The notes below the pieces were generated by a model that had not been told where the DNA came from, ran no database searches, and saw nothing but the letters and a program-made list of their open reading frames with translations. The translations under genes and the position numbers were made by a program. Positions 1 to 46,200 of a stretch of DNA of 46,200 nucleotides are shown here, piece after piece. Positions within the stretch are counted from its first letter, which is position 1. Every line of letters starts with the position of its first letter. This stretch comes from Elusimicrobiota bacterium (lineage in GTDB: Bacteria; Elusimicrobiota; Elusimicrobia; JACQJP01). Location: NCBI GenBank assembly GCA_016204975.1, contig JACQJP010000036.1:1-46200 (forward strand), given 5' to 3'.

Positions 1-126
1 GACGCTGGACCAAAAGGTTCAGACGCTGGACCAAAAGGTTCAGACGCTGGACCAAAAGGTTCAGACGCTGGACCAAAAGGTTCAGACGCTGGACCAAAAG
101 GTTCAGACGCTGGACCAAAGGGTTCA
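1..126 (+). repeat. 21-bp in-frame tandem repeat (six copies)
   Basis: Six consecutive 21-bp units start GACGCTGGACC. The first five are identical and the sixth has one change; a degenerate seventh follows at 127-147. The unit is seven codons, so copy-number change keeps the frame and alters coiled-coil length by one heptad each time. The array may extend beyond the window edge. Confidence 0.95.
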
Positions 127-376
127 GACGGTAGACCAGAAAGCAGATCGAATTGCCTTAGAACTAAACAAGACTCAGAACAAAATGCAAAAAATGGAAG
201 ACCGCCTCAGCTCCAGAATGGATGCAGGCTTCGACCGAATCACAGGCACCATTGATGCTTTTGCTAAGAAACTCGAGATTTACAACAGAGAGACCGCCAC
301 TTTTCCCAAAACTCTCGATGAACACGGCAAAAAGCTAAAAAACCACGAAGGCCGTCTCGCAAAACTGGAGGCCTAA
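2..376 (+). CDS. C-terminal part of a coiled-coil protein (5' end outside window)
   Basis: The reading frame is open from the first bases and ends at TAA 374-376, leaving 124 visible residues; the start lies upstream of the window. The first 42 or so residues are near-identical heptads reading QTLDQKV, with hydrophobic residues at a/d-like spacing, so this part should form a coiled coil. It is followed by a charged helical stretch with DRISS/DRLSS-like heptads and a tail ending GRLAKLEA. The gene is convergent with hppA, with 8 bp between stops. Its codons (aaa, gaa, att, caa) are visibly more AT-rich than those of its neighbours, which hints at a different origin. No enzymatic domain is visible and I do not assign a function; a phage-type or surface coiled-coil protein is possible. 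Confidence 0.7.
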   Translation, partial: TLDQKVQTLDQKVQTLDQKVQTLDQKVQTLDQKVQTLDQRVQTVDQKADRIALELNKTQNKMQKMEDRLSSRMDAGFDRITGTIDAFAKKLEIYNRETATFPKTLDEHGKKLKNHEGRLAKLEA

Positions 377-384
377 TCTTCCTC

Positions 385-2355
385 TCAACGGACCAGCAGG
401 GGGGCGATCACCAGGGAGACGATGGACATCAATTTGATCAAAATATTCATGGAGGGGCCGGAGGTATCCTTGAGGGGATCGCCGATGGTGTCCCCCACCA
501 CCGCCGCCTTGTGAGCAGCGGAACCTTTCCCGCCCAAATTTCCCGCCTCGATGTATTTTTTGGCGTTGTCCCAGGCTCCTCCGGCATTGGACATCATAAT
601 CCCCAAAAGAACTCCGCAGACGGTGGCCCCGGCCAGCAGGCCTCCCAAGGCCTCCGCTCCCATAAAAAATCCAACCAGAACTGGAAGTGAAACGGCGGCC
701 GCCCCGGGAAGAATCATCTCCTTCAAGGCCCCGCGAGTGGCGATGTCCACGCATGTCGTGTAGTCCGCCGCAGCCGTTCCCTCCATCAGGCCCGGGATAT
801 CCCGGAACTGCCGTCTGACTTCGTGGACCATCCGAAAAGCAGCGCGCCCCACCGCCTTCATGGTATGGGCGGCAACGAAAAAGGGGATGAGCCCCCCGAG
901 AAAAAGCCCGATCACCACGCGGGGATTCACCAGATCAATCCCGGGGATAGCCGCCGCCATGGTGTAGGCGGAGAACAAGGCCAGGGCGGTCAAGGCCGCC
1001 GATCCTATGGCGAAACCCTTGCCGATCGCAGCGGTGGTATTGCCCAGGGAATCCAGGCGGTCCGTGATCCGGCGGACCTCCGGGCCCGCCCCGGACATCT
1101 GCGCAATCCCTCCGGCGTTATCCGCAATCGGGCCATAGGAATCCACCGACATCACCATCCCGATGATGGAGAGCATTCCCACTGCGGCCAGCGCGATTCC
1201 GTAAAGCCCTGCCAGGGAAAAGGCCGCATAGATCGCCGCGCAAATCGTCAACATCGGCAAAATGACGCTCTCCATCCCCAGCGCCATTCCGGTGATGACG
1301 GTCGTGGCGGGCCCCGTTTCACTGCTGCGAGCGATGGAAAGGACCGGGCGGCCTGAGGTGTAGAACTCGCTCTCCAAACCGATCAGCAACCCGGCAAGAA
1401 AACCGGACACAACCGCCAGATAAGCCGAGGACTGCCCGGTCCAATAGCGCGTCATAAAATAAGCGGCAATCAGAAAGCTCAGACCGCTCACCCCGGTCGC
1501 GTAGCGCAGCGCCTTCTGAGGATCTAAGACGGTGGAGGAGCGAACGAAGAAAATCCCCACCCCGGAGGCCAAAAGCCCCACCGCCACGACCGCCAAAGGG
1601 TAGGTCATCCATACCTGAGGATTGGGGAGTGAAAATCCCAAGGCGACCGCCGCCACCACGGCCCCCACGTAAGACTCGAACAGATCCGCCCCCATTCCGG
1701 CAGTGTCCCCCACACAGTCCCCCACGTTGTCTGCGATGACCGCCGGGTTTCTCGGATCATCCTCCGGGATTCCAGCCTCGACCTTGCCCACCAGATCGGC
1801 TCCGACATCCGCACACTTGGTGTAGATCCCGCCTCCGACACGCGCAAAAAGGGCGATGGAGCTGGCCCCCATCGCAAAACCGCTCAGGATGGCCGGATCG
1901 CCCGCCACCGCCAGGTACCACAGCGCCAGCCCTAAAAGCCCCAAGGAGGCCACCGCCAACCCCATCACCGATCCTCCGCGAAAAGCGACAAAAAGCGCCT
2001 CTCCCATTCCCCCATTCTTCGCCGCTTGCGTAGTTCGGACATTCGCGGCGGTGGCAGCCCGCATCCCCAAAACCCCCGCCGCCAGGGAGCAAAGCCCGCC
2101 GGTCACAAAGGCCAGTCCCGTAAAAAATCCCAGATACCGGGTGAGCAGAGCAAACACCAAAAGGATAAAGCCCAAGATGATGGAATACTCCCTCCAGAGA
2201 AAGGCCATCGCCCCGGCCCGGATGGCTGCGGCAATCTCTTGCATCTTCTCGTTTCCATCCGGCAGCAGGGAGACCTGCCGATAGACCCAAACCGACAGCA
2301 GAAATCCGACAATTCCCAAGGCCACAAACCCCGAAATCCAAAAGGAGAAGGACAT
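385..2355 (-). CDS. hppA: Membrane-bound ion-pumping pyrophosphatase
   Basis: HppA hydrolyses cytoplasmic pyrophosphate and pumps H+ or Na+ across the inner membrane. The 656-residue protein has many hydrophobic segments. The signature PPi/Mg-binding region lies at about residues 183-224: [25 protein letters not shown], then a second aspartate cluster. A second acidic region near 404-413 contains DSYGPIADN, and the C-terminal part has DNAKKYIE and [14 protein letters not shown]. At 438-447 it reads [10 protein letters not shown]. The first Ala there, where K+-independent enzymes have Lys, suggests the K+-dependent class; whether it pumps H+ or Na+ cannot be decided by eye. It starts 3 bp after rplA and so is probably co-transcribed with ribosomal protein genes, which is unusual. 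Confidence 0.96.
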
Positions 2356-2358
2356 GGG

Positions 2359-3042
2359 TTATTCCTGGGAGGCCGCAGCGACTGGAATACCGGGGCCCAT
2401 CGAGGAGGAAAGAAAAACACTCAAAATGTACTTACCCTTCGCGCCGGAGGGCCGGGCCTTGGAGAGGACCTCCAAAGCCATCTGGGCATTTTCCAAAAGC
2501 TTTTCCGCCGAAAAGGAGGCCTTGCCCATGGGCAGGTGCACAATCCCGTAGGCATCGGCCTTAAACTCCAAACGTCCCGCCTTCAGTTCCTTCACCGTCT
2601 TACCCAGTTCAAAGGTCACCGTGCCGCTCTTAGGGTTGGGCATGAGCCCCTTGGGCCCCAAAAGCTTGCCCAACCGCATGACCTCTTTCATCACGTCGGG
2701 CGTGGCCACCAACACATCAAATTCCAGCCACCCTTTGCCGATCTTCTCCACCAAGTCTTCCGCCCCCACCACATCCGCCCCCGCCGACTCCGCCTCCTTC
2801 ATCTTCTCTCCCTTGGCCACGACCGCCACCCGAGAACTCTTGCCGCTGCCGTTGGGAAGGAGCAGCGTCCCCCGCAACTGCTGATCCGACTGCTTGGGGT
2901 CAATCCCCAAACGAATATGTATTTCGATTGTCTCGTCAAATTTAGCCTTCGCAGTCTTCTTCACAAGAGCCACCGCCTCCGGCAAAGAATAGGCCTTGCC
3001 CTTTTCAACCGCCTTTTCCAATTCTACTAATCGCTTCCCCAT
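2359..3042 (-). CDS. rplA: 50S ribosomal protein L1
   Basis: L1 builds the ribosomal L1 stalk and, in well-studied bacteria, autoregulates the L11-L1 mRNA. The 227-residue length is normal. Family features are visible: KFDETIEIHIRLGIDPKQSDQ near the N terminus, the GPKGLMPNPKSGTV loop in the middle, and KGKYILSVFLSSSMGPG at the end. The last residues (IPVAAASQE) are a short lineage-specific tail. The gene follows rplK after 34 bp. The usual next genes, rplJ and rplL, are absent and hppA follows directly. Confidence 0.97.
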   Translation of the reverse strand: MGKRLVELEKAVEKGKAYSLPEAVALVKKTAKAKFDETIEIHIRLGIDPKQSDQQLRGTLLLPNGSGKSSRVAVVAKGEKMKEAESAGADVVGAEDLVEKIGKGWLEFDVLVATPDVMKEVMRLGKLLGPKGLMPNPKSGTVTFELGKTVKELKAGRLEFKADAYGIVHLPMGKASFSAEKLLENAQMALEVLSKARPSGAKGKYILSVFLSSSMGPGIPVAAASQE

Positions 3043-3076
3043 GTTTCACTCTGGTCCACCAGTCGATGCCCACCGC

Positions 3077-3505
3077 CTACTCAATGGTGATACCCATGCT
3101 CCGGGCCGTTCCCTCCGCCGTGCGCAGGGCCTCCTTCAGATTCTCCGTATTTAAATCCGGCAGCTTCTGCTTTACAAGCTCCTCCAGCTGCTGGCGGCTA
3201 ATCTTGCCGACCTTGGATTTGCTGGGCTCCGCAGACCCTTTTGCCAAACCCGCCGCACGCTTGATGAGCGAGGACATGGGGGGCATCTTGGTGATAAACG
3301 TAAAACTGCGATCCTCAAAAACCGTGATCACCGCCGGAATCAGCATTCCGGATTCCTGATTCTTGGTGCGCTCATTAAACTGCTTGCAAAACTCCATGAT
3401 GTTCACTCCATGCTGTCCCAACGCCGGCCCGACCGGCGGCGCGGGATTGGCGGCCCCCGCGGGGATCTGCAATTTAATCAGCGTCTTGATCTTCTTTTTT
3501 GCCAC
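3077..3505 (-). CDS. rplK: 50S ribosomal protein L11
   Basis: L11 forms part of the GTPase-associated centre with 23S rRNA. The 142-residue protein has the typical start ([25 protein letters not shown]) and the C-terminal rRNA-binding domain ending near [11 protein letters not shown]. The start codon is GTG at 3505, directly after the TAG of nusG. An AAAAGG ribosome-binding site sits in the end of nusG, so translation is probably coupled. Length and motif order match the family. Confidence 0.97.
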
Positions 3506-4045
3506 CTATACCTTTTCCACCTGTAGAAAATCAAGCTCCACGGGGGTGGGGCGCCCGAAAATGGTGACCATGGCCTTGAGCTTCGCCTTCGGTTCATTGA
3601 CGTCATCCACCACCCCTACGAAGTGGCGGAAGGGGCCATCGGCAATGCGCACGCTCTCGCCTTTTTCAAACAGAATAGCGGGCTTAGGTTTGGCCTGAGC
3701 GGAGGCGACAGTGAGATCCGTGATATTTTTTACTTCCTCCTCCGGCAAGGGAACCGGCTGGACCCCTCCCAAAAATCCGGTGACTCCCGTTGTTCCACGC
3801 ACCAGCCAATATGTGTCGTTGTCCACCAGCATATCCAGCAGGATATATCCCGGAAAAAATTTCCTCTTTCGCACCACCCGTTTGCCGCGCCTCAGTTCCA
3901 CCACCTCCTCGGTCGGAACTAAAACTTGAAAAATCTTCTTTTGAAGCCCCTGTTTTTCAATCGCCTTCTCCACCGTGGTTCTGACGCGGTCCTCAAACCC
4001 CGACTGGGTGTGCACAATATACCACGCGCGCGGCAGATTCTCCAT
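3506..4045 (-). CDS. nusG: Transcription termination/antitermination factor NusG
   Basis: NusG binds RNA polymerase, suppresses pausing and links it to Rho or the ribosome. The 179 residues show the NGN domain (WYIVHTQSGFEDRVRTTVEKAI, FPGYILLDM, TGVTGFLGG) at about 1-115. A KOW domain follows at about 125-179 (FEKGESVRIADGPFRHFVGVVDDV). The start ATG overlaps the secE stop as TAATG. This secE-nusG-rplK-rplA order is the standard bacterial one. Confidence 0.97.
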   Translation of the reverse strand: MENLPRAWYIVHTQSGFEDRVRTTVEKAIEKQGLQKKIFQVLVPTEEVVELRRGKRVVRKRKFFPGYILLDMLVDNDTYWLVRGTTGVTGFLGGVQPVPLPEEEVKNITDLTVASAQAKPKPAILFEKGESVRIADGPFRHFVGVVDDVNEPKAKLKAMVTIFGRPTPVELDFLQVEKV

Positions 4046-4233
4046 TACCTCCCCAAAAAGGCTCCCAAAACAATAGACAAAATGAAATCCACCAAGCTCA
4101 CATAAATCGAGACCAAAAAGACCAGCACCAAAACGACCACCGTCGAAGCAGCCATCTGCTGTTTGGAAAGCCAGGTGACTTTCCCTAGCTCCCGATAGGA
4201 TTCTCTTGCAAACTGGACGGGATTAAAACCCAT
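4045..4233 (-). CDS. secE: Preprotein translocase subunit SecE
   Basis: SecE is the small clamp subunit of the SecYEG channel. The 62-residue protein is of the short single-spanning type: an amphipathic N-terminal helix with ESYRELGKVTWLSKQQ, then one membrane segment of about 25 residues (VVVLVLVFLVSIYVSLVDFI). It begins 13 bp after the tRNA-Trp gene and overlaps nusG by one base. Confidence 0.95.
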   Translation of the reverse strand: MGFNPVQFARESYRELGKVTWLSKQQMAASTVVVLVLVFLVSIYVSLVDFILSIVLGAFLGR

Positions 4234-4246
4234 TGTACCATTTCTT

Positions 4247-4317
4247 CGGGAGCGGCAGGACTTGAACCTGCAGTCCCGGTTTTGGAGACCGGTGGTTTGC
4301 CGTTAACCGACGCTCCC
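4247..4317 (-). tRNA. tRNA-Trp (anticodon CCA)
   Basis: A complete cloverleaf can be drawn on the minus strand: acceptor GGGAGCG/CGCTCCC, D arm GGTT/AACC, anticodon stem CCGGT/ACCGG with loop CTCCAAA, T arm GCAGG/CCTGC with loop TTCAAGT, and discriminator G. The 3' CCA is not encoded. It lies between rpmG and secE, as in many bacteria. Confidence 0.96.
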
Positions 4318-4397
4318 CTCTGTCGCACCCCTCACGCTTCGCATTCGGGGCCTGAAGATTGGCAGCCTATGTCGCCACTCAATATGGACGCGCCCGC

Positions 4398-4559
4398 TTA
4401 GGATTTGGTTTCCTTATGGGCGGTATGTTTTCGGCAGCAGCGGCAAAATTTTTGGACCTCCAGCTTGTAGTCCTTCTTCTTGCCTCTGGCAAAATAGTAG
4501 TTCCGATTGCCGCAGTGGGGGCAGCCCAAAGTGACGATAAGACGATCTTTTGCAGCCAC
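4398..4559 (-). CDS. rpmG: 50S ribosomal protein L33, zinc-binding type
   Basis: This 53-residue gene runs from GTG at 4557-4559 to TAA at 4398-4400. The product begins MAAKDRLIVTLGCPHC if the GTG is read as Met. It then has YYFARGKKK, LEVQKFCRCCRKH and the ending THKETK-like HTAHKETKS. Two Cys pairs (C13/C16 and C39/C42) give the zinc ribbon of the C+ form of L33. It sits 11 bp after tuf and before tRNA-Trp and secE, the conventional place for rpmG. Confidence 0.93.
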   Translation of the reverse strand: MAAKDRLIVTLGCPHCGNRNYYFARGKKKDYKLEVQKFCRCCRKHTAHKETKS

Positions 4560-4570
4560 AGTCTCAAACC

Positions 4571-5770
4571 TTACTCCGTAATCTCGCTGACCACCCCAGC
4601 CCCCACCGTGTGCCCCCCTTCCCGGATCGCAAACCGCAACCCCTTCTCCATAGCGATCGGCGCCAACAGCTTCACCTTAAACTCTACATTGTCCCCAGGC
4701 ATCACCATCTCCACCCCAGGCGCCAACTCGATCTCCCCGGTCACATCCGTCGTCCTGAAATAAAACTGAGGGCGATACCCCTTGAAAAACGGCGTGTGCC
4801 GTCCTCCCTCCTCCTTGGTCAGGATATACACCTGCCCCGTAAACCCCCGGTGCGGCGTCGCCGCCTTGGGAGCCGCCACCACCTGCCCCCTCTCTATCTG
4901 CCCCTTCTCGATGCCACGCAACAATATCCCTACGTTGTCCCCGGCCATCGCCGTATCCAACACCTTCCGGAACATCTCCAAACCCGTCACCACGCTCGCC
5001 TTCGTCTCCTGGATCCCCACGATCTCCACCGCGTCCCCCACCGCAATCTTGCCGCGCTCCACCCGCCCCGTGGCCACCGTCCCTCGCCCGGTAATGGAAA
5101 ATACATCCTCCACCGCCATCAAAAAGGGCTTCTCCGTGTCCCGCACCGGCACCGGGATGTAGTCGTCCACCGTCTCCACCAGCTTCCAGATCGGCCCGCA
5201 GCTTTTACACTCCCTCTTGCCGCACCCGCACTCCATCGCCTTCAACGCCGACCCCTTCACCACAGGCACCTTCTCCCCCGGAAACTCATACTTGGTCAAC
5301 AGCTCCCGCACCTCCAGTTCCACCAAATCCAGCAGCTCCGCGTCCTCCACCGCATCCACCTTGTTCAAAAATACCACAATGTGCGGAACGTTGACTTGCC
5401 TTGCCAAAAGCACATGCTCCCGCGTTTGCGGCATGGGACCATCCGCCGCAGACACCACCAAGATCGCCCCATCCATCTGTGCCGATCCGGTGATCATATT
5501 CTTGATGTAGTCGGCATGCCCGGGGCAATCCACATGCGCATAGTGGCGCTTTTGGCTCTCGTATTCGGCATGGTGGACGTTAATGGTCACCCCGCGCTGT
5601 CTCTCCTCCGGAGCGTTGTCGATCTCCTCGTACGCCCTGGCCTGCGCCAGCTTGTGCGCCGCCAAAACCTTCGTGATGGCGCTGGTCAGCGTCGTCTTGC
5701 CGTGGTCTACGTGCCCGATCGTCCCCACGTTCACATGCGGCTTGGTCCGGTCAAATTTCTCTTTGGACAT
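4571..5770 (-). CDS. tuf: Translation elongation factor EF-Tu
   Basis: EF-Tu delivers aminoacyl-tRNA to the ribosome using GTP. The 399-residue protein has the P-loop GHVDHGKT (19-26), switch 1/2 ([14 protein letters not shown]), the NKVD guanine motif (137-140) and SAL, followed by intact domains 2 and 3 ending [11 protein letters not shown] strong AGGAGG site precedes the ATG. Unusually, after SALKAME (about 174-180) the G domain carries a Cys-rich insertion with C181, C183, C188 and C191 (CxC-x4-CxxC), resembling a metal site. It is co-transcribed behind tRNA-Thr. Confidence 0.97.
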
Positions 5771-5798
5771 AGCTCTAAATTCCTCCTCTCTGAAGCGG

Positions 5799-5871
5799 AG
5801 CCCACGGGCGGGCTTGAACCGCCGGCCTCTTCCTTACCAAGGAAGTGCTCTGCCGACTGAGCTACGTGGGC
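5799..5871 (-). tRNA. tRNA-Thr (anticodon GGT)
   Basis: The minus strand folds as a 73-nt cloverleaf: acceptor GCCCACG/CGTGGGC, D stem GCTC/GAGC, anticodon stem CTTCC/GGAAG with loop TTGGTAA, T stem GGCGG/CCGCC with loop TTCAAGC, discriminator T. CCA is not encoded. It heads the tuf operon, and its first bases contain the stop codon of pyrB. Confidence 0.96.
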
Positions 5872-6944
5872 CGACTCTCCCGCCGATTATACAATTTTTT
5901 CCCAGCACGCTGGCGCCCTCTGGGCGCCCGGCTGGTGCCCGAAGCCCTGCGAAGGGTGCGAGGAACTCCCGCCAAAAGGGACAAAACCGCCATCCGGACG
6001 TACAGCCCGTTTTCTACCTGCCGCCAGATGGCGGAATGCGGCCCTTCCACGACCGGCGAATCCAGCTCTACCCCACGGTGGACCGGCCCCGGGTGCAAAA
6101 TCACCGCCCCGGGACGGGCCCAGCGCTGAATCCGTGCCTCCGTTAAGCCATACTCTCGAGCATACTGTGAGGCAGAGGGATAGCGCGTTCCCGAATGCCG
6201 CTCCCTTTGAACCCTAAGGACATAGATGACATCCGCCTCCCGCAAACCCTGCTGGATATCCGAAACCGCAGGGACCCGAAGCTCCTCCACCACCTCCGGG
6301 GTCAAAAAGGCACGTGGGCCGCAGAGGGTCACCTGCACCCCCAAGCTCTTCAGACCCGCCACCAAAGACCGGGCCACCCGGGAATGCAGAATATCCCCGA
6401 TCAAGGTCACCCGGAGCTTTCCCCAGGGCTTTCCCTGCTCGGCAATGGTCATCAAATCCAACAGGGCCTGGGTCGGGTGCTCCCCGATGCCATCTCCTCC
6501 ATTGACCAGAGAGGCCCGCACTTGAGGAGCCAAAGGCGCCAGAACCCCCCGGTCCGAGGTGCGCAAGATAATCCAGTCCACCCCCAGGGCATCCAGGATG
6601 CGCACCGTATCCTCCAAGGACTCCCCCTTCTGCATGCTGGACTCCCCTTGCGCCAACTGGATGACTTTGGCGCCCAGGCGCTGCGCCGCCAAGGCAAAGG
6701 AAAGCCGCGTCCGGGTGGAAGGCTCGTAAAAGAGAAGCGCCGCCGCCTTTTCAGAAAAGTGGGCCACCCCCGCTCGGTCCTTTAAAAACCATCGGCGCTT
6801 GTGTGTTGCGGCCAGATCCAGAATGCACAGAATCTCCTCCGGGGTCAGCTCCCGGATTCCCAAAAGGTCCTTCCGAGTCCAGATAAAATTTTTCGGCTTG
6901 CGATTTCCAGCACCCTTCTGTTGCACGGCCATTTTCTTCCTCAT
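5862..6944 (-). CDS. pyrB: Aspartate carbamoyltransferase catalytic subunit with repeat-derived tail
   Basis: PyrB condenses aspartate with carbamoyl phosphate in pyrimidine synthesis. Residues 73-80 carry YEPSTRTR for carbamoyl phosphate; further on are SSMQKGES, GEHPTQALLDL and HPGPVHRGVELDSP, all diagnostic of ATCase rather than OTCase. The start ATG overlaps the purE stop (ATGA). The family core ends near LYVRMAVLSLLAG. The last 34 residues are Arg-rich and not family-like; about 329-347 are encoded by a 57-bp dispersed repeat. The TAG lies inside the tRNA-Thr gene, giving a 10-bp overlap. No pyrI or pyrC is present. Confidence 0.93.
   Translation of the reverse strand: MRKKMAVQQKGAGNRKPKNFIWTRKDLLGIRELTPEEILCILDLAATHKRRWFLKDRAGVAHFSEKAAALLFYEPSTRTRLSFALAAQRLGAKVIQLAQGESSMQKGESLEDTVRILDALGVDWIILRTSDRGVLAPLAPQVRASLVNGGDGIGEHPTQALLDLMTIAEQGKPWGKLRVTLIGDILHSRVARSLVAGLKSLGVQVTLCGPRAFLTPEVVEELRVPAVSDIQQGLREADVIYVLRVQRERHSGTRYPSASQYAREYGLTEARIQRWARPGAVILHPGPVHRGVELDSPVVEGPHSAIWRQVENGLYVRMAVLSLLAGVPRTLRRASGTSRAPRGRQRAGKKLYNRRESRPT
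5886..5891 (-). promoter_or_regulatory. -10 box (TATAAT) for the tRNA-Thr-tuf operon
   Basis: A perfect TATAAT lies 14 bases upstream of the mature tRNA-Thr 5' end, just downstream of an A-rich run. This position suits a start site about 8 bases before the tRNA. No good -35 is visible at 17 bp; that position falls in the 57-bp repeat. The box lies inside the pyrB coding tail. Confidence 0.55.
5904..5960 (-). repeat. 57-bp palindromic dispersed repeat, copy in pyrB tail
   Basis: On the minus strand it begins CGCACCCTTCGCAGGGCTTC and ends CCAGCGTGCT. It includes the perfect 7-bp hairpin GGCGCCC-AGA-GGGCGCC. Three other copies lie at 19435, 33793 and 36839. This one is read in the same frame (TLR-ASGT-RAPRG-QRA) as the mnmA copy. 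Confidence 0.85.
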
Positions 6945-7402
6945 CGGGCCTGGGGTCTTAAAGCCCGCAGCCTGCGCCGAAAAACCGGGTACTTGAGCGC
7001 CAGGATCTCCAAAGCCAAAACCGCCGCATTCTTCGCCCCAGCCGACCCCACCGCCATCGTGGCCACCGGCACCCCCGAAGGCATCTGTAGAATCGAAAGG
7101 ACGGAATCCAGGCCCCGAAAGAGCTTCGTCCGCATAGGAACTCCAAGGACGGGCCTTAAGGTCAAAGAGGCCACGACCCCAGGCAGATGCGCCGCCCCTC
7201 CGGCCCCGGCGATATAGATCTCACCCCCGGCACGCTCCGACGCCCTTAGAATGCGGCGCAGGGTCCGGGGGGTCCGGTGGGCGGAGGCGACCACCATGCG
7301 GTGTGCAACCCCCCACGTCTTTAGGGAATCCGCAGCCGGCTGAAGCGCTGCGCGATCCGACTCCGAGCCCATCAGAATCCACACTAAAACCTTTTTCTTC
7401 AT
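6941..7402 (-). CDS. purE: N5-carboxyaminoimidazole ribonucleotide mutase (class I PurE)
   Basis: PurE moves CO2 onto the imidazole ring in purine synthesis. The 153 residues show GSESD near the N terminus, SAHRTP, the AGAGGAAHLPGVVAS loop, GVPMRT and QMPSGVPVATMAVG. This looks like class I, which normally needs PurK to make N5-CAIR; no purK lies in this window. The gene follows purD after one base and overlaps pyrB by 4 bp. Confidence 0.95.
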   Translation of the reverse strand: MKKKVLVWILMGSESDRAALQPAADSLKTWGVAHRMVVASAHRTPRTLRRILRASERAGGEIYIAGAGGAAHLPGVVASLTLRPVLGVPMRTKLFRGLDSVLSILQMPSGVPVATMAVGSAGAKNAAVLALEILALKYPVFRRRLRALRPQAR

Positions 7403-7403
7403 T

Positions 7404-8738
7404 CTAAACTCCTATATTTTTGCGTGGCTCAGTAAGATCGGATACTTGAAGAAGTCCCATGGGAAAAGCGGCAGAACCGATATCCCTCCGATATTGCATC
7501 CCCTCAAAATGAATCCCGGAGATGGTATCATAAGCCTTTCGGCAAGCCTCCTCCAAGTTCGGGGCCTTCCCCACAACCGATAGGACCCTTCCCCCGGCCG
7601 TCCGCCATCTCTTCTCATCCCGCTCCACGGCAGAATGGAAAAGAAAAACTCCGGGAGACCATTGCTCCTGAAGCCCCATGATCTCCCGCCCCTTCCGCAC
7701 AGAGCCTGGATAGCCTTCGCTGGCCAGCACCACGCAGCAGGAAGCCGCCGCAGGCTCCACCGCCTCCGGCATCAGGGAGAGGCGCCCGGTCAAAACCGCC
7801 TCGATCCACTCCGCCAAGTCCTGTTCCCAGACCGACAAAAGCGCCTGAGTTTCCGGATCCCCAAAGCGGACATTAAACTCCAACACAAAGGGCTCTTTCC
7901 CTTTCCATAAAATCCCAAAATAGATCAGACCGCGATATTCCAAAGATTCTTCCTCAAGCCCTTTGAGATAGGGCCGAAAAACCTTCTCCTCCAACTTCTC
8001 CCAAAGCTCTTGAGATACCTCTGCCGGCACTGCGGTCCCCATACCCCCGGTGTTTGGTCCCCGATCGCCCTCCTGCAAGCGCTTATAGTCCTGTGCTGCG
8101 GGCAACGCCCGAAGACTTTTCCCATCGCAAAAAGCCAAGACCGAAGCCTCCCAGCCCTGCAAAAATTCCTCCACGACCACCCTCGCCCCGGAGGGGCCCA
8201 GGCACCTAAGGACCAAAAGCTGCTGCAAAACCTCCTGAGCGGCCTCCAGACTCTCGCAGAGGAAGACCCCCTTCCCGGAGGCCAGGCCCTCCGCCTTGAG
8301 GACCACCCGGGAGTGGCCCTGCTTCAGGAGCCGGCGCACATAGGCGAGCGCAAGCTCTTTTTCCTCAAAGACCTCAAACTCCGCGGTGGGAATCCCGTAC
8401 TTTCTCATGAAATGCTTGGCATAAACCTTGCTGGACTCCAGCCTCGCCGCCTTCCTTTTAGGCCCAAACACCGGAATCTTTTGTGCCGCCAGGGCATCCC
8501 CAATACCTTTCGCCAAAGGAGCCTCCGGCCCCACCAACACCCAATCGATTTTCCTGGAACGCACCAGGTCCGCGTAGGAGTCCCAATCTCCCCGGGCACA
8601 TTCCGGCAGGCAGGTCGCGGAGCCCGCCATGCCCGCATTGCCGGGAGCGCAAAAGATTTTGGAGACGCGCCGGCTAAGCCCCAGCTTCCAGACGAGGGCA
8701 TGCTCCCTTCCTCCGGAGCCAATGACTAGGACGCGCAT
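7404..8738 (-). CDS. purD: Phosphoribosylamine-glycine ligase
   Basis: PurD ligates glycine to phosphoribosylamine with ATP (GAR synthetase). The 444-residue protein has the N-terminal GSGGREHAL motif, GPEAPLAKG, the ATP-grasp region with VLKAEGLASGKGV, the PurD signature RGPNTGGMGT and the metal-binding EFNVRFGDPE. Its start overlaps the end of purF by 13 bp, so translation is coupled. Length is normal for the family, with a short C-terminal extension. Confidence 0.96.
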   Translation of the reverse strand: MRVLVIGSGGREHALVWKLGLSRRVSKIFCAPGNAGMAGSATCLPECARGDWDSYADLVRSRKIDWVLVGPEAPLAKGIGDALAAQKIPVFGPKRKAARLESSKVYAKHFMRKYGIPTAEFEVFEEKELALAYVRRLLKQGHSRVVLKAEGLASGKGVFLCESLEAAQEVLQQLLVLRCLGPSGARVVVEEFLQGWEASVLAFCDGKSLRALPAAQDYKRLQEGDRGPNTGGMGTAVPAEVSQELWEKLEEKVFRPYLKGLEEESLEYRGLIYFGILWKGKEPFVLEFNVRFGDPETQALLSVWEQDLAEWIEAVLTGRLSLMPEAVEPAAASCCVVLASEGYPGSVRKGREIMGLQEQWSPGVFLFHSAVERDEKRWRTAGGRVLSVVGKAPNLEEACRKAYDTISGIHFEGMQYRRDIGSAAFPMGLLQVSDLTEPRKNIGV

Positions 8739-10123
8739 AGCTTCGCGCTCCGTGAGGCGTCCAGCTGGGAACGGATCCTTTCTCCATCCTCACGATACTG
8801 ACCCGTAAAACAAGCGGTGCAAAAATCCTCAGGGGTTTTCCCCGTCGCCCTGAGCATCCCTTCCACCGACAGGAAGGCCAAACTTTCTACTCCCAAAAAC
8901 TTCCGAATCTCCTCCACGGACAGGCGCGAGGCCACCAGCTCCTTTTGCGTGGGGGTGTCAATGCCGTAGAAACAGGGATGGGTAATGGGAGGCGAACCAA
9001 TGCGCAAATGAACCTCTCGGGCCCCCGCGTCATAAATCAGGCGCACCAGCTTTCGACAAGTGGTTCCGCGAACAATAGAATCATCCACCAGCACCACCCG
9101 TCTTGCGCAAACCGCCTCCCGAACCACGGCATACTTGAGCTTGGCTCCAAAATCGCGGATGGACTGGCGTGGCTCGATGAAGGTCCGTCCCACATAGTGA
9201 CTGCGGATCAGCGCCATGGCAAAAGGAATACCGGATTCCTCCGCAAACCCCTCCGCATGCACCACCGCCGAATCGGGAACGGGAATGACCCGATCCGCCC
9301 TGACCGGAGCCTCCCGGGCCAGCTCCCGGCCCATCTGGCGCCGCACCTGGTAGACGCTGGCCTCCCCCGCCCGGCTGGAAGGTTTGGCAAAGTAGACCAA
9401 CTCGAACACGCAAAAACTCCTTCGCACCGCCTCCTCCAAATAACTGGAGGAAAGGCCCCCGGAGTCCAATCGCAAGATTTCGCCCGGAGCCACATCCCGC
9501 AGGTACTGAGCGCCGATCAAGTCAAAGGCACAGGTTTCCGAGGCCACCAGATAGGACTCGCCGTATGAGCCCAGGCAAAGCGGGCGAAAGCCCTTGGGAT
9601 CGCGAACCGCCATCAGAGCTTGAGGAGTCGCCACAACCAGGCTATAGGCCCCACGGACGGCCGCCAAAACGCGGCGCAGGGCTCCCGAAAGATCCCCTCT
9701 CTCCAGGCTCAAGGCCCGCAGGATGACCTCGGTATCAGAGGAGGAGGTGAAGCGAACCCCGCGCCTTTGGAGACGCCTCTTAAGCTCTCCGGAGTTGGTC
9801 AGGTTGCCATTGTGCGCCAAAGCCATCTTCCCCCAAAAGCTCTGGGCAACCAGGGGCTGGGCGTTGCGCACCCCTCCCCGGCCGGCGGTTGCATACCGCA
9901 CATGGCCGATGGCCAAATGGCCGGACAAGGCCGAGAGCTTGCGACGATCGAAAACCGAAGAGACCAATCCCAACCCCACCCGCCGACAAAAACCATGACT
10001 GCCCCAGGAAGCGATCCCCGCCGCCTCTTGTCCGCGATGCTGAAGGGCATGCAGACCCAGTGTGGCCAGGCGAGAGGCCTCTGGATGGTTAAAAATGCCG
10101 AAAACCCCGCATTCCTCCTTCAC
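8726..10123 (-). CDS. purF: Amidophosphoribosyltransferase, Fe-S type
   Basis: PurF makes phosphoribosylamine from PRPP and glutamine, the first committed purine step. The chosen GTG start at 10123 overlaps the purQ stop (GTGA) and gives 465 residues. A four-residue propeptide (VKEE) precedes the nucleophile Cys5 of CGVFGIF. The glutaminase domain has HALQHRGQE and NGNLTN; the PRPP site is VVLVDDSIVRGTT. Cysteines equivalent to the B. subtilis [4Fe-4S] ligands are visible in SFCVFE, HPCFYGID and FCTACF, so the oxygen-sensitive Fe-S form with propeptide processing is likely. Confidence 0.95.
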   Translation of the reverse strand: MKEECGVFGIFNHPEASRLATLGLHALQHRGQEAAGIASWGSHGFCRRVGLGLVSSVFDRRKLSALSGHLAIGHVRYATAGRGGVRNAQPLVAQSFWGKMALAHNGNLTNSGELKRRLQRRGVRFTSSSDTEVILRALSLERGDLSGALRRVLAAVRGAYSLVVATPQALMAVRDPKGFRPLCLGSYGESYLVASETCAFDLIGAQYLRDVAPGEILRLDSGGLSSSYLEEAVRRSFCVFELVYFAKPSSRAGEASVYQVRRQMGRELAREAPVRADRVIPVPDSAVVHAEGFAEESGIPFAMALIRSHYVGRTFIEPRQSIRDFGAKLKYAVVREAVCARRVVLVDDSIVRGTTCRKLVRLIYDAGAREVHLRIGSPPITHPCFYGIDTPTQKELVASRLSVEEIRKFLGVESLAFLSVEGMLRATGKTPEDFCTACFTGQYREDGERIRSQLDASRSAKLCAS

Positions 10124-10872
10124 CCCTTTACCCCCTTTGCATAATCCACGGCCCCTTTCCAAAAAAGGCGCCCGGTGACCCGAACCTTTTGGGAAGTCCA
10201 AGCCGGATGCTGCACGGGCCAGAGAAATCGTTCCGGATGAGGCATCAGACCCAGCACATTGCCCCGAGGGTTGCAAAGCCCCGCCACACGCCCCTCTGAG
10301 CCGTTAGGATTTTCTCCGGCATACCGAAACGGAACCTGGCCTCGGCGAGACAGATCCCTCCAGAAGGAGCGGGACTTGCCCAAAAAACGCCCCTCGGCAT
10401 GCGCCACAGGCCACTCCAAATCCCCAGGCACCCCTTTGAGCCACGCGGCGCGCGAGGCGAACTTGCGCAGCGGCACCCAACGGCACATAAACCTACCGGA
10501 ATTGTTCCAGGTCAGGGTCGCCTCCGGGCAAAAAAGGCCGCCCCCCCCCGGCAGAAGTCCCAACCGCACCAGCACCTGAAACCCGTTGCAGATTCCGATC
10601 ACCAGCTTCCCGGACTGCACGAATTCCTCAAGCGCTCCCCGCAGATGCCAGAGGAGCTTATTCGCCAATATCTTTCCGGAGGCGACATCATCCCCATAGG
10701 AAAACCCCCCCGGCAAAACCAAAATAGAAAAGTCCCGCAGCTCCACTCTCCGCTCCAGAAGATCTCCCATCTGACCCAGGCAAACCTCAGCTCCCGCCAG
10801 AGACAAAGCCTCTGCCGTCTCCCGATCGCAGTTGGTCCCGGGGGCCTTCAAAACCAAGGCATGCGCCTTCAT
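10120..10872 (-). CDS. purQ: Phosphoribosylformylglycinamidine synthase subunit PurQ
   Basis: PurQ is the glutaminase subunit feeding ammonia to PurL. The 250-residue protein starts at ATG 10872, overlapping the upstream kinase gene by 4 bp. It shows the class I amidotransferase pattern: APGTNCDRET at the N terminus, LPGGFSYGDDV, the nucleophile elbow GICNGFQVL, and the late His/Glu in MPHPER. PurS-like and PurL subunits are encoded upstream in the same operon. Confidence 0.94.
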   Translation of the reverse strand: MKAHALVLKAPGTNCDRETAEALSLAGAEVCLGQMGDLLERRVELRDFSILVLPGGFSYGDDVASGKILANKLLWHLRGALEEFVQSGKLVIGICNGFQVLVRLGLLPGGGGLFCPEATLTWNNSGRFMCRWVPLRKFASRAAWLKGVPGDLEWPVAHAEGRFLGKSRSFWRDLSRRGQVPFRYAGENPNGSEGRVAGLCNPRGNVLGLMPHPERFLWPVQHPAWTSQKVRVTGRLFWKGAVDYAKGVKG

Positions 10873-12713
10873 TTTTTTGCCCTTTCCCAACGCAATATCT
10901 TCTGCCACCAACTTCTTTGTGGAGGCAGCCCCTCCAAAAAACGCGCCGAACCCGCAACGGCCGAGGCCACCGGCAACGTGAAACGAAAAACCGAACCTTT
11001 CCCCTCCGCACTCTCCACCCACATCTGGCCCTTGTGCAGATGCACCAGCGCCTTGGCGATGGAGAGCCCCAGACCGGTCCCCTCCGCGGCCTTTTCCCCC
11101 ACCAACAGTTGCACAAATTTATCAAAGATGCGCTGCTGATCCTTTGCGGGAATCCCCCGGCCGGTATCCTCCACCGAAAATACCACGCAACCGGGGAAAG
11201 AGGGGTTCACACCGGCCCTCAGACTCACCCGACCTCCCCGGGGGGTAAATTTCAAGGCATTGGAAATTAGATTAGAAAAAACCTGATGAATTCTCCCGGA
11301 ATCCGCCAAAACCTGAGGCAGCCCGGACTCAGGTTCCAGATGGAGAGCGATGTGGGCCGACTTGGCCCAGTAGGCAAAGTCTTCCGCCGCCTCCCTTAGT
11401 AAAAGCTCCGGAGCGGCGGGAACCGGATGGGCCGTCATCCGCCCGGCTTGAATCTTTGAAAAATCCAGAATATCCCGGATCAGAGACATCAAGCGCTGGA
11501 CATTCTTTGAGGCGATCTGCAACACCCTCTTGTGCTCGGGGCTCCAGGAGCCTGCGGACTCCCCCAAGAGCTCCAAAGAGGTGGAGATCGAGGTCAGGGG
11601 GTTGCGCAGCTCATGAGTGACGCTGGCCACAAACTCCCGCTGCATCCTTTCCAGCTCCCGATACTTGGTCAAGTCGCTTAAGACGGAGACCATCCCCACC
11701 ACCTTTCCCTCCTGGTTTTTGATGGTGGCGGTAGAGGCCCGCAGCGTCCGACAGACTCCCTCTTCACCACGCAGCTCCACCTCCCTCACCCCGGCTCCGG
11801 ATTCAGGCCCTCCCAGCTCCCTGGCCATAGCCAGGATCTGCGCCCGGCGGTCCTGCTCGCCTAAGGGCTTCCCGGCCATCTCCGAAAGTCGCCCTCCATA
11901 AAGCTTCTCCGCAGCATCGTTCATCATCATCACCTGGCCCTGAGCATCCACCACCACCACCCCTTCCGCCAAACTGGACAGAACCCCCGAGGTACGCTCC
12001 TGCTCAAATTTCAGGGTCTTTTTTTCCCGCTCCAGGGTCTCCGTGGCCTCCCGGATCCGCCGCTCCAAATCCTTTTGGCAGCGATCCAAGACATACTCCA
12101 AAAACCGGCTCTGCTCCTGCGGGTCTTGGACCGCTTTCTGAACCAGCTCCCGGAGGGCTTGCTCCCAGGAAACCATCTCCACGTCTTTATTAGGATCGGG
12201 TCCTTTATTAAGATCGGGTCCCTCCGTAGATGGGGAGGGGGGGGCTGGGGAGGGTGGAATCTGCGCGGGGGCAGCAGGAGGCTCTCGGTCCACCTTGGCG
12301 TATACTGAGAAGTTGACCTGAACCCCCTTCAAACCCCTGGTTTTCAACCACTCCTGCGCGCTACCGCCTCGAAGGCTCTCCGGCTTGGCGGACAAAAACT
12401 CATAAAAAAGCTTCCACTCCTGCCGCTGGATATGGGGCAGAAACACGACGCTGCGCAGATTCATCCGGCGAAACAGGACGGTAAAGGGCGCCGGAAACTG
12501 CTGCAGGTTTCCGATGACCACGCCGTTTAAAAGCAGCTTCTCCCCATCCACCGAGAAGGAACACTCCCCCTGCTCCCGAACCAGGTCGCGACACAGATCC
12601 CAAGACTCCTCGATGGATTTCTCAACGGAGGGATGGTCCATCCGGTAAAGCACCATCTGTCCGGCCGTCTTGCCGATGGAACGGATCAAGCGCAGGACCT
12701 TTTGAGTCTCCAT
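10869..12713 (-). CDS. Soluble PAS-domain sensor histidine kinase inside the pur operon
   Basis: The ATG at 12713 shares a base with the purL stop (TGATG) and the gene ends in an ATGA overlap with purQ, giving 614 residues. No membrane segment is visible. Residues 1-170 form an unrecognised domain (RMDHPSVEKSIEE, FSVDGEKLLLNG). A Pro-rich linker and a coiled coil follow, then a PAS-like domain (SSLAEGVVVVDAQGQVMMMN). The kinase core has the H-box VTHELRNPLTS, N-box SNLISNALKFTP, VEDTGRGIP and GTGLGLSIAK. No response regulator or output domain is nearby. A role in sensing purine or growth state is inference from the location only. Confidence 0.88.
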   Translation of the reverse strand: METQKVLRLIRSIGKTAGQMVLYRMDHPSVEKSIEESWDLCRDLVREQGECSFSVDGEKLLLNGVVIGNLQQFPAPFTVLFRRMNLRSVVFLPHIQRQEWKLFYEFLSAKPESLRGGSAQEWLKTRGLKGVQVNFSVYAKVDREPPAAPAQIPPSPAPPSPSTEGPDLNKGPDPNKDVEMVSWEQALRELVQKAVQDPQEQSRFLEYVLDRCQKDLERRIREATETLEREKKTLKFEQERTSGVLSSLAEGVVVVDAQGQVMMMNDAAEKLYGGRLSEMAGKPLGEQDRRAQILAMARELGGPESGAGVREVELRGEEGVCRTLRASTATIKNQEGKVVGMVSVLSDLTKYRELERMQREFVASVTHELRNPLTSISTSLELLGESAGSWSPEHKRVLQIASKNVQRLMSLIRDILDFSKIQAGRMTAHPVPAAPELLLREAAEDFAYWAKSAHIALHLEPESGLPQVLADSGRIHQVFSNLISNALKFTPRGGRVSLRAGVNPSFPGCVVFSVEDTGRGIPAKDQQRIFDKFVQLLVGEKAAEGTGLGLSIAKALVHLHKGQMWVESAEGKGSVFRFTLPVASAVAGSARFLEGLPPQRSWWQKILRWERAKK

Positions 12714-15094
12714 CACTTGTTCGCGCCCTCGCTCCTTCTCCACGCCCTCCCAAGCTCTGGAAGTCCCACGCGGACAAGGGGGATCCCTGTCGTGCCCTTC
12801 ACCTCCAAAACCGGCTCCTCCTGTACCCGGCCGACCCTCCGGAAGGGAACCCCCCTCCACAAATCCTCCAACCCGGCGGCATCTCGCGGAGAAACCTCCA
12901 CCAGAAAACGGCTGTGGGATTCCGAAAAAAGAATCACAAAATCTTCATACTCTCTATAAATTCCCATCCTGGGAACCTTCCCCAGGTCCAGATGCGCCCC
13001 TTTCCCGGACCCCAAAACCATCTCTGCAATGGCCACTCCCAATCCCCCATCCGAAAGATCGTGGCAGGCCCGCAGGAGGTCGTGATTCTGCGCTTCCCTC
13101 AAGGCCTGGAGAATCCTGCGCGAGTCCTTCCAACGCACCGCAGGAACCCTGCCGCAATCTTTCCCCAGAACCCCCTCTCCCTGCGAACTCCCCAGTTCCT
13201 GCAAAGTCATTCCCAAAAGATAGAGCCAATTCCCGGCGCGCTTGAACTCCATCGAAACCAGCTTCCGGATGTCCGAAAGGATCCCTACCGCGGTCACCAG
13301 AAGAACCGTGGGGATGGATAAGTCCTTTCCCTTCACCCGAGCGGTGTTGTGTAAGCTGTCCTTGCCGGAAATGAAAGGGTATCCCAATCCCCGGGCTCCG
13401 TCGTAGCAGGCCTGCGAAGCCCTGGTCAGTTCCCCCAAGATCTCCGGCACCTCGGGATCGCCGGCGCAAAAGTTATCCAAAAGGGCAACTCTACGAAGCC
13501 TCCCCCCCACGCAATGAAGGTTGCGCACCGCCTCCTCCAACGCGCCGGCCGCCATGGCATAAGCGTCTTTCACGGCGCAGCGTGGGCGGATCCCTTGGGC
13601 CACCGCGACCCCAAAAAACTTTTCCGGCAGGGGCCTCAAAACCGAGGCATCCTGCGGGGCTCCACCGGTCGGCCCGGAAAAAGGCTTCAGAACCGTGCGG
13701 CCCTGCACCTCGTGGTCATACTGGCGGAGGATCCACTCTTTGCTGGAGACGTCCGGGCTGGAAAGCACCTCCAACAGGGTCCGACGGATCCGGCGGGACT
13801 TTTTGGGAAGGGGAACGCTCAGAAGTTCCAGACTCGGCTCTTTCTCCGCAGTGGCACGGGCCCGCAGCCTCCTCTTGGGACACCCGGCATGCAAAAACGA
13901 AAGCGCCAGATCCACGATTTTTTCCTGCTGATAAAAAACCTGAAGCCTTCCGGAATCTAAAACCTCTCCCACCCGGGCCGCCTCCACCCCGTACGCCCGG
14001 AACAAATCCTCCCAGGCCCCGGCGCATGCCGGGGGAACCCCAAAAACCATCCGCTCCTGGGACTCCGAAAGCCAGATCTGCCACCCTTCCATCGGAGAGT
14101 ATTTAAGTTTTACCGCATCCAGCCGGACCCTCGCGCCCAAAGAGGCCGCCATCTCCCCAATGGCGGAGGATAAGCCTCCCGCCCCGCAGTCCGTCACGCA
14201 CCGGTAGAGCCTGCGGTCCCTGGCCACCACCATGACATCCGCCAGCTTTTTTTCCACGACGGGGTGCCCAATCTGAACCACCCCGGAGGAGCGCACTCCG
14301 TTTAGGGTGCCTTGGGAGACGCCCTCGGTCAAGGAGGCAGAGGAAAAGGTGGCCCCCCCCAACCCGTCCAAACCCGTCCGCCCGCCGGCCACCATCAGTA
14401 TGTCTCCCGGACGCACCTTCTTCTCAACGGCCCACCGGGGCAGAAGCCCCAGACAACCGCAAAAGACGAGGGGAATGCGGCGAAAGCGCGGGTGAAAACA
14501 AACCGCTCCCGAGATGGTGGGAATGCCCATGCGGTTGCCGTAGTCTCGAACCCCCTCCACAACCCCCGTCAAAATCCGGCGGGATCTGAAATCCTCCGGA
14601 GGGCCTACGCAGAAAACATCGGTGCCGGCGATGGGCTCCGCCCCCAGGCCGCATCCTAAGATATCCCGAATCACCCCTCCCAACCCCGTCGAGGCTCCTC
14701 CATAGGGCTCCAGGGCGCTGGGATGGTTGTGGGTCTCCACCTTGACCGCAATGCCCCACCTGTCATCCAAGGCCACCACCCCCGCATTGTCCTTAAAAAC
14801 AGACCAGCACCACGGGAGATTCAACTCCCGGGTCGCCCGAAAAACGGTTTCCTTCAAAAGATCCCGATAAACCCTGACCCTGCCGGTTCGGGCTCCATCT
14901 TTGGAAACATTTTCCAAGCGAACCTCCCCCCGCATCGTCTTGTGTCCGCAATGCTCCGACCAGGTTTGAGCCAGGGTCTCCATCTCGGCCCGGGTAGGCT
15001 CCCTTCCCTGAGAGGCAAAATAGGCGTCAATTCTGCGTAGCTCCGCTACGTTCAAAGCCCACCCATGGCGACGGCCGTGAGAGGTGAGTGTCAT
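12713..15094 (-). CDS. purL: Phosphoribosylformylglycinamidine synthase subunit PurL (small type)
   Basis: PurL converts FGAR to FGAM using ammonia from PurQ. The 793 residues match the small PurL that works with separate PurQ and PurS. Visible motifs include TWSEHCGHKT near the N terminus, VKVETHNHPSALEPYGGASTG, GAGGLSSAIGEMA, SKEWILRQYDHEVQG, GKDSLHNT, and LSDGGLGVAIAEM near the end. The start overlaps the upstream PurS-like gene (ATGA) and the stop overlaps the histidine kinase gene. Confidence 0.95.
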   Translation of the reverse strand: MTLTSHGRRHGWALNVAELRRIDAYFASQGREPTRAEMETLAQTWSEHCGHKTMRGEVRLENVSKDGARTGRVRVYRDLLKETVFRATRELNLPWCWSVFKDNAGVVALDDRWGIAVKVETHNHPSALEPYGGASTGLGGVIRDILGCGLGAEPIAGTDVFCVGPPEDFRSRRILTGVVEGVRDYGNRMGIPTISGAVCFHPRFRRIPLVFCGCLGLLPRWAVEKKVRPGDILMVAGGRTGLDGLGGATFSSASLTEGVSQGTLNGVRSSGVVQIGHPVVEKKLADVMVVARDRRLYRCVTDCGAGGLSSAIGEMAASLGARVRLDAVKLKYSPMEGWQIWLSESQERMVFGVPPACAGAWEDLFRAYGVEAARVGEVLDSGRLQVFYQQEKIVDLALSFLHAGCPKRRLRARATAEKEPSLELLSVPLPKKSRRIRRTLLEVLSSPDVSSKEWILRQYDHEVQGRTVLKPFSGPTGGAPQDASVLRPLPEKFFGVAVAQGIRPRCAVKDAYAMAAGALEEAVRNLHCVGGRLRRVALLDNFCAGDPEVPEILGELTRASQACYDGARGLGYPFISGKDSLHNTARVKGKDLSIPTVLLVTAVGILSDIRKLVSMEFKRAGNWLYLLGMTLQELGSSQGEGVLGKDCGRVPAVRWKDSRRILQALREAQNHDLLRACHDLSDGGLGVAIAEMVLGSGKGAHLDLGKVPRMGIYREYEDFVILFSESHSRFLVEVSPRDAAGLEDLWRGVPFRRVGRVQEEPVLEVKGTTGIPLVRVGLPELGRAWRRSEGANK

Positions 15095-15579
15095 TTAAGA
15101 GAAAAATACTGGATGAGGGGATTGAGCAATGTCCGGGAAAGGACCGAACGAAGTTTCCTCCTAGGGGGGACCCGGTCTGCAAAACACAACTCATAGCGCC
15201 GTCCCGTGCGCACACGATCTACCGAGAAAATGCCCATATCCGCCAAGGCCTCTTGGACGCTTTCTCCGACCGCATCGGTGACCCCCCCCAGAAACCACAC
15301 CTCTGCGTACACCCGCCCCCGGAGAGGCGATGGGACCTCCCCGAAAGAGTAGTTTTCAGAAATTGGGTCGCACAAAAGCTCTCGGGCGATCCGCAGGCGC
15401 TCGGCCTGGGACAGATCCCCTTCGATGCGGTAGAGATGAAAGGTTCGAACCTGCCGCAGGGAAGGTCCAAAACTTTCCTCCAGGGCTCTGGCCCACCGCT
15501 TACCCAGCGCATCCCAACCGGCTTTTTTGGAACCCACCTCCACCACAAAGGACCCGGTCTGACTCAGGGCGTTCTTCAT
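15091..15579 (-). CDS. purS: PurS-like subunit, duplicated (PurL N-terminal domain as a separate protein)
   Basis: The 162-residue product is twice the usual PurS length. The first half (FVVEVGSKKAGWDALG ... VRTFHLYRIEGDLSQAE) and the second (YAEVWFLGGVTDAVGESVQEAL ... VDRVRTGRRYEL) look like two PurS units, joined by a RIARELLCDPISENYSF segment. This arrangement resembles the N-terminal domain of longer PurL proteins more than a classic PurS tetramer subunit. It overlaps purC and purL by 4 bp each, so a scaffold role in the FGAM synthase complex fits. The assignment rests on position and weak motifs. Confidence 0.75.
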   Translation of the reverse strand: MKNALSQTGSFVVEVGSKKAGWDALGKRWARALEESFGPSLRQVRTFHLYRIEGDLSQAERLRIARELLCDPISENYSFGEVPSPLRGRVYAEVWFLGGVTDAVGESVQEALADMGIFSVDRVRTGRRYELCFADRVPPRRKLRSVLSRTLLNPLIQYFSLK

Positions 15580-16433
15580 CCCTCCACCATCCTGCGCAAG
15601 ACCTCTCGATATCTTTTCCGGATCTGCTCCACCACCTCCGGAGGCAAGGGAGGCGCCGGCGGTTTTTTATCCCAGCCGAGGCCCTCCAGATAATCCCGAA
15701 CCACCTGCTTGTCAAAAACATTTTGAGGCCGGCCCGGGCTATACTCCGAGGCGTCCCAGTAGCGGGAAGAATCCGGTGTGAAGGCCTCATCAATCAAGGC
15801 CAGCTCCCGGCCGAGCCATCCAAACTCAAACTTGGTGTCCGCCAGAATCAAACCCTTCTCCAAACACAAGCCATGAGCGAAGCGATAGAGGGCCAGGCTC
15901 ATCCGCCGGAGATGCTCCGCCGACGCTTGCCCAACTCGGGCCTCAAGCTCTTCAAAGTCTATGGGGCGGTCGTGTCGGCCTCCCTCTTCCTTGGTGGTGG
16001 GGGTGAATAAAGGCTCCACCAGTCGCTCCGATTCCCGCAGGCCCGGCGGAAGGGATATCCCGCAGATGTGCCCCTCCTGCACATAAGACTTCCATCCCGA
16101 TCCGGCCAGGTATCCGCGCACCACACACTCCACATCCACGCGCTCGGCCCGGCGCACCAGCATGGAGCGGCCTGCAAACTCCTCGGCGTCAAAGCCCAAC
16201 TTCCCAATCTCGCTCCAATCCTCGGATAGAAAATGGGTGGGACAAAAACTGCAGACCTGCCGGAACCAGAAAGAGGAAATCGCCGTCAAGATCTTGCCCT
16301 TGTCGCCAATGACGGTTGGTAACACATGATCGAAGGCGGAGATGCGGTCTGTGGCCACCAGCAGCAGCCGCTCCCCCAAGTCATAGACATCCCGCACTTT
16401 CCCGCGGGCATAGAGAGGAAATTGGAGCCTCAT
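15576..16433 (-). CDS. purC: SAICAR synthetase
   Basis: PurC joins aspartate to CAIR using ATP. The 285-residue protein begins with the family start RGKVRDVYDLGERLLLVATDRISAFD and contains [27 protein letters not shown] and the late ILADTKFEFG and DEAFTPDSSRYW motifs. It is the first gene of the minus-strand purine operon. The 125 bp to the divergent transporter start has a TATAGA box-like sequence on the minus strand but no convincing full promoter or PurR-type operator. Confidence 0.95.
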   Translation of the reverse strand: MRLQFPLYARGKVRDVYDLGERLLLVATDRISAFDHVLPTVIGDKGKILTAISSFWFRQVCSFCPTHFLSEDWSEIGKLGFDAEEFAGRSMLVRRAERVDVECVVRGYLAGSGWKSYVQEGHICGISLPPGLRESERLVEPLFTPTTKEEGGRHDRPIDFEELEARVGQASAEHLRRMSLALYRFAHGLCLEKGLILADTKFEFGWLGRELALIDEAFTPDSSRYWDASEYSPGRPQNVFDKQVVRDYLEGLGWDKKPPAPPLPPEVVEQIRKRYREVLRRMVEG

Positions 16434-16489
16434 CTGCCGTTCGAGAGTAGGGTACCAAAAAAACTTCCTCTATAAAAGTGAGCGCGGCG

Positions 16490-16533
16490 CAACCGGGCGA
16501 GCGAGTCCCCAATTCCATTTTGCAAAAGTCCAG
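16490..16533. mobile_element. Isolated right end of the CTGGACTTTTGCAAA MITE-like family
   Basis: This 44-bp segment contains TCCATTTTGCAAAAGTCCAG preceded by GAGTCCCCAAT. It matches the right terminal repeat of the full elements at 21701 and 30778. No left end is present, so this is a remnant or solo end. It lies in the purC-transporter intergenic region, and one longer reading frame runs through it. Confidence 0.7.
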
Positions 16534-16558
16534 TGAAAAAGCTAGCCTATCGCGCCTC

Positions 16559-18445
16559 ATGCAGCCCTCCCAGGAAGGCTTCGAGCTCGCCGAACCGGAA
16601 TCCGTCCACCGCAAAGTCTTCGCCCTCGAGAAGGGAAGCCTCCAAAGACTGCTGGGCGTCCCCCAACTCTACGCCATCGGATGCGGGGATGTGGGATCCT
16701 CCATCTACTACGCCTTAGGGGTCACCGTCCTATGGGCGGCGGGGGCCGCCCCCCTGGCCCTGTTGATCGCCGGGCTCTTCTTCATCTTCACCGTCTTAAC
16801 CTATGCGGAACTCTCGACCGCGCTCCCCGAATCGGGAGGCGCTCAAATTTTCGCCCGGCGCGCCTTTGGAGATGTGGCCTCCTTCCTCTCCGGATGGGCG
16901 ATTCTTCTGGACTATATCCTGACCGCGGCCATCTCCGCCTACACCGTGGGCCCATATCTCAGCCACTTCTTCCCCATCCTCAAAATGCCCCAGGTCAACA
17001 TCCTCTTTACCACGGGGGTTTTGGCCGCCTTGACCGGCATGAACATCCTGGGCATCCGAGAATCGGGCAGATTCTCGATGGTGTTAACCTTTTCCAGCCT
17101 GGCGGTTCAACTGCTCATCGTCCTTCTGGGACTTCTACTCCTCTGGAACTTTCCCAAGCTGCTGGAGCAGATCCAATGGGGAGTCTATCCCACCTGGGAA
17201 AACTTCACCTACGGCATCTCCATCGCCATGGTGGGTTACATCGGCATCGAGGTGGTGGCCCAACTGGCCGGGGAGGCCCAGAATCCCGGTGTGCAGCTCC
17301 CAAAAGCCATGATCCTGACTGTGGTGACCGTTTTAGCCATGGTCCTAGGAATGTCGGTGGTGGCTCTGATGGCCTTGGATCCCCACACCCTTTCCACTCA
17401 ATACCTGGAGGATCCCATCGCAGGGGTGACGGCCCACCTTCCCACCATCGGCCCCATGCTGGTCCCCGTCGTGGCGGCTCTGGGAGCCGCCATTCTCCTG
17501 GTGGCTGCCAACGCGGGAATCCTCGGAGCCTCCCGGGTGGCCTACTCCATGGGAGGACACTATCAGCTTCCCGCCCTCTTCCAGAAGCTGCACCCGCGCC
17601 TGAAAACCCCCTACGCCTCCCTGGCTATCTTCTCCGGCGTGGCGGTGGCGATCGTCTGGGCCGCCAGAGAGATCAAGGTCCTCGCGGACCTCTACGCCTT
17701 CGGGGCCATGCTGGCCTTTTCCATCGCCCACCTTTCCCTCCTGGGGCTGCGCGTCAAAGAGCCGGCGCTGCCCCGACCCTTCAAACTCAAAGGCAACCTC
17801 CGCATAGGGAAAGCCGAGCTTCCCGTGACGGCGATTTTAGGATTTCTGGCCACCCTCTCGGTCTGGATCATCGTAGTCGTCACCCATGAACACGGAAGAA
17901 ACCTTGGAGTGGTCTGGATGGCCGGAGGCCTCGTCCTCTACGCCATCTACCGCCGGCGCACCCACCTACCCATGGCGGACACGGTGGAAATCGAAAAGCT
18001 TCCGATCCCGGAATTTAAGGAGATTGCCATCAAAAAAATTCTGGTGCCCGTGCGGGGGGGGCGCCTGACGGGAGCAATCCAGATCGCCTCGCGCCTGGCC
18101 CGAGACTATAAAGCGACCCTGTCGGCGATTCATGTCATCGAGGTTCCTCACTCCCTCCCCCTGGATTTCTTCGACGCCGTGAAACTTGCCCGCGCCGATC
18201 GTATCCTGGAAAGAGCCCAGGCCGTTGCCCGCGAACAGGGCATCGAGGTTCAAACCCACCTCCTCCAATCCCGCTCCGCGGCGGAATCTATCCTCCAAAC
18301 GGCCAAAAGCGAGGGGAGCGATCTCATCGTGCTGGGTATGCACCCCAAACAGGGCACCGGCCTGGGGGGATTTGGAAAGATCGTCGAGCATATTCTGAAG
18401 CACTCCGGCTGCCGGGTCTGGATCTGCACTCCGCCACCGGACTGA
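16559..18445 (+). CDS. APC-family amino acid/cation permease with C-terminal universal-stress domain
   Basis: The 628-residue protein combines about 12 hydrophobic segments (residues about 35-450) with a cytoplasmic UspA-like domain (about 485-628). The permease half has LYAIGCGDVGSSIYYALG, typical of the APC superfamily, and EVVAQLAGEAQNPG. The Usp domain begins IKKILVPVRGG and ends with the nucleotide-binding pattern VLGMHPKQGTGLGGFGKIVEHIL. APC-Usp fusions are a known architecture; the substrate is unknown. I chose ATG 16559 because the 27 codons before it run through a MITE remnant, though no strong ribosome-binding site precedes it. Confidence 0.88.
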   Translation: MQPSQEGFELAEPESVHRKVFALEKGSLQRLLGVPQLYAIGCGDVGSSIYYALGVTVLWAAGAAPLALLIAGLFFIFTVLTYAELSTALPESGGAQIFARRAFGDVASFLSGWAILLDYILTAAISAYTVGPYLSHFFPILKMPQVNILFTTGVLAALTGMNILGIRESGRFSMVLTFSSLAVQLLIVLLGLLLLWNFPKLLEQIQWGVYPTWENFTYGISIAMVGYIGIEVVAQLAGEAQNPGVQLPKAMILTVVTVLAMVLGMSVVALMALDPHTLSTQYLEDPIAGVTAHLPTIGPMLVPVVAALGAAILLVAANAGILGASRVAYSMGGHYQLPALFQKLHPRLKTPYASLAIFSGVAVAIVWAAREIKVLADLYAFGAMLAFSIAHLSLLGLRVKEPALPRPFKLKGNLRIGKAELPVTAILGFLATLSVWIIVVVTHEHGRNLGVVWMAGGLVLYAIYRRRTHLPMADTVEIEKLPIPEFKEIAIKKILVPVRGGRLTGAIQIASRLARDYKATLSAIHVIEVPHSLPLDFFDAVKLARADRILERAQAVAREQGIEVQTHLLQSRSAAESILQTAKSEGSDLIVLGMHPKQGTGLGGFGKIVEHILKHSGCRVWICTPPPD

Positions 18446-18468
18446 AAATGGTAAAATACCCTGTCCCG

Positions 18469-19254
18469 ATGGCAAAAGACAGCGCCACCCAGGAACTCCT
18501 GGTTCAAAGAGAAGGTCCGGTCGCCGTCCATACCTTGAACCGCCCCAAAGTTCTCAACGCCTTAAGCGATTCCCTTTTGGAGTCTTTAGTCTGCGCCCTG
18601 GAGCAACAAGACTCCGACCCGGAAATCCGCTGCATGGTGGTGACCGGCGGGGAAAAGGTCTTCGCAGCCGGAGCGGACATCCAGGGGATGGCGGAGGCCT
18701 CCGTGGCACAGATGCTATGTTCCGACCGCCTGGCCAAATGGCAAAGGCTCCAAAAGATATCCAAACCCCTGATCGCTGCCGTCTCCGGCTATGCCCTGGG
18801 AGGAGGGTGCGAGCTGGCGATGTGCTGTGATTTGATCGTCGCTTCGGAAAGCGCCGTCTTCGGACAGCCGGAAATTTTAATCGGGGTCATCCCGGGAGCC
18901 GGGGGCACTCAAAGGCTCCCCCGCGCCATCGGAAAGGCCCGCGCCATGGAGATGATCCTGACCGGCCGGCGTTTCGACGCCCGGAAGGCTTTAGAGTGGG
19001 GGATGGTCAACCGGGTGGTCCCCCCGGAACTTTTGCTTGCGGAGACCATGGCCCTGGCCCAGGAAGTGGCCCGACAAGCTCCCCTGGCGGTCCGGGCGGC
19101 CAAGGAGGCCGTCCTCAAGGCCCTGGATCTGGATATTGACTCAGGGCTCTCCTATGAGCGCAAGCTCTTCTATCTTCTCTTCGGCACAGAGGACCAAAAG
19201 GAGGGGATGCGGGCCTTTCTGGAAAAACGCCCCCCAAGATTTCAGGGAAAGTAG
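18469..19254 (+). CDS. Enoyl-CoA hydratase/isomerase family protein (crotonase)
   Basis: The 261-residue product (268 if ATG 18448 is used) has the crotonase fold signatures: VFAAGADIQGMA for the first oxyanion-hole region, and SGYALGGGCELAMCCDLI. The latter has the Glu equivalent to the first catalytic glutamate. QPEILIGVIPGAGGTQRLPR carries the second. Both being present favours hydratase activity on a 2-enoyl-CoA. It follows the permease by 23 bp and ends at a strong terminator. No other beta-oxidation genes are near, so the pathway is unknown. Confidence 0.88.
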   Translation: MAKDSATQELLVQREGPVAVHTLNRPKVLNALSDSLLESLVCALEQQDSDPEIRCMVVTGGEKVFAAGADIQGMAEASVAQMLCSDRLAKWQRLQKISKPLIAAVSGYALGGGCELAMCCDLIVASESAVFGQPEILIGVIPGAGGTQRLPRAIGKARAMEMILTGRRFDARKALEWGMVNRVVPPELLLAETMALAQEVARQAPLAVRAAKEAVLKALDLDIDSGLSYERKLFYLLFGTEDQKEGMRAFLEKRPPRFQGK

Positions 19255-19260
19255 GACTTA

Positions 19261-19287
19261 GGGCCTAGGGGAGCCTAGGTCCTTTTT
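19261..19287 (+). terminator. Rho-independent terminator after the crotonase gene
   Basis: A 9-bp stem GGGCCTAGG / CCTAGGTCC (one G-T pair) with loop GGAG is followed by TTTTT. It starts 7 bases after the TAG of the crotonase gene, so it should end the plus-strand transporter-crotonase transcript. Confidence 0.85.
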
Positions 19288-19349
19288 CACACCCGGTCTA
19301 GGACCAAAGACTCAGGAGAAAAAACGGTGCGGGTGGTACCCTAACGGAT

Positions 19350-19808
19350 ATGACCAGGTGGCTTGTAACGGGGGCTCTTTTAGGGGGACTGTGGGGGCCG
19401 CTCCAGGCAGAGTCTCTCGAGGAAAATCTCTGGCAGCACCCTCCGCAGAGCTCCGGGTACGGCGGCCCGCCAGAGGCGGGACAACTCCGCCAGGAAATCC
19501 AGAGCCGCGAAGACTCCTGGGCCTCCCACCCTTTCTGGAAATTTATGCAGAAAGCGGCGGTCGTCTCCCACAAGGGCCTGCGCACAAAAGATCTGAATTA
19601 TTTTCTGCCGATCCTCTCCAACCTCCTTCATCTTCCTGAAGTCCCTCACACTCCGTGGAGCCAGGAACAGACCTCTCCCCGGCTCTCTTCCGCCCCCTCT
19701 TTTCTTCCCCTCTCCTGGCACCTAAAGGCCAGGATCTCCGCCCAAAACCCCAAGATGAGTCTCCAAATGAAGCTCGCCTTCGGCGGCCCAAAAGAAGCTC
19801 ATAACTAA
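19350..19808 (+). CDS. Hypothetical small exported protein
   Basis: The 152-residue frame begins with a plausible signal peptide (MTRWLVTGALLGGLWGPLQA, cleavage before ES). The rest is polar with no domain I recognise; it has KDLNYFLPILSNLLHLPEVP and a Ser/Pro-rich middle. Residues about 29-47 come from a copy of the 57-bp repeat that keeps the frame. The ribosome-binding site is weak. It lies between a terminator and the FNR-like regulator. A real gene is likely but not certain, since GC-rich sequence makes chance frames. Confidence 0.5.
   Translation: MTRWLVTGALLGGLWGPLQAESLEENLWQHPPQSSGYGGPPEAGQLRQEIQSREDSWASHPFWKFMQKAAVVSHKGLRTKDLNYFLPILSNLLHLPEVPHTPWSQEQTSPRLSSAPSFLPLSWHLKARISAQNPKMSLQMKLAFGGPKEAHN
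19435..19491 (+). repeat. 57-bp dispersed repeat, copy in the exported-protein gene
   Basis: It starts AGCACCCTCCGCAGAGCTCC, continues GGGTACGGCGG, and contains the hairpin CCCGCC-AGA-GGCGGG. The left half matches the copy at 33793 closely. The right half matches the half-copy at 33767-33792. Confidence 0.75.
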
Positions 19809-19829
19809 GTGGAGCCGGGCCGAATTTGA

Positions 19830-19835
19830 TACAAT
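19830..19835 (+). promoter_or_regulatory. -10-like TACAAT just before the FNR-like gene
   Basis: TACAAT ends 6 bases before the ATG at 19842 and no Shine-Dalgarno sequence lies between. A start site at or next to the ATG would make the mRNA leaderless. The -35 region is not convincing. Confidence 0.35.
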
Positions 19836-19841
19836 ACCTTT

Positions 19842-20534
19842 ATGGCTTTCTCCAAAAAAGAGGCGCCCAACTGCGATTGGTGCCCTTACAAGAAAAACTG
19901 CCTTTTTGATTATCTGGATCGCAAATCCCGGAAAGAGTGGAAGGAGATGCGCATCGCCAACCGATTCAAAGACGATGAGACCATCTTTTATGAAGGAGAA
20001 AAGCCTCCCGGACTCTATGTGGTTTGCCGGGGCAAGACCAAGATATACAAAAGCGGCTCCACCGGACATCAGCTCATCACCCGCATCGAATCGCCGGGGG
20101 ACCTTTTGGGACACCGGTCCTTGCTGGCCACAGAGGCCTACTCCGGAAACGCCCAGTCTTTGGGGGAGTCCGTCATCTCCCTCATCCCTCAGGAGAAATT
20201 CTTCGGCTTCCTCAAAAGACACCCCGACGCCTCCCTCGCCCTCCTGAAAGAACTCAGCAAAGACGTCCGGCGGGGGGAAGACAAGGCTAGAGACATCGCC
20301 TTCAAGCCGGCGCGCTGCCGGCTGGCCCAGGTGCTGCTACAGGCAAAAAACGAGGAGTCACACCCCGAGAAGCTGCGCCTCAAAAGAAAGGAACTGGCGG
20401 AGATGGCCGGACTCAGCATCGAAACCACCGTCCGGCTGCTCAAGGACTTCGAGAAAAAAGGCCTCATCCGCCGCAAAGGCCCCGCGATCCTCCTTCTCAA
20501 TCAGGAAAAAATCCAAAGCCTCTCCGGATCTTAA
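19842..20534 (+). CDS. CRP/FNR-family transcription regulator with N-terminal Cys cluster
   Basis: The 230-residue protein has a cyclic-nucleotide-binding-type beta barrel (about 40-140; DETIFYEGEKPPGLYVVCRG, IESPGDLLGHRSLL) and a C-terminal winged helix (about 165-225; KRKELAEMAGLSIETTVRLLKDFEKKGLI). The N terminus has C11-x2-C14-x5-C20, the same spacing as the three N-terminal iron-sulfur ligands of E. coli FNR. C62 is a possible fourth ligand. Redox or oxygen sensing is therefore plausible; a structural zinc site is an alternative. It ends 4 bp overlapping the convergent wecB. No clear FNR box was seen nearby. Confidence 0.88.
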   Translation: MAFSKKEAPNCDWCPYKKNCLFDYLDRKSRKEWKEMRIANRFKDDETIFYEGEKPPGLYVVCRGKTKIYKSGSTGHQLITRIESPGDLLGHRSLLATEAYSGNAQSLGESVISLIPQEKFFGFLKRHPDASLALLKELSKDVRRGEDKARDIAFKPARCRLAQVLLQAKNEESHPEKLRLKRKELAEMAGLSIETTVRLLKDFEKKGLIRRKGPAILLLNQEKIQSLSGS

Positions 20535-21664
20535 GACCACCTCTTGGGTTTCTTTCTGCTGAGCCCAAAATAAAATCGAATCCCCTGCACAATCCTAGCC
20601 GCCGCTCTTGCGTCTCCATAGGGATTGGGGCGAAAAGATTTTTCGGAAGGAGCTTTCTGAAGCGCGCGAAAAACCGCGGAAAAAATCCTCTTTGGATCGC
20701 GTCCGACCACCCGCATCTGACCGGTTTTAAAAGCCTCCGGTCTCTCGGTCCTCTCTCGCGCAACCAATACCGGAACCCCCAGGGTGGGGGCCTCTTCCTG
20801 AATTCCTCCGGAATCGGTCAGGATTGCAGCGGATCTTTTCATGGCCCCAATGAAATCGAGATAGGAAAGAGGAGAGACCAGATGGATGCGGGGATGCCGC
20901 AACAGGCGCCGCGCAGGAACTCTCACCGAGGGATTCAGATGCACGGGATAAAGCACCTCCACATCACGGCGCCTCTCCACAATCCGCCGCAACGCTCCAA
21001 AAATTCCCGCCAGCGGCCTTCCGAAACTTTCCCGGCGGTGCAAGGTGACCAAGATCCAGCGTGATCCATTCGACATTTTTTCAATCACGGGTCTCAAGAG
21101 ACCCCTCCGACCTAACGCCCAATGAAGGGAATCCACGACCGTATTTCCGGTGACAAAAATCTTCTTCTTTAAAATCCCTTCCCGAAGCAGATTCCGGGCG
21201 GCGAGCGGCGTCGGCGCAAACAAGAGTTCGCACAGATGGTCCACGCAAACGCGGTTTCCCTCCTCCGGAAAAGGATGCCGCCGATCCCCGGAGCGAAGCC
21301 CCGCCTCCACATGGCCCACAGGGACCCGCCCATAAAAACAGGCCAGGGCCGCCGCTAAAACGGTGCTGGTGTCACCCTGCACCAAAACCAGATGAGGCTT
21401 CTCGCGGGAGAGCACCTTCTCAAATCCGGAAAGCACCTTCGCCGCCACCTGCTGGGGGGATTGGTCGGAGGTCATGACCTCAAGGCGCAAAGAAGGACGT
21501 ATCGAAAAGGTGCGCAACATCGGCTCCAGCATCTGCCGGTGCTGCCCCGCCGAACAGGTGCGCACCTGAAAAGAGGAATCTCCCTGAAGAGCTCGAATCA
21601 CCGGGGCCATCTTAATCACCTCCGGCCTCGTTCCAAACACACACAAAATCTTTATCTTTTTCAT
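20531..21664 (-). CDS. wecB: Non-hydrolysing UDP-N-acetylglucosamine 2-epimerase
   Basis: This enzyme interconverts UDP-GlcNAc and UDP-ManNAc for envelope polysaccharides. The 377 residues from ATG 21664 show GTRPEVIKMAPVI at the start, VQGDTSTVLAAAL, GHVEAGLRSGD, the VTGNTVVDSL strand, TLHRRESFG and LTDSGGIQEEAPTLGVPVL, all family motifs. A GTG 18 bp upstream would add six residues. The ATG has GAGG only 2 bases away, so the exact start is uncertain. No ManNAc dehydrogenase is adjacent. Confidence 0.93.
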   Translation of the reverse strand: MKKIKILCVFGTRPEVIKMAPVIRALQGDSSFQVRTCSAGQHRQMLEPMLRTFSIRPSLRLEVMTSDQSPQQVAAKVLSGFEKVLSREKPHLVLVQGDTSTVLAAALACFYGRVPVGHVEAGLRSGDRRHPFPEEGNRVCVDHLCELLFAPTPLAARNLLREGILKKKIFVTGNTVVDSLHWALGRRGLLRPVIEKMSNGSRWILVTLHRRESFGRPLAGIFGALRRIVERRRDVEVLYPVHLNPSVRVPARRLLRHPRIHLVSPLSYLDFIGAMKRSAAILTDSGGIQEEAPTLGVPVLVARERTERPEAFKTGQMRVVGRDPKRIFSAVFRALQKAPSEKSFRPNPYGDARAAARIVQGIRFYFGLSRKKPKRWS

Positions 21665-21700
21665 GACCTCAAAACAGACCACCCAGGCGGCAACGTGGGT

Positions 21701-21936
21701 TAGACTTTTGCAAACTTATAGAGAAGGGGGTGGCCGGGGGATTGCCTGGAGAAAACCGTGTTTTGTCCGGCATCCTGCATGCAGCCGGACAAAATGCCGG
21801 AGGCCGGGCCCCAAAAGCGTGTTGAGCCGGCACTCCCCGACCGTAGTCGGGTCCCGCAGCGAGCCTCGCAAATGGCGAGCGTTTTTCGAAAGGCAACCCC
21901 CGGACAAAACCCCGATTCCATTTTGCAAAAGTCCAG
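21701..21936. mobile_element. MITE-like element with about 50-bp imperfect terminal inverted repeats
   Basis: The left end reads TAGACTTTTGCAAACTTATA and the right end, reversed, CTGGACTTTTGCAAAATGG. Similarity continues inward through GGGG...TTGCC for about 50 bp. The interior has further hairpins (TTTTGTCCGGCAT/ATGCCGG-like, CGACCGTAGTCGGG) but no coding frame with family features. It fills the upp-wecB gap, and its right end abuts the upp stop codon. A target duplication is not evident. Confidence 0.75.
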
Positions 21937-22557
21937 TTAAGTTCCGAAAAAGCGGTCTCCGGCATCCCCCAGCCCCGGAATGATAAAGCCCCGCGCATTG
22001 AGATAGGGATCGACCGCAGCCACATAGACCGCAATGCCGGGATGCTGCCGATGGAAGCGCCGCAGTCCCTGACGGGAGGCGATGAGGGAAACTGCCGAAA
22101 TTTTTCCGGCCCCGCGACTTTTCAAAATGGCGGCCGCCTGGGCCATGGAGCCTCCCGTGGCCAGCATCGGATCCAACAAAAAGACCGGGGCCCCCTTGAG
22201 CGGCGCGGGGAGATTCACGTAGTAGCGCACCGGGACCAAGCTCTTCTCGTCCCGGTAGAGCCCGATATGCCCCACGGAAGCGTCCGGAACCAGGTCCAGC
22301 ATCCCATCCAGAAAGGCAAGACCTGCGCGCAGAACGGCCACAAAACAGGGAGGGGGGGATTGCAAAAACGGAGCGGAGAGAGGCCTCAAAGGGGTGCGAA
22401 TCCTGCGAGGCCGGGTCTCCAAGCCTCGCAGAGCCTCCAAGCCCAAGGCCCAGGAAGCGCGGCGGATCGCCTTGCGAAAATTTTCCATGGAGGTCTTCCG
22501 GTCCCTCAGGACGCTTAAGGCATGGCGCAGAATCGGATGCGAGCAGACGCGAATCAC
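21937..22557 (-). CDS. upp: Uracil phosphoribosyltransferase
   Basis: Upp makes UMP from uracil and PRPP. The 206-residue product has the PRPP-binding motif FLLDPMLATGGSM, VAVLRAGLAFLDGML, HIGLYRDEKSLVPVRYYVNLP and the uracil-site ending PGLGDAGDRFFGT. It starts at GTG 22557 overlapping the pdp stop (GTGA), so phosphorolysis and base reuse are co-expressed. The stop is directly followed by the MITE-like element. Confidence 0.95.
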   Translation of the reverse strand: MIRVCSHPILRHALSVLRDRKTSMENFRKAIRRASWALGLEALRGLETRPRRIRTPLRPLSAPFLQSPPPCFVAVLRAGLAFLDGMLDLVPDASVGHIGLYRDEKSLVPVRYYVNLPAPLKGAPVFLLDPMLATGGSMAQAAAILKSRGAGKISAVSLIASRQGLRRFHRQHPGIAVYVAAVDPYLNARGFIIPGLGDAGDRFFGT

Positions 22558-23864
22558 TCCAAAATCTCCAAAACCGTTTTTTTCTTTCCAGGCTTTTTCG
22601 AAACGATCTCCACAGCTTCCAAAAACAGCCGTTTTCCCGCCTCCAACTCGCCGCGTCGGGTGCTGGTCAATAGGTGCGCCAGGATCTCTCCCCGCTCGAC
22701 CGCCGCGCCTTCTTTCTTAAAGAGCTCAATCCCCGCCGAAAAATCCACCGCATCCTCCTGGCGGAACCTCCCGGCTCCCAACAGGCGCGCCAGCTCCCCA
22801 ATGCGGCGGGCGTCCAGGCAAGTGAGGTAGCCGGAATGTGGAGCTGGAACCCCGGCCAGGTATCGTGGGCGGGGCAAAAGCTCCTGGGGCCTTTCCACCG
22901 TCCGGGGATCTCCCCCCTGCCAGCGGATGAGTTCCCGGAAGCGATCCAAGCCTGCGCCGGATCGGCGCAGTTGTTCCAAGGTCTCCTTCCCGGCCTCCAC
23001 CGTCCGGGCGCGGCGGCTTAAAAAAAGCATCCATCCGCCCAGCTCCAGCAGAAGCTCCACAAAATCGGAAGGCCCCCCGCCTCGGAGAACCTCAATGGCC
23101 TGTCGCACCTCGATGGCGTTTCCCACGGCGTTCCCCAGAGGTTGATCCATGGAAGACAAAACCGCCGCGCACTTGAGGTCAGAGCGTTGGGCCACCCGGA
23201 CCAAGGCGCGCGCCAAGCTCCTGGCCTGGCCGGACTTGCGGAGAAAAGCCCCGCGACCCACCTTGACATCCAAAACCAGCGCGCCGATCCCCTCGGCGAT
23301 CTTCTTGGAAAGAATGCTGGAGACCATCAAAGGAAGAGATTCCACGGTGCCGGTCACATCCCGCAGGGCATAGAGCCGGCGGTCGGCGGGAGCCAGATCC
23401 TCGCTCTGCCCGATCATGACCACTCCAAGCTTTCGTAGCTGCCGATGGATTTTTTTTTCTGCCAGTTGGGTCTTAAAACCCGGAATGGATTCCAGCTTAT
23501 CCAACGTTCCGCCCGTATGTCCCAAGGCCCTTCCCGAAATCATGGGCACGCAAACACCTGCCGCAGCCACCAAGGGCGCTAAAGCCAAGGAGATGCCGTC
23601 TCCCACCCCCCCCGTGGAGTGCTTGTCCGCCACGGGGCGGGAAAGAAAAGAGAGGTCTAGAACCTTCCCGCTCCGGGCCATGGCCCGGGTCCAGTCCAGA
23701 ACCTCGGATTCCTCCATCCCTTTTAAACAAACCGCCATCAGCCACGCCGCCCACTGGTAATCGGGGCCGCCGTTCGCCGCCGCCCTCGCCGCTAAAAAGC
23801 GAAGCTCCTGCGATGTGTAGCTCCCGCCCTCCCTTTTTTTTACGATCAAGTCCAAAAGGTCCAC
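22554..23864 (-). CDS. pdp: Pyrimidine-nucleoside (thymidine) phosphorylase
   Basis: The enzyme phosphorolyses pyrimidine nucleosides to base and (deoxy)ribose-1-phosphate. The 436 residues show DLIVKKREGGSYTSQE at the start, the phosphate loop DKHSTGGVGDG, the signature SGRALGHTGGTLDKLESIPG, and MVSSILSKKIAEG with the substrate-binding Ser/Lys. The start is GTG 23864, two bases beyond the punA stop. I cannot distinguish thymidine-specific DeoA from broader Pdp by eye. Confidence 0.93.
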   Translation of the reverse strand: MDLLDLIVKKREGGSYTSQELRFLAARAAANGGPDYQWAAWLMAVCLKGMEESEVLDWTRAMARSGKVLDLSFLSRPVADKHSTGGVGDGISLALAPLVAAAGVCVPMISGRALGHTGGTLDKLESIPGFKTQLAEKKIHRQLRKLGVVMIGQSEDLAPADRRLYALRDVTGTVESLPLMVSSILSKKIAEGIGALVLDVKVGRGAFLRKSGQARSLARALVRVAQRSDLKCAAVLSSMDQPLGNAVGNAIEVRQAIEVLRGGGPSDFVELLLELGGWMLFLSRRARTVEAGKETLEQLRRSGAGLDRFRELIRWQGGDPRTVERPQELLPRPRYLAGVPAPHSGYLTCLDARRIGELARLLGAGRFRQEDAVDFSAGIELFKKEGAAVERGEILAHLLTSTRRGELEAGKRLFLEAVEIVSKKPGKKKTVLEILE

Positions 23865-23865
23865 T

Positions 23866-24699
23866 CTATGGAATCTCTTTCAGCAGCTTCTCCAAAAATA
23901 TCCCCAACCTTCCCGCATGGCTCCTACCTAAACTCAATACCGCATCATGGGAAAGAGGCTGGCGGGACAGGCCCGCCCCCAGGTTGGCCACCCAGGCCAA
24001 CCCCAAAACGCGCAATCCCATCTGCCGGCCGGCGGCCACCTCCGGAGCGACCGACATCCCGATGACGTCTCCCCCCAATCGGCGGTAGGCCTTCACCTCC
24101 ACCGGGGTCTCATAGGCCGGGCCCGGAACAGCTACATAGACGCCCTCGCCCACGGAAAACCGCAACCTCCGTCCCACGCGCAGCGCCGCCTTCCTCAGGT
24201 CCGGATCGTAGGCCTGGGTCATATCTGGAAAGCGCTCCCCCCACACAGGCTCATGGACCCCCCGCAGGGGGCTTTCCCCCATCCAGTTTAGGTGATCCCT
24301 CAGCACCACAAAACTGCCGGGGGCCAGGCCTTTTCTCAAAGAGCCCACCGCTGAAGTCAGGATCAGCGTCCGGATCCCCAACTGCTTCAGGACCCGCACC
24401 GGAAACACAATCTCCGACATGGAATGGCCCTCGTAGAAATGGAGCCGTCCCTGGCAAACAGCCACGCCCTTTCCGCCCCACCGGCCCAGCACCATCCGCC
24501 CCGGATGGCCCGAAACGGTGGAGGAGGAAAAATGGGGGATCCGGACGTAGGGGAAGGCGCTCGGCCGCAAGATACGCTCCGCAATCTCCCCCAAACCGCT
24601 GCCCAAAATCAGCCCCACAGAAGGACGCCAGGAAATCCCGCGGAGAATAAAAGAGGCCGCAGCCCTAACCTTCCGAGCCTCCCCTAGGTTTTTTTTCAC
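23866..24699 (-). CDS. punA: Purine-nucleoside phosphorylase (trimeric type)
   Basis: PunA splits purine nucleosides with phosphate. The 277-residue protein has LILGSGLGEIAE, QGRLHFYEGHSMSEIVFPVRVLKQLG, LRDHLNWMGESPLRG, VPGPAYETPVE and GGDVIGMSVAPEV, typical of the trimeric PNP/MTAP family. The usual TNAAG is replaced by TSAVGS. The Ser-Ala-Val variant leaves base preference (guanosine/inosine or methylthioadenosine) open. GTG start overlaps the yraN stop (GTGA). Confidence 0.9.
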   Translation of the reverse strand: MKKNLGEARKVRAAASFILRGISWRPSVGLILGSGLGEIAERILRPSAFPYVRIPHFSSSTVSGHPGRMVLGRWGGKGVAVCQGRLHFYEGHSMSEIVFPVRVLKQLGIRTLILTSAVGSLRKGLAPGSFVVLRDHLNWMGESPLRGVHEPVWGERFPDMTQAYDPDLRKAALRVGRRLRFSVGEGVYVAVPGPAYETPVEVKAYRRLGGDVIGMSVAPEVAAGRQMGLRVLGLAWVANLGAGLSRQPLSHDAVLSLGRSHAGRLGIFLEKLLKEIP

Positions 24700-25085
24700 C
24701 AGCTATAGCCCTCCGCCCCGAAGGCATTAGAGATCAGCTCCAGCCTGCCGCCATCCACCGCAACCACGTCAAATCGAATTTCCGGGGTGTGAAGGGTGCC
24801 GGTGCGCTTGAGATAGCTTAAAGCGGTTCGGACCAGACGCCTCTGCTTGGCAGGAGAGACGGTTGAGGCCGCCCGTTGCAGGGCATTGCGCCCCCTGCAA
24901 CGAACCTCCACAAAAACCGTCGTCTTCCCATCCGCGGCGATCAAATCCACCTCTCCCAGGGGAGTTCGATAATTTTTTTCCAGAATCTGCCATCCCTTCT
25001 GCCGCAGCCACCTCTCTACATCCGCCTCCGCCTCCCTTCCCCTCTGAAACGCCACAGAGCCTGCTGAACCAAGTTTTGCGGTCAT
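24696..25085 (-). CDS. yraN: UPF0102 / YraN-family endonuclease-like protein
   Basis: The 129-residue product starts at ATG 25085, overlapping the rnhB stop. It carries the family pattern RGREAEADVERWLRQKGW, ILEKNYRTPLGEVDLIAADGKTTVFVEVRCR, then ASTVSPAKQRRL and EIRFDVVAV. The E-x-D ... E-x-K-like active-site arrangement of restriction-type nucleases is nearly complete (GEVDLIA, FVEVRCR). Its role is not firmly known. Location next to rnhB and rplS is common in bacteria. Confidence 0.92.
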   Translation of the reverse strand: MTAKLGSAGSVAFQRGREAEADVERWLRQKGWQILEKNYRTPLGEVDLIAADGKTTVFVEVRCRGRNALQRAASTVSPAKQRRLVRTALSYLKRTGTLHTPEIRFDVVAVDGGRLELISNAFGAEGYSW

Positions 25086-25729
25086 CGCGAGGCCCCCCAG
25101 GCGGCGATGGGGGAAAAGCTCCTTCGGTGAATCCCACAACACCCCAGTCTCCCCAAGGCCCTGCGGTGGAAATGCGTGCCATACCCCTTGTGTCGGGCAA
25201 ACCCGTATCCCGGCAGCAAACGATCCCAAAAAAACATCCACCGATCCCGAACCACTTTGGCCACCACGCTGGCCGCCGCAATGCTCAAGGAGCGAGCATC
25301 TCCATCCACCACCGGCTGCTGAGGGCATCCCAGATCCGCAACCGCATGGGGACCGTCCACCAAGGCCAGGGCGGGTGCATGTTCCAAGCCCCGCACCGCC
25401 TGGCGCATGGCCCTGCGGGTGGCTTCCCAAACATTGCAGGCATCCACCACCTCAGAAGAGCTCCACCCCAGGGCGACGGTTCGCGAGGCCTTCAGGATGT
25501 CGGGAAGGAGGGCCTGCCGGGCCCGAGGGGAAAGCTGTTTGCTGTCTTTTAAGCCGGAAAGCCCCGCGGCCATCTGAAAATCCAGCACCACTGCCGCCGC
25601 CACGACCGGCCCGGCCCACGCCCCCCGACCCGCCTCATCTACCCCAGCCAAGCCTCCTGCGGGCAAACGTCTCAAAAGAGCGGCATCGAACTGAAGGTAG
25701 GAGCGGGAGGGGGGCAGATCCATGCCCAT
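25082..25729 (-). CDS. rnhB: Ribonuclease HII
   Basis: RNase HII nicks RNA-DNA hybrids and single ribonucleotides in DNA. The 215 residues show AGVDEAGRGAWAGPVVAAAV with the catalytic Asp-Glu, LKDSKQLSPRAR, DGDARSLSIAAASVVAKVVRDR with the third acidic group, and GYGFARHKGYGT. Two ATGs lie 6 bp apart at the start; I used the first. The gene is separated from rplS, its usual operon partner, by a 268-bp palindromic element. Confidence 0.95.
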   Translation of the reverse strand: MGMDLPPSRSYLQFDAALLRRLPAGGLAGVDEAGRGAWAGPVVAAAVVLDFQMAAGLSGLKDSKQLSPRARQALLPDILKASRTVALGWSSSEVVDACNVWEATRRAMRQAVRGLEHAPALALVDGPHAVADLGCPQQPVVDGDARSLSIAAASVVAKVVRDRWMFFWDRLLPGYGFARHKGYGTHFHRRALGRLGCCGIHRRSFSPIAAWGASR

Positions 25730-25750
25730 GGAGTGTCGGAAACTTCTTTA

Positions 25751-26018
25751 AGGGTCCGTGAAGAAATTACTGGCACATTTGGAGGCCCAGATTTGAGACG
25801 GATGCAAGGCGCGACGACGAAGCGTACCCGAAGGTACGTTGAGGAGAAGCAACGCAGCAGCCGGCCGAAGATGGGCCTCCCCGAAGGGCCAAGGCACTTT
25901 GGGGCTGCGACTGCGTTACTCGTCGCTCACATAGCCTCCAGCTATGCCACGCTCCTCATGCCTTGTCTCGCTCCCAAATTGACTTGGCAAATATGTCATT
26001 AATTTCTTCACGGACCCT
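25751..26018. mobile_element. 268-bp near-palindromic element between rplS and rnhB
   Basis: The ends are a perfect 19-bp inverted repeat, AGGGTCCGTGAAGAAATTA. Imperfect complementarity continues inward for about 100 bp per arm (GCAAGGCGCGACGACGAAGC facing GCTTGTCTCG-type sequence). Each arm carries a small hairpin (GTACCCGAAGGTAC; CATAGCCTCCAGCTATG). It has no coding frame with family features, so it fits a non-autonomous transposon or a large cruciform repeat. Its first two bases on the minus strand complete the rplS stop codon. Confidence 0.8.
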
Positions 26019-26388
26019 AAGGAATCTCCGCCGCGATCGAAACGGAAGGGGAGGGGGGCGAAGGAGCGGTTTTTTTCAGGTCCCCGGCTTCCAAACGCGC
26101 GGAGCGTCCAAAACGGCCGCGCAGGTAATACAGCCTGGCCCGGCGGGTCTTCCCGGTGCGGATCACCTCTATCCCGGCAATCCGAGGAGAACGCAGGGGA
26201 AAGCAACGCTCCACCCCCACGCCAAAGGAAGTTTTGCGGACCATAAAGCTCTCGGAGACCCCGGAACCTCTGCGGCGAATCACCACCCCCTCAAAAATCT
26301 GGATCCGCTCGGTATCCGCCTCCACCACCCGAAAATGGACTCGGACAGTGTCTCCCGCGCGAAACTCCGCAATGGTCTTCGCCTCCAT
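26017..26388 (-). CDS. rplS: 50S ribosomal protein L19
   Basis: L19 sits at the 30S-50S interface. The 123-residue product has the family core: [60 protein letters not shown] and [18 protein letters not shown]. After this a Pro/Ser-rich tail ([10 protein letters not shown]) extends it slightly. The ATG overlaps the trmD stop (TAATG). The TAG stop is made by one gene base plus the first two bases of the palindromic element, so the original C-terminus may have been different. Confidence 0.95.
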
Positions 26389-27074
26389 TATTTTCGCGTG
26401 GCTCGGTAAGCCTCAAGAAGCTCCGGACGCCTGGCCAGCGTCACCTGCCGGGAGTGGACCCTTCTCCAATCCGCAATGGCACGATGGTCTCCGCACAAAA
26501 GCACTTCCGGAACCTTCCGGCCCCGCCAAACGGAGGGGCGGGTATATTGAGGGGCCTCCAGGAGATTCTCCACCCAAGAATCATTCCACAAGGAAGCGTT
26601 CTCCTTGACAACCCCCGGAACCCACCGCAAAACGGCATCCGTCAGCACCATGGCCGGGATCTCCCCTCCGGTCAGCACATAATCCCCGATGGAAATCTCG
26701 CGGTCCACGGTGGCCAGCCACCTCTCGTCCACCCCTTCATAATGCCCGCAAACCAAAATAAGATGCGGCTGGCCCGACAGTTCCCGCGCCGTGCGCTGCG
26801 AGAGCCGCTCCCCCTTGGGAGACAGGTAAACCGTCAGCGTCCCTTTTCTTCTCAGCTTCTGGACCGCCCGGTAGAGAGGCTCCGCCATCAGGAGCATCCC
26901 CCGGCCCCCCCCATAAGGCCGCGCATCCACCGTACGGCGCTTCCCAAAACCAAAATCCCGCAGGGAGTGCACCTCGATCTGAACCTGTCCCCTCTGCTGA
27001 GCCTTAAACAAAAGACTCTGGGAGAAGGGTCCCACAAACATCTCAGGAAACAAGGTCAGGATATCGATCCTCAC
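26388..27074 (-). CDS. trmD: tRNA (guanine-N1)-methyltransferase
   Basis: TrmD methylates G37 of tRNAs with SAM, preventing frameshifts. The 228 residues contain [23 protein letters not shown], the trefoil-knot SAM site [27 protein letters not shown] and [21 protein letters not shown]. The gene follows khpA by 13 bp; the usual intervening rimM is missing. Confidence 0.96.
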
Positions 27075-27087
27075 AGAAAATCCCTAT

Positions 27088-27318
27088 TCATCCCAGGCTC
27101 AGAAAGATCTTCCTGCCGGAGGACCTGGCGCTGGCGGTATTTAAAAGCACCCGGATAGCCTTAATGACCCGCCCCTGCTTGCCGATCACCTTGCCTTTAT
27201 CCTCCTCAGCCACCTTCAGTTCAAACTTCAGCCCCCCATCCACTTCCATCTCCTGAACCTCAATTTGTGCCGGCTGACTCACCAAAGGCTCCACCAAAAA
27301 ACGTAAAAACTCCTGCAT
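27088..27318 (-). CDS. khpA: KH-domain RNA-binding protein KhpA
   Basis: The 76-residue protein is essentially one KH domain, with the GxxG loop in DKGKVIGKQGRVIKAIRVLL and a typical first strand (EVDGGLKFELKV). It lies between rpsP and trmD as in most bacteria. The family binds small RNAs or rRNA, often with KhpB, and affects envelope growth in some species. Confidence 0.92.
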   Translation of the reverse strand: MQEFLRFLVEPLVSQPAQIEVQEMEVDGGLKFELKVAEEDKGKVIGKQGRVIKAIRVLLNTASARSSGRKIFLSLG

Positions 27319-27322
27319 GGAA

Positions 27323-27601
27323 TTATCCCTCTACTTTTTCGCCGGCTCCCCCTCCTCCCCTCTCCCCATGCTTCAACAGGGCCTGCAGCCCCGGCGAGGT
27401 TTTTGCCCCATGGCTCTGCCAATAGGAAAGGCGCTCCGAATTGATCCGCAGCTTCTCCTTGGGATTCTCCTGGCGTGGATCATACTGGCCCAGCACTTCC
27501 AAAACAGCCTTATTCACCGCTTTGCTCTTTTCCGCAGCCACCACCCGAAACAGGGGCAGCTTCGGCCTTCCCACCCGCTGCAATCGAATCACGACCGCCA
27601 C
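27323..27601 (-). CDS. rpsP: 30S ribosomal protein S16
   Basis: S16 helps assemble the 30S body. From GTG 27601 the product is 92 residues beginning MAVVIRLQRVGRPKLPLFRVVAAE, followed by VLGQYDPRQENPKEKLRINSERLSYW and a GERGGGGAG-rich tail. I chose this start because the homologous N-terminus begins exactly here; an upstream ATG would add 54 non-family residues. It overlaps rpe by 13 bp, which suggests coupling. Confidence 0.95.
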   Translation of the reverse strand: MAVVIRLQRVGRPKLPLFRVVAAEKSKAVNKAVLEVLGQYDPRQENPKEKLRINSERLSYWQSHGAKTSPGLQALLKHGERGGGGAGEKVEG

Positions 27602-28296
27602 ATTCCACCCCCTACCCCCGCTGCCTCCCGGAGCTCGCGCAGCGCGCGAGCCGGAGAGCTTCGACCAAAAATGGCGCTTCCCGCCACCAAAACATCCGCC
27701 CCAGCCTCTACCACCAGCGAAACGGTATTCAAATCCACCCCGCCGTCCACCTGAAGATAGCAAGGCAACCGCAAGCGCCCGATCTCCTCACGCAAGCGCC
27801 GGATCTTGGGCAGGGTCTGTTCCTTGAACCTCTGACCAGAAAATCCGGGATCCACCGTCATCACCAAGGCCAAATCCAGCTCCGGCAAATAGGGCAACAG
27901 ACGCTCCACCGGGGTTTCCGGGCGGATAGCCAATCCGCAAGAAATTCCCAGCTTCCGAATTTCCCGTAAAATCCCTTGCGGTTCGGGACAGGCCTCCCAA
28001 TGCACCGTCAGCAGGGAGGCCCCCGCCTTGGCAAAGGCCGGCAAGAAAGCCCCGGGAGATTCTATCATTAAATGGACATCCAAAGGCAGTGGAGTCACCT
28101 TCTTCAAAGCGGCGACGCAATGCGGCCCAAAGGTCAAATTGGGAACAAAGTGACCATCCATCACATCCACTTGAATCCAATCCGCGCCGGCCTTCTGCAC
28201 CTCCCGCACCTGGCACGCCAAATCCGTCGGATCTGCCGCCAGAATGGAGGGCACAATCCGAATGGCGTCTGCCGTCACGGCGGGCAGGGAACTCAT
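27589..28296 (-). CDS. rpe: Ribulose-phosphate 3-epimerase
   Basis: Rpe interconverts ribulose-5-P and xylulose-5-P. The 235-residue TIM-barrel protein has PSILAADPTDL, WIQVDVMDGHFVPNLTFGP, DVHLMIESP, the DPGFSGQRF phosphate loop, LQVDGGVDLNT and VAGSAIFG. ATG overlaps the PASTA gene stop (ATGA). The last 15 or so residues (LREAAGVGGGMWRS) lie beyond the family core and include the overlap with rpsP. Confidence 0.95.
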   Translation of the reverse strand: MSSLPAVTADAIRIVPSILAADPTDLACQVREVQKAGADWIQVDVMDGHFVPNLTFGPHCVAALKKVTPLPLDVHLMIESPGAFLPAFAKAGASLLTVHWEACPEPQGILREIRKLGISCGLAIRPETPVERLLPYLPELDLALVMTVDPGFSGQRFKEQTLPKIRRLREEIGRLRLPCYLQVDGGVDLNTVSLVVEAGADVLVAGSAIFGRSSPARALRELREAAGVGGGMWRS

Positions 28297-29249
28297 GGGA
28301 GCTGCCTCTCCTCCACCAGAATGTCGTCGACGTAAATGCGCGCCCGGGCAAAATCCCCAGCCGGCAAAACCAGCTCCAGATCGCTCCCCGCAGGACGCAG
28401 CCCCTGAAAAACCTCCCTCTCCCCGGAGGAGTCCACCAGGGTCACCCGCATCCTGCGATCCGCACCGCCCTCCGGCACCCGATACACCAAACGCTTACCG
28501 TCCCCATCGGCGGAAGGCTTTGGACGCGCGCTGATCAAAAACCGGATCCGAAGCCCTCGATGGAGCACATCATCCGGATCCGGCTGCTGCTCCAGTATCG
28601 TCCCCTGGGCGGAGAGTGACTGGGGATCGGAATCCACGGTCACGTCCAGCCGCGTCTCCCGCGCCCAGACCTGCGCCTCCTCCCAGCTCTTCTGGCGGAA
28701 ATCCGGCATCAGAACCATCCCGGCAGGTGGGCGCCCCACAGAGAGGGTGAGGCTCACCAAGGCGCCCTTCCCCGCCGCCATCTCTGCCTTGGGCTCCTGA
28801 GCCATCACCAGTCCCTTTTCATACCGGAGGGAATAGGCTTCGGTCACCTCCCCCAGCTGCAGCTGGTTCTGGCGCAGACTGAGTTCCGCCTTGCGCAGGG
28901 GCGCCCCGCTTAAGGCGGGGACAAAAACCGTCTCCCCTCCATGGCTGAGCACCACGCGGATGACCTTGCCCTCCCTGACAATCGATTCGGGATCAGGGTA
29001 CTGCCTCAAGATCGCACCCGGGGGAATCGCATCGTCAAACTCCTCCCCCTCCTTCAGCAAGGGGAGGCTCAGCGAAGACAGGGTTCTTACCGCATTGAGC
29101 ACGGATTTCCCGCGCAGGTCCGGAAGCACCTGCTCCTTGCGAGAATGGATGAAGGATTCCATGGCCCACTGAAAACAGACGACGGCCAAGGTCGCCAACA
29201 AGGCACCCAGAAAAAACACCTCCACCCACCGCTTCAGGGATTGGAACAT
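28293..29249 (-). CDS. Membrane-anchored PASTA-repeat protein
   Basis: The 318 residues have one membrane segment at about 12-32, so the rest should be periplasmic or extracytoplasmic. Three PASTA-like units follow, at about 40-105, 106-172 and 173-240, with patterns such as VLPDLRGKSVLNAVRTL, ILRQYPDPESIVREG, MPDFRQKSWEEAQVWA and ILEQQPDPDDVLHRG. A C-terminal beta-rich domain (about 245-318) ends RIYVDDILVEE. PASTA domains bind peptidoglycan or muropeptides in kinases and PBPs; neither catalytic part is present here. It sits between fmt and rpe. Confidence 0.85.
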   Translation of the reverse strand: MFQSLKRWVEVFFLGALLATLAVVCFQWAMESFIHSRKEQVLPDLRGKSVLNAVRTLSSLSLPLLKEGEEFDDAIPPGAILRQYPDPESIVREGKVIRVVLSHGGETVFVPALSGAPLRKAELSLRQNQLQLGEVTEAYSLRYEKGLVMAQEPKAEMAAGKGALVSLTLSVGRPPAGMVLMPDFRQKSWEEAQVWARETRLDVTVDSDPQSLSAQGTILEQQPDPDDVLHRGLRIRFLISARPKPSADGDGKRLVYRVPEGGADRRMRVTLVDSSGEREVFQGLRPAGSDLELVLPAGDFARARIYVDDILVEERQLP

Positions 29250-29273
29250 CGGCAGAATGAAGCCGCGAAATTC

Positions 29274-30224
29274 CTAATTAAACAAATCTCCCGGTTTAAG
29301 CCTTCGGCCGTTTGCGAAATCCCACGCGGGCATCGCCTTCCCACCTTCCGGCCGAACACTTAAAACCAGGAGTGAACCCTCGAGGCATTTTACCACAAAG
29401 CCTCGTCCGCTTTCAATCCGAAGGACCTCTCCCGGCTGAGCGGAGCCTCTCTGTGCCGGCGGCATCTCCCAAACCGCCGCCTTAAAAAACTGAACGCGCA
29501 AAGGCTTTTTTTGGGAAGGACTCCAAAAAGCAAAGGCCTGGGGACCCAAGGCGAGGGCGCGAACCTGATTAAAAACCTCCCGGGCCGGACGCCGAAAATC
29601 AATGCGGCACCGCTCCTTGCTCAAAGCGGGGGCTGCGGAGGGCGCGCCTGTTTGGGGAAGGGCGGTCCGTATGCCCGCCTGAAGCTGCCGCAGGCACTCC
29701 CCCAGCGCACGAACCCCATGCCGCACCAGCTTCTCCAGCAAAGACCGGGCATCCTCCTCCCGCTCGATGGGAACCTCATATTTCAGAAAAACCGGTCCGG
29801 CGTCCATCTGCTCCTCCATCCAAAAACAGGTCACGCCCGTTTGCGCCTTCCCCTCCAACAAGGCCCACTGGACCGGGGCCGCCCCACGGTACTCCGGGAG
29901 CAGGGAGAAGTGGACGTTCAGGTTCCCCAAGCGGGGAACCTCTAAAATCTTCCCGGGCAGAATCCTTCCGTAGGCAACCAGGACGGCTAGATCGGGACTC
30001 AGGCGGCTGAAATCGCCTTCCAGTTCGCAGAGGCTCTCCGGTTGAAATACGGGAATCCCGCGCCTCTGCGACCAGAGCTTCACCGGCGTGGGCGCCGGGC
30101 GCAATCCACGCCCCGCCGGGCGATCGGGACGGGTCACCGTCCCAACGATCTCGTGCCCCTCCCGCTCCAGAAACTCCAAAAAGGGAAGGGCATAATCGGG
30201 GGTTCCATAAAATAATATCCGCAT
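29274..30224 (-). CDS. fmt: Methionyl-tRNA formyltransferase
   Basis: Fmt formylates initiator Met-tRNA. The 316 residues have RILFYGTPDYALPFLEFL, VVTRPDRPAGRG-type sequence (GTVTRPDRPAGRG), the catalytic region LNVHFSLLPEYRGAAPVQWALLEG, GVTCFWMEEQMDAGPVF and a C-terminal tRNA-binding domain (RVQFFKAAVWE, GEVLRIESGRGFVVKC). It follows def by 13 bp, the common def-fmt pairing. Confidence 0.96.
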   Translation of the reverse strand: MRILFYGTPDYALPFLEFLEREGHEIVGTVTRPDRPAGRGLRPAPTPVKLWSQRRGIPVFQPESLCELEGDFSRLSPDLAVLVAYGRILPGKILEVPRLGNLNVHFSLLPEYRGAAPVQWALLEGKAQTGVTCFWMEEQMDAGPVFLKYEVPIEREEDARSLLEKLVRHGVRALGECLRQLQAGIRTALPQTGAPSAAPALSKERCRIDFRRPAREVFNQVRALALGPQAFAFWSPSQKKPLRVQFFKAAVWEMPPAQRGSAQPGEVLRIESGRGFVVKCLEGSLLVLSVRPEGGKAMPAWDFANGRRLKPGDLFN

Positions 30225-30237
30225 AAATCCTCTGCCC

Positions 30238-30750
30238 TCAACCCCATTCTCGCTTAAGTTTTCGAATCAAACGCTTGACCTTCAGACGTGAAAAAAGCGG
30301 CAGATGATCGATAAAAAGCTTCCCGTTTAAATGATCCAGCTCATGCTGAAAGGCCCGGGCCAAAAGCCCTTCCCCGGCCCACTCCACGGGCAACCCTTTC
30401 TCATTCACCGCCCGCACCACTACCCGGGCCGCCCGATGGATTGGGGCATAAAGGCCCGGAATGGAGAGGCACCCCTCCTCCTCCTGTTGGAACCCTTGCT
30501 TGGAGACGATCACCGGATTGATCAACACCACCCTCCGGGATTCCCCCTGGGGTTTCACATCGATGACCGCCAACCGCAGCGCAAGGCCGATCTGCGGAGC
30601 CGCCAACCCCACCCCGCGGGCCGCCTCCATGGTGGCCCACATGTCCTTGAGGAGGGACTGAAGTTGCGGGCCGTGATTTTTCCAGTCAAAATCTCGAGCC
30701 TTTTGACGCAAAACCGGCTCGCCATATTTCGTGACGCGCAGCACAGACAT
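30238..30750 (-). CDS. def: Peptide deformylase
   Basis: Def removes the N-formyl group from new proteins. The 170 residues contain all three metalloprotease motifs: GVGLAAPQIG, EEGCLSIPG (with the Cys metal ligand) and QHELDHLNGKLFID (two His ligands and the catalytic Glu). It leads the long minus-strand operon. A TACAAT -10-like box is at 30766-30771; any -35 would fall in the end of the MITE at 30778. Confidence 0.96.
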   Translation of the reverse strand: MSVLRVTKYGEPVLRQKARDFDWKNHGPQLQSLLKDMWATMEAARGVGLAAPQIGLALRLAVIDVKPQGESRRVVLINPVIVSKQGFQQEEEGCLSIPGLYAPIHRAARVVVRAVNEKGLPVEWAGEGLLARAFQHELDHLNGKLFIDHLPLFSRLKVKRLIRKLKREWG

Positions 30751-30777
30751 GGTTCAATCTAAAAAATTGTAACATAT

Positions 30778-30995
30778 CTGGACTTTTGCAAATTTATGGA
30801 GAAGGGGGTGGCTGGGGATTTGCCCTGCAGACCCCGTAGTGGAGTGGACTTCGCTGCAGTTTTGGCGGTCGTTCGGACACCAGCCGAAGGCTGCGTGGGA
30901 CCCTCTGGGGGAAACCGACGGGACTGGTTTCCCGGGGTTCGGGGGCTAAGGGCAAACCCCAGACAGAACCCCAGTTCCATTTTGCAAAAGTCCAG
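30778..30995. mobile_element. MITE-like element with about 50-bp imperfect terminal inverted repeats
   Basis: The left end reads CTGGACTTTTGCAAATTTAT, the right end TCCATTTTGCAAAAGTCCAG. Matching continues inward through GGGG.TTTGCCCT on both sides. The 218-bp element lies between the divergent def and glpD-like genes. It carries the first part of a longer spurious reading frame into glpD. Interior sequence includes a diverged segment (CCAGCCGAAGGCTGCGTGGG) distantly like the 57-bp repeat. Confidence 0.8.
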
Positions 30996-31011
30996 TACAG
31001 AAGGGAAGAGG

Positions 31012-32331
31012 ATGGAAAAATTCGACACCATCGTAATCGGCGGAGGCATCACCGGAGCGGCGGTAGCCAGAGACGCCGCCATGCGGGGCCTCACCACCTT
31101 GCTGATTGAAAAATCGGAGCCGGGCAGGGCTACCACCGCCTCCTCCACCCATCTTCTCCATGGGGGGCTGAGGTATCTCCTGTATGACCTAAAGACTGCC
31201 CAGGAAAGCGCCTGGGACTGTGGGCATATCCTCCGCATCGCACGCCCCCTCTTTCAGCGGCAATTTTTTCTCTGGCCCGTCTATCGCCACCATCGCCACG
31301 GCATGGAGACGGTGGAGACCCTTCTGGAGGTCTACGACCGATGGCAGGGCCTGAAAGAGGGGTTGCCCCACCGGCGTTTCAGCGTCCGCCAAGCCCTGGA
31401 GCACCTGCCCTCCCTCAAATCCCAAGGGCTCCTGGGAGCCCTCCGCTTCGACGAATGGTGGATGGATCCGGTGCGCCTGGTAGAAGAGACCCTGGCTTCC
31501 GCCCAACGATACGGGGCGAGAATCCAAACGCGAACGCAGGTCCGCAAGCTCCTGAAATCCGGAAACCTCATCGAGGGCGTGGAAACAGAGTCCGCCATAG
31601 GCCCCCAACGCTTCGGTTGCCGAATCCTTCTCAATACCACCGGACCCTGGACCCAAGAGATCTGCCGGATGGCGGGGATCGCTCTGCCTATGTCCCTGAG
31701 GAAGGGAATCCACCTGGTTTATCCGGGGACCCTCACCCCCACCGCAGTCCTTCTGGAGGCCATAGACCGGAAACGCTACATCTTTGTGGTCCCCTTGAAT
31801 CAAAAAACCCTGCTGGGCCCCACCGACGATCCCTGGGAAGGCTCTCCCGATTCCCTGAAGGCCGAGCCCCATGAAATCGAATATCTGCTTCAATCGGCCC
31901 AGAGGAGCTTCCAGGACTTTCCCACACAATTTTCGAGCACCACAGCGGGGGCGCGTCCCATCCTTTTCCAACCGGCCTCCCCCAATCTTCTTTCCCGGGA
32001 CCATGCCGTCTTAGACCACGAGATTCTCCACGGGATCTCGGGACTTCTGACCCTCGCCGGGGGAAAACTTTCCACCCACCGCAAGATGGCTCAAGACGCC
32101 GTGAACCTGGCCCTGAAAAAACTGGGAAAAAACCTTCCCTGCCGGACGCACCTGGAGACCTTGGAGGGCCTGCCCCTGCCGGAATCCGAGCGGCTGAAAC
32201 GCTATGCCCATCGCTTTCCCCCAGCCACCTCTTTGCCTGGACGGATACAAACTCTCCAAAAAAGATTTCGGGCCCTTCTGGTTTTGGGAGCCTTCGCATG
32301 CCGACACTGGATGAGGCGATTGAAGATTTAA
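31012..32331 (+). CDS. glpD: GlpD-like FAD-dependent glycerol-3-phosphate dehydrogenase, short form
   Basis: The enzyme class oxidises glycerol-3-phosphate to DHAP with FAD at the membrane. From ATG 31012, preceded by AAGGGAAGAGG, the product is 439 residues. The N terminus has the FAD-binding TIVIGGGITGAAVARDAA, then STHLLHGGLRYL, LNTTGPWT, SLRKGIHLVYPG, PLNQKTLLGPTDDP, AGARPILF and LTLAGGKLSTHRKMAQDA. Only about 60 residues follow this, so most of the usual GlpD C-terminal domain is missing. It overlaps the next gene by 34 bp. A related oxidase with another substrate is possible. Confidence 0.8.
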   Translation: MEKFDTIVIGGGITGAAVARDAAMRGLTTLLIEKSEPGRATTASSTHLLHGGLRYLLYDLKTAQESAWDCGHILRIARPLFQRQFFLWPVYRHHRHGMETVETLLEVYDRWQGLKEGLPHRRFSVRQALEHLPSLKSQGLLGALRFDEWWMDPVRLVEETLASAQRYGARIQTRTQVRKLLKSGNLIEGVETESAIGPQRFGCRILLNTTGPWTQEICRMAGIALPMSLRKGIHLVYPGTLTPTAVLLEAIDRKRYIFVVPLNQKTLLGPTDDPWEGSPDSLKAEPHEIEYLLQSAQRSFQDFPTQFSSTTAGARPILFQPASPNLLSRDHAVLDHEILHGISGLLTLAGGKLSTHRKMAQDAVNLALKKLGKNLPCRTHLETLEGLPLPESERLKRYAHRFPPATSLPGRIQTLQKRFRALLVLGAFACRHWMRRLKI

Positions 32332-33794
32332 AGGCCGGCTTTCCACGGGATCGGCTGCTGCTGGATCCCGAACAAAGGCTGGCCTACGCCCAGGACCGAT
32401 GGCCCTACGCCCTCTGGTGGACGAAAGAGGAGCGCCTAAGCCGCACACCTCTGGCGGTCCTGCAACCCCTCTGCGAGGAGGAGATCGCCCGGATCCTCCC
32501 ATGGGCCAGGGCGCACTCCCTGGCGGTCCTTTTCCGGGGAGGAGGCTCGGGGGTCTGCGGAGCCGCCATCCCCCCGAAGGAGAAAAACTCGGTCATTGTG
32601 GACATGACCCGGATGAATCGGATTCTGCACCTCGATCTTGAGGAAGATCCCCCCAGCGTCACGGTGCAGTCGGGCCTGCTGGGAGGGGAATTGGAGAAGG
32701 CCCTGCAGGCGCGTGGCTACACCACAGGACATTCCCCGGCCTCTCTGCACATCTCCACGGTCGGCGGATGGATCGCCACCCGCTCCTGCGGACAGCTCTC
32801 CACCCGGTACGGAAATATCGGAGCCACCGTTTTAGAACTGAAAGTGATCGACGCGGAGGGGAAGACCCAAACCCTCTCGCAGGTGGAGGAGTGGCTGGGC
32901 AGCGAGGGAACGCTGGGAGGCATCCTGGAGGCGCGCCTGAGGATTTTTCCATGGGCGGCCCCCCGGCGGTTCCAGTCTTGGGAGTTTAAGGACCTCCCCG
33001 CCGCCCTTTCGGCCTGCCGAGCCCTGCTGGAGTCCGGGATCCTCCCCCTGGTCCTTCGGCTCTACGATCCCGCCGACCGCTTGATCCTGGGTCCTGCGCA
33101 AAAACCCGGGATCTTACCGGAGGCCTTCCATGGCATTCTCCTGCGGCACCCCACCTGGATGGACCGAGCTTTGACCTGGGGCGAAAAAAAGAGCTGGCTC
33201 AAGCCTCTGGTGCTCACGATCTTCGAGGACTCCGAGCGTTCCTTCCTCAAAGGCTCCGCGCGCGCGGAAATACTCTTCAAAACCTGGGGAGGGAAGCTTC
33301 TGGGGCCCGGGCCCGCCCGAATCTGGTGGAAGAAACGCTATGACTTGGGATTTGAGATCGTAGAAGGATATTTCCGGAGGGGCTGCTTCACGGACACCCT
33401 GGACGCCTGGGCAGAGTGGGAAAAACTGAGTTCCCTCTACCAAACGCTGAAGGCTCGGCTCCGCTCCCGGTGCCTGCTCCTGGCGCATCTGGCCCACTTT
33501 ACTCCCCAAGGGGCCTGTCTCTACCTAACCCTAGCGGGCAGCGCGGGGAGCTTTCAAAAAACCAGAGAGCTTTACCGCGAACTCTGGCGAATGGCGCTGG
33601 AGACCTGCATCGAAGGTGGTGCTAAAGTAAATCACCACCATAACATCGGGCTGGCCAAACAACCCTGGATCGAGGAGGCCGTGGACCCGGAATGGAAACG
33701 AATCTACCTCGCCAAAAAAATGGAGCGGGACCCCTCCCGGCTCTTCAACCCCGACAAACTCTTTCGCCCGCCAGAGGCGGGACGACTTCGCTAG
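32298..33794 (+). CDS. FAD-linked oxidase of the alkyl-DHAP synthase-like family
   Basis: The 498-residue flavoprotein has a PCMH-type FAD domain: VLFRGGGSGVCGAAIP, VTVQSGLLGGELEKALQARG, TTGHSPASLHISTVGGWIATRS, and YGNIGATVLELKVI. The TTGHSP/STVGGW/YGNI set, together with the late VNHHHNIG (three His), resembles alkylglycerone-phosphate synthase. That enzyme swaps the acyl group of acyl-DHAP for a fatty alcohol in ether-lipid synthesis. It overlaps the GlpD-like gene, which could supply DHAP. Many relatives are uncharacterised, so the exact reaction is inference. The last nine residues (RPPEAGRLR) come from a half-copy of the 57-bp repeat. Confidence 0.75.
   Translation: MPTLDEAIEDLKAGFPRDRLLLDPEQRLAYAQDRWPYALWWTKEERLSRTPLAVLQPLCEEEIARILPWARAHSLAVLFRGGGSGVCGAAIPPKEKNSVIVDMTRMNRILHLDLEEDPPSVTVQSGLLGGELEKALQARGYTTGHSPASLHISTVGGWIATRSCGQLSTRYGNIGATVLELKVIDAEGKTQTLSQVEEWLGSEGTLGGILEARLRIFPWAAPRRFQSWEFKDLPAALSACRALLESGILPLVLRLYDPADRLILGPAQKPGILPEAFHGILLRHPTWMDRALTWGEKKSWLKPLVLTIFEDSERSFLKGSARAEILFKTWGGKLLGPGPARIWWKKRYDLGFEIVEGYFRRGCFTDTLDAWAEWEKLSSLYQTLKARLRSRCLLLAHLAHFTPQGACLYLTLAGSAGSFQKTRELYRELWRMALETCIEGGAKVNHHHNIGLAKQPWIEEAVDPEWKRIYLAKKMERDPSRLFNPDKLFRPPEAGRLR
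33767..33792 (+). repeat. Right half of a 57-bp dispersed repeat
   Basis: CGCCCGCCAGAGGCGGGACG and the following ACTTCGCT match the right half of the copy at 19435, with the same CCCGCC-AGA-GGCGGG hairpin. It forms the C-terminal codons of the flavoprotein gene and directly precedes a full copy. Confidence 0.65.
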
Positions 33795-33849
33795 CACCCT
33801 CCGCAGAGCTTCGGGTACCAGCCGGACTCGCAGAGCTCGCCAACGTGCT
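33793..33849. repeat. 57-bp dispersed repeat filling a convergent gene gap
   Basis: It runs from AGCACCCTCCGCAGAGCTTC to GCCAACGTGCT, exactly 57 bp. Preceded by T it completes TAG (33792-33794) for the plus-strand flavoprotein gene. Read from the other side it also begins AG and completes TAG (33850-33848) for the minus-strand phosphodiesterase gene. Confidence 0.85.
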
Positions 33850-34624
33850 AGACCTTGCCTCGAAGGACGCGGCGGCCTAAAAAGATGTCGTCCGTCCAGA
33901 TCCCTTCAAACCCCCGCTCCAGAAACCACCGAAAATCCTCCGGCGTATTGGCGATGCCTCCGGTGATCGCAACCCCTTCCCGTTTTGCCGCCTCCACCTC
34001 ACGGCCGACGCGCACCCAACTCATCCACCCGAAAAACCAGGTCCTGGCCCACCGCAGATGGTTGTACCCCACGCACAAAGCTTCCGCCCCCGCGCGGCGG
34101 GCCTGCGACGCCCAGGCCACCGGAACTACCGGCATCACCGCCGTCCGGCAGCGGGGCTCCAGTTGCTTAGCCAGCCTCAGCCACCTGGCGCGGGTGGAAA
34201 AATCCAGAAGATAACAACGCGCGAGGAGATTCCCACGGCGCAGAAGCTCTAAAATCTGCTCCAACCGCTTTTTATCCAGCTCATGCAGGTCCAGATAGGC
34301 CAAGGCGGAGGGATGCTCCGCGAGAAAGCTGAAAAAATCCTCCAGATGCGGCAGGGGCTCCCGCCCAAAAACCTTCAGCTCCTTGAGCTCCCGATAGCTC
34401 TTGCGCGAGAGAAGCCCCCGCACCCCCAACAGGCGATAGGTGTCGCGGTCATGAAAAAGAACCGGCTCCCCCTCCCGGGTAAACCGCACGTCGCACTCCA
34501 GACCCGAAATCCCCTCCTGCGCGCACCCCCGGAAGGCCTTTAGGGTATTTTCCGGAAAGCATAGGGCGGCTCCGCGGTGAGCCAGAATCTGAGGACCCGA
34601 TCTTAATCCAGGAGCAGTTTCCAC
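33848..34624 (-). CDS. Glycerophosphodiester phosphodiesterase family protein
   Basis: GDPD enzymes release glycerol-3-phosphate from deacylated phospholipids. The 258 residues have ILAHRGAALCFPENTLKAF with the first catalytic His-Arg and Glu, GLECDVRFTREGEPVLFHD with metal Glu/Asp and the second catalytic His, and a late TGGIANTPEDFRWFLERGFEGIWTDDI. There is no signal peptide, so it is probably cytoplasmic. The chosen start is GTG 34624, one base after the ddl stop. The product would supply the GlpD-like enzyme encoded convergently, but co-regulation is not implied. Confidence 0.88.
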   Translation of the reverse strand: METAPGLRSGPQILAHRGAALCFPENTLKAFRGCAQEGISGLECDVRFTREGEPVLFHDRDTYRLLGVRGLLSRKSYRELKELKVFGREPLPHLEDFFSFLAEHPSALAYLDLHELDKKRLEQILELLRRGNLLARCYLLDFSTRARWLRLAKQLEPRCRTAVMPVVPVAWASQARRAGAEALCVGYNHLRWARTWFFGWMSWVRVGREVEAAKREGVAITGGIANTPEDFRWFLERGFEGIWTDDIFLGRRVLRGKV

Positions 34625-34625
34625 G

Positions 34626-35696
34626 CTAGGTCAATCTCAGGCGGGTCTTCCGGCGGTGGCGCTCTAAAGCCAGCTGAATCAGCCGATCGAGAAGCCTCGG
34701 GTAGGAGATGCCGGAAGCCTTCAGGAGTTGCGGATACATGCTGATGGCCGTAAAACCGGGGAGGGTGTTCACCTCTCCGATATATACCCTGCCGCTTCGG
34801 CGGTCCAGCAAAAAATCCACTCGGGCCATTCCCTCGCACTCCAAGGCCTGAAAGGCGCGCAGGGCCAGCTCCTGAATCTTTTGGGATTGCCTACGGGAGA
34901 GCGGCGCCGGGATGAGGCGCTGGGCTCCCCGAGGATCCAGATACTTGGCCCGGTAGCTGTAAAAGGCATGCCGCCCGGGATGGACCTGCACCTCTCCTAA
35001 GACAGAGGCCCTCAAGGGCTCCCCGCCCAAAACGGCGCACTCGATCTCCCGGGCTTGCACCGCCTTCTCCACCAATACCTTCTGGTCATATCGAAAGGCC
35101 TTCTCCAGGGCTCCGGAAAGTTCCCGAAGGGATGCGACCTTAGAGACCCCCACCGAGGAACCCAGGCGCGAGGGCTTCACAAAAAGGGAGGGTCCCAAGC
35201 GGCGAATCCGCCGGATCACCTCCCGCCTGTTCTTTTTCCACTCCGAGAGCCGCAGGCTCAGGAAGGGAGACACCTCCAGCCCGGCCAGCTTCAGCAGGCG
35301 TTTGGAAAAATCCTTGTCCATCCCCAAGGCGGAAGCGGCCACCCCGCAGCCCACATAGGGCGCGCCCAGAACCTCAAAAAATCCCTGCAGGGCTCCGTCC
35401 TCCCCCAAACTGCCGTGCAAAACCGGGAAAAAAACATCTACGGCAGGCATGGGGCGGCCCTGAAAAAACCGAACCCGAACCGCCCGAAGGCCGGCGGGAG
35501 AAAAACGGGACCCGGTCGAATTTAAAAATCCCCGGAGGTCTCGGATCCAAAACCACTCCTTCCGGCGGCTCATCCAAAAAAGGAGCGCCCGGTAGCGGCG
35601 GCGGTCCAAGTGGGCCAGAATCGCGCGGGCGGAATTCAAGGAAACCTCATGCTCCGCAGAAGGCCCGCCACACACAATCCCGATCCTAATCACCAT
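34626..35696 (-). CDS. ddl: D-alanine-D-alanine ligase
   Basis: Ddl makes the D-Ala-D-Ala dipeptide for peptidoglycan. The 356-residue ATP-grasp protein has GGPSAEHEVSLNSARAI, FPVLHGSLGEDGALQGFFE, GMDKDFSKRLL, FVKPSRLGSSVGVSKV and VYIGEVNTLPGFTAISMYPQLL. The omega-loop reads FYSYRAKYLD. The Tyr in AKY, where D-lactate ligases have Phe, favours D-Ala-D-Ala activity. It overlaps the mnmA stop by 7 bp. No adjacent mur genes. Confidence 0.95.
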   Translation of the reverse strand: MVIRIGIVCGGPSAEHEVSLNSARAILAHLDRRRYRALLFWMSRRKEWFWIRDLRGFLNSTGSRFSPAGLRAVRVRFFQGRPMPAVDVFFPVLHGSLGEDGALQGFFEVLGAPYVGCGVAASALGMDKDFSKRLLKLAGLEVSPFLSLRLSEWKKNRREVIRRIRRLGPSLFVKPSRLGSSVGVSKVASLRELSGALEKAFRYDQKVLVEKAVQAREIECAVLGGEPLRASVLGEVQVHPGRHAFYSYRAKYLDPRGAQRLIPAPLSRRQSQKIQELALRAFQALECEGMARVDFLLDRRSGRVYIGEVNTLPGFTAISMYPQLLKASGISYPRLLDRLIQLALERHRRKTRLRLT

Positions 35697-36901
35697 GACT
35701 TTTCAATGATCCCTCCTCCCAAGACCTCACTGCCGCGGTAAAAGACCGCCGACTGCCCCGGAGCGATCGCCCACTGGAAATCCTCAAACTCCACCTCCGC
35801 CTCTTCCCCACCCTCTCCAAAAACCAGAATCTGCGCCGGGGCCGGAGGATGCCGGTGCCGGACCCGCACTTGAGCGTGGAGGGATATGCCCGAGGCCAGC
35901 ACGCTGGGCCCCTCTGGGGCTCCGGCGGGTCCCCGGAGCACTGCGGAGGGGGCGGGGCCCGAAATCCAGTGCACCTCCCGCAGCCGGCAAAATCTCCGGC
36001 CTGCCTCCCGCGCCTCCGCCACCACCAGCGTGGAGCTTTCGGGATGCATCTGGGACACATAGACCGGCCTGCCCAGGGAAATCCCCAAGCCGGAGCGCTG
36101 ACCGATGGTATAGTGCATCAGTCCCCGGTGGGTTCCCAAAAACCTTCCCGAACGGTCCAGAATCGGCCCGGGGCGAAGCCCCGAGGCATCGCCCTTCCCC
36201 TGGGCGACCCGGCTGCGGACAAAACCCCGGTAGTCCCTTCGGGGAACGAAGCATATCTCCTGGCTCTCCGGCTTGGCGGCAGTCGGCAAACGGAGCTCCC
36301 GGGCCTTTTGGCGAACCTGCCGCTTGGTGAGGCCTCCGAGGGGAAAAACCACCCGATTCAAAACCTCCTGGCTCAGCATATACAGAAAGTAGCTCTGGTC
36401 CTTGCACTCATCCACCGCCCGGCGCAACCGGTGCGGATCTGCAGGAGAGCCGCCCGTTTCCACCCGCGCGTAGTGCCCGGTGGCCAAAAGTTCCGCCTGC
36501 CACGCCCGGGTCAAGCGCCACAAAACGTCGAACTTGACCGTACGGTTGCACTCCACGCAAGGATTGGGGGTCCTGCCGCTTAAGTAATGCTCCACAAAAG
36601 GGGAGACGACGCGAGACTCAAAAAGTTCCCAAAGGTCCACCGTATAATGGGGGATCCCCAGCCGCTCGCAAACCCTCGCCGCATCCTCTACGTCCTGAGG
36701 AGATCCGCAGCAGCCAAAACCGGTCTCCATCCGCTCCAGAAGCTTCAAGGTCACCCCGATGACTTCGTGACCCTCCTCCCGCATCAAAGCGGCAGCCACC
36801 GAACTGTCCACCCCTCCGCTCATGGCCACCACGACTCTGGCACGCTGGTCCCCTCTGGGGGCCCGGCCGGTACCCGAAGCTGCGCGAAGGGTGCTGGTCA
36901 C
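35690..36901 (-). CDS. mnmA: tRNA-specific 2-thiouridylase MnmA
   Basis: MnmA thiolates U34 of Lys, Glu and Gln tRNAs. From GTG 36901, which overlaps the nifS stop (GTGA), it has 403 residues. The PP-loop is VVVAMSGGVDSSVAAALM; then FGCCGSPQDVEDA, NPCVECNRTVKF with one catalytic Cys, ATGHYA, KDQSYFLYML and, further on, ESQEICFV with the second Cys. Residues about 3-21 (TSTLRAASGTGRAPRG...) are encoded by the 57-bp repeat and are not family-like. A start at an internal GTG just before VAMSGG would avoid them but shorten the first strand. Confidence 0.93.
   Translation of the reverse strand: MTSTLRAASGTGRAPRGDQRARVVVAMSGGVDSSVAAALMREEGHEVIGVTLKLLERMETGFGCCGSPQDVEDAARVCERLGIPHYTVDLWELFESRVVSPFVEHYLSGRTPNPCVECNRTVKFDVLWRLTRAWQAELLATGHYARVETGGSPADPHRLRRAVDECKDQSYFLYMLSQEVLNRVVFPLGGLTKRQVRQKARELRLPTAAKPESQEICFVPRRDYRGFVRSRVAQGKGDASGLRPGPILDRSGRFLGTHRGLMHYTIGQRSGLGISLGRPVYVSQMHPESSTLVVAEAREAGRRFCRLREVHWISGPAPSAVLRGPAGAPEGPSVLASGISLHAQVRVRHRHPPAPAQILVFGEGGEEAEVEFEDFQWAIAPGQSAVFYRGSEVLGGGIIEKSW
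36839..36895 (-). repeat. 57-bp dispersed repeat, copy at the start of mnmA
   Basis: On the minus strand it begins AGCACCCTTCGCGCAGCTTC, continues GGGTACCGGCCGG, and ends ACCAGCGTGCC. It has the same length and frame as the pyrB copy, with hairpin-forming CCCCC-AGA-GGGG in its right half. Confidence 0.85.
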
Positions 36902-38064
36902 GCCCGGACCGCCTCCCGAAGCCTCGCCACGCACGCGGGAACCACCTCGAGGGCCTTCTCCAACTCCTGCTCCGTATTGCCCCACCCCGTGGAAATCCTC
37001 AAGGCCCCCTTGGCGGCGGAAGGAGCAAACCCCATGGCCTTTAAAACATGGGAGCTCCCTCCCACTCCCGCGGAACAGGCGGGCCCGGAAGAGGCGCAGA
37101 GGCCCTCCAAATCCAACGCGATCACCAGGGCGTTGCCATCCACCGACTCAAATAGAAAACAGGAGGTGTTGGGAAGGCGCGGGGCGGCGCCGGCGCAAAG
37201 CAGGGTTCCCGGAACGCTCTCTAAAACCCCCTGCTCCAACCGGTTTCTAAACTCCAGGGTCCGAGCCGCATGCGCCGTCAGACCTGAGACCGCCAACTCA
37301 CAAGCCACACCCAAGCCCACTGCGGAAGCCACATTCTCCGTGCCGCCCCTTCTGTTTTTCTCCTGCTTGCCGCAAACCAGCGGCGACAAGACTATCCCCC
37401 GGCGGACATACAGCGCTCCGATGCCTTTGGGAGCGTTCAGCTTGTGTCCGGAAATGGACAACAGATCCACCCCCCAAGCCTGCGCGGAAATGGGCACCTT
37501 CCCGGCGGACTGAACCGCGTCCGTATGGAAAAGCACGCCGTTCTGCCGGCAGATCGCGGCGATCTCCCGGATAGGCTGTAGGGTTCCCACCTCGTTGTTG
37601 GCATGCATCACGGAAACCAGGGCGGTTTCCGGGCGCAGAGCTTTTCGGACCGTCTGGGCATCCACCAGGCCCTGGCCGTCTACCGGCAGGAAAGTTACCT
37701 CAAAACCCCGGGGATTCAAAAGGCGGGCTACCTCCAGAACCACCTCATGCTCGATGGAGGAGGTGATCCAATGCCGCCGAGTCCCGCTGCTCCTGCGCCA
37801 GGCCTCATAGAGAACCCCTTCGATGGCCAAAACGTCCGATTCCGAACCACAGGAGGTGAATACGATCTCTTGGGGTTCGGCGGCTCCCACCAGGCGAGCC
37901 ACCTGCTCCCGAGCGGCCTCCACCGCGGCCCTGGCCCTCTGTCCCAGACGGTGCACGCTGGAAGGATTTCCGAACTGCTCGGCCAAGTAGGGAAGCATGG
38001 CTTCCCGCACCTCGGGCCGGATGGGCGCAGTCGCGTTATGATCTAGGTAGAGGAAGGATGCCAT
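36898..38064 (-). CDS. nifS: Cysteine desulfurase (NifS/IscS family)
   Basis: The PLP enzyme takes sulfur from cysteine for Fe-S clusters and tRNA thiolation. From ATG 38064 it has 388 residues: FLYLDHNATAPIRPEV at the start, NNEVGTLQPI, the PLP-lysine motif SGHKLNAPKGIGALYVRRG, and the sulfur-carrying Cys in SSGPACSAGVGGSSHVL. Longer upstream frame belongs to another gene read antisense to nothing family-like, so I excluded it. Overlap with mnmA makes it the likely sulfur donor for MnmA. Which Fe-S scaffold it serves is unknown. Confidence 0.93.
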   Translation of the reverse strand: MASFLYLDHNATAPIRPEVREAMLPYLAEQFGNPSSVHRLGQRARAAVEAAREQVARLVGAAEPQEIVFTSCGSESDVLAIEGVLYEAWRRSSGTRRHWITSSIEHEVVLEVARLLNPRGFEVTFLPVDGQGLVDAQTVRKALRPETALVSVMHANNEVGTLQPIREIAAICRQNGVLFHTDAVQSAGKVPISAQAWGVDLLSISGHKLNAPKGIGALYVRRGIVLSPLVCGKQEKNRRGGTENVASAVGLGVACELAVSGLTAHAARTLEFRNRLEQGVLESVPGTLLCAGAAPRLPNTSCFLFESVDGNALVIALDLEGLCASSGPACSAGVGGSSHVLKAMGFAPSAAKGALRISTGWGNTEQELEKALEVVPACVARLREAVRA

Positions 38065-38086
38065 GGATCCGGTGGGAAAATGGAGA

Positions 38087-38827
38087 CTACTCCAAACCGA
38101 AGTTTTTGAAGAAATCCTCACCCCCCTCGGCAGGCTTTTCCTCTTGGGCTCCGGGCTTTTTCTTCGGGGAAGCCCCTCCTGCGGGAGGGGCCGCCCCCGG
38201 CAGGGGGGAACTCTGAACAGGACTTTCGGAGGGACGAACGATAGTCTTGCGGACAAAATCATTGAAGGCCACCAACCCCAACTTCTGGTCATAGAAAAAT
38301 CGAAACTCCGACTCCTGGACCTGCGGCTCGTAGGCCCGCCCCAAACGCTCCCGCTGCTGCTCCCAACCCGGGTTGTAGAAAAGCTTGCCCCGGACATCTA
38401 TCCGGCCCTCCACCAGAGGCAGAGAGAAACGAATCCGGTAGATCCCGTTGGAATCGCTCACCCCCGGATCGAAGACCGCCGTCTCAAACAGAACGTCCTT
38501 TTTCTGCTTATCCTTGTCGCCCGCTCCGGAGGCGGCTGCCTCCAGCACCGCCCGGACCACCACCCCCTCCAGGGGATTCCCATCATAATCGGTGGTCACT
38601 CCCCGGATATAGCCCTCCAGATATTGGGTGTACTGCGGATAGGACAAAAACAAAAACTCCCGGCGCCCGGAGAGCTTGCGAATGGTGGTCAAGTCCACCA
38701 CGCGCTCCTCCGCCAGGTAGAGATCCTTTTCCACTACCGGAGCCTTGCGCTTACGCCCTAAGATGGGAAGGGCGCAGCCGGCAGAAAATATCCCCAAAAG
38801 CATCAGCCATAAAATCTTTGACCGCAT
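38087..38827 (-). CDS. Candidate separate lipoprotein encoded by the end of the PPDK frame
   Basis: From ATG 38827 the product is 246 residues. It begins MRSKILWLMLLGIFSAGCALP: two basic residues, a hydrophobic core and a Cys after SAG, which fits a lipoprotein signal. Then come EKDLYLAEERVVDLTTIRKLSGRREF and a beta-rich stretch (YIRGVTTDYDGNPLEGVVVRAV, SNGIYRIRFSLPLVEGRIDVRGKLFYNP) like carboxypeptidase-regulatory domains. A Pro/Lys-rich end (PGAAPPAGGASPKKK) closes with FKNFGLE. AAAGGA directly abuts the ATG, too close for a normal ribosome-binding site. It may be independent, or only part of the fusion. Confidence 0.55.
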   Translation of the reverse strand: MRSKILWLMLLGIFSAGCALPILGRKRKAPVVEKDLYLAEERVVDLTTIRKLSGRREFLFLSYPQYTQYLEGYIRGVTTDYDGNPLEGVVVRAVLEAAASGAGDKDKQKKDVLFETAVFDPGVSDSNGIYRIRFSLPLVEGRIDVRGKLFYNPGWEQQRERLGRAYEPQVQESEFRFFYDQKLGLVAFNDFVRKTIVRPSESPVQSSPLPGAAPPAGGASPKKKPGAQEEKPAEGGEDFFKNFGLE

Positions 38828-41533
38828 TCCTTTAGCGCGGCTTTGGGAACGCGGCTTCCTTTTAGATTCCACCGCGGCCTGGGCCGCCGCCAATTGCGCC
38901 ACGGGCACCCGATAGGGAGAGCAGGAAACGGTGTCGAGGCCGGCCTGGTGACAGAACCGAATGGTTTTGGGATCCCCTCCGTGCTCCCCGCAGATCCCGA
39001 TCTTGAGATTCCTGCGCGCACGCCGCCCTTCCTTCACCGCCCAAAGGAGCAGCCTCCCCACGCCGGCTTCATCCAAGCTCTGGAAGGGGTCCTCCGAAAG
39101 AATTTTTTCCTTCCGATAGATGGGAATGAACTTTCCGTAATCGTCCCGGGAGAAGCCGAAGGTCATCTGGGTCAGATCGTTGGTGCCGAAGGAAAAAAAC
39201 TCCGCCTCCCGGGCGATCTCTCCGGCTGTGAGCGCCCCCCGTGGGACCTCGATCATGGTGCCGATCCGGTAGGAAACCTGGACAGAGTAGCGCCCCAGCA
39301 CTTCCTGGGCGGCCTCCTGTACCACCCTCTTCTGGTGGGCCAGCTCCCGTGCCTCCCCCACCAGGGGGATCATGATCTCCGGAAACACCGGAATTCCCTC
39401 TGCGGCCAACTCGCAGGCCGCGGTGAGGATGGCCCGGGTCTGCATCCGGGTAATCTCCGGATAGGTGATGCCCAGGCGGCAGCCGCGGTGCCCCAGCATC
39501 GGATTGGCCTCCCTCAGTTCCTGGGCCTTGGCCCACAGACGCTCCGCGGACACCCCCAGCTGGGCCGCGCGCCTTTGGGCATCCTCCAAAGAGTGCGGCA
39601 GAAACTCATGCAGAGGGGGATCGAGGGTGCGGATGGCCACCGGACACCCCGCCATCTCCCGGAAAATGCCCAAAAAATCCTCCTTCTGAAGCGGAAACAG
39701 CCTCTGGAGCGCGCGGCGCCTCTCGGTCTCATCCTCAGCCAAGATCATGGCCACCATCAGGGCAATCCGATCCTCCCCAAAAAACATATGTTCGGTCCGG
39801 CAAAGCCCGATTCCCTCCGCCCCAAAGGCCCGGGCCGTGCGGGCATCTGAGGGAACATCCGCATTGGCCACCACCCGAAGCCTGCGCAGTTCCCCCGCCC
39901 AATCCATCAGCTTGCGGTAGTTTGCAAAAAGCGGAGAGGCCTTGGGATCCATCTCCCGACGAATGACGCGCAGAATCTCGGAGGGCTGGGTGGGGACTTC
40001 CCCCAGAATCACCTCTCCGCTAAACCCGTCCAGGGAGATCCGGTCCCCTTCCCGGATGAGGGTGCCGTTGACTCGAAAGGCGGACCCCCCAGGCTCAAAT
40101 TCGACGGCCCCGCACCCCACCACACAGACCTTGCCCATCCCCCGCCCTACGACTGCCGCATGGCTGGTGGCTCCTCCCGTGGCGGTCAGGATTCCTTCCG
40201 CCGCGGACATCCCGTGGATGTCGTCGGGGTTGGTCTCCGGACGCACCAGGATGACCGGACCCCGGGAAGCCTCCTCCACCGCGCGATCCGCGGAAAAGAC
40301 CGCCCGGCCGCTGGCCGCCCCCGGACCTGCGGGAAGCCCCTGCGCCAAAACCCGGAAACGGGAGCGCTCCCCGGAATCGAACACCGGCTTTAAAAGTTGA
40401 TCGAGCTGCTGGGCTGGAACGCGCAGCACCGCCTCCTCCTTGGAGAGGAGTCCCTCCTCCACCATCTCCACCGCGACTCTAAGCGCCGCGGCTGCCGTGC
40501 GCTTACCCACCCGGGTCTGCAGCATATACAGCTTTCCCTTTTCCACCGTAAACTCAAAATCCTGGACGTCCCGGTAGTGTTTCTCCAGGCGGGCGGTAAT
40601 GCGGCGGAGCTGTCGAAAGACCCCCGGCATCTCCTCCTCCATCCGGGCGATGGGGTGAGGGGTGCGAATGCCGGCCACCACATCCTCCCCCTGGGCATTG
40701 GGCAGATACTCCCCGTAAAACTCCTTGGCCCCGGTGGCGGGGTTGCGGGTAAAGCCCACCCCGGTCGCGGAACCCTCCCCCAAATTTCCAAAGACCATGG
40801 CCTGAACATTGCAGGCGGTTCCCAGCTCCTCCGAGATCTTATTGAGCCTGCGGTAGGTCACCGCCCGCGGGTTGTTCCATGACCCAAACACCGCATCCCG
40901 GGCCGCCTCCAACTGACGCCGGGAGTCCGGTGGGAACTCCTCTCCCACATGACGGCGGTACACCTCCCGATAGCGCCGTACCACCTCTTGAAGCTCTTCC
41001 GCTGCAAGATTCGCATCCTGCCGGGCGCCGGCGCGCCGGACTGCCTCCTCCAGCACCTTTTCGAACTCCCCCTTTTCGATCCCCTTCACCACGTTGCCGA
41101 ACATCTGGAGGAAACGCCGGTAGGCGTCCCAGGCGAAGCGCGGGTTCTGCGTGGCGCGCGCCAGGGTTTCGGTCGCGGAGTCGTTTAAGCCCAGGTTGAG
41201 AATGGTGTCCATCATCCCCGGCATGGAGAACTTGGAGCCGCTGCGCACCGAAACCAGCAGAGGTCTTTTGGGGTCCCCGAAACGCTTGCCCGCCAGCTTC
41301 TGGAGCCGCGCCAGCGCTTTCTCGAACTGGGATTCAAACCCAGGGGGATATCGTCTGCCATGGGCATAGAAATACCGGCAGACCTCGGTGGAAATGGTAA
41401 AGCCGGGTGGAACGGGGACGCCGTCGCGAGACATCTGGGCCAGTCCCGCCCCCTTGCCCCCCAAAAGGTCCTTCATCCCGCCATGGCCATCCGCCCGGCC
41501 CGGACTAAAAAAGTAGATGTATTTACGCGCCAT
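38087..41533 (-). CDS. ppdK: Pyruvate phosphate dikinase fused in frame to a lipoprotein-like domain
   Basis: PPDK interconverts pyruvate + ATP + Pi and PEP + AMP + PPi. Residues 1-902 are a full PPDK: VSVRSGSKFSMPGMMDTILNLG at the nucleotide domain, TGGATSHAAVVGRGMGKVC with the phospho-His, EGIGLCRTEHMFF, SFGTNDLTQMTFGFSRDD, and ending GLDTVSCSPYRVPVAQLAAAQAA. No stop follows. After a linker (ESKRKPRSQSRAKG) the frame continues into a 246-residue protein with its own signal peptide and lipobox. I used ATG 41533; TTG 41569 would add 12 residues. A lost stop codon or base error could create the fusion. Confidence 0.85.
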   Translation of the reverse strand: MARKYIYFFSPGRADGHGGMKDLLGGKGAGLAQMSRDGVPVPPGFTISTEVCRYFYAHGRRYPPGFESQFEKALARLQKLAGKRFGDPKRPLLVSVRSGSKFSMPGMMDTILNLGLNDSATETLARATQNPRFAWDAYRRFLQMFGNVVKGIEKGEFEKVLEEAVRRAGARQDANLAAEELQEVVRRYREVYRRHVGEEFPPDSRRQLEAARDAVFGSWNNPRAVTYRRLNKISEELGTACNVQAMVFGNLGEGSATGVGFTRNPATGAKEFYGEYLPNAQGEDVVAGIRTPHPIARMEEEMPGVFRQLRRITARLEKHYRDVQDFEFTVEKGKLYMLQTRVGKRTAAAALRVAVEMVEEGLLSKEEAVLRVPAQQLDQLLKPVFDSGERSRFRVLAQGLPAGPGAASGRAVFSADRAVEEASRGPVILVRPETNPDDIHGMSAAEGILTATGGATSHAAVVGRGMGKVCVVGCGAVEFEPGGSAFRVNGTLIREGDRISLDGFSGEVILGEVPTQPSEILRVIRREMDPKASPLFANYRKLMDWAGELRRLRVVANADVPSDARTARAFGAEGIGLCRTEHMFFGEDRIALMVAMILAEDETERRRALQRLFPLQKEDFLGIFREMAGCPVAIRTLDPPLHEFLPHSLEDAQRRAAQLGVSAERLWAKAQELREANPMLGHRGCRLGITYPEITRMQTRAILTAACELAAEGIPVFPEIMIPLVGEARELAHQKRVVQEAAQEVLGRYSVQVSYRIGTMIEVPRGALTAGEIAREAEFFSFGTNDLTQMTFGFSRDDYGKFIPIYRKEKILSEDPFQSLDEAGVGRLLLWAVKEGRRARRNLKIGICGEHGGDPKTIRFCHQAGLDTVSCSPYRVPVAQLAAAQAAVESKRKPRSQSRAKGMRSKILWLMLLGIFSAGCALPILGRKRKAPVVEKDLYLAEERVVDLTTIRKLSGRREFLFLSYPQYTQYLEGYIRGVTTDYDGNPLEGVVVRAVLEAAASGAGDKDKQKKDVLFETAVFDPGVSDSNGIYRIRFSLPLVEGRIDVRGKLFYNPGWEQQRERLGRAYEPQVQESEFRFFYDQKLGLVAFNDFVRKTIVRPSESPVQSSPLPGAAPPAGGASPKKKPGAQEEKPAEGGEDFFKNFGLE

Positions 41534-41605
41534 TGCGGCTATTAAATCATTTTCCTCGAAGTGGGACAAGCAGGCGAGAGCGGGCGGCTAAATAGAGATG
41601 GGGGG

Positions 41606-42238
41606 TTACCCGGCAGATTTGACCGGCGCACTTTTTACGAAGAAGACGACGCGGCGGTTGCGCGTGCGGTTTCCGGGGGAGTCGTTGGAGACCACGGGAC
41701 GGTACTCGCCGTAGCCGATGGCGGCCAGCCTTGCAGGAGGCAACGCCTTTTTCAAAATCAGATAGCGGACCACCTCCGTCGCCCGCGCCGTGGAGAGCTC
41801 CCAGTTGGAGGCGTGGCGGGAGGTGGCGATGGGCACATCGTCTGTATGGCCCTCCACCACGATCTCATGCTTGGCGGCCAGGCCTTGAAGGGTGGGAGCA
41901 ACCTTGTCTAAGAGTTGGACGATGGTGGGGGTCAGATCCGCCCGGCCGCTTTCAAAAAACCCGGCCTGGCCGCGCTCCTCAAAGGTGATGTGCAGTCCCT
42001 CCCGGTCCACCTTCACGTCGCCGCTCACCTCCTGCTGCTGCATCATCTCCTCAATCTCCTGGCGGGCCTTCTGGATGTCCTTGTTGAGGGCGGCCGAAAG
42101 GGCGTAGAGCACCACGAAGAAGATGACCAGCTCGGTCATCAAATCCGCGTAGTTGACCAGCCAGGCAGGGGCCGGATGCCCGATCTGGGAAACCCGGGGA
42201 TCATCCTCATCAATCACGTTCCGGGGATTAATCGGCAC
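41606..42238 (-). CDS. motB: Flagellar motor stator protein MotB
   Basis: MotB anchors the stator to peptidoglycan. The 210-residue protein has one membrane segment at about 26-50 (PAWLVNYADLMTELVIFFVVLYALS) with the proton-carrying Asp32. The OmpA-like domain (about 85-205) has VVEGHTDDVPIATS, NWELSTARATEVVRYLI and NRTRNRRVVFFVK. It is short for MotB, with a brief linker region. The start overlaps the end of motA by 11 bp. It could serve a non-flagellar motor. Confidence 0.92.
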   Translation of the reverse strand: MPINPRNVIDEDDPRVSQIGHPAPAWLVNYADLMTELVIFFVVLYALSAALNKDIQKARQEIEEMMQQQEVSGDVKVDREGLHITFEERGQAGFFESGRADLTPTIVQLLDKVAPTLQGLAAKHEIVVEGHTDDVPIATSRHASNWELSTARATEVVRYLILKKALPPARLAAIGYGEYRPVVSNDSPGNRTRNRRVVFFVKSAPVKSAG

Positions 42239-43022
42239 GGCCCTGCCCCGTGACGGAACTGATCACCCGCTTGGCGGGTTCCAGGTAGGCCTTTAGATTG
42301 GCCTCCACCATGCTGGGGGCCGCCCCGGTCTGGAGCAGCAGCACCCCCCGAATCACAATCTCCTTGACCAACAGCTCTTCATCCGAGCGCCGGCGGAGCT
42401 TCCCCGCCATCGGCAAAAACAAAAGATAGCCGGCCCCCAGACCGTAGAAGGCCGCGGCCAGCGCCAAGGCCATCCTCCGAGGCACCTCGCCGACGTCGTC
42501 AATCCCATTGAGCATCAAGATCATCCCCAAAACCGTTCCGATGATCCCAAAGGCGGGGGCATAGGTTCCCAGGGCATTGAAGATCTCCCGCCCTATCTTG
42601 TGGCGCTCACGGATAAATCCGATCTCTGTTTCCAACATATTGCGGATGAACTCATGGTCCGCCCCATCCACTACCAGTTGGACTCCCCGCTGCAGAAAGT
42701 CATTGGTGATCTTCTTGACGTCCCCCTCCAGAGCCAAAAAACCCTCCTTCTTGGCTTTTTGGGAGAGGCTGACAAAGGTAGTCACAATCTCGGAGGTATC
42801 TTCGCCGCTGGAGAAAAGCACCTTTCTCAAAACCCTCCCCAGTCCCGCCACCTGGGACAGGGGATAGTTGACCAGCGTGGCGCAGAAGGTTCCCCCCAGC
42901 ACCACAAACACCGCTTCGATATTTAAAAAGGGCTTAAATCCGGCGACGCCCTCCGATAGAAACACGCTGGCCACCACCAGCCCCGCAAAAACCAGGATCC
43001 CCAATATCGTCGCGAAATCCAT
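42228..43022 (-). CDS. motA: Flagellar motor stator protein MotA
   Basis: MotA forms the pentameric stator ring with MotB and couples ion flow to rotation. The 264 residues show four membrane segments (about 4-22, 35-55, 150-172, 180-205). The conserved APAFGIIGTVLGMILML (with the functional Pro) is at the third. The large cytoplasmic loop has FLALEGDVKKITNDFLQRGV, FIRNMLETEI and RERH. It follows flbD by 28 bp and precedes motB. Confidence 0.94.
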   Translation of the reverse strand: MDFATILGILVFAGLVVASVFLSEGVAGFKPFLNIEAVFVVLGGTFCATLVNYPLSQVAGLGRVLRKVLFSSGEDTSEIVTTFVSLSQKAKKEGFLALEGDVKKITNDFLQRGVQLVVDGADHEFIRNMLETEIGFIRERHKIGREIFNALGTYAPAFGIIGTVLGMILMLNGIDDVGEVPRRMALALAAAFYGLGAGYLLFLPMAGKLRRRSDEELLVKEIVIRGVLLLQTGAAPSMVEANLKAYLEPAKRVISSVTGQGRAD

Positions 43023-43050
43023 TATTCGTTACCCTGTGCCGGACAACCGA

Positions 43051-43281
43051 TCAAGCGCCTGCGCGCTTATACCCTTCCATAGGATTGATGACTTTGCGTT
43101 CTGCATTCACCCGGACGCGGTACTGCAAGATCTTCTCAATGACCTCCTGGACGCTTTCCAAAACCACGAAGCGATTTCCGGTCACCAAGCTCACCACGGT
43201 GTCCGGAGAGGCCTCCAAAGTCTCGATGAGCTCGGCGTTGATATGAAACTGCGTCCCATTGAGCCGCCGCAGGGAAATCAT
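43051..43281 (-). CDS. flbD: FlbD-family protein
   Basis: The 76-residue product matches the FlbD pattern: MISLRRLNGTQFHINAELIETLEASPDTVVSLVTGNRFVV, then ESVQEVIEKIL. FlbD is a small protein typically encoded just before motA in flagellar operons of spirochetes, Firmicutes and others; its exact role is unclear. Its presence argues that the following motAB belong to a flagellar-type system. Confidence 0.9.
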   Translation of the reverse strand: MISLRRLNGTQFHINAELIETLEASPDTVVSLVTGNRFVVLESVQEVIEKILQYRVRVNAERKVINPMEGYKRAGA

Positions 43282-43295
43282 TATTAAGGTGGCGA

Positions 43296-43317
43296 CTAGA
43301 CTTTTGCAAAAGTCCAG
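43296..43317. repeat. Solo palindrome of the MITE terminal repeat
   Basis: CTAGACTTTTGCAAAAGTCCAG is a near-perfect inverted repeat made of the left and right tips of the MITE-like elements with no interior. It occupies most of the 39-bp gap between the coiled-coil gene and flbD. There is no T-run, so it is not a typical terminator. Confidence 0.65.
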
Positions 43318-43320
43318 GAA

Positions 43321-45396
43321 CTATTTAAACACTGGTTCATTCAAATAAGCCCAAAAACGCCCCAGGATCCCCCGGCGGGAAGGCTCTGTCTCCGAAAAGT
43401 CGGGCAGGCCGCTCTGAAGCTCCCGGATCTGAAACTCCATCATCCGCCTTCTCTCCGATTGAAGCTCCTCCTCTAAATTTCTCAAACGCTCCAAAAGCTC
43501 GGTGCGCTCCTTCTGCCACCGCCCTTGAAGCTCTGCATGGACCGACTGCCATTCCCGACGGGCCTCCTCCAACTGTCGGGAGGCCTGCTCCTTCAAGGCC
43601 TGGACATCCTTTTCTTTGGATTCCATCTGCCCTCGCCACCTCTCACCCTCGGTCCGGAAAGACTCCTCCTGCCTCCGCCACCTTTCCTGCTCAACCCGGA
43701 AAGACTCCTCGGAGCGCTTCGCCCCCTCTTCCAGCTTCTGCCGAATGCTTTCCTCCTCAAGCTGCATCTTTTTCAGACGCTGTTCGAACTCCCGATCCGC
43801 CTCCATCCGGACCTCCTGAGTCGCCGCAGAAATCTTCTGCTCCATCTCCCGCAAGAACTCCTCTTGGCGCCGCCCATACTCAGCGCGGAGCTCCTGTTCC
43901 TGACCCTGAAGCGAAGCCAGCCGGGCCTGCTGCTCTTTTCTGATGGCCTCCTCCTTGCGCTCATACTCCTTCTGAAGCGAAAACCGCGAGGCCGCTTCCC
44001 GCCGGCCGGAATCCTGCTCCAGCTGAAGCGCTCGCTGCGCCACCTGCCTCTCCAACTGAGTGCGGATCTCCTGCTCCTTGCGCACCAGTTGATGGGCCAT
44101 CTCCTGCTGCAGGGTCCTGCGGTACTCCTCCTGCCGCTTTTGCCCCTCCCCCGCCTGAGCCTGCAGAGAACTCGCGTGGATCTCCAGCCGCTTTTTTTCC
44201 TCCTCCAACGTCCGGACCCGCTCCTGGGTCCCATTGAGCAACTCCTCTGCGTGCGCGACCTCCGACTGCAGCTTGCTTTCCAAAACGCGAATCTCGCTTT
44301 GAAGCTCCTGGACCCGGCTCTGTCCCCCTTGCAACTTTTCCTCCCACTCCCTCTGCTGGTCAGCCAACTCCGACTGATGTCGCATGTTCCACTGGCTCAA
44401 CTCCCCTTTGAGCCTGGTCATCTCCTCCTCGCGGGACTTGGCAAGGAGCTCCCACTTTTCCTTCTCCCAGCGGACCTGTGCCGCTAAAACCTCATACTGA
44501 CTGCGCAGGCCGGAAAACTCTTTTTCCAGCGTCCGGTTGATGGCCTGAAGCTGGCGCGTCTCCGTTTGGACCACGGCCAGCTCCTTCTCCCGGGCTTGCA
44601 ATGTCTCACGGTTTAGGTTGGCCTCCGAGAGGAGGCGAGCCATATTTTTTTCCTGTTCCGCCAGCTCCTGCTCCAAGGTTTCAATCCGAGCGGCCCGCTC
44701 GCGCCCTTCCAGTCTGGCATCCTTCAGCTCCTCCTCCTTGGCCCCAATTCCTCTCTGCCAATGCGCCTTCTCCTCGAGCCACCGCCTCTCCAGATCCTGG
44801 ATCCGCTCCGAAAAACGGGACTCCACCTCCCGCTCCTGAAATTCCCTGTGCCGCATCTGGTTTTTCAGGGTCTGCACCCAGGTCTCCCTCTCCTGGGCGA
44901 GGCGTCCCTCCAACTCCTGGATGCGGGCCTGGAGCTTCGATCGGGCCTCCTCCAGCTCCTGCTCCCGGCGGTCCCGGCGGAGCCGCTCCTGCACCTCCCT
45001 CAAAGAGACCTCCACGCGGGCCGAGGTGGCCGCCTCCTCCTGGGAGCGAACGCTGGCCAGCAAAACCTTCTCGTGTTCCTGTTGCAGGCGCTGCTCCAAA
45101 TCCTGCAGCCGCTTCTCCAGGGCCCTCTTGGACTCCTCCATCTCCCGCCCCCTTCGCTCGACCTCTTCCATCCTGGAGGCAGCCGCCCCTGCCCCAGGCC
45201 CTCCCGCCAGGGCCCCGGGCAAAGGAGGGGGACCTCCCAGAGCAGGCCTCGGAGGACCTGCGGGATTGGGGGGGATTCCCGGAAGGGGAGGCAGGCCCAA
45301 AGAAGGGCCGGTGGGCTTTTTAAATTGGGGCGGCAAAGGGGGCGGAGATTTTGCCGGTGGTTTCGGGGGAATGGGATCCTTGCGCTCTTCAGCCAT
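43321..45396 (-). CDS. Large Pro-rich coiled-coil protein in the motility cluster
   Basis: The 691-residue product begins with a Pro/Gly-rich segment (residues about 1-70; PPKPPAKSPPPLPPQFKKP, LPPLPGIPPNP). A nearly continuous coiled coil of about 570 residues follows, rich in Glu, Arg, Gln and Leu (KRLQDLEQRLQQEHEKV type). The C-terminus ends RGILGRFWAYLNEPVFK. No signal peptide or membrane segment is visible. It lies 16 bp after fliG and 39 bp before flbD, a place where FliH-like genes can occur, but it is much longer than FliH. I do not recognise its family; a cytoskeletal or scaffold role is inference. Confidence 0.75.
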   Translation of the reverse strand: MAEERKDPIPPKPPAKSPPPLPPQFKKPTGPSLGLPPLPGIPPNPAGPPRPALGGPPPLPGALAGGPGAGAAASRMEEVERRGREMEESKRALEKRLQDLEQRLQQEHEKVLLASVRSQEEAATSARVEVSLREVQERLRRDRREQELEEARSKLQARIQELEGRLAQERETWVQTLKNQMRHREFQEREVESRFSERIQDLERRWLEEKAHWQRGIGAKEEELKDARLEGRERAARIETLEQELAEQEKNMARLLSEANLNRETLQAREKELAVVQTETRQLQAINRTLEKEFSGLRSQYEVLAAQVRWEKEKWELLAKSREEEMTRLKGELSQWNMRHQSELADQQREWEEKLQGGQSRVQELQSEIRVLESKLQSEVAHAEELLNGTQERVRTLEEEKKRLEIHASSLQAQAGEGQKRQEEYRRTLQQEMAHQLVRKEQEIRTQLERQVAQRALQLEQDSGRREAASRFSLQKEYERKEEAIRKEQQARLASLQGQEQELRAEYGRRQEEFLREMEQKISAATQEVRMEADREFEQRLKKMQLEEESIRQKLEEGAKRSEESFRVEQERWRRQEESFRTEGERWRGQMESKEKDVQALKEQASRQLEEARREWQSVHAELQGRWQKERTELLERLRNLEEELQSERRRMMEFQIRELQSGLPDFSETEPSRRGILGRFWAYLNEPVFK

Positions 45397-45412
45397 TTTC
45401 TTCTCCTTAAAA

Positions 45413-46200
45413 CTACCCTTGAGTCTGCTGCTGTAAAATGGAAGTTCTCATTTGCTCCACCCAGCTCTTCAAATTCGGATCGGAATTCAAGGACAGCATC
45501 CGATCGAAGCTGACCAGGGCCTCCTGCCACTGCCCCAGGGCGTACTGGCAGCTTCCCAGATACTGAGCGGCCTCCCAGAGCTTGGGGTTCAGCTCCTGGG
45601 CATAGCTCAAATAGGAGACCGCCTCGGCATACTGTCCGGCCTGGTAATACTGAACCCCGGCGGCCAAATACTGCTGGGCCTGTTCTATGGCCTCTGCGGA
45701 GGGGGAGGCTCCCGGGACGGCTGCGGCCTTGGCGGACCAAAGCGTCTCGCGCATCTCCTGAGCGGAGAGTTCCTCCTCCAAACCCTCCAAGGAACCGCTC
45801 TCCGTCTTTTGCCTGAGAAGCACCTTGCCCTCCTTCTCCAGGCCCTTGACGACCTCCATGATTTTGCGGCGCTCCTCCTCCAACTGCTCCGGGCTCAACT
45901 CCTTTTCATACTCCATCTCCTCCTTGAGCAGGGAGGCGGCCCCGCTGGACATGTTGGAGAGAAACTTATTCAAGATTTCCGGAGCAGAGCCTTGAAGGGC
46001 CTTGGCCATGGTTTCGGTCTTCAGCTCCCGAACGACGACCTGCATCTCCTTGTCCGGGAAATTGGGAATGTCCTCGAAGAGAATCATGGCCTGCCGGAGC
46101 TTTTCATAAAGGCTGGGCTTCTCGTTCTTCAGATACTCCAGGATATTCTCCCGGCTCCCGGCATCGGCATCTTCCAGCATCTTGCTCAAGTGCTCCACCC
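45413..46200 (-). CDS. fliG: FliG-like motor switch protein fused to TPR repeats (5' end outside window)
   Basis: The visible 262 residues continue past the window edge, so the start is not seen. The first part (GVEHLSKMLEDADAGSRENILEYL, then EKLRQAMILFEDIPNFPDKEMQVVVREL, FLSNMSSGAASLLKEE) matches the FliG middle/C-terminal domains of the flagellar C-ring. About residues 170-255 form TPR-like helices (AAGVQYYQAGQYAEAVSYLSYAQELNPKLWEAAQYLGSCQYALGQ). The fusion is unusual. By eye, charged residues known from E. coli FliG (K264, R281, R297) are replaced (Q, G, none), so torque generation by the standard contacts is uncertain. Confidence 0.82.
   Translation of the reverse strand, partial: VEHLSKMLEDADAGSRENILEYLKNEKPSLYEKLRQAMILFEDIPNFPDKEMQVVVRELKTETMAKALQGSAPEILNKFLSNMSSGAASLLKEEMEYEKELSPEQLEEERRKIMEVVKGLEKEGKVLLRQKTESGSLEGLEEELSAQEMRETLWSAKAAAVPGASPSAEAIEQAQQYLAAGVQYYQAGQYAEAVSYLSYAQELNPKLWEAAQYLGSCQYALGQWQEALVSFDRMLSLNSDPNLKSWVEQMRTSILQQQTQG

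Follow-up and report, generated by a model that had tools for sequence, protein, structure and literature searches.

The genome of an Elusimicrobiota bacterium, a MAG of 1.497 Mb (55 contigs, 87% complete), contains about 90 copies of a short palindromic element that are flanked by a duplicated 4-bp CYRG target and lie in frame inside protein genes, exactly on stop codons or elsewhere. They are best read as a new family of MITE-like elements, i.e., miniature, non-autonomous and coding-tolerant palindromic elements, a reading to which we give a probability of roughly 0.8. The family resembles the Rickettsia palindromic elements (RPEs) in how it works and a very short MITE in how it is built. 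In-frame palindromic elements of Rickettsia, Wolbachia and one archaeon have been described as a route by which selfish DNA comes to form new protein segments, and to our knowledge, their mode of insertion is still unclear. The window, i.e., the whole stretch of 46,200 nucleotides that was analysed, is contig 12 of the MAG and contains five full-length copies and one fragment:

5902..5962, + strand: type A copy, ends CCAG...CGAG; covariance model match of 84 bits, E 1.2e-16
19433..19493, - strand: type B copy, ends CTGG...CTGC; covariance model match, E 3e-6
33767..33790, - strand: fragment similar to the 5' half of type B (CCCGCCTCTGGCGGG), directly next to the copy at 33791
33791..33851, - strand: type A copy, CTAG at both ends, between convergent genes
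35690..36901, - strand: mnmA, host gene of two copies, matching MnmA structures at E 3e-69
35896..35956, + strand: in-frame type A copy within the middle part of mnmA; covariance model match, E 6e-15
36837..36897, + strand: type A copy, ends CTGG...CTGG (CCAG in the sense of the gene), after codon 2 of mnmA

All four copies of the preliminary description (5902-5962 (+), 19433-19493 (-), 33791-33851 (-) and 36837-36897 (+)) are real; the fifth full copy, at 35896-35956 inside mnmA, had been missed. Three of the four had been placed inside reading frames, which holds for pyrB and mnmA; the copy at 19433 lies in a 152-amino-acid open reading frame (19350-19808) of unproven reality that has no Pfam match, and the copy at 33791 lies between genes. 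Nor do all four share one sequence, since the copy at 19433 belongs to another subtype with a different 5' half (CGGAGTTGTCCCGCCTCTGGCGGGCCGCC) and the 3' half of type A. The copy at 5902 keeps the frame of pyrB (5862-6944, - strand), close to the 3' end of the gene, where it is translated as PRTLRRASGTSRAPRGRQRAG at residues 328 to 348 of 360. The copies in pyrB and mnmA have the same reading frame (PRTLRRASGTSRAPRGRQRAG and TSTLRAASGTGRAPRGDQRAR), as had been described, and the copy at 35896 encodes PAPSAVLRGPAGAPEGPSVLA. The fragment at 33767..33790 was found by a pattern search with 2 matches, compared to 0.05 expected, and also as the 29-nucleotide repeat D10. Lengthened by the element, the pyrB frame ends inside a tRNA-Thr gene (5797-5871), the tRNA sequence including its TAG stop codon. 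Among the curated Rfam families, only two tRNAs matched in the window.

Copy number and structure of the element

One copy comprises 61 bp, made up of a 57-bp core with two hairpins and the 4-bp CYRG duplication, with the consensus CYRG-CACGCTGGNNNCC-TCT-GGNNNCCCGGCKGGTACCCGAAGCTCTGCGNAGGGTG-CYRG. The 57 bp given earlier as the unit length are correct as the net insertion of a type A copy, equivalent to 19 codons; the unit itself is 57 + 4 bp. With a single copy as the query, blastn found 39 places in the genome, and a covariance model (R1) built from a 37-copy alignment (A1) gave 90 matches, most of which span all 61 positions (best E, 2e-17). The 12-bp end pattern was matched 38 times, compared to once for the reversed-pattern control. 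With about 90 copies in a 1.5-Mb genome, a family limited to the copies first described can be set aside.

Several subtypes were found, with net lengths of 57 bp (type A), 60 bp (type A with a 3-bp-longer loop), 57 bp (type B, whose 5' half differs from that of type A), 105 bp (composite) and 48 bp (short). Type B had ten matches genome-wide, including the window copy. The common subtypes (48, 57, 60 and 105 bp) are all multiples of three, also outside genes; the lengths listed as frame breaking (60, 62 and 63 bp) are confined to copies outside genes. The core is free of stop codons in most frames. Tandem copies follow each other at a spacing of 57 bp and have 4 bp in common. The terminal inverted repeats are short (GCAC(G/C)CT at both ends, about 7 bp) and weaker than those of typical MITEs.

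RNA folding of the element with RNAalifold gave two hairpins. In the hairpin arms, 96.2% of the cells were paired (87% in shuffles) and double-sided changes were found in 66 cells (19 in shuffles), whereas pairing dropped to 46 to 50% when the partners were slid by one column. The hairpin arms covary strongly.

The outermost 4 bp show the pattern of a target-site duplication. Where both ends of a copy read CYRG, 26 of 35 end pairs in the MAG were identical (11.8 expected), a value not reached in any of 20,000 shuffles, and after removal of the CTAG/CTAG pairs, 11 of 20 were still identical (5.6 expected; p=0.009). The relatives gave a weaker replication, with 8 of 23 identical end pairs (4.3 expected; p=0.03). 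The variable positions 2 and 3 also matched between the ends above chance, in the MAG (p=0.0002 and 0.0012) as well as in the relatives (p<0.0002 and p=0.016). CYRG targets are CTAG, CCGG and CCAG/CTGG. A 4-bp target duplication explains both the in-frame insertions and the location on stop codons.

Copies inside genes

When 79 copies of the MAG were classed with gene calls from an ad hoc hexamer script run on the stretches around the copies, 33 fell within called genes, 21 coincided with a stop codon and 25 were located elsewhere. The view of a family inserted in frame in protein genes was therefore right but incomplete, because some copies are not intragenic, about one-quarter of those in this genome being on stop codons, and because the 4-bp duplication had been overlooked.

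Hosts with family matches include ComEC, DnaX, MnmE, COX1, Obg, AdoHcyase, cytochrome b and an SCFA transporter. The internal insert of MnmA (residues 344 to 364) is absent from all 21 aligned orthologues of the class, which disposes of the possibility that orthologues carry the same residues at this site. At the N terminus, where the copy follows codon 2, joining the flanks restores VTRVVVAMSGG, which is like the N terminus of orthologues; the GTG start of mnmA (36901-36899) overlaps the TGA stop of an upstream cysteine desulfurase-like gene. In an AlphaFold model of MnmA (20 sequences, mean pLDDT 87.8), values below 50 were found only at residues 1 to 15 and 320 to 335, i.e., the two inserts. 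In glyoxylate reductase and alcohol dehydrogenase, the insert appears as extra residues compared with solved structures, and these two inserts likewise count as absent from orthologues; in MnmE, the insert precedes the aligned part. The inserts are probably translated and tolerated in the host proteins. A ComEC-like gene (C46:12607-14610, L028) contains one element of type A and one of type B, both in frame and in opposite orientations.

The intragenic copies are biased in orientation. Among those with their first base at codon position 1 (frame 0), 27 were in the minus (APSAELRVPAGAPEGPSVLA-like) and 2 in the plus orientation (p=1.6e-6). A palindromic target can be entered in both orientations with equal likelihood. 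Non-palindromic targets as the cause of the bias were rejected, since it persisted for the frame-0 copies of the MAG with CCGG or CTAG ends (10 minus, 0 plus). The bias suggests, rather than proves, selection on the encoded peptide, that is, against the peptide of the other orientation.

Copies on stop codons

In the MAG, 15 of the copies with a CTAG at the 5' end are exactly on a stop codon, 3 are inside genes and 6 are elsewhere, and the background CTAGs number 19 on stops, 163 in coding regions and 60 in intergenic regions. Comparing stop with intergenic positions, the ratio is 15:6 for the copies and 19:60 for the background (p=1.4e-4). In two cases (33791 in the window and C5:11115), two convergent genes end on the two CTAGs of a single element, which is the outcome expected if a CTAG common to both genes had been the insertion site. 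In the window, the left CTAG is the stop of an FAD oxidase gene (32298-33794, +) and the right CTAG is that of a GDPD gene (33848-34624, -).

The genes with copies on their stop codons are full length. Compared with family models, MurF reaches 418/418 at its last residue, GlyA 404/404 and an ArsM-like protein 355/356; FAD-oxidase_C and GDPD reach positions 248/248 and 242/244 of their Pfam models, and RmlD and others stop at the model end or close to it. Gene truncation as the cause of the location was thus rejected where it could be tested, with MurF, GlyA, the ArsM-like protein, RmlD, the FAD oxidase and GDPD being complete or nearly so. In the relatives, only 4 of 64 copies were on stops, with no clear excess, and therefore, a general preference for stop codons is not claimed.

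Distribution and mobility

Matches were found in 13 of 41 genomes searched in the class. Six Elusimicrobia MAGs of three other families (G001, G010, G008, G017, G011 and G025) have 24 to 55 copies each; the families f1 (that of the MAG), f2, f3 and f9 gave strong matches and others weak ones, and no match was found in f4, f5, f8 and f10 in this search. When the genomes of 84,980 species were scanned for the exact pattern, only the Elusimicrobia MAG NC_groundwater_1499 matched, and in a sample of 295 genomes of the phylum, the element was found only in the same class (5 genomes). Plasmids and viral contigs gave no match to one short query and one exact pattern, and spread by such vehicles was rejected on these grounds.

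Mobility is directly shown by a filled and an empty site in G008 and G017, two genomes of one genus. At locus L159, an 833-amino-acid open reading frame of G008, the flanks are 94% identical to contig 145 of G017, and G008 is longer by exactly 105 bp, in frame, which we read as one unit of 48 bp and one type A copy of 57 bp. In G017, the empty genome, 4 bp are covered by both BLAST pieces. A second gene contains one unit in G008 and about 2.6 tandem units in G017 (93 bp, 31 codons). Other copies are common to both genomes and are thus inherited. A first DNA comparison of G017 with G008 was swamped by other repeat families. These two genomes contain several further multicopy repeat families of 58 to 106 bp (L142:2516-2573, L142:3265-3328, L152:2423-2528 and L155:710-773). 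Also, a subset of copies there (L141:3349, L144, L146 and L154) has CAAG/CAAC ends and a longer fixed context, GCGCCGCAGGCG-CAAGCACG...GTGCAAC-CGCAGTTGCATA, and looks as though a larger repeat had incorporated the element.

Relationship to known elements

RPEs (Ogata 2000, 2002), as described in a review, are dispersed palindromes that lie in frame in unrelated housekeeping genes and encode a peptide in unstructured parts of the protein (PMC10969869); their length is given there as about 150 bp. Similar elements are cited for Wolbachia and Methanocaldococcus jannaschii (PMC2996958). The element described here shares the features of this functional class: a repeated palindrome, in frame in unrelated genes, the insert being absent from orthologues. 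It differs from RPEs in its 57-bp length, the 4-bp CYRG duplication, the high G+C content, the occurrence in a groundwater lineage of another phylum and the several copies on stop codons. Its sequence probably also differs from those of the RPE families; its exact pattern was found in a single Elusimicrobia genome among the 84,980 species. The initial proposal of a palindromic family in frame in protein genes, parallel to the Rickettsia elements though with another sequence, is supported by the genome-wide copies, the hairpin covariation, the absence from orthologues and the filled/empty pair.

With MITEs, the element has in common that it is short, lacks a transposase of its own, has inverted ends and a target-site duplication, is dispersed and differs in presence between relatives. 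Usual MITEs have 70 to 300 bp and inverted repeats of 15 to 30 bp (PMC3733652); the Elusimicrobia element and its inverted repeats are shorter, the parent transposon was not found and the copies are unusually often in frame inside genes. PARCELs, too, are DNA palindromes that encode protein modules and spread among genes, but they build up tracts of amphipathic domains, for the most part in surface proteins (PMC2996958), whereas the Elusimicrobia inserts are mostly single and many are in metabolic and housekeeping proteins. Among the papers searched, none links "palindromic element" with Elusimicrobia. A compact family that shows its target duplications, offers both filled and empty sites within one genus and has many conserved host proteins makes the insertion mechanism, tolerance and protein-level effects testable. 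It is also a warning that proteins predicted from MAGs of bearing lineages carry insertions of 16 to 35 residues that are neither sequencing errors nor functional domains.

Mechanism and alternative explanations

We infer that a transposase-type enzyme acting in trans would insert the 57-bp core at a 4-bp CYRG target, where a 4-bp staggered cut would lead to the duplication of 4 bp. Insertion in a gene would add 19 residues in frame and leave the reading frame unbroken because 57 is 3 x 19 and the core is stop free in most frames, and insertion at a CTAG stop codon would duplicate the CTAG and so preserve the stop. Purifying selection would then keep copies on stop codons or between genes and in protein loops and termini, there mostly oriented such that the encoded peptide is Pro/Ala/Gly/Ser rich; this would account for the orientation bias. 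Two transposase families were searched, and neither Y1_Tnp nor DDE_Tnp_1 was found in the MAG (87% complete) or in G001, which speaks against DDE_Tnp_1 as a partner in these two genomes. A search for an autonomous copy through the 12-bp ends found only fragments and no transposon-like pair of isolated half-ends.

If the element were instead of the REP/REPIN type, i.e., single-stranded hairpin DNA moved by a Y1 tyrosine transposase (RAYT or IS200 type), CTAG would be the cleavage tetranucleotide and not a duplication. In having two hairpins on the same strand and a tetranucleotide at their foot, the element indeed resembles IS200/REP, and GTAG REPs are reported to supply TAG stops to flanking open reading frames and to occur inside some (PMC3733652). 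However, the ends are CYRG rather than a conserved GTAG (or CGTC) and vary jointly, which a fixed cleavage motif does not predict, the unit is a 57-bp double hairpin, Y1_Tnp was not found in the genome with the most copies (G000, the MAG) or in G001 with its 33 copies, and some genomes rich in Y1 genes are without the element. Y1 transposases are present in some other element-bearing genomes. The jointly varying ends and the absence of Y1_Tnp weaken a REP/RAYT origin, which we consider unlikely. A selected RNA or DNA structure at gene ends (terminator, mRNA stabiliser or protein-binding site), with the intragenic copies as a by-product, would fit the strong covariation and the enrichment on stop codons relative to intergenic CTAGs, but presence differs within one genus, the hairpins have no downstream U-tract and about 40% of the classed copies are inside genes, so that this is, if anything, a little less probable still. 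Since the sequences are G+C rich and come from metagenome assemblies, with several contigs that end close to a copy, assembly artefacts and convergent repeats of low complexity or high G+C content also have to be weighed; they are hardly credible in view of a specific 61-bp sequence with covariation, E values as low as 2e-17, the recurrence of the family across several independent assemblies and clean flanks of 94% identity.

The MITE-like reading leaves room for two views of how the family evolved. The frame and stop locations may simply be those of the survivors of random insertions, with no adaptation to coding; this is compatible with the MITE-like reading, and we lean slightly towards it. 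In-frame and stop-codon copies are the ones expected to survive, and the frame-breaking lengths are found only outside genes. Multiples of three also outside genes and a core that is open in most frames speak against it, but these do not prove adaptation, as G+C-rich DNA has few stops. More tentatively, and in our view with the odds somewhat against it, the element may be adapted to life in genes by its multiple-of-three net lengths, the nearly stop-free core, the orientation encoding a disordered linker and a CTAG target that regenerates the stop. If so, it could colonise a small, gene-dense genome almost free of cost and steadily add peptides to housekeeping proteins.

Other repeats in the window

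A second dispersed repeat of about 215 to 235 bp with inverted ends (GACTTTTGCAAA/TTTGCAAAAGTC) is present at 21703-21937 and 30781-30996 and also at 16486-16534. It corresponds to the families D3 and D7 and is MITE-like, with a similar stretch in L033. At 25751-26018, there is an inverted repeat with 31-nucleotide arms (AGGGTCCGTGAAGAAATTA...) that are 90% complementary and 206 nucleotides apart, perhaps another MITE. Positions 1 to 147, at the end of the contig, are a tandem 21-bp repeat, GACGCTGGACCAAAAGGTTCA.

Follow-up and report, generated by a model that had tools for sequence, protein, structure and literature searches.

An in-frame run-on of a pyruvate phosphate dikinase gene and a lipoprotein gene, probably accidental, in an Elusimicrobiota contig

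The window, i.e., the whole stretch of 46,200 nucleotides which was analysed, is the entire contig C12 of a 1.5-Mb genome of 87% completeness. Its reverse strand contains a single frame (41533-38087) that is translated into 1148 residues without a stop and encodes, in this order, a complete pyruvate phosphate dikinase (PPDK), a basic tail and a complete lipoprotein beginning at Met903 (38827). Very probably, these are two separate, ordinary genes which were accidentally run together in frame after a gene insertion, and not a new fused protein. In this lineage, an insertion first placed PPDK 3' of motB and 5' of the lipoprotein gene within an old operon; its stop codon would then have been displaced out of frame when the final ~30 bases upstream of the lipoprotein start changed slightly in length, either through a true mutation or through a mistake in the assembly. 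The odd protein architecture dissolves once the gene order of the relatives is considered, and the conserved operon boundary together with the conserved length of the enzyme's tail locates the missing stop. The coordinates of all features are compiled in Table 1.

Table 1. Features of the window in and around the open frame.
Feature	Position	Strand	Basis
Pyruvate phosphate dikinase, complete, residues 1-889	38867..41533	-	TIGR01828, Pfam domains, phmmer against solved PPDKs
Stopless PPDK-lipoprotein tail SKRKPRSQSRAKG, site of the missing stop	38828..38866	-	Sequence; tails of relatives
Out-of-frame TAA, overlapping the conserved Ser-Lys codons	38862..38864	-	Sequence; tails of relatives
Out-of-frame TAA following residue 899, 4 bases upstream of the lipoprotein ATG	38832..38834	-	Sequence; commonest tail length
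Lipoprotein gene: own ATG, signal peptide, lipobox Cys, beta-rich domain	38087..38827	-	Separate in relatives; lipobox pattern; model
motB-like (OmpA/MotB) gene, adjoining the lipoprotein gene in relatives	41606..42238	-	tblastn synteny
motA-like gene	42228..43022	-	tblastn synteny
NifS/IscS-type cysteine desulfurase, 3' of the lipoprotein gene in some relatives	36898..38064	-	NCBIfam, synteny

The two parts of the open frame

The PPDK part matched TIGR01828 (pyruvate phosphate dikinase) with 1276 bits (cut-off 843), residues 4-888 covering positions 2-865 of the 865 of the model, and contained the Pfam domains PPDK_N, PEP-utilizers and PEP-utilizers_C. PPDKs with a crystal structure were aligned to the same residues using phmmer, up to at most 3 residues from their C-terminus. 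Both the catalytic His motif GGATSHAAVV and the C-terminal motif CGEHGGDP are present in the translation, as seen in alignment with a solved PPDK. According to a genome search, the window copy is the sole full PPDK of this genome. It groups among the PPDKs of its class, and this comparison, confined to its own phylum, does not suggest a foreign source. Direct repeats of at least 14 bases, as a trace of a mobile element carrying PPDK, were looked for in 38700-41700 and none were found.

The lipoprotein comprises residues 903-1148 (38827-38090). Its N-terminus, MRSKILWLMLLGIFSAGC, fits a PROSITE-style lipobox pattern, the lipobox Cys being residue 18 of 246. A basic n-region, a hydrophobic core and the lipobox fall within the first 40 residues only if ATG 38827 is taken as the start; counted from its first start, the 1148-residue frame does not qualify as a lipoprotein by its N-terminus. 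This layout recurs in a family of homologues. Thus, the description in the earlier note of a PPDK in frame with a protein having its own lipoprotein signal was borne out by the translation, the span of TIGR01828 and the lipobox pattern. No Pfam or NCBIfam family matched the lipoprotein domain above cut-off; CarboxypepD_reg (Pfam) matched below threshold. The beta-rich core of a structure model built on 45 sequences was predicted well (mean pLDDT 74), and a fold search with this model against solved structures gave no match at E ≤ 0.001. The best, weak fold matches were CnaB-type pilins and intradiol dioxygenases, which share a transthyretin-like beta-sandwich type; this agrees with the sub-threshold match to CarboxypepD_reg.

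Gene order in relatives and occurrence of the join

The lipoprotein is encoded in 24 of the 60 genomes of the relatives search, the window's own counted in. Separate genes in relatives had been proposed as a check, and each of the 69 named Elusimicrobiota loci indeed encodes the lipoprotein as a gene of its own; wherever the group is stated, these loci belong to Elusimicrobia or Elusimicrobiota MAGs. The named loci share a recurrent operon of TPR, coiled coil, motA, motB, lipoprotein, (NifS), MnmA and Ddl genes, in which the lipoprotein gene usually lies directly 3' of motB. Where callable, the lipobox start is mostly -4 to +38 bases from the motB stop; motB is missing from the examined stretch in 5 of the 69 loci. 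The lipoprotein of the window is homologous to this motAB-adjacent family over its whole length and the order of the window is that of the recurrent operon, except that the lipoprotein gene does not follow motB directly, PPDK intervening. PPDK was found between motB and the lipoprotein gene in none of the 69 loci. This absence together with the otherwise shared order shows that PPDK was inserted into the old operon in the lineage of the window.

An order absent from every relative locus (69) might also result from a chimeric assembly, in which case the place of PPDK 3' of motB and 5' of the lipoprotein gene would be spurious. However, two false joins exactly at gene boundaries would be required, the region is of uniform GC content, and PPDK, which has no flanking direct repeats, is single in the genome and fits its class; a chimera is therefore considered very unlikely.

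A query of 448 residues spanning the join between PPDK and lipoprotein was searched against 341 genomes of the phylum, the comparison genomes being of 'same class' or 'same phylum' level, and gave matches in 268. Among the best ~150 of the 268, the matches end at or soon after the PPDK tail, save that in the window's genome; a few of those listed extend slightly past the tail, with stops inside. No match but the window's own covers the join and the lipoprotein, and such a match would be expected among those listed because covering both parts should give a high score. A conserved fusion was hence found in 0 of the 69 loci and in no other genome among the matches listed (341 searched), which argues for two genes run together and against the new functional fusion that the earlier note had considered. 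A literature search found no paper joining pyruvate phosphate dikinase, gene fusion and lipoprotein.

In a functional fusion or polyprotein, the internal signal would tether PPDK to the membrane, or signal peptidase II would cut at the lipobox. The frame and both parts are intact, and the linker is rich in Lys and Arg, as would be expected of an N-in signal; since the comparison is at class or phylum level only, a fusion fixed in the lineage of the window would also be compatible with it. Against this stand the confinement to the window's genome among the matches listed, the linker, which begins as an ordinary PPDK tail, and the rest of the lipoprotein family, which is exported from its own start. 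If read-through occurs, one can conceive of an N-in/C-out topology in which the chain is cleaved at Cys920, though nothing supports it. That the junction is real and used, giving one polyprotein with an inner-membrane-anchored PPDK which is cut by the lipoprotein signal peptidase, appears highly improbable; if true, the output of PPDK would be coupled to that of a lipoprotein of the envelope encoded in a MotAB-type operon.

The tail and the missing stop

In relatives, PPDK stops 3-12 residues past the position of Glu889, with one outlier of 34. The commonest distance is 10, which is shared by many of the closest PPDK sequences. Directly after the enzyme, the tails of many relatives have E-A-K, E-S-K or E-G-K, e.g. 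VEAKRKTEYTSK and LESKKKSEYSSK. The tail of the window is VESKRKPRSQSR, after which the frame runs on. PPDK is thus complete with its expected end inside the tail, as would be the case for two genes run together. Two TAAs (38864-38862 and 38834-38832) lie in one and the same other frame. The former had been named in the earlier note as the expected end of PPDK; it is present out of frame as described, but at this place the window frame keeps E-S-K like the E-x-K tails of relatives. A stop at 38864-38862 would leave ~1 residue past Glu889 compared to at least 3 in every relative examined, and was rejected. Arg899 is ten residues past Glu889 and the codon following it overlaps the TAA at 38834-38832. 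Since its position fits the commonest tail length of the relatives, this TAA is the best candidate for the displaced PPDK stop, judging from sequence comparison. An out-of-frame stop located where PPDKs of relatives end again favours two genes run together.

Most simply, the missing stop would be accounted for by a slight gain or loss of bases in a candidate interval of ~30 bases, about 38863-38834. Of the earlier proposal that a one-base change would restore separate genes, the small length change is compatible with the evidence, whereas the stop at 38862-38864 is not. A slippery heptamer for programmed frameshifting was sought by eye at the join and none was seen.

The frequency of frame flaws was determined for 289 neighbouring gene pairs of the operon in the 69 related loci, window aside. 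One pair was joined in frame, namely the TPR and coiled-coil genes of L048 (2094-4196), and three pairs run on in another frame. Because only 1 of 289 other pairs was joined in frame, the join exceeds what stop-poor, GC-rich DNA commonly gives. At that pair rate, chance or error may account for a few joins in a genome as large as this one, and a few frame flaws per several hundred genes in the same operon of relatives are in line with an accidental run-on. In L039 (5238-6974; complete MAG chromosome CP096137.1), motB is stopless and continues across the lipoprotein gene in a different frame, and NifS is broken into two frames, both likely indel flaws. PPDK is split in G022.

As the cause of the missing stop, assembly error and real mutation are roughly balanced. 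That the assembly or sequencing is simply wrong, and that the genes are separate in the real genome with a stop near 38834, is possible at somewhat under an even chance: the stop codon is at the expected place, merely out of frame, and like flaws occur in other assemblies (the split PPDK of G022, the run-on motB and split NifS of L039). However, the tail stretch has no homopolymer of more than 4 bases. Furthermore, 20 conserved genes examined on the contig are unbroken and match their family models over nearly the full length, which argues against an indel-prone assembly and also counts to some extent against an accidental run-on in general, the assembly not being visibly error-prone. A real accidental stop loss, in which cells make most lipoprotein by starting at the internal ATG and tolerate some product of read-through, is a tentative reading of very similar standing. 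It agrees with the good condition of the remainder of the contig, the intact start and signal of the lipoprotein and the intact PPDK. On the other hand, no second genome with the join was found among the matches listed, and the internal ATG has no well-spaced Shine-Dalgarno site, which is equally so for the operon neighbours.

Lipoprotein start, operon context and comparison with known systems

AAAGGA abuts ATG 38827 with no spacer; hence, a well-spaced Shine-Dalgarno site is absent. A spaced site is also missing at the starts of motA, motB, PPDK and NifS. In the genome sequence, sampled as 20 stretches, a spaced site was present at one third of 232 first ATGs (374 kb) versus about a quarter of control positions. 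Because the operon neighbours have no spaced site and the genome-wide signal is weak, Shine-Dalgarno sites are uninformative on the internal start. The internal start at 38827 proposed in the earlier note is thus compatible with the evidence, start, signal and lipobox being intact, but is not demonstrated by a Shine-Dalgarno site. These retained elements also favour two genes run together. As the start, n-region, core and lipobox are kept, the lipoprotein would in either case most likely still be made separately from ATG 38827 and exported by its own signal. If the missing stop is real, read-through ribosomes would additionally make a PPDK-lipoprotein of 125 kDa as a by-product, and the locus would then serve as a natural experiment in which translation of an exported protein is initiated from within a housekeeping gene; if not, it is a caution against annotating such open frames as fusions.

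The lipoprotein belongs to an unnamed, Elusimicrobiota-wide family (window 38087-38827; L033-L101) which is tied to motA/motB-like genes and ends in a conserved F-K-x-F. In the genomes of family f4 (L023-L032), two lipoprotein paralogues are found in tandem, with no motA/motB in the short stretches examined. The motA/motB-like genes of the window span 41606-43022. A family search of the 87% complete genome found no FlhA, controls being positive. For this reason, the MotAB-type stator pair is probably not flagellar and may serve a non-flagellar complex. The place of the lipoprotein gene beside motA/motB-like genes suggests that its product is a putative envelope partner of such a stator-type complex.

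The PPDK part matches the Clostridium symbiosum enzyme (PDB 1kbl/1dik, TIGR01828) over its full length, including the N, mobile and PEP-binding domains, and ends at the same AAAQAA motif; it differs from this enzyme in having no in-frame stop codon past the tail. With the motAB-adjacent lipoprotein family of Elusimicrobiota found here, the window copy shares 37-54% identity, its own signal and the family's neighbours, motB and NifS/MnmA. In contrast to the family, the window copy has PPDK, not motB, immediately upstream and shares an uninterrupted frame with PPDK. It is a general phenomenon that adjacent genes become joined in frame by accident, through loss of a stop or through a frameshift. 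The window case resembles this phenomenon in the co-directional adjacent genes, the second of which keeps its start, and in the out-of-frame stop beside the junction. Nothing essential differs; the signal peptide in mid-chain just makes the case conspicuous.
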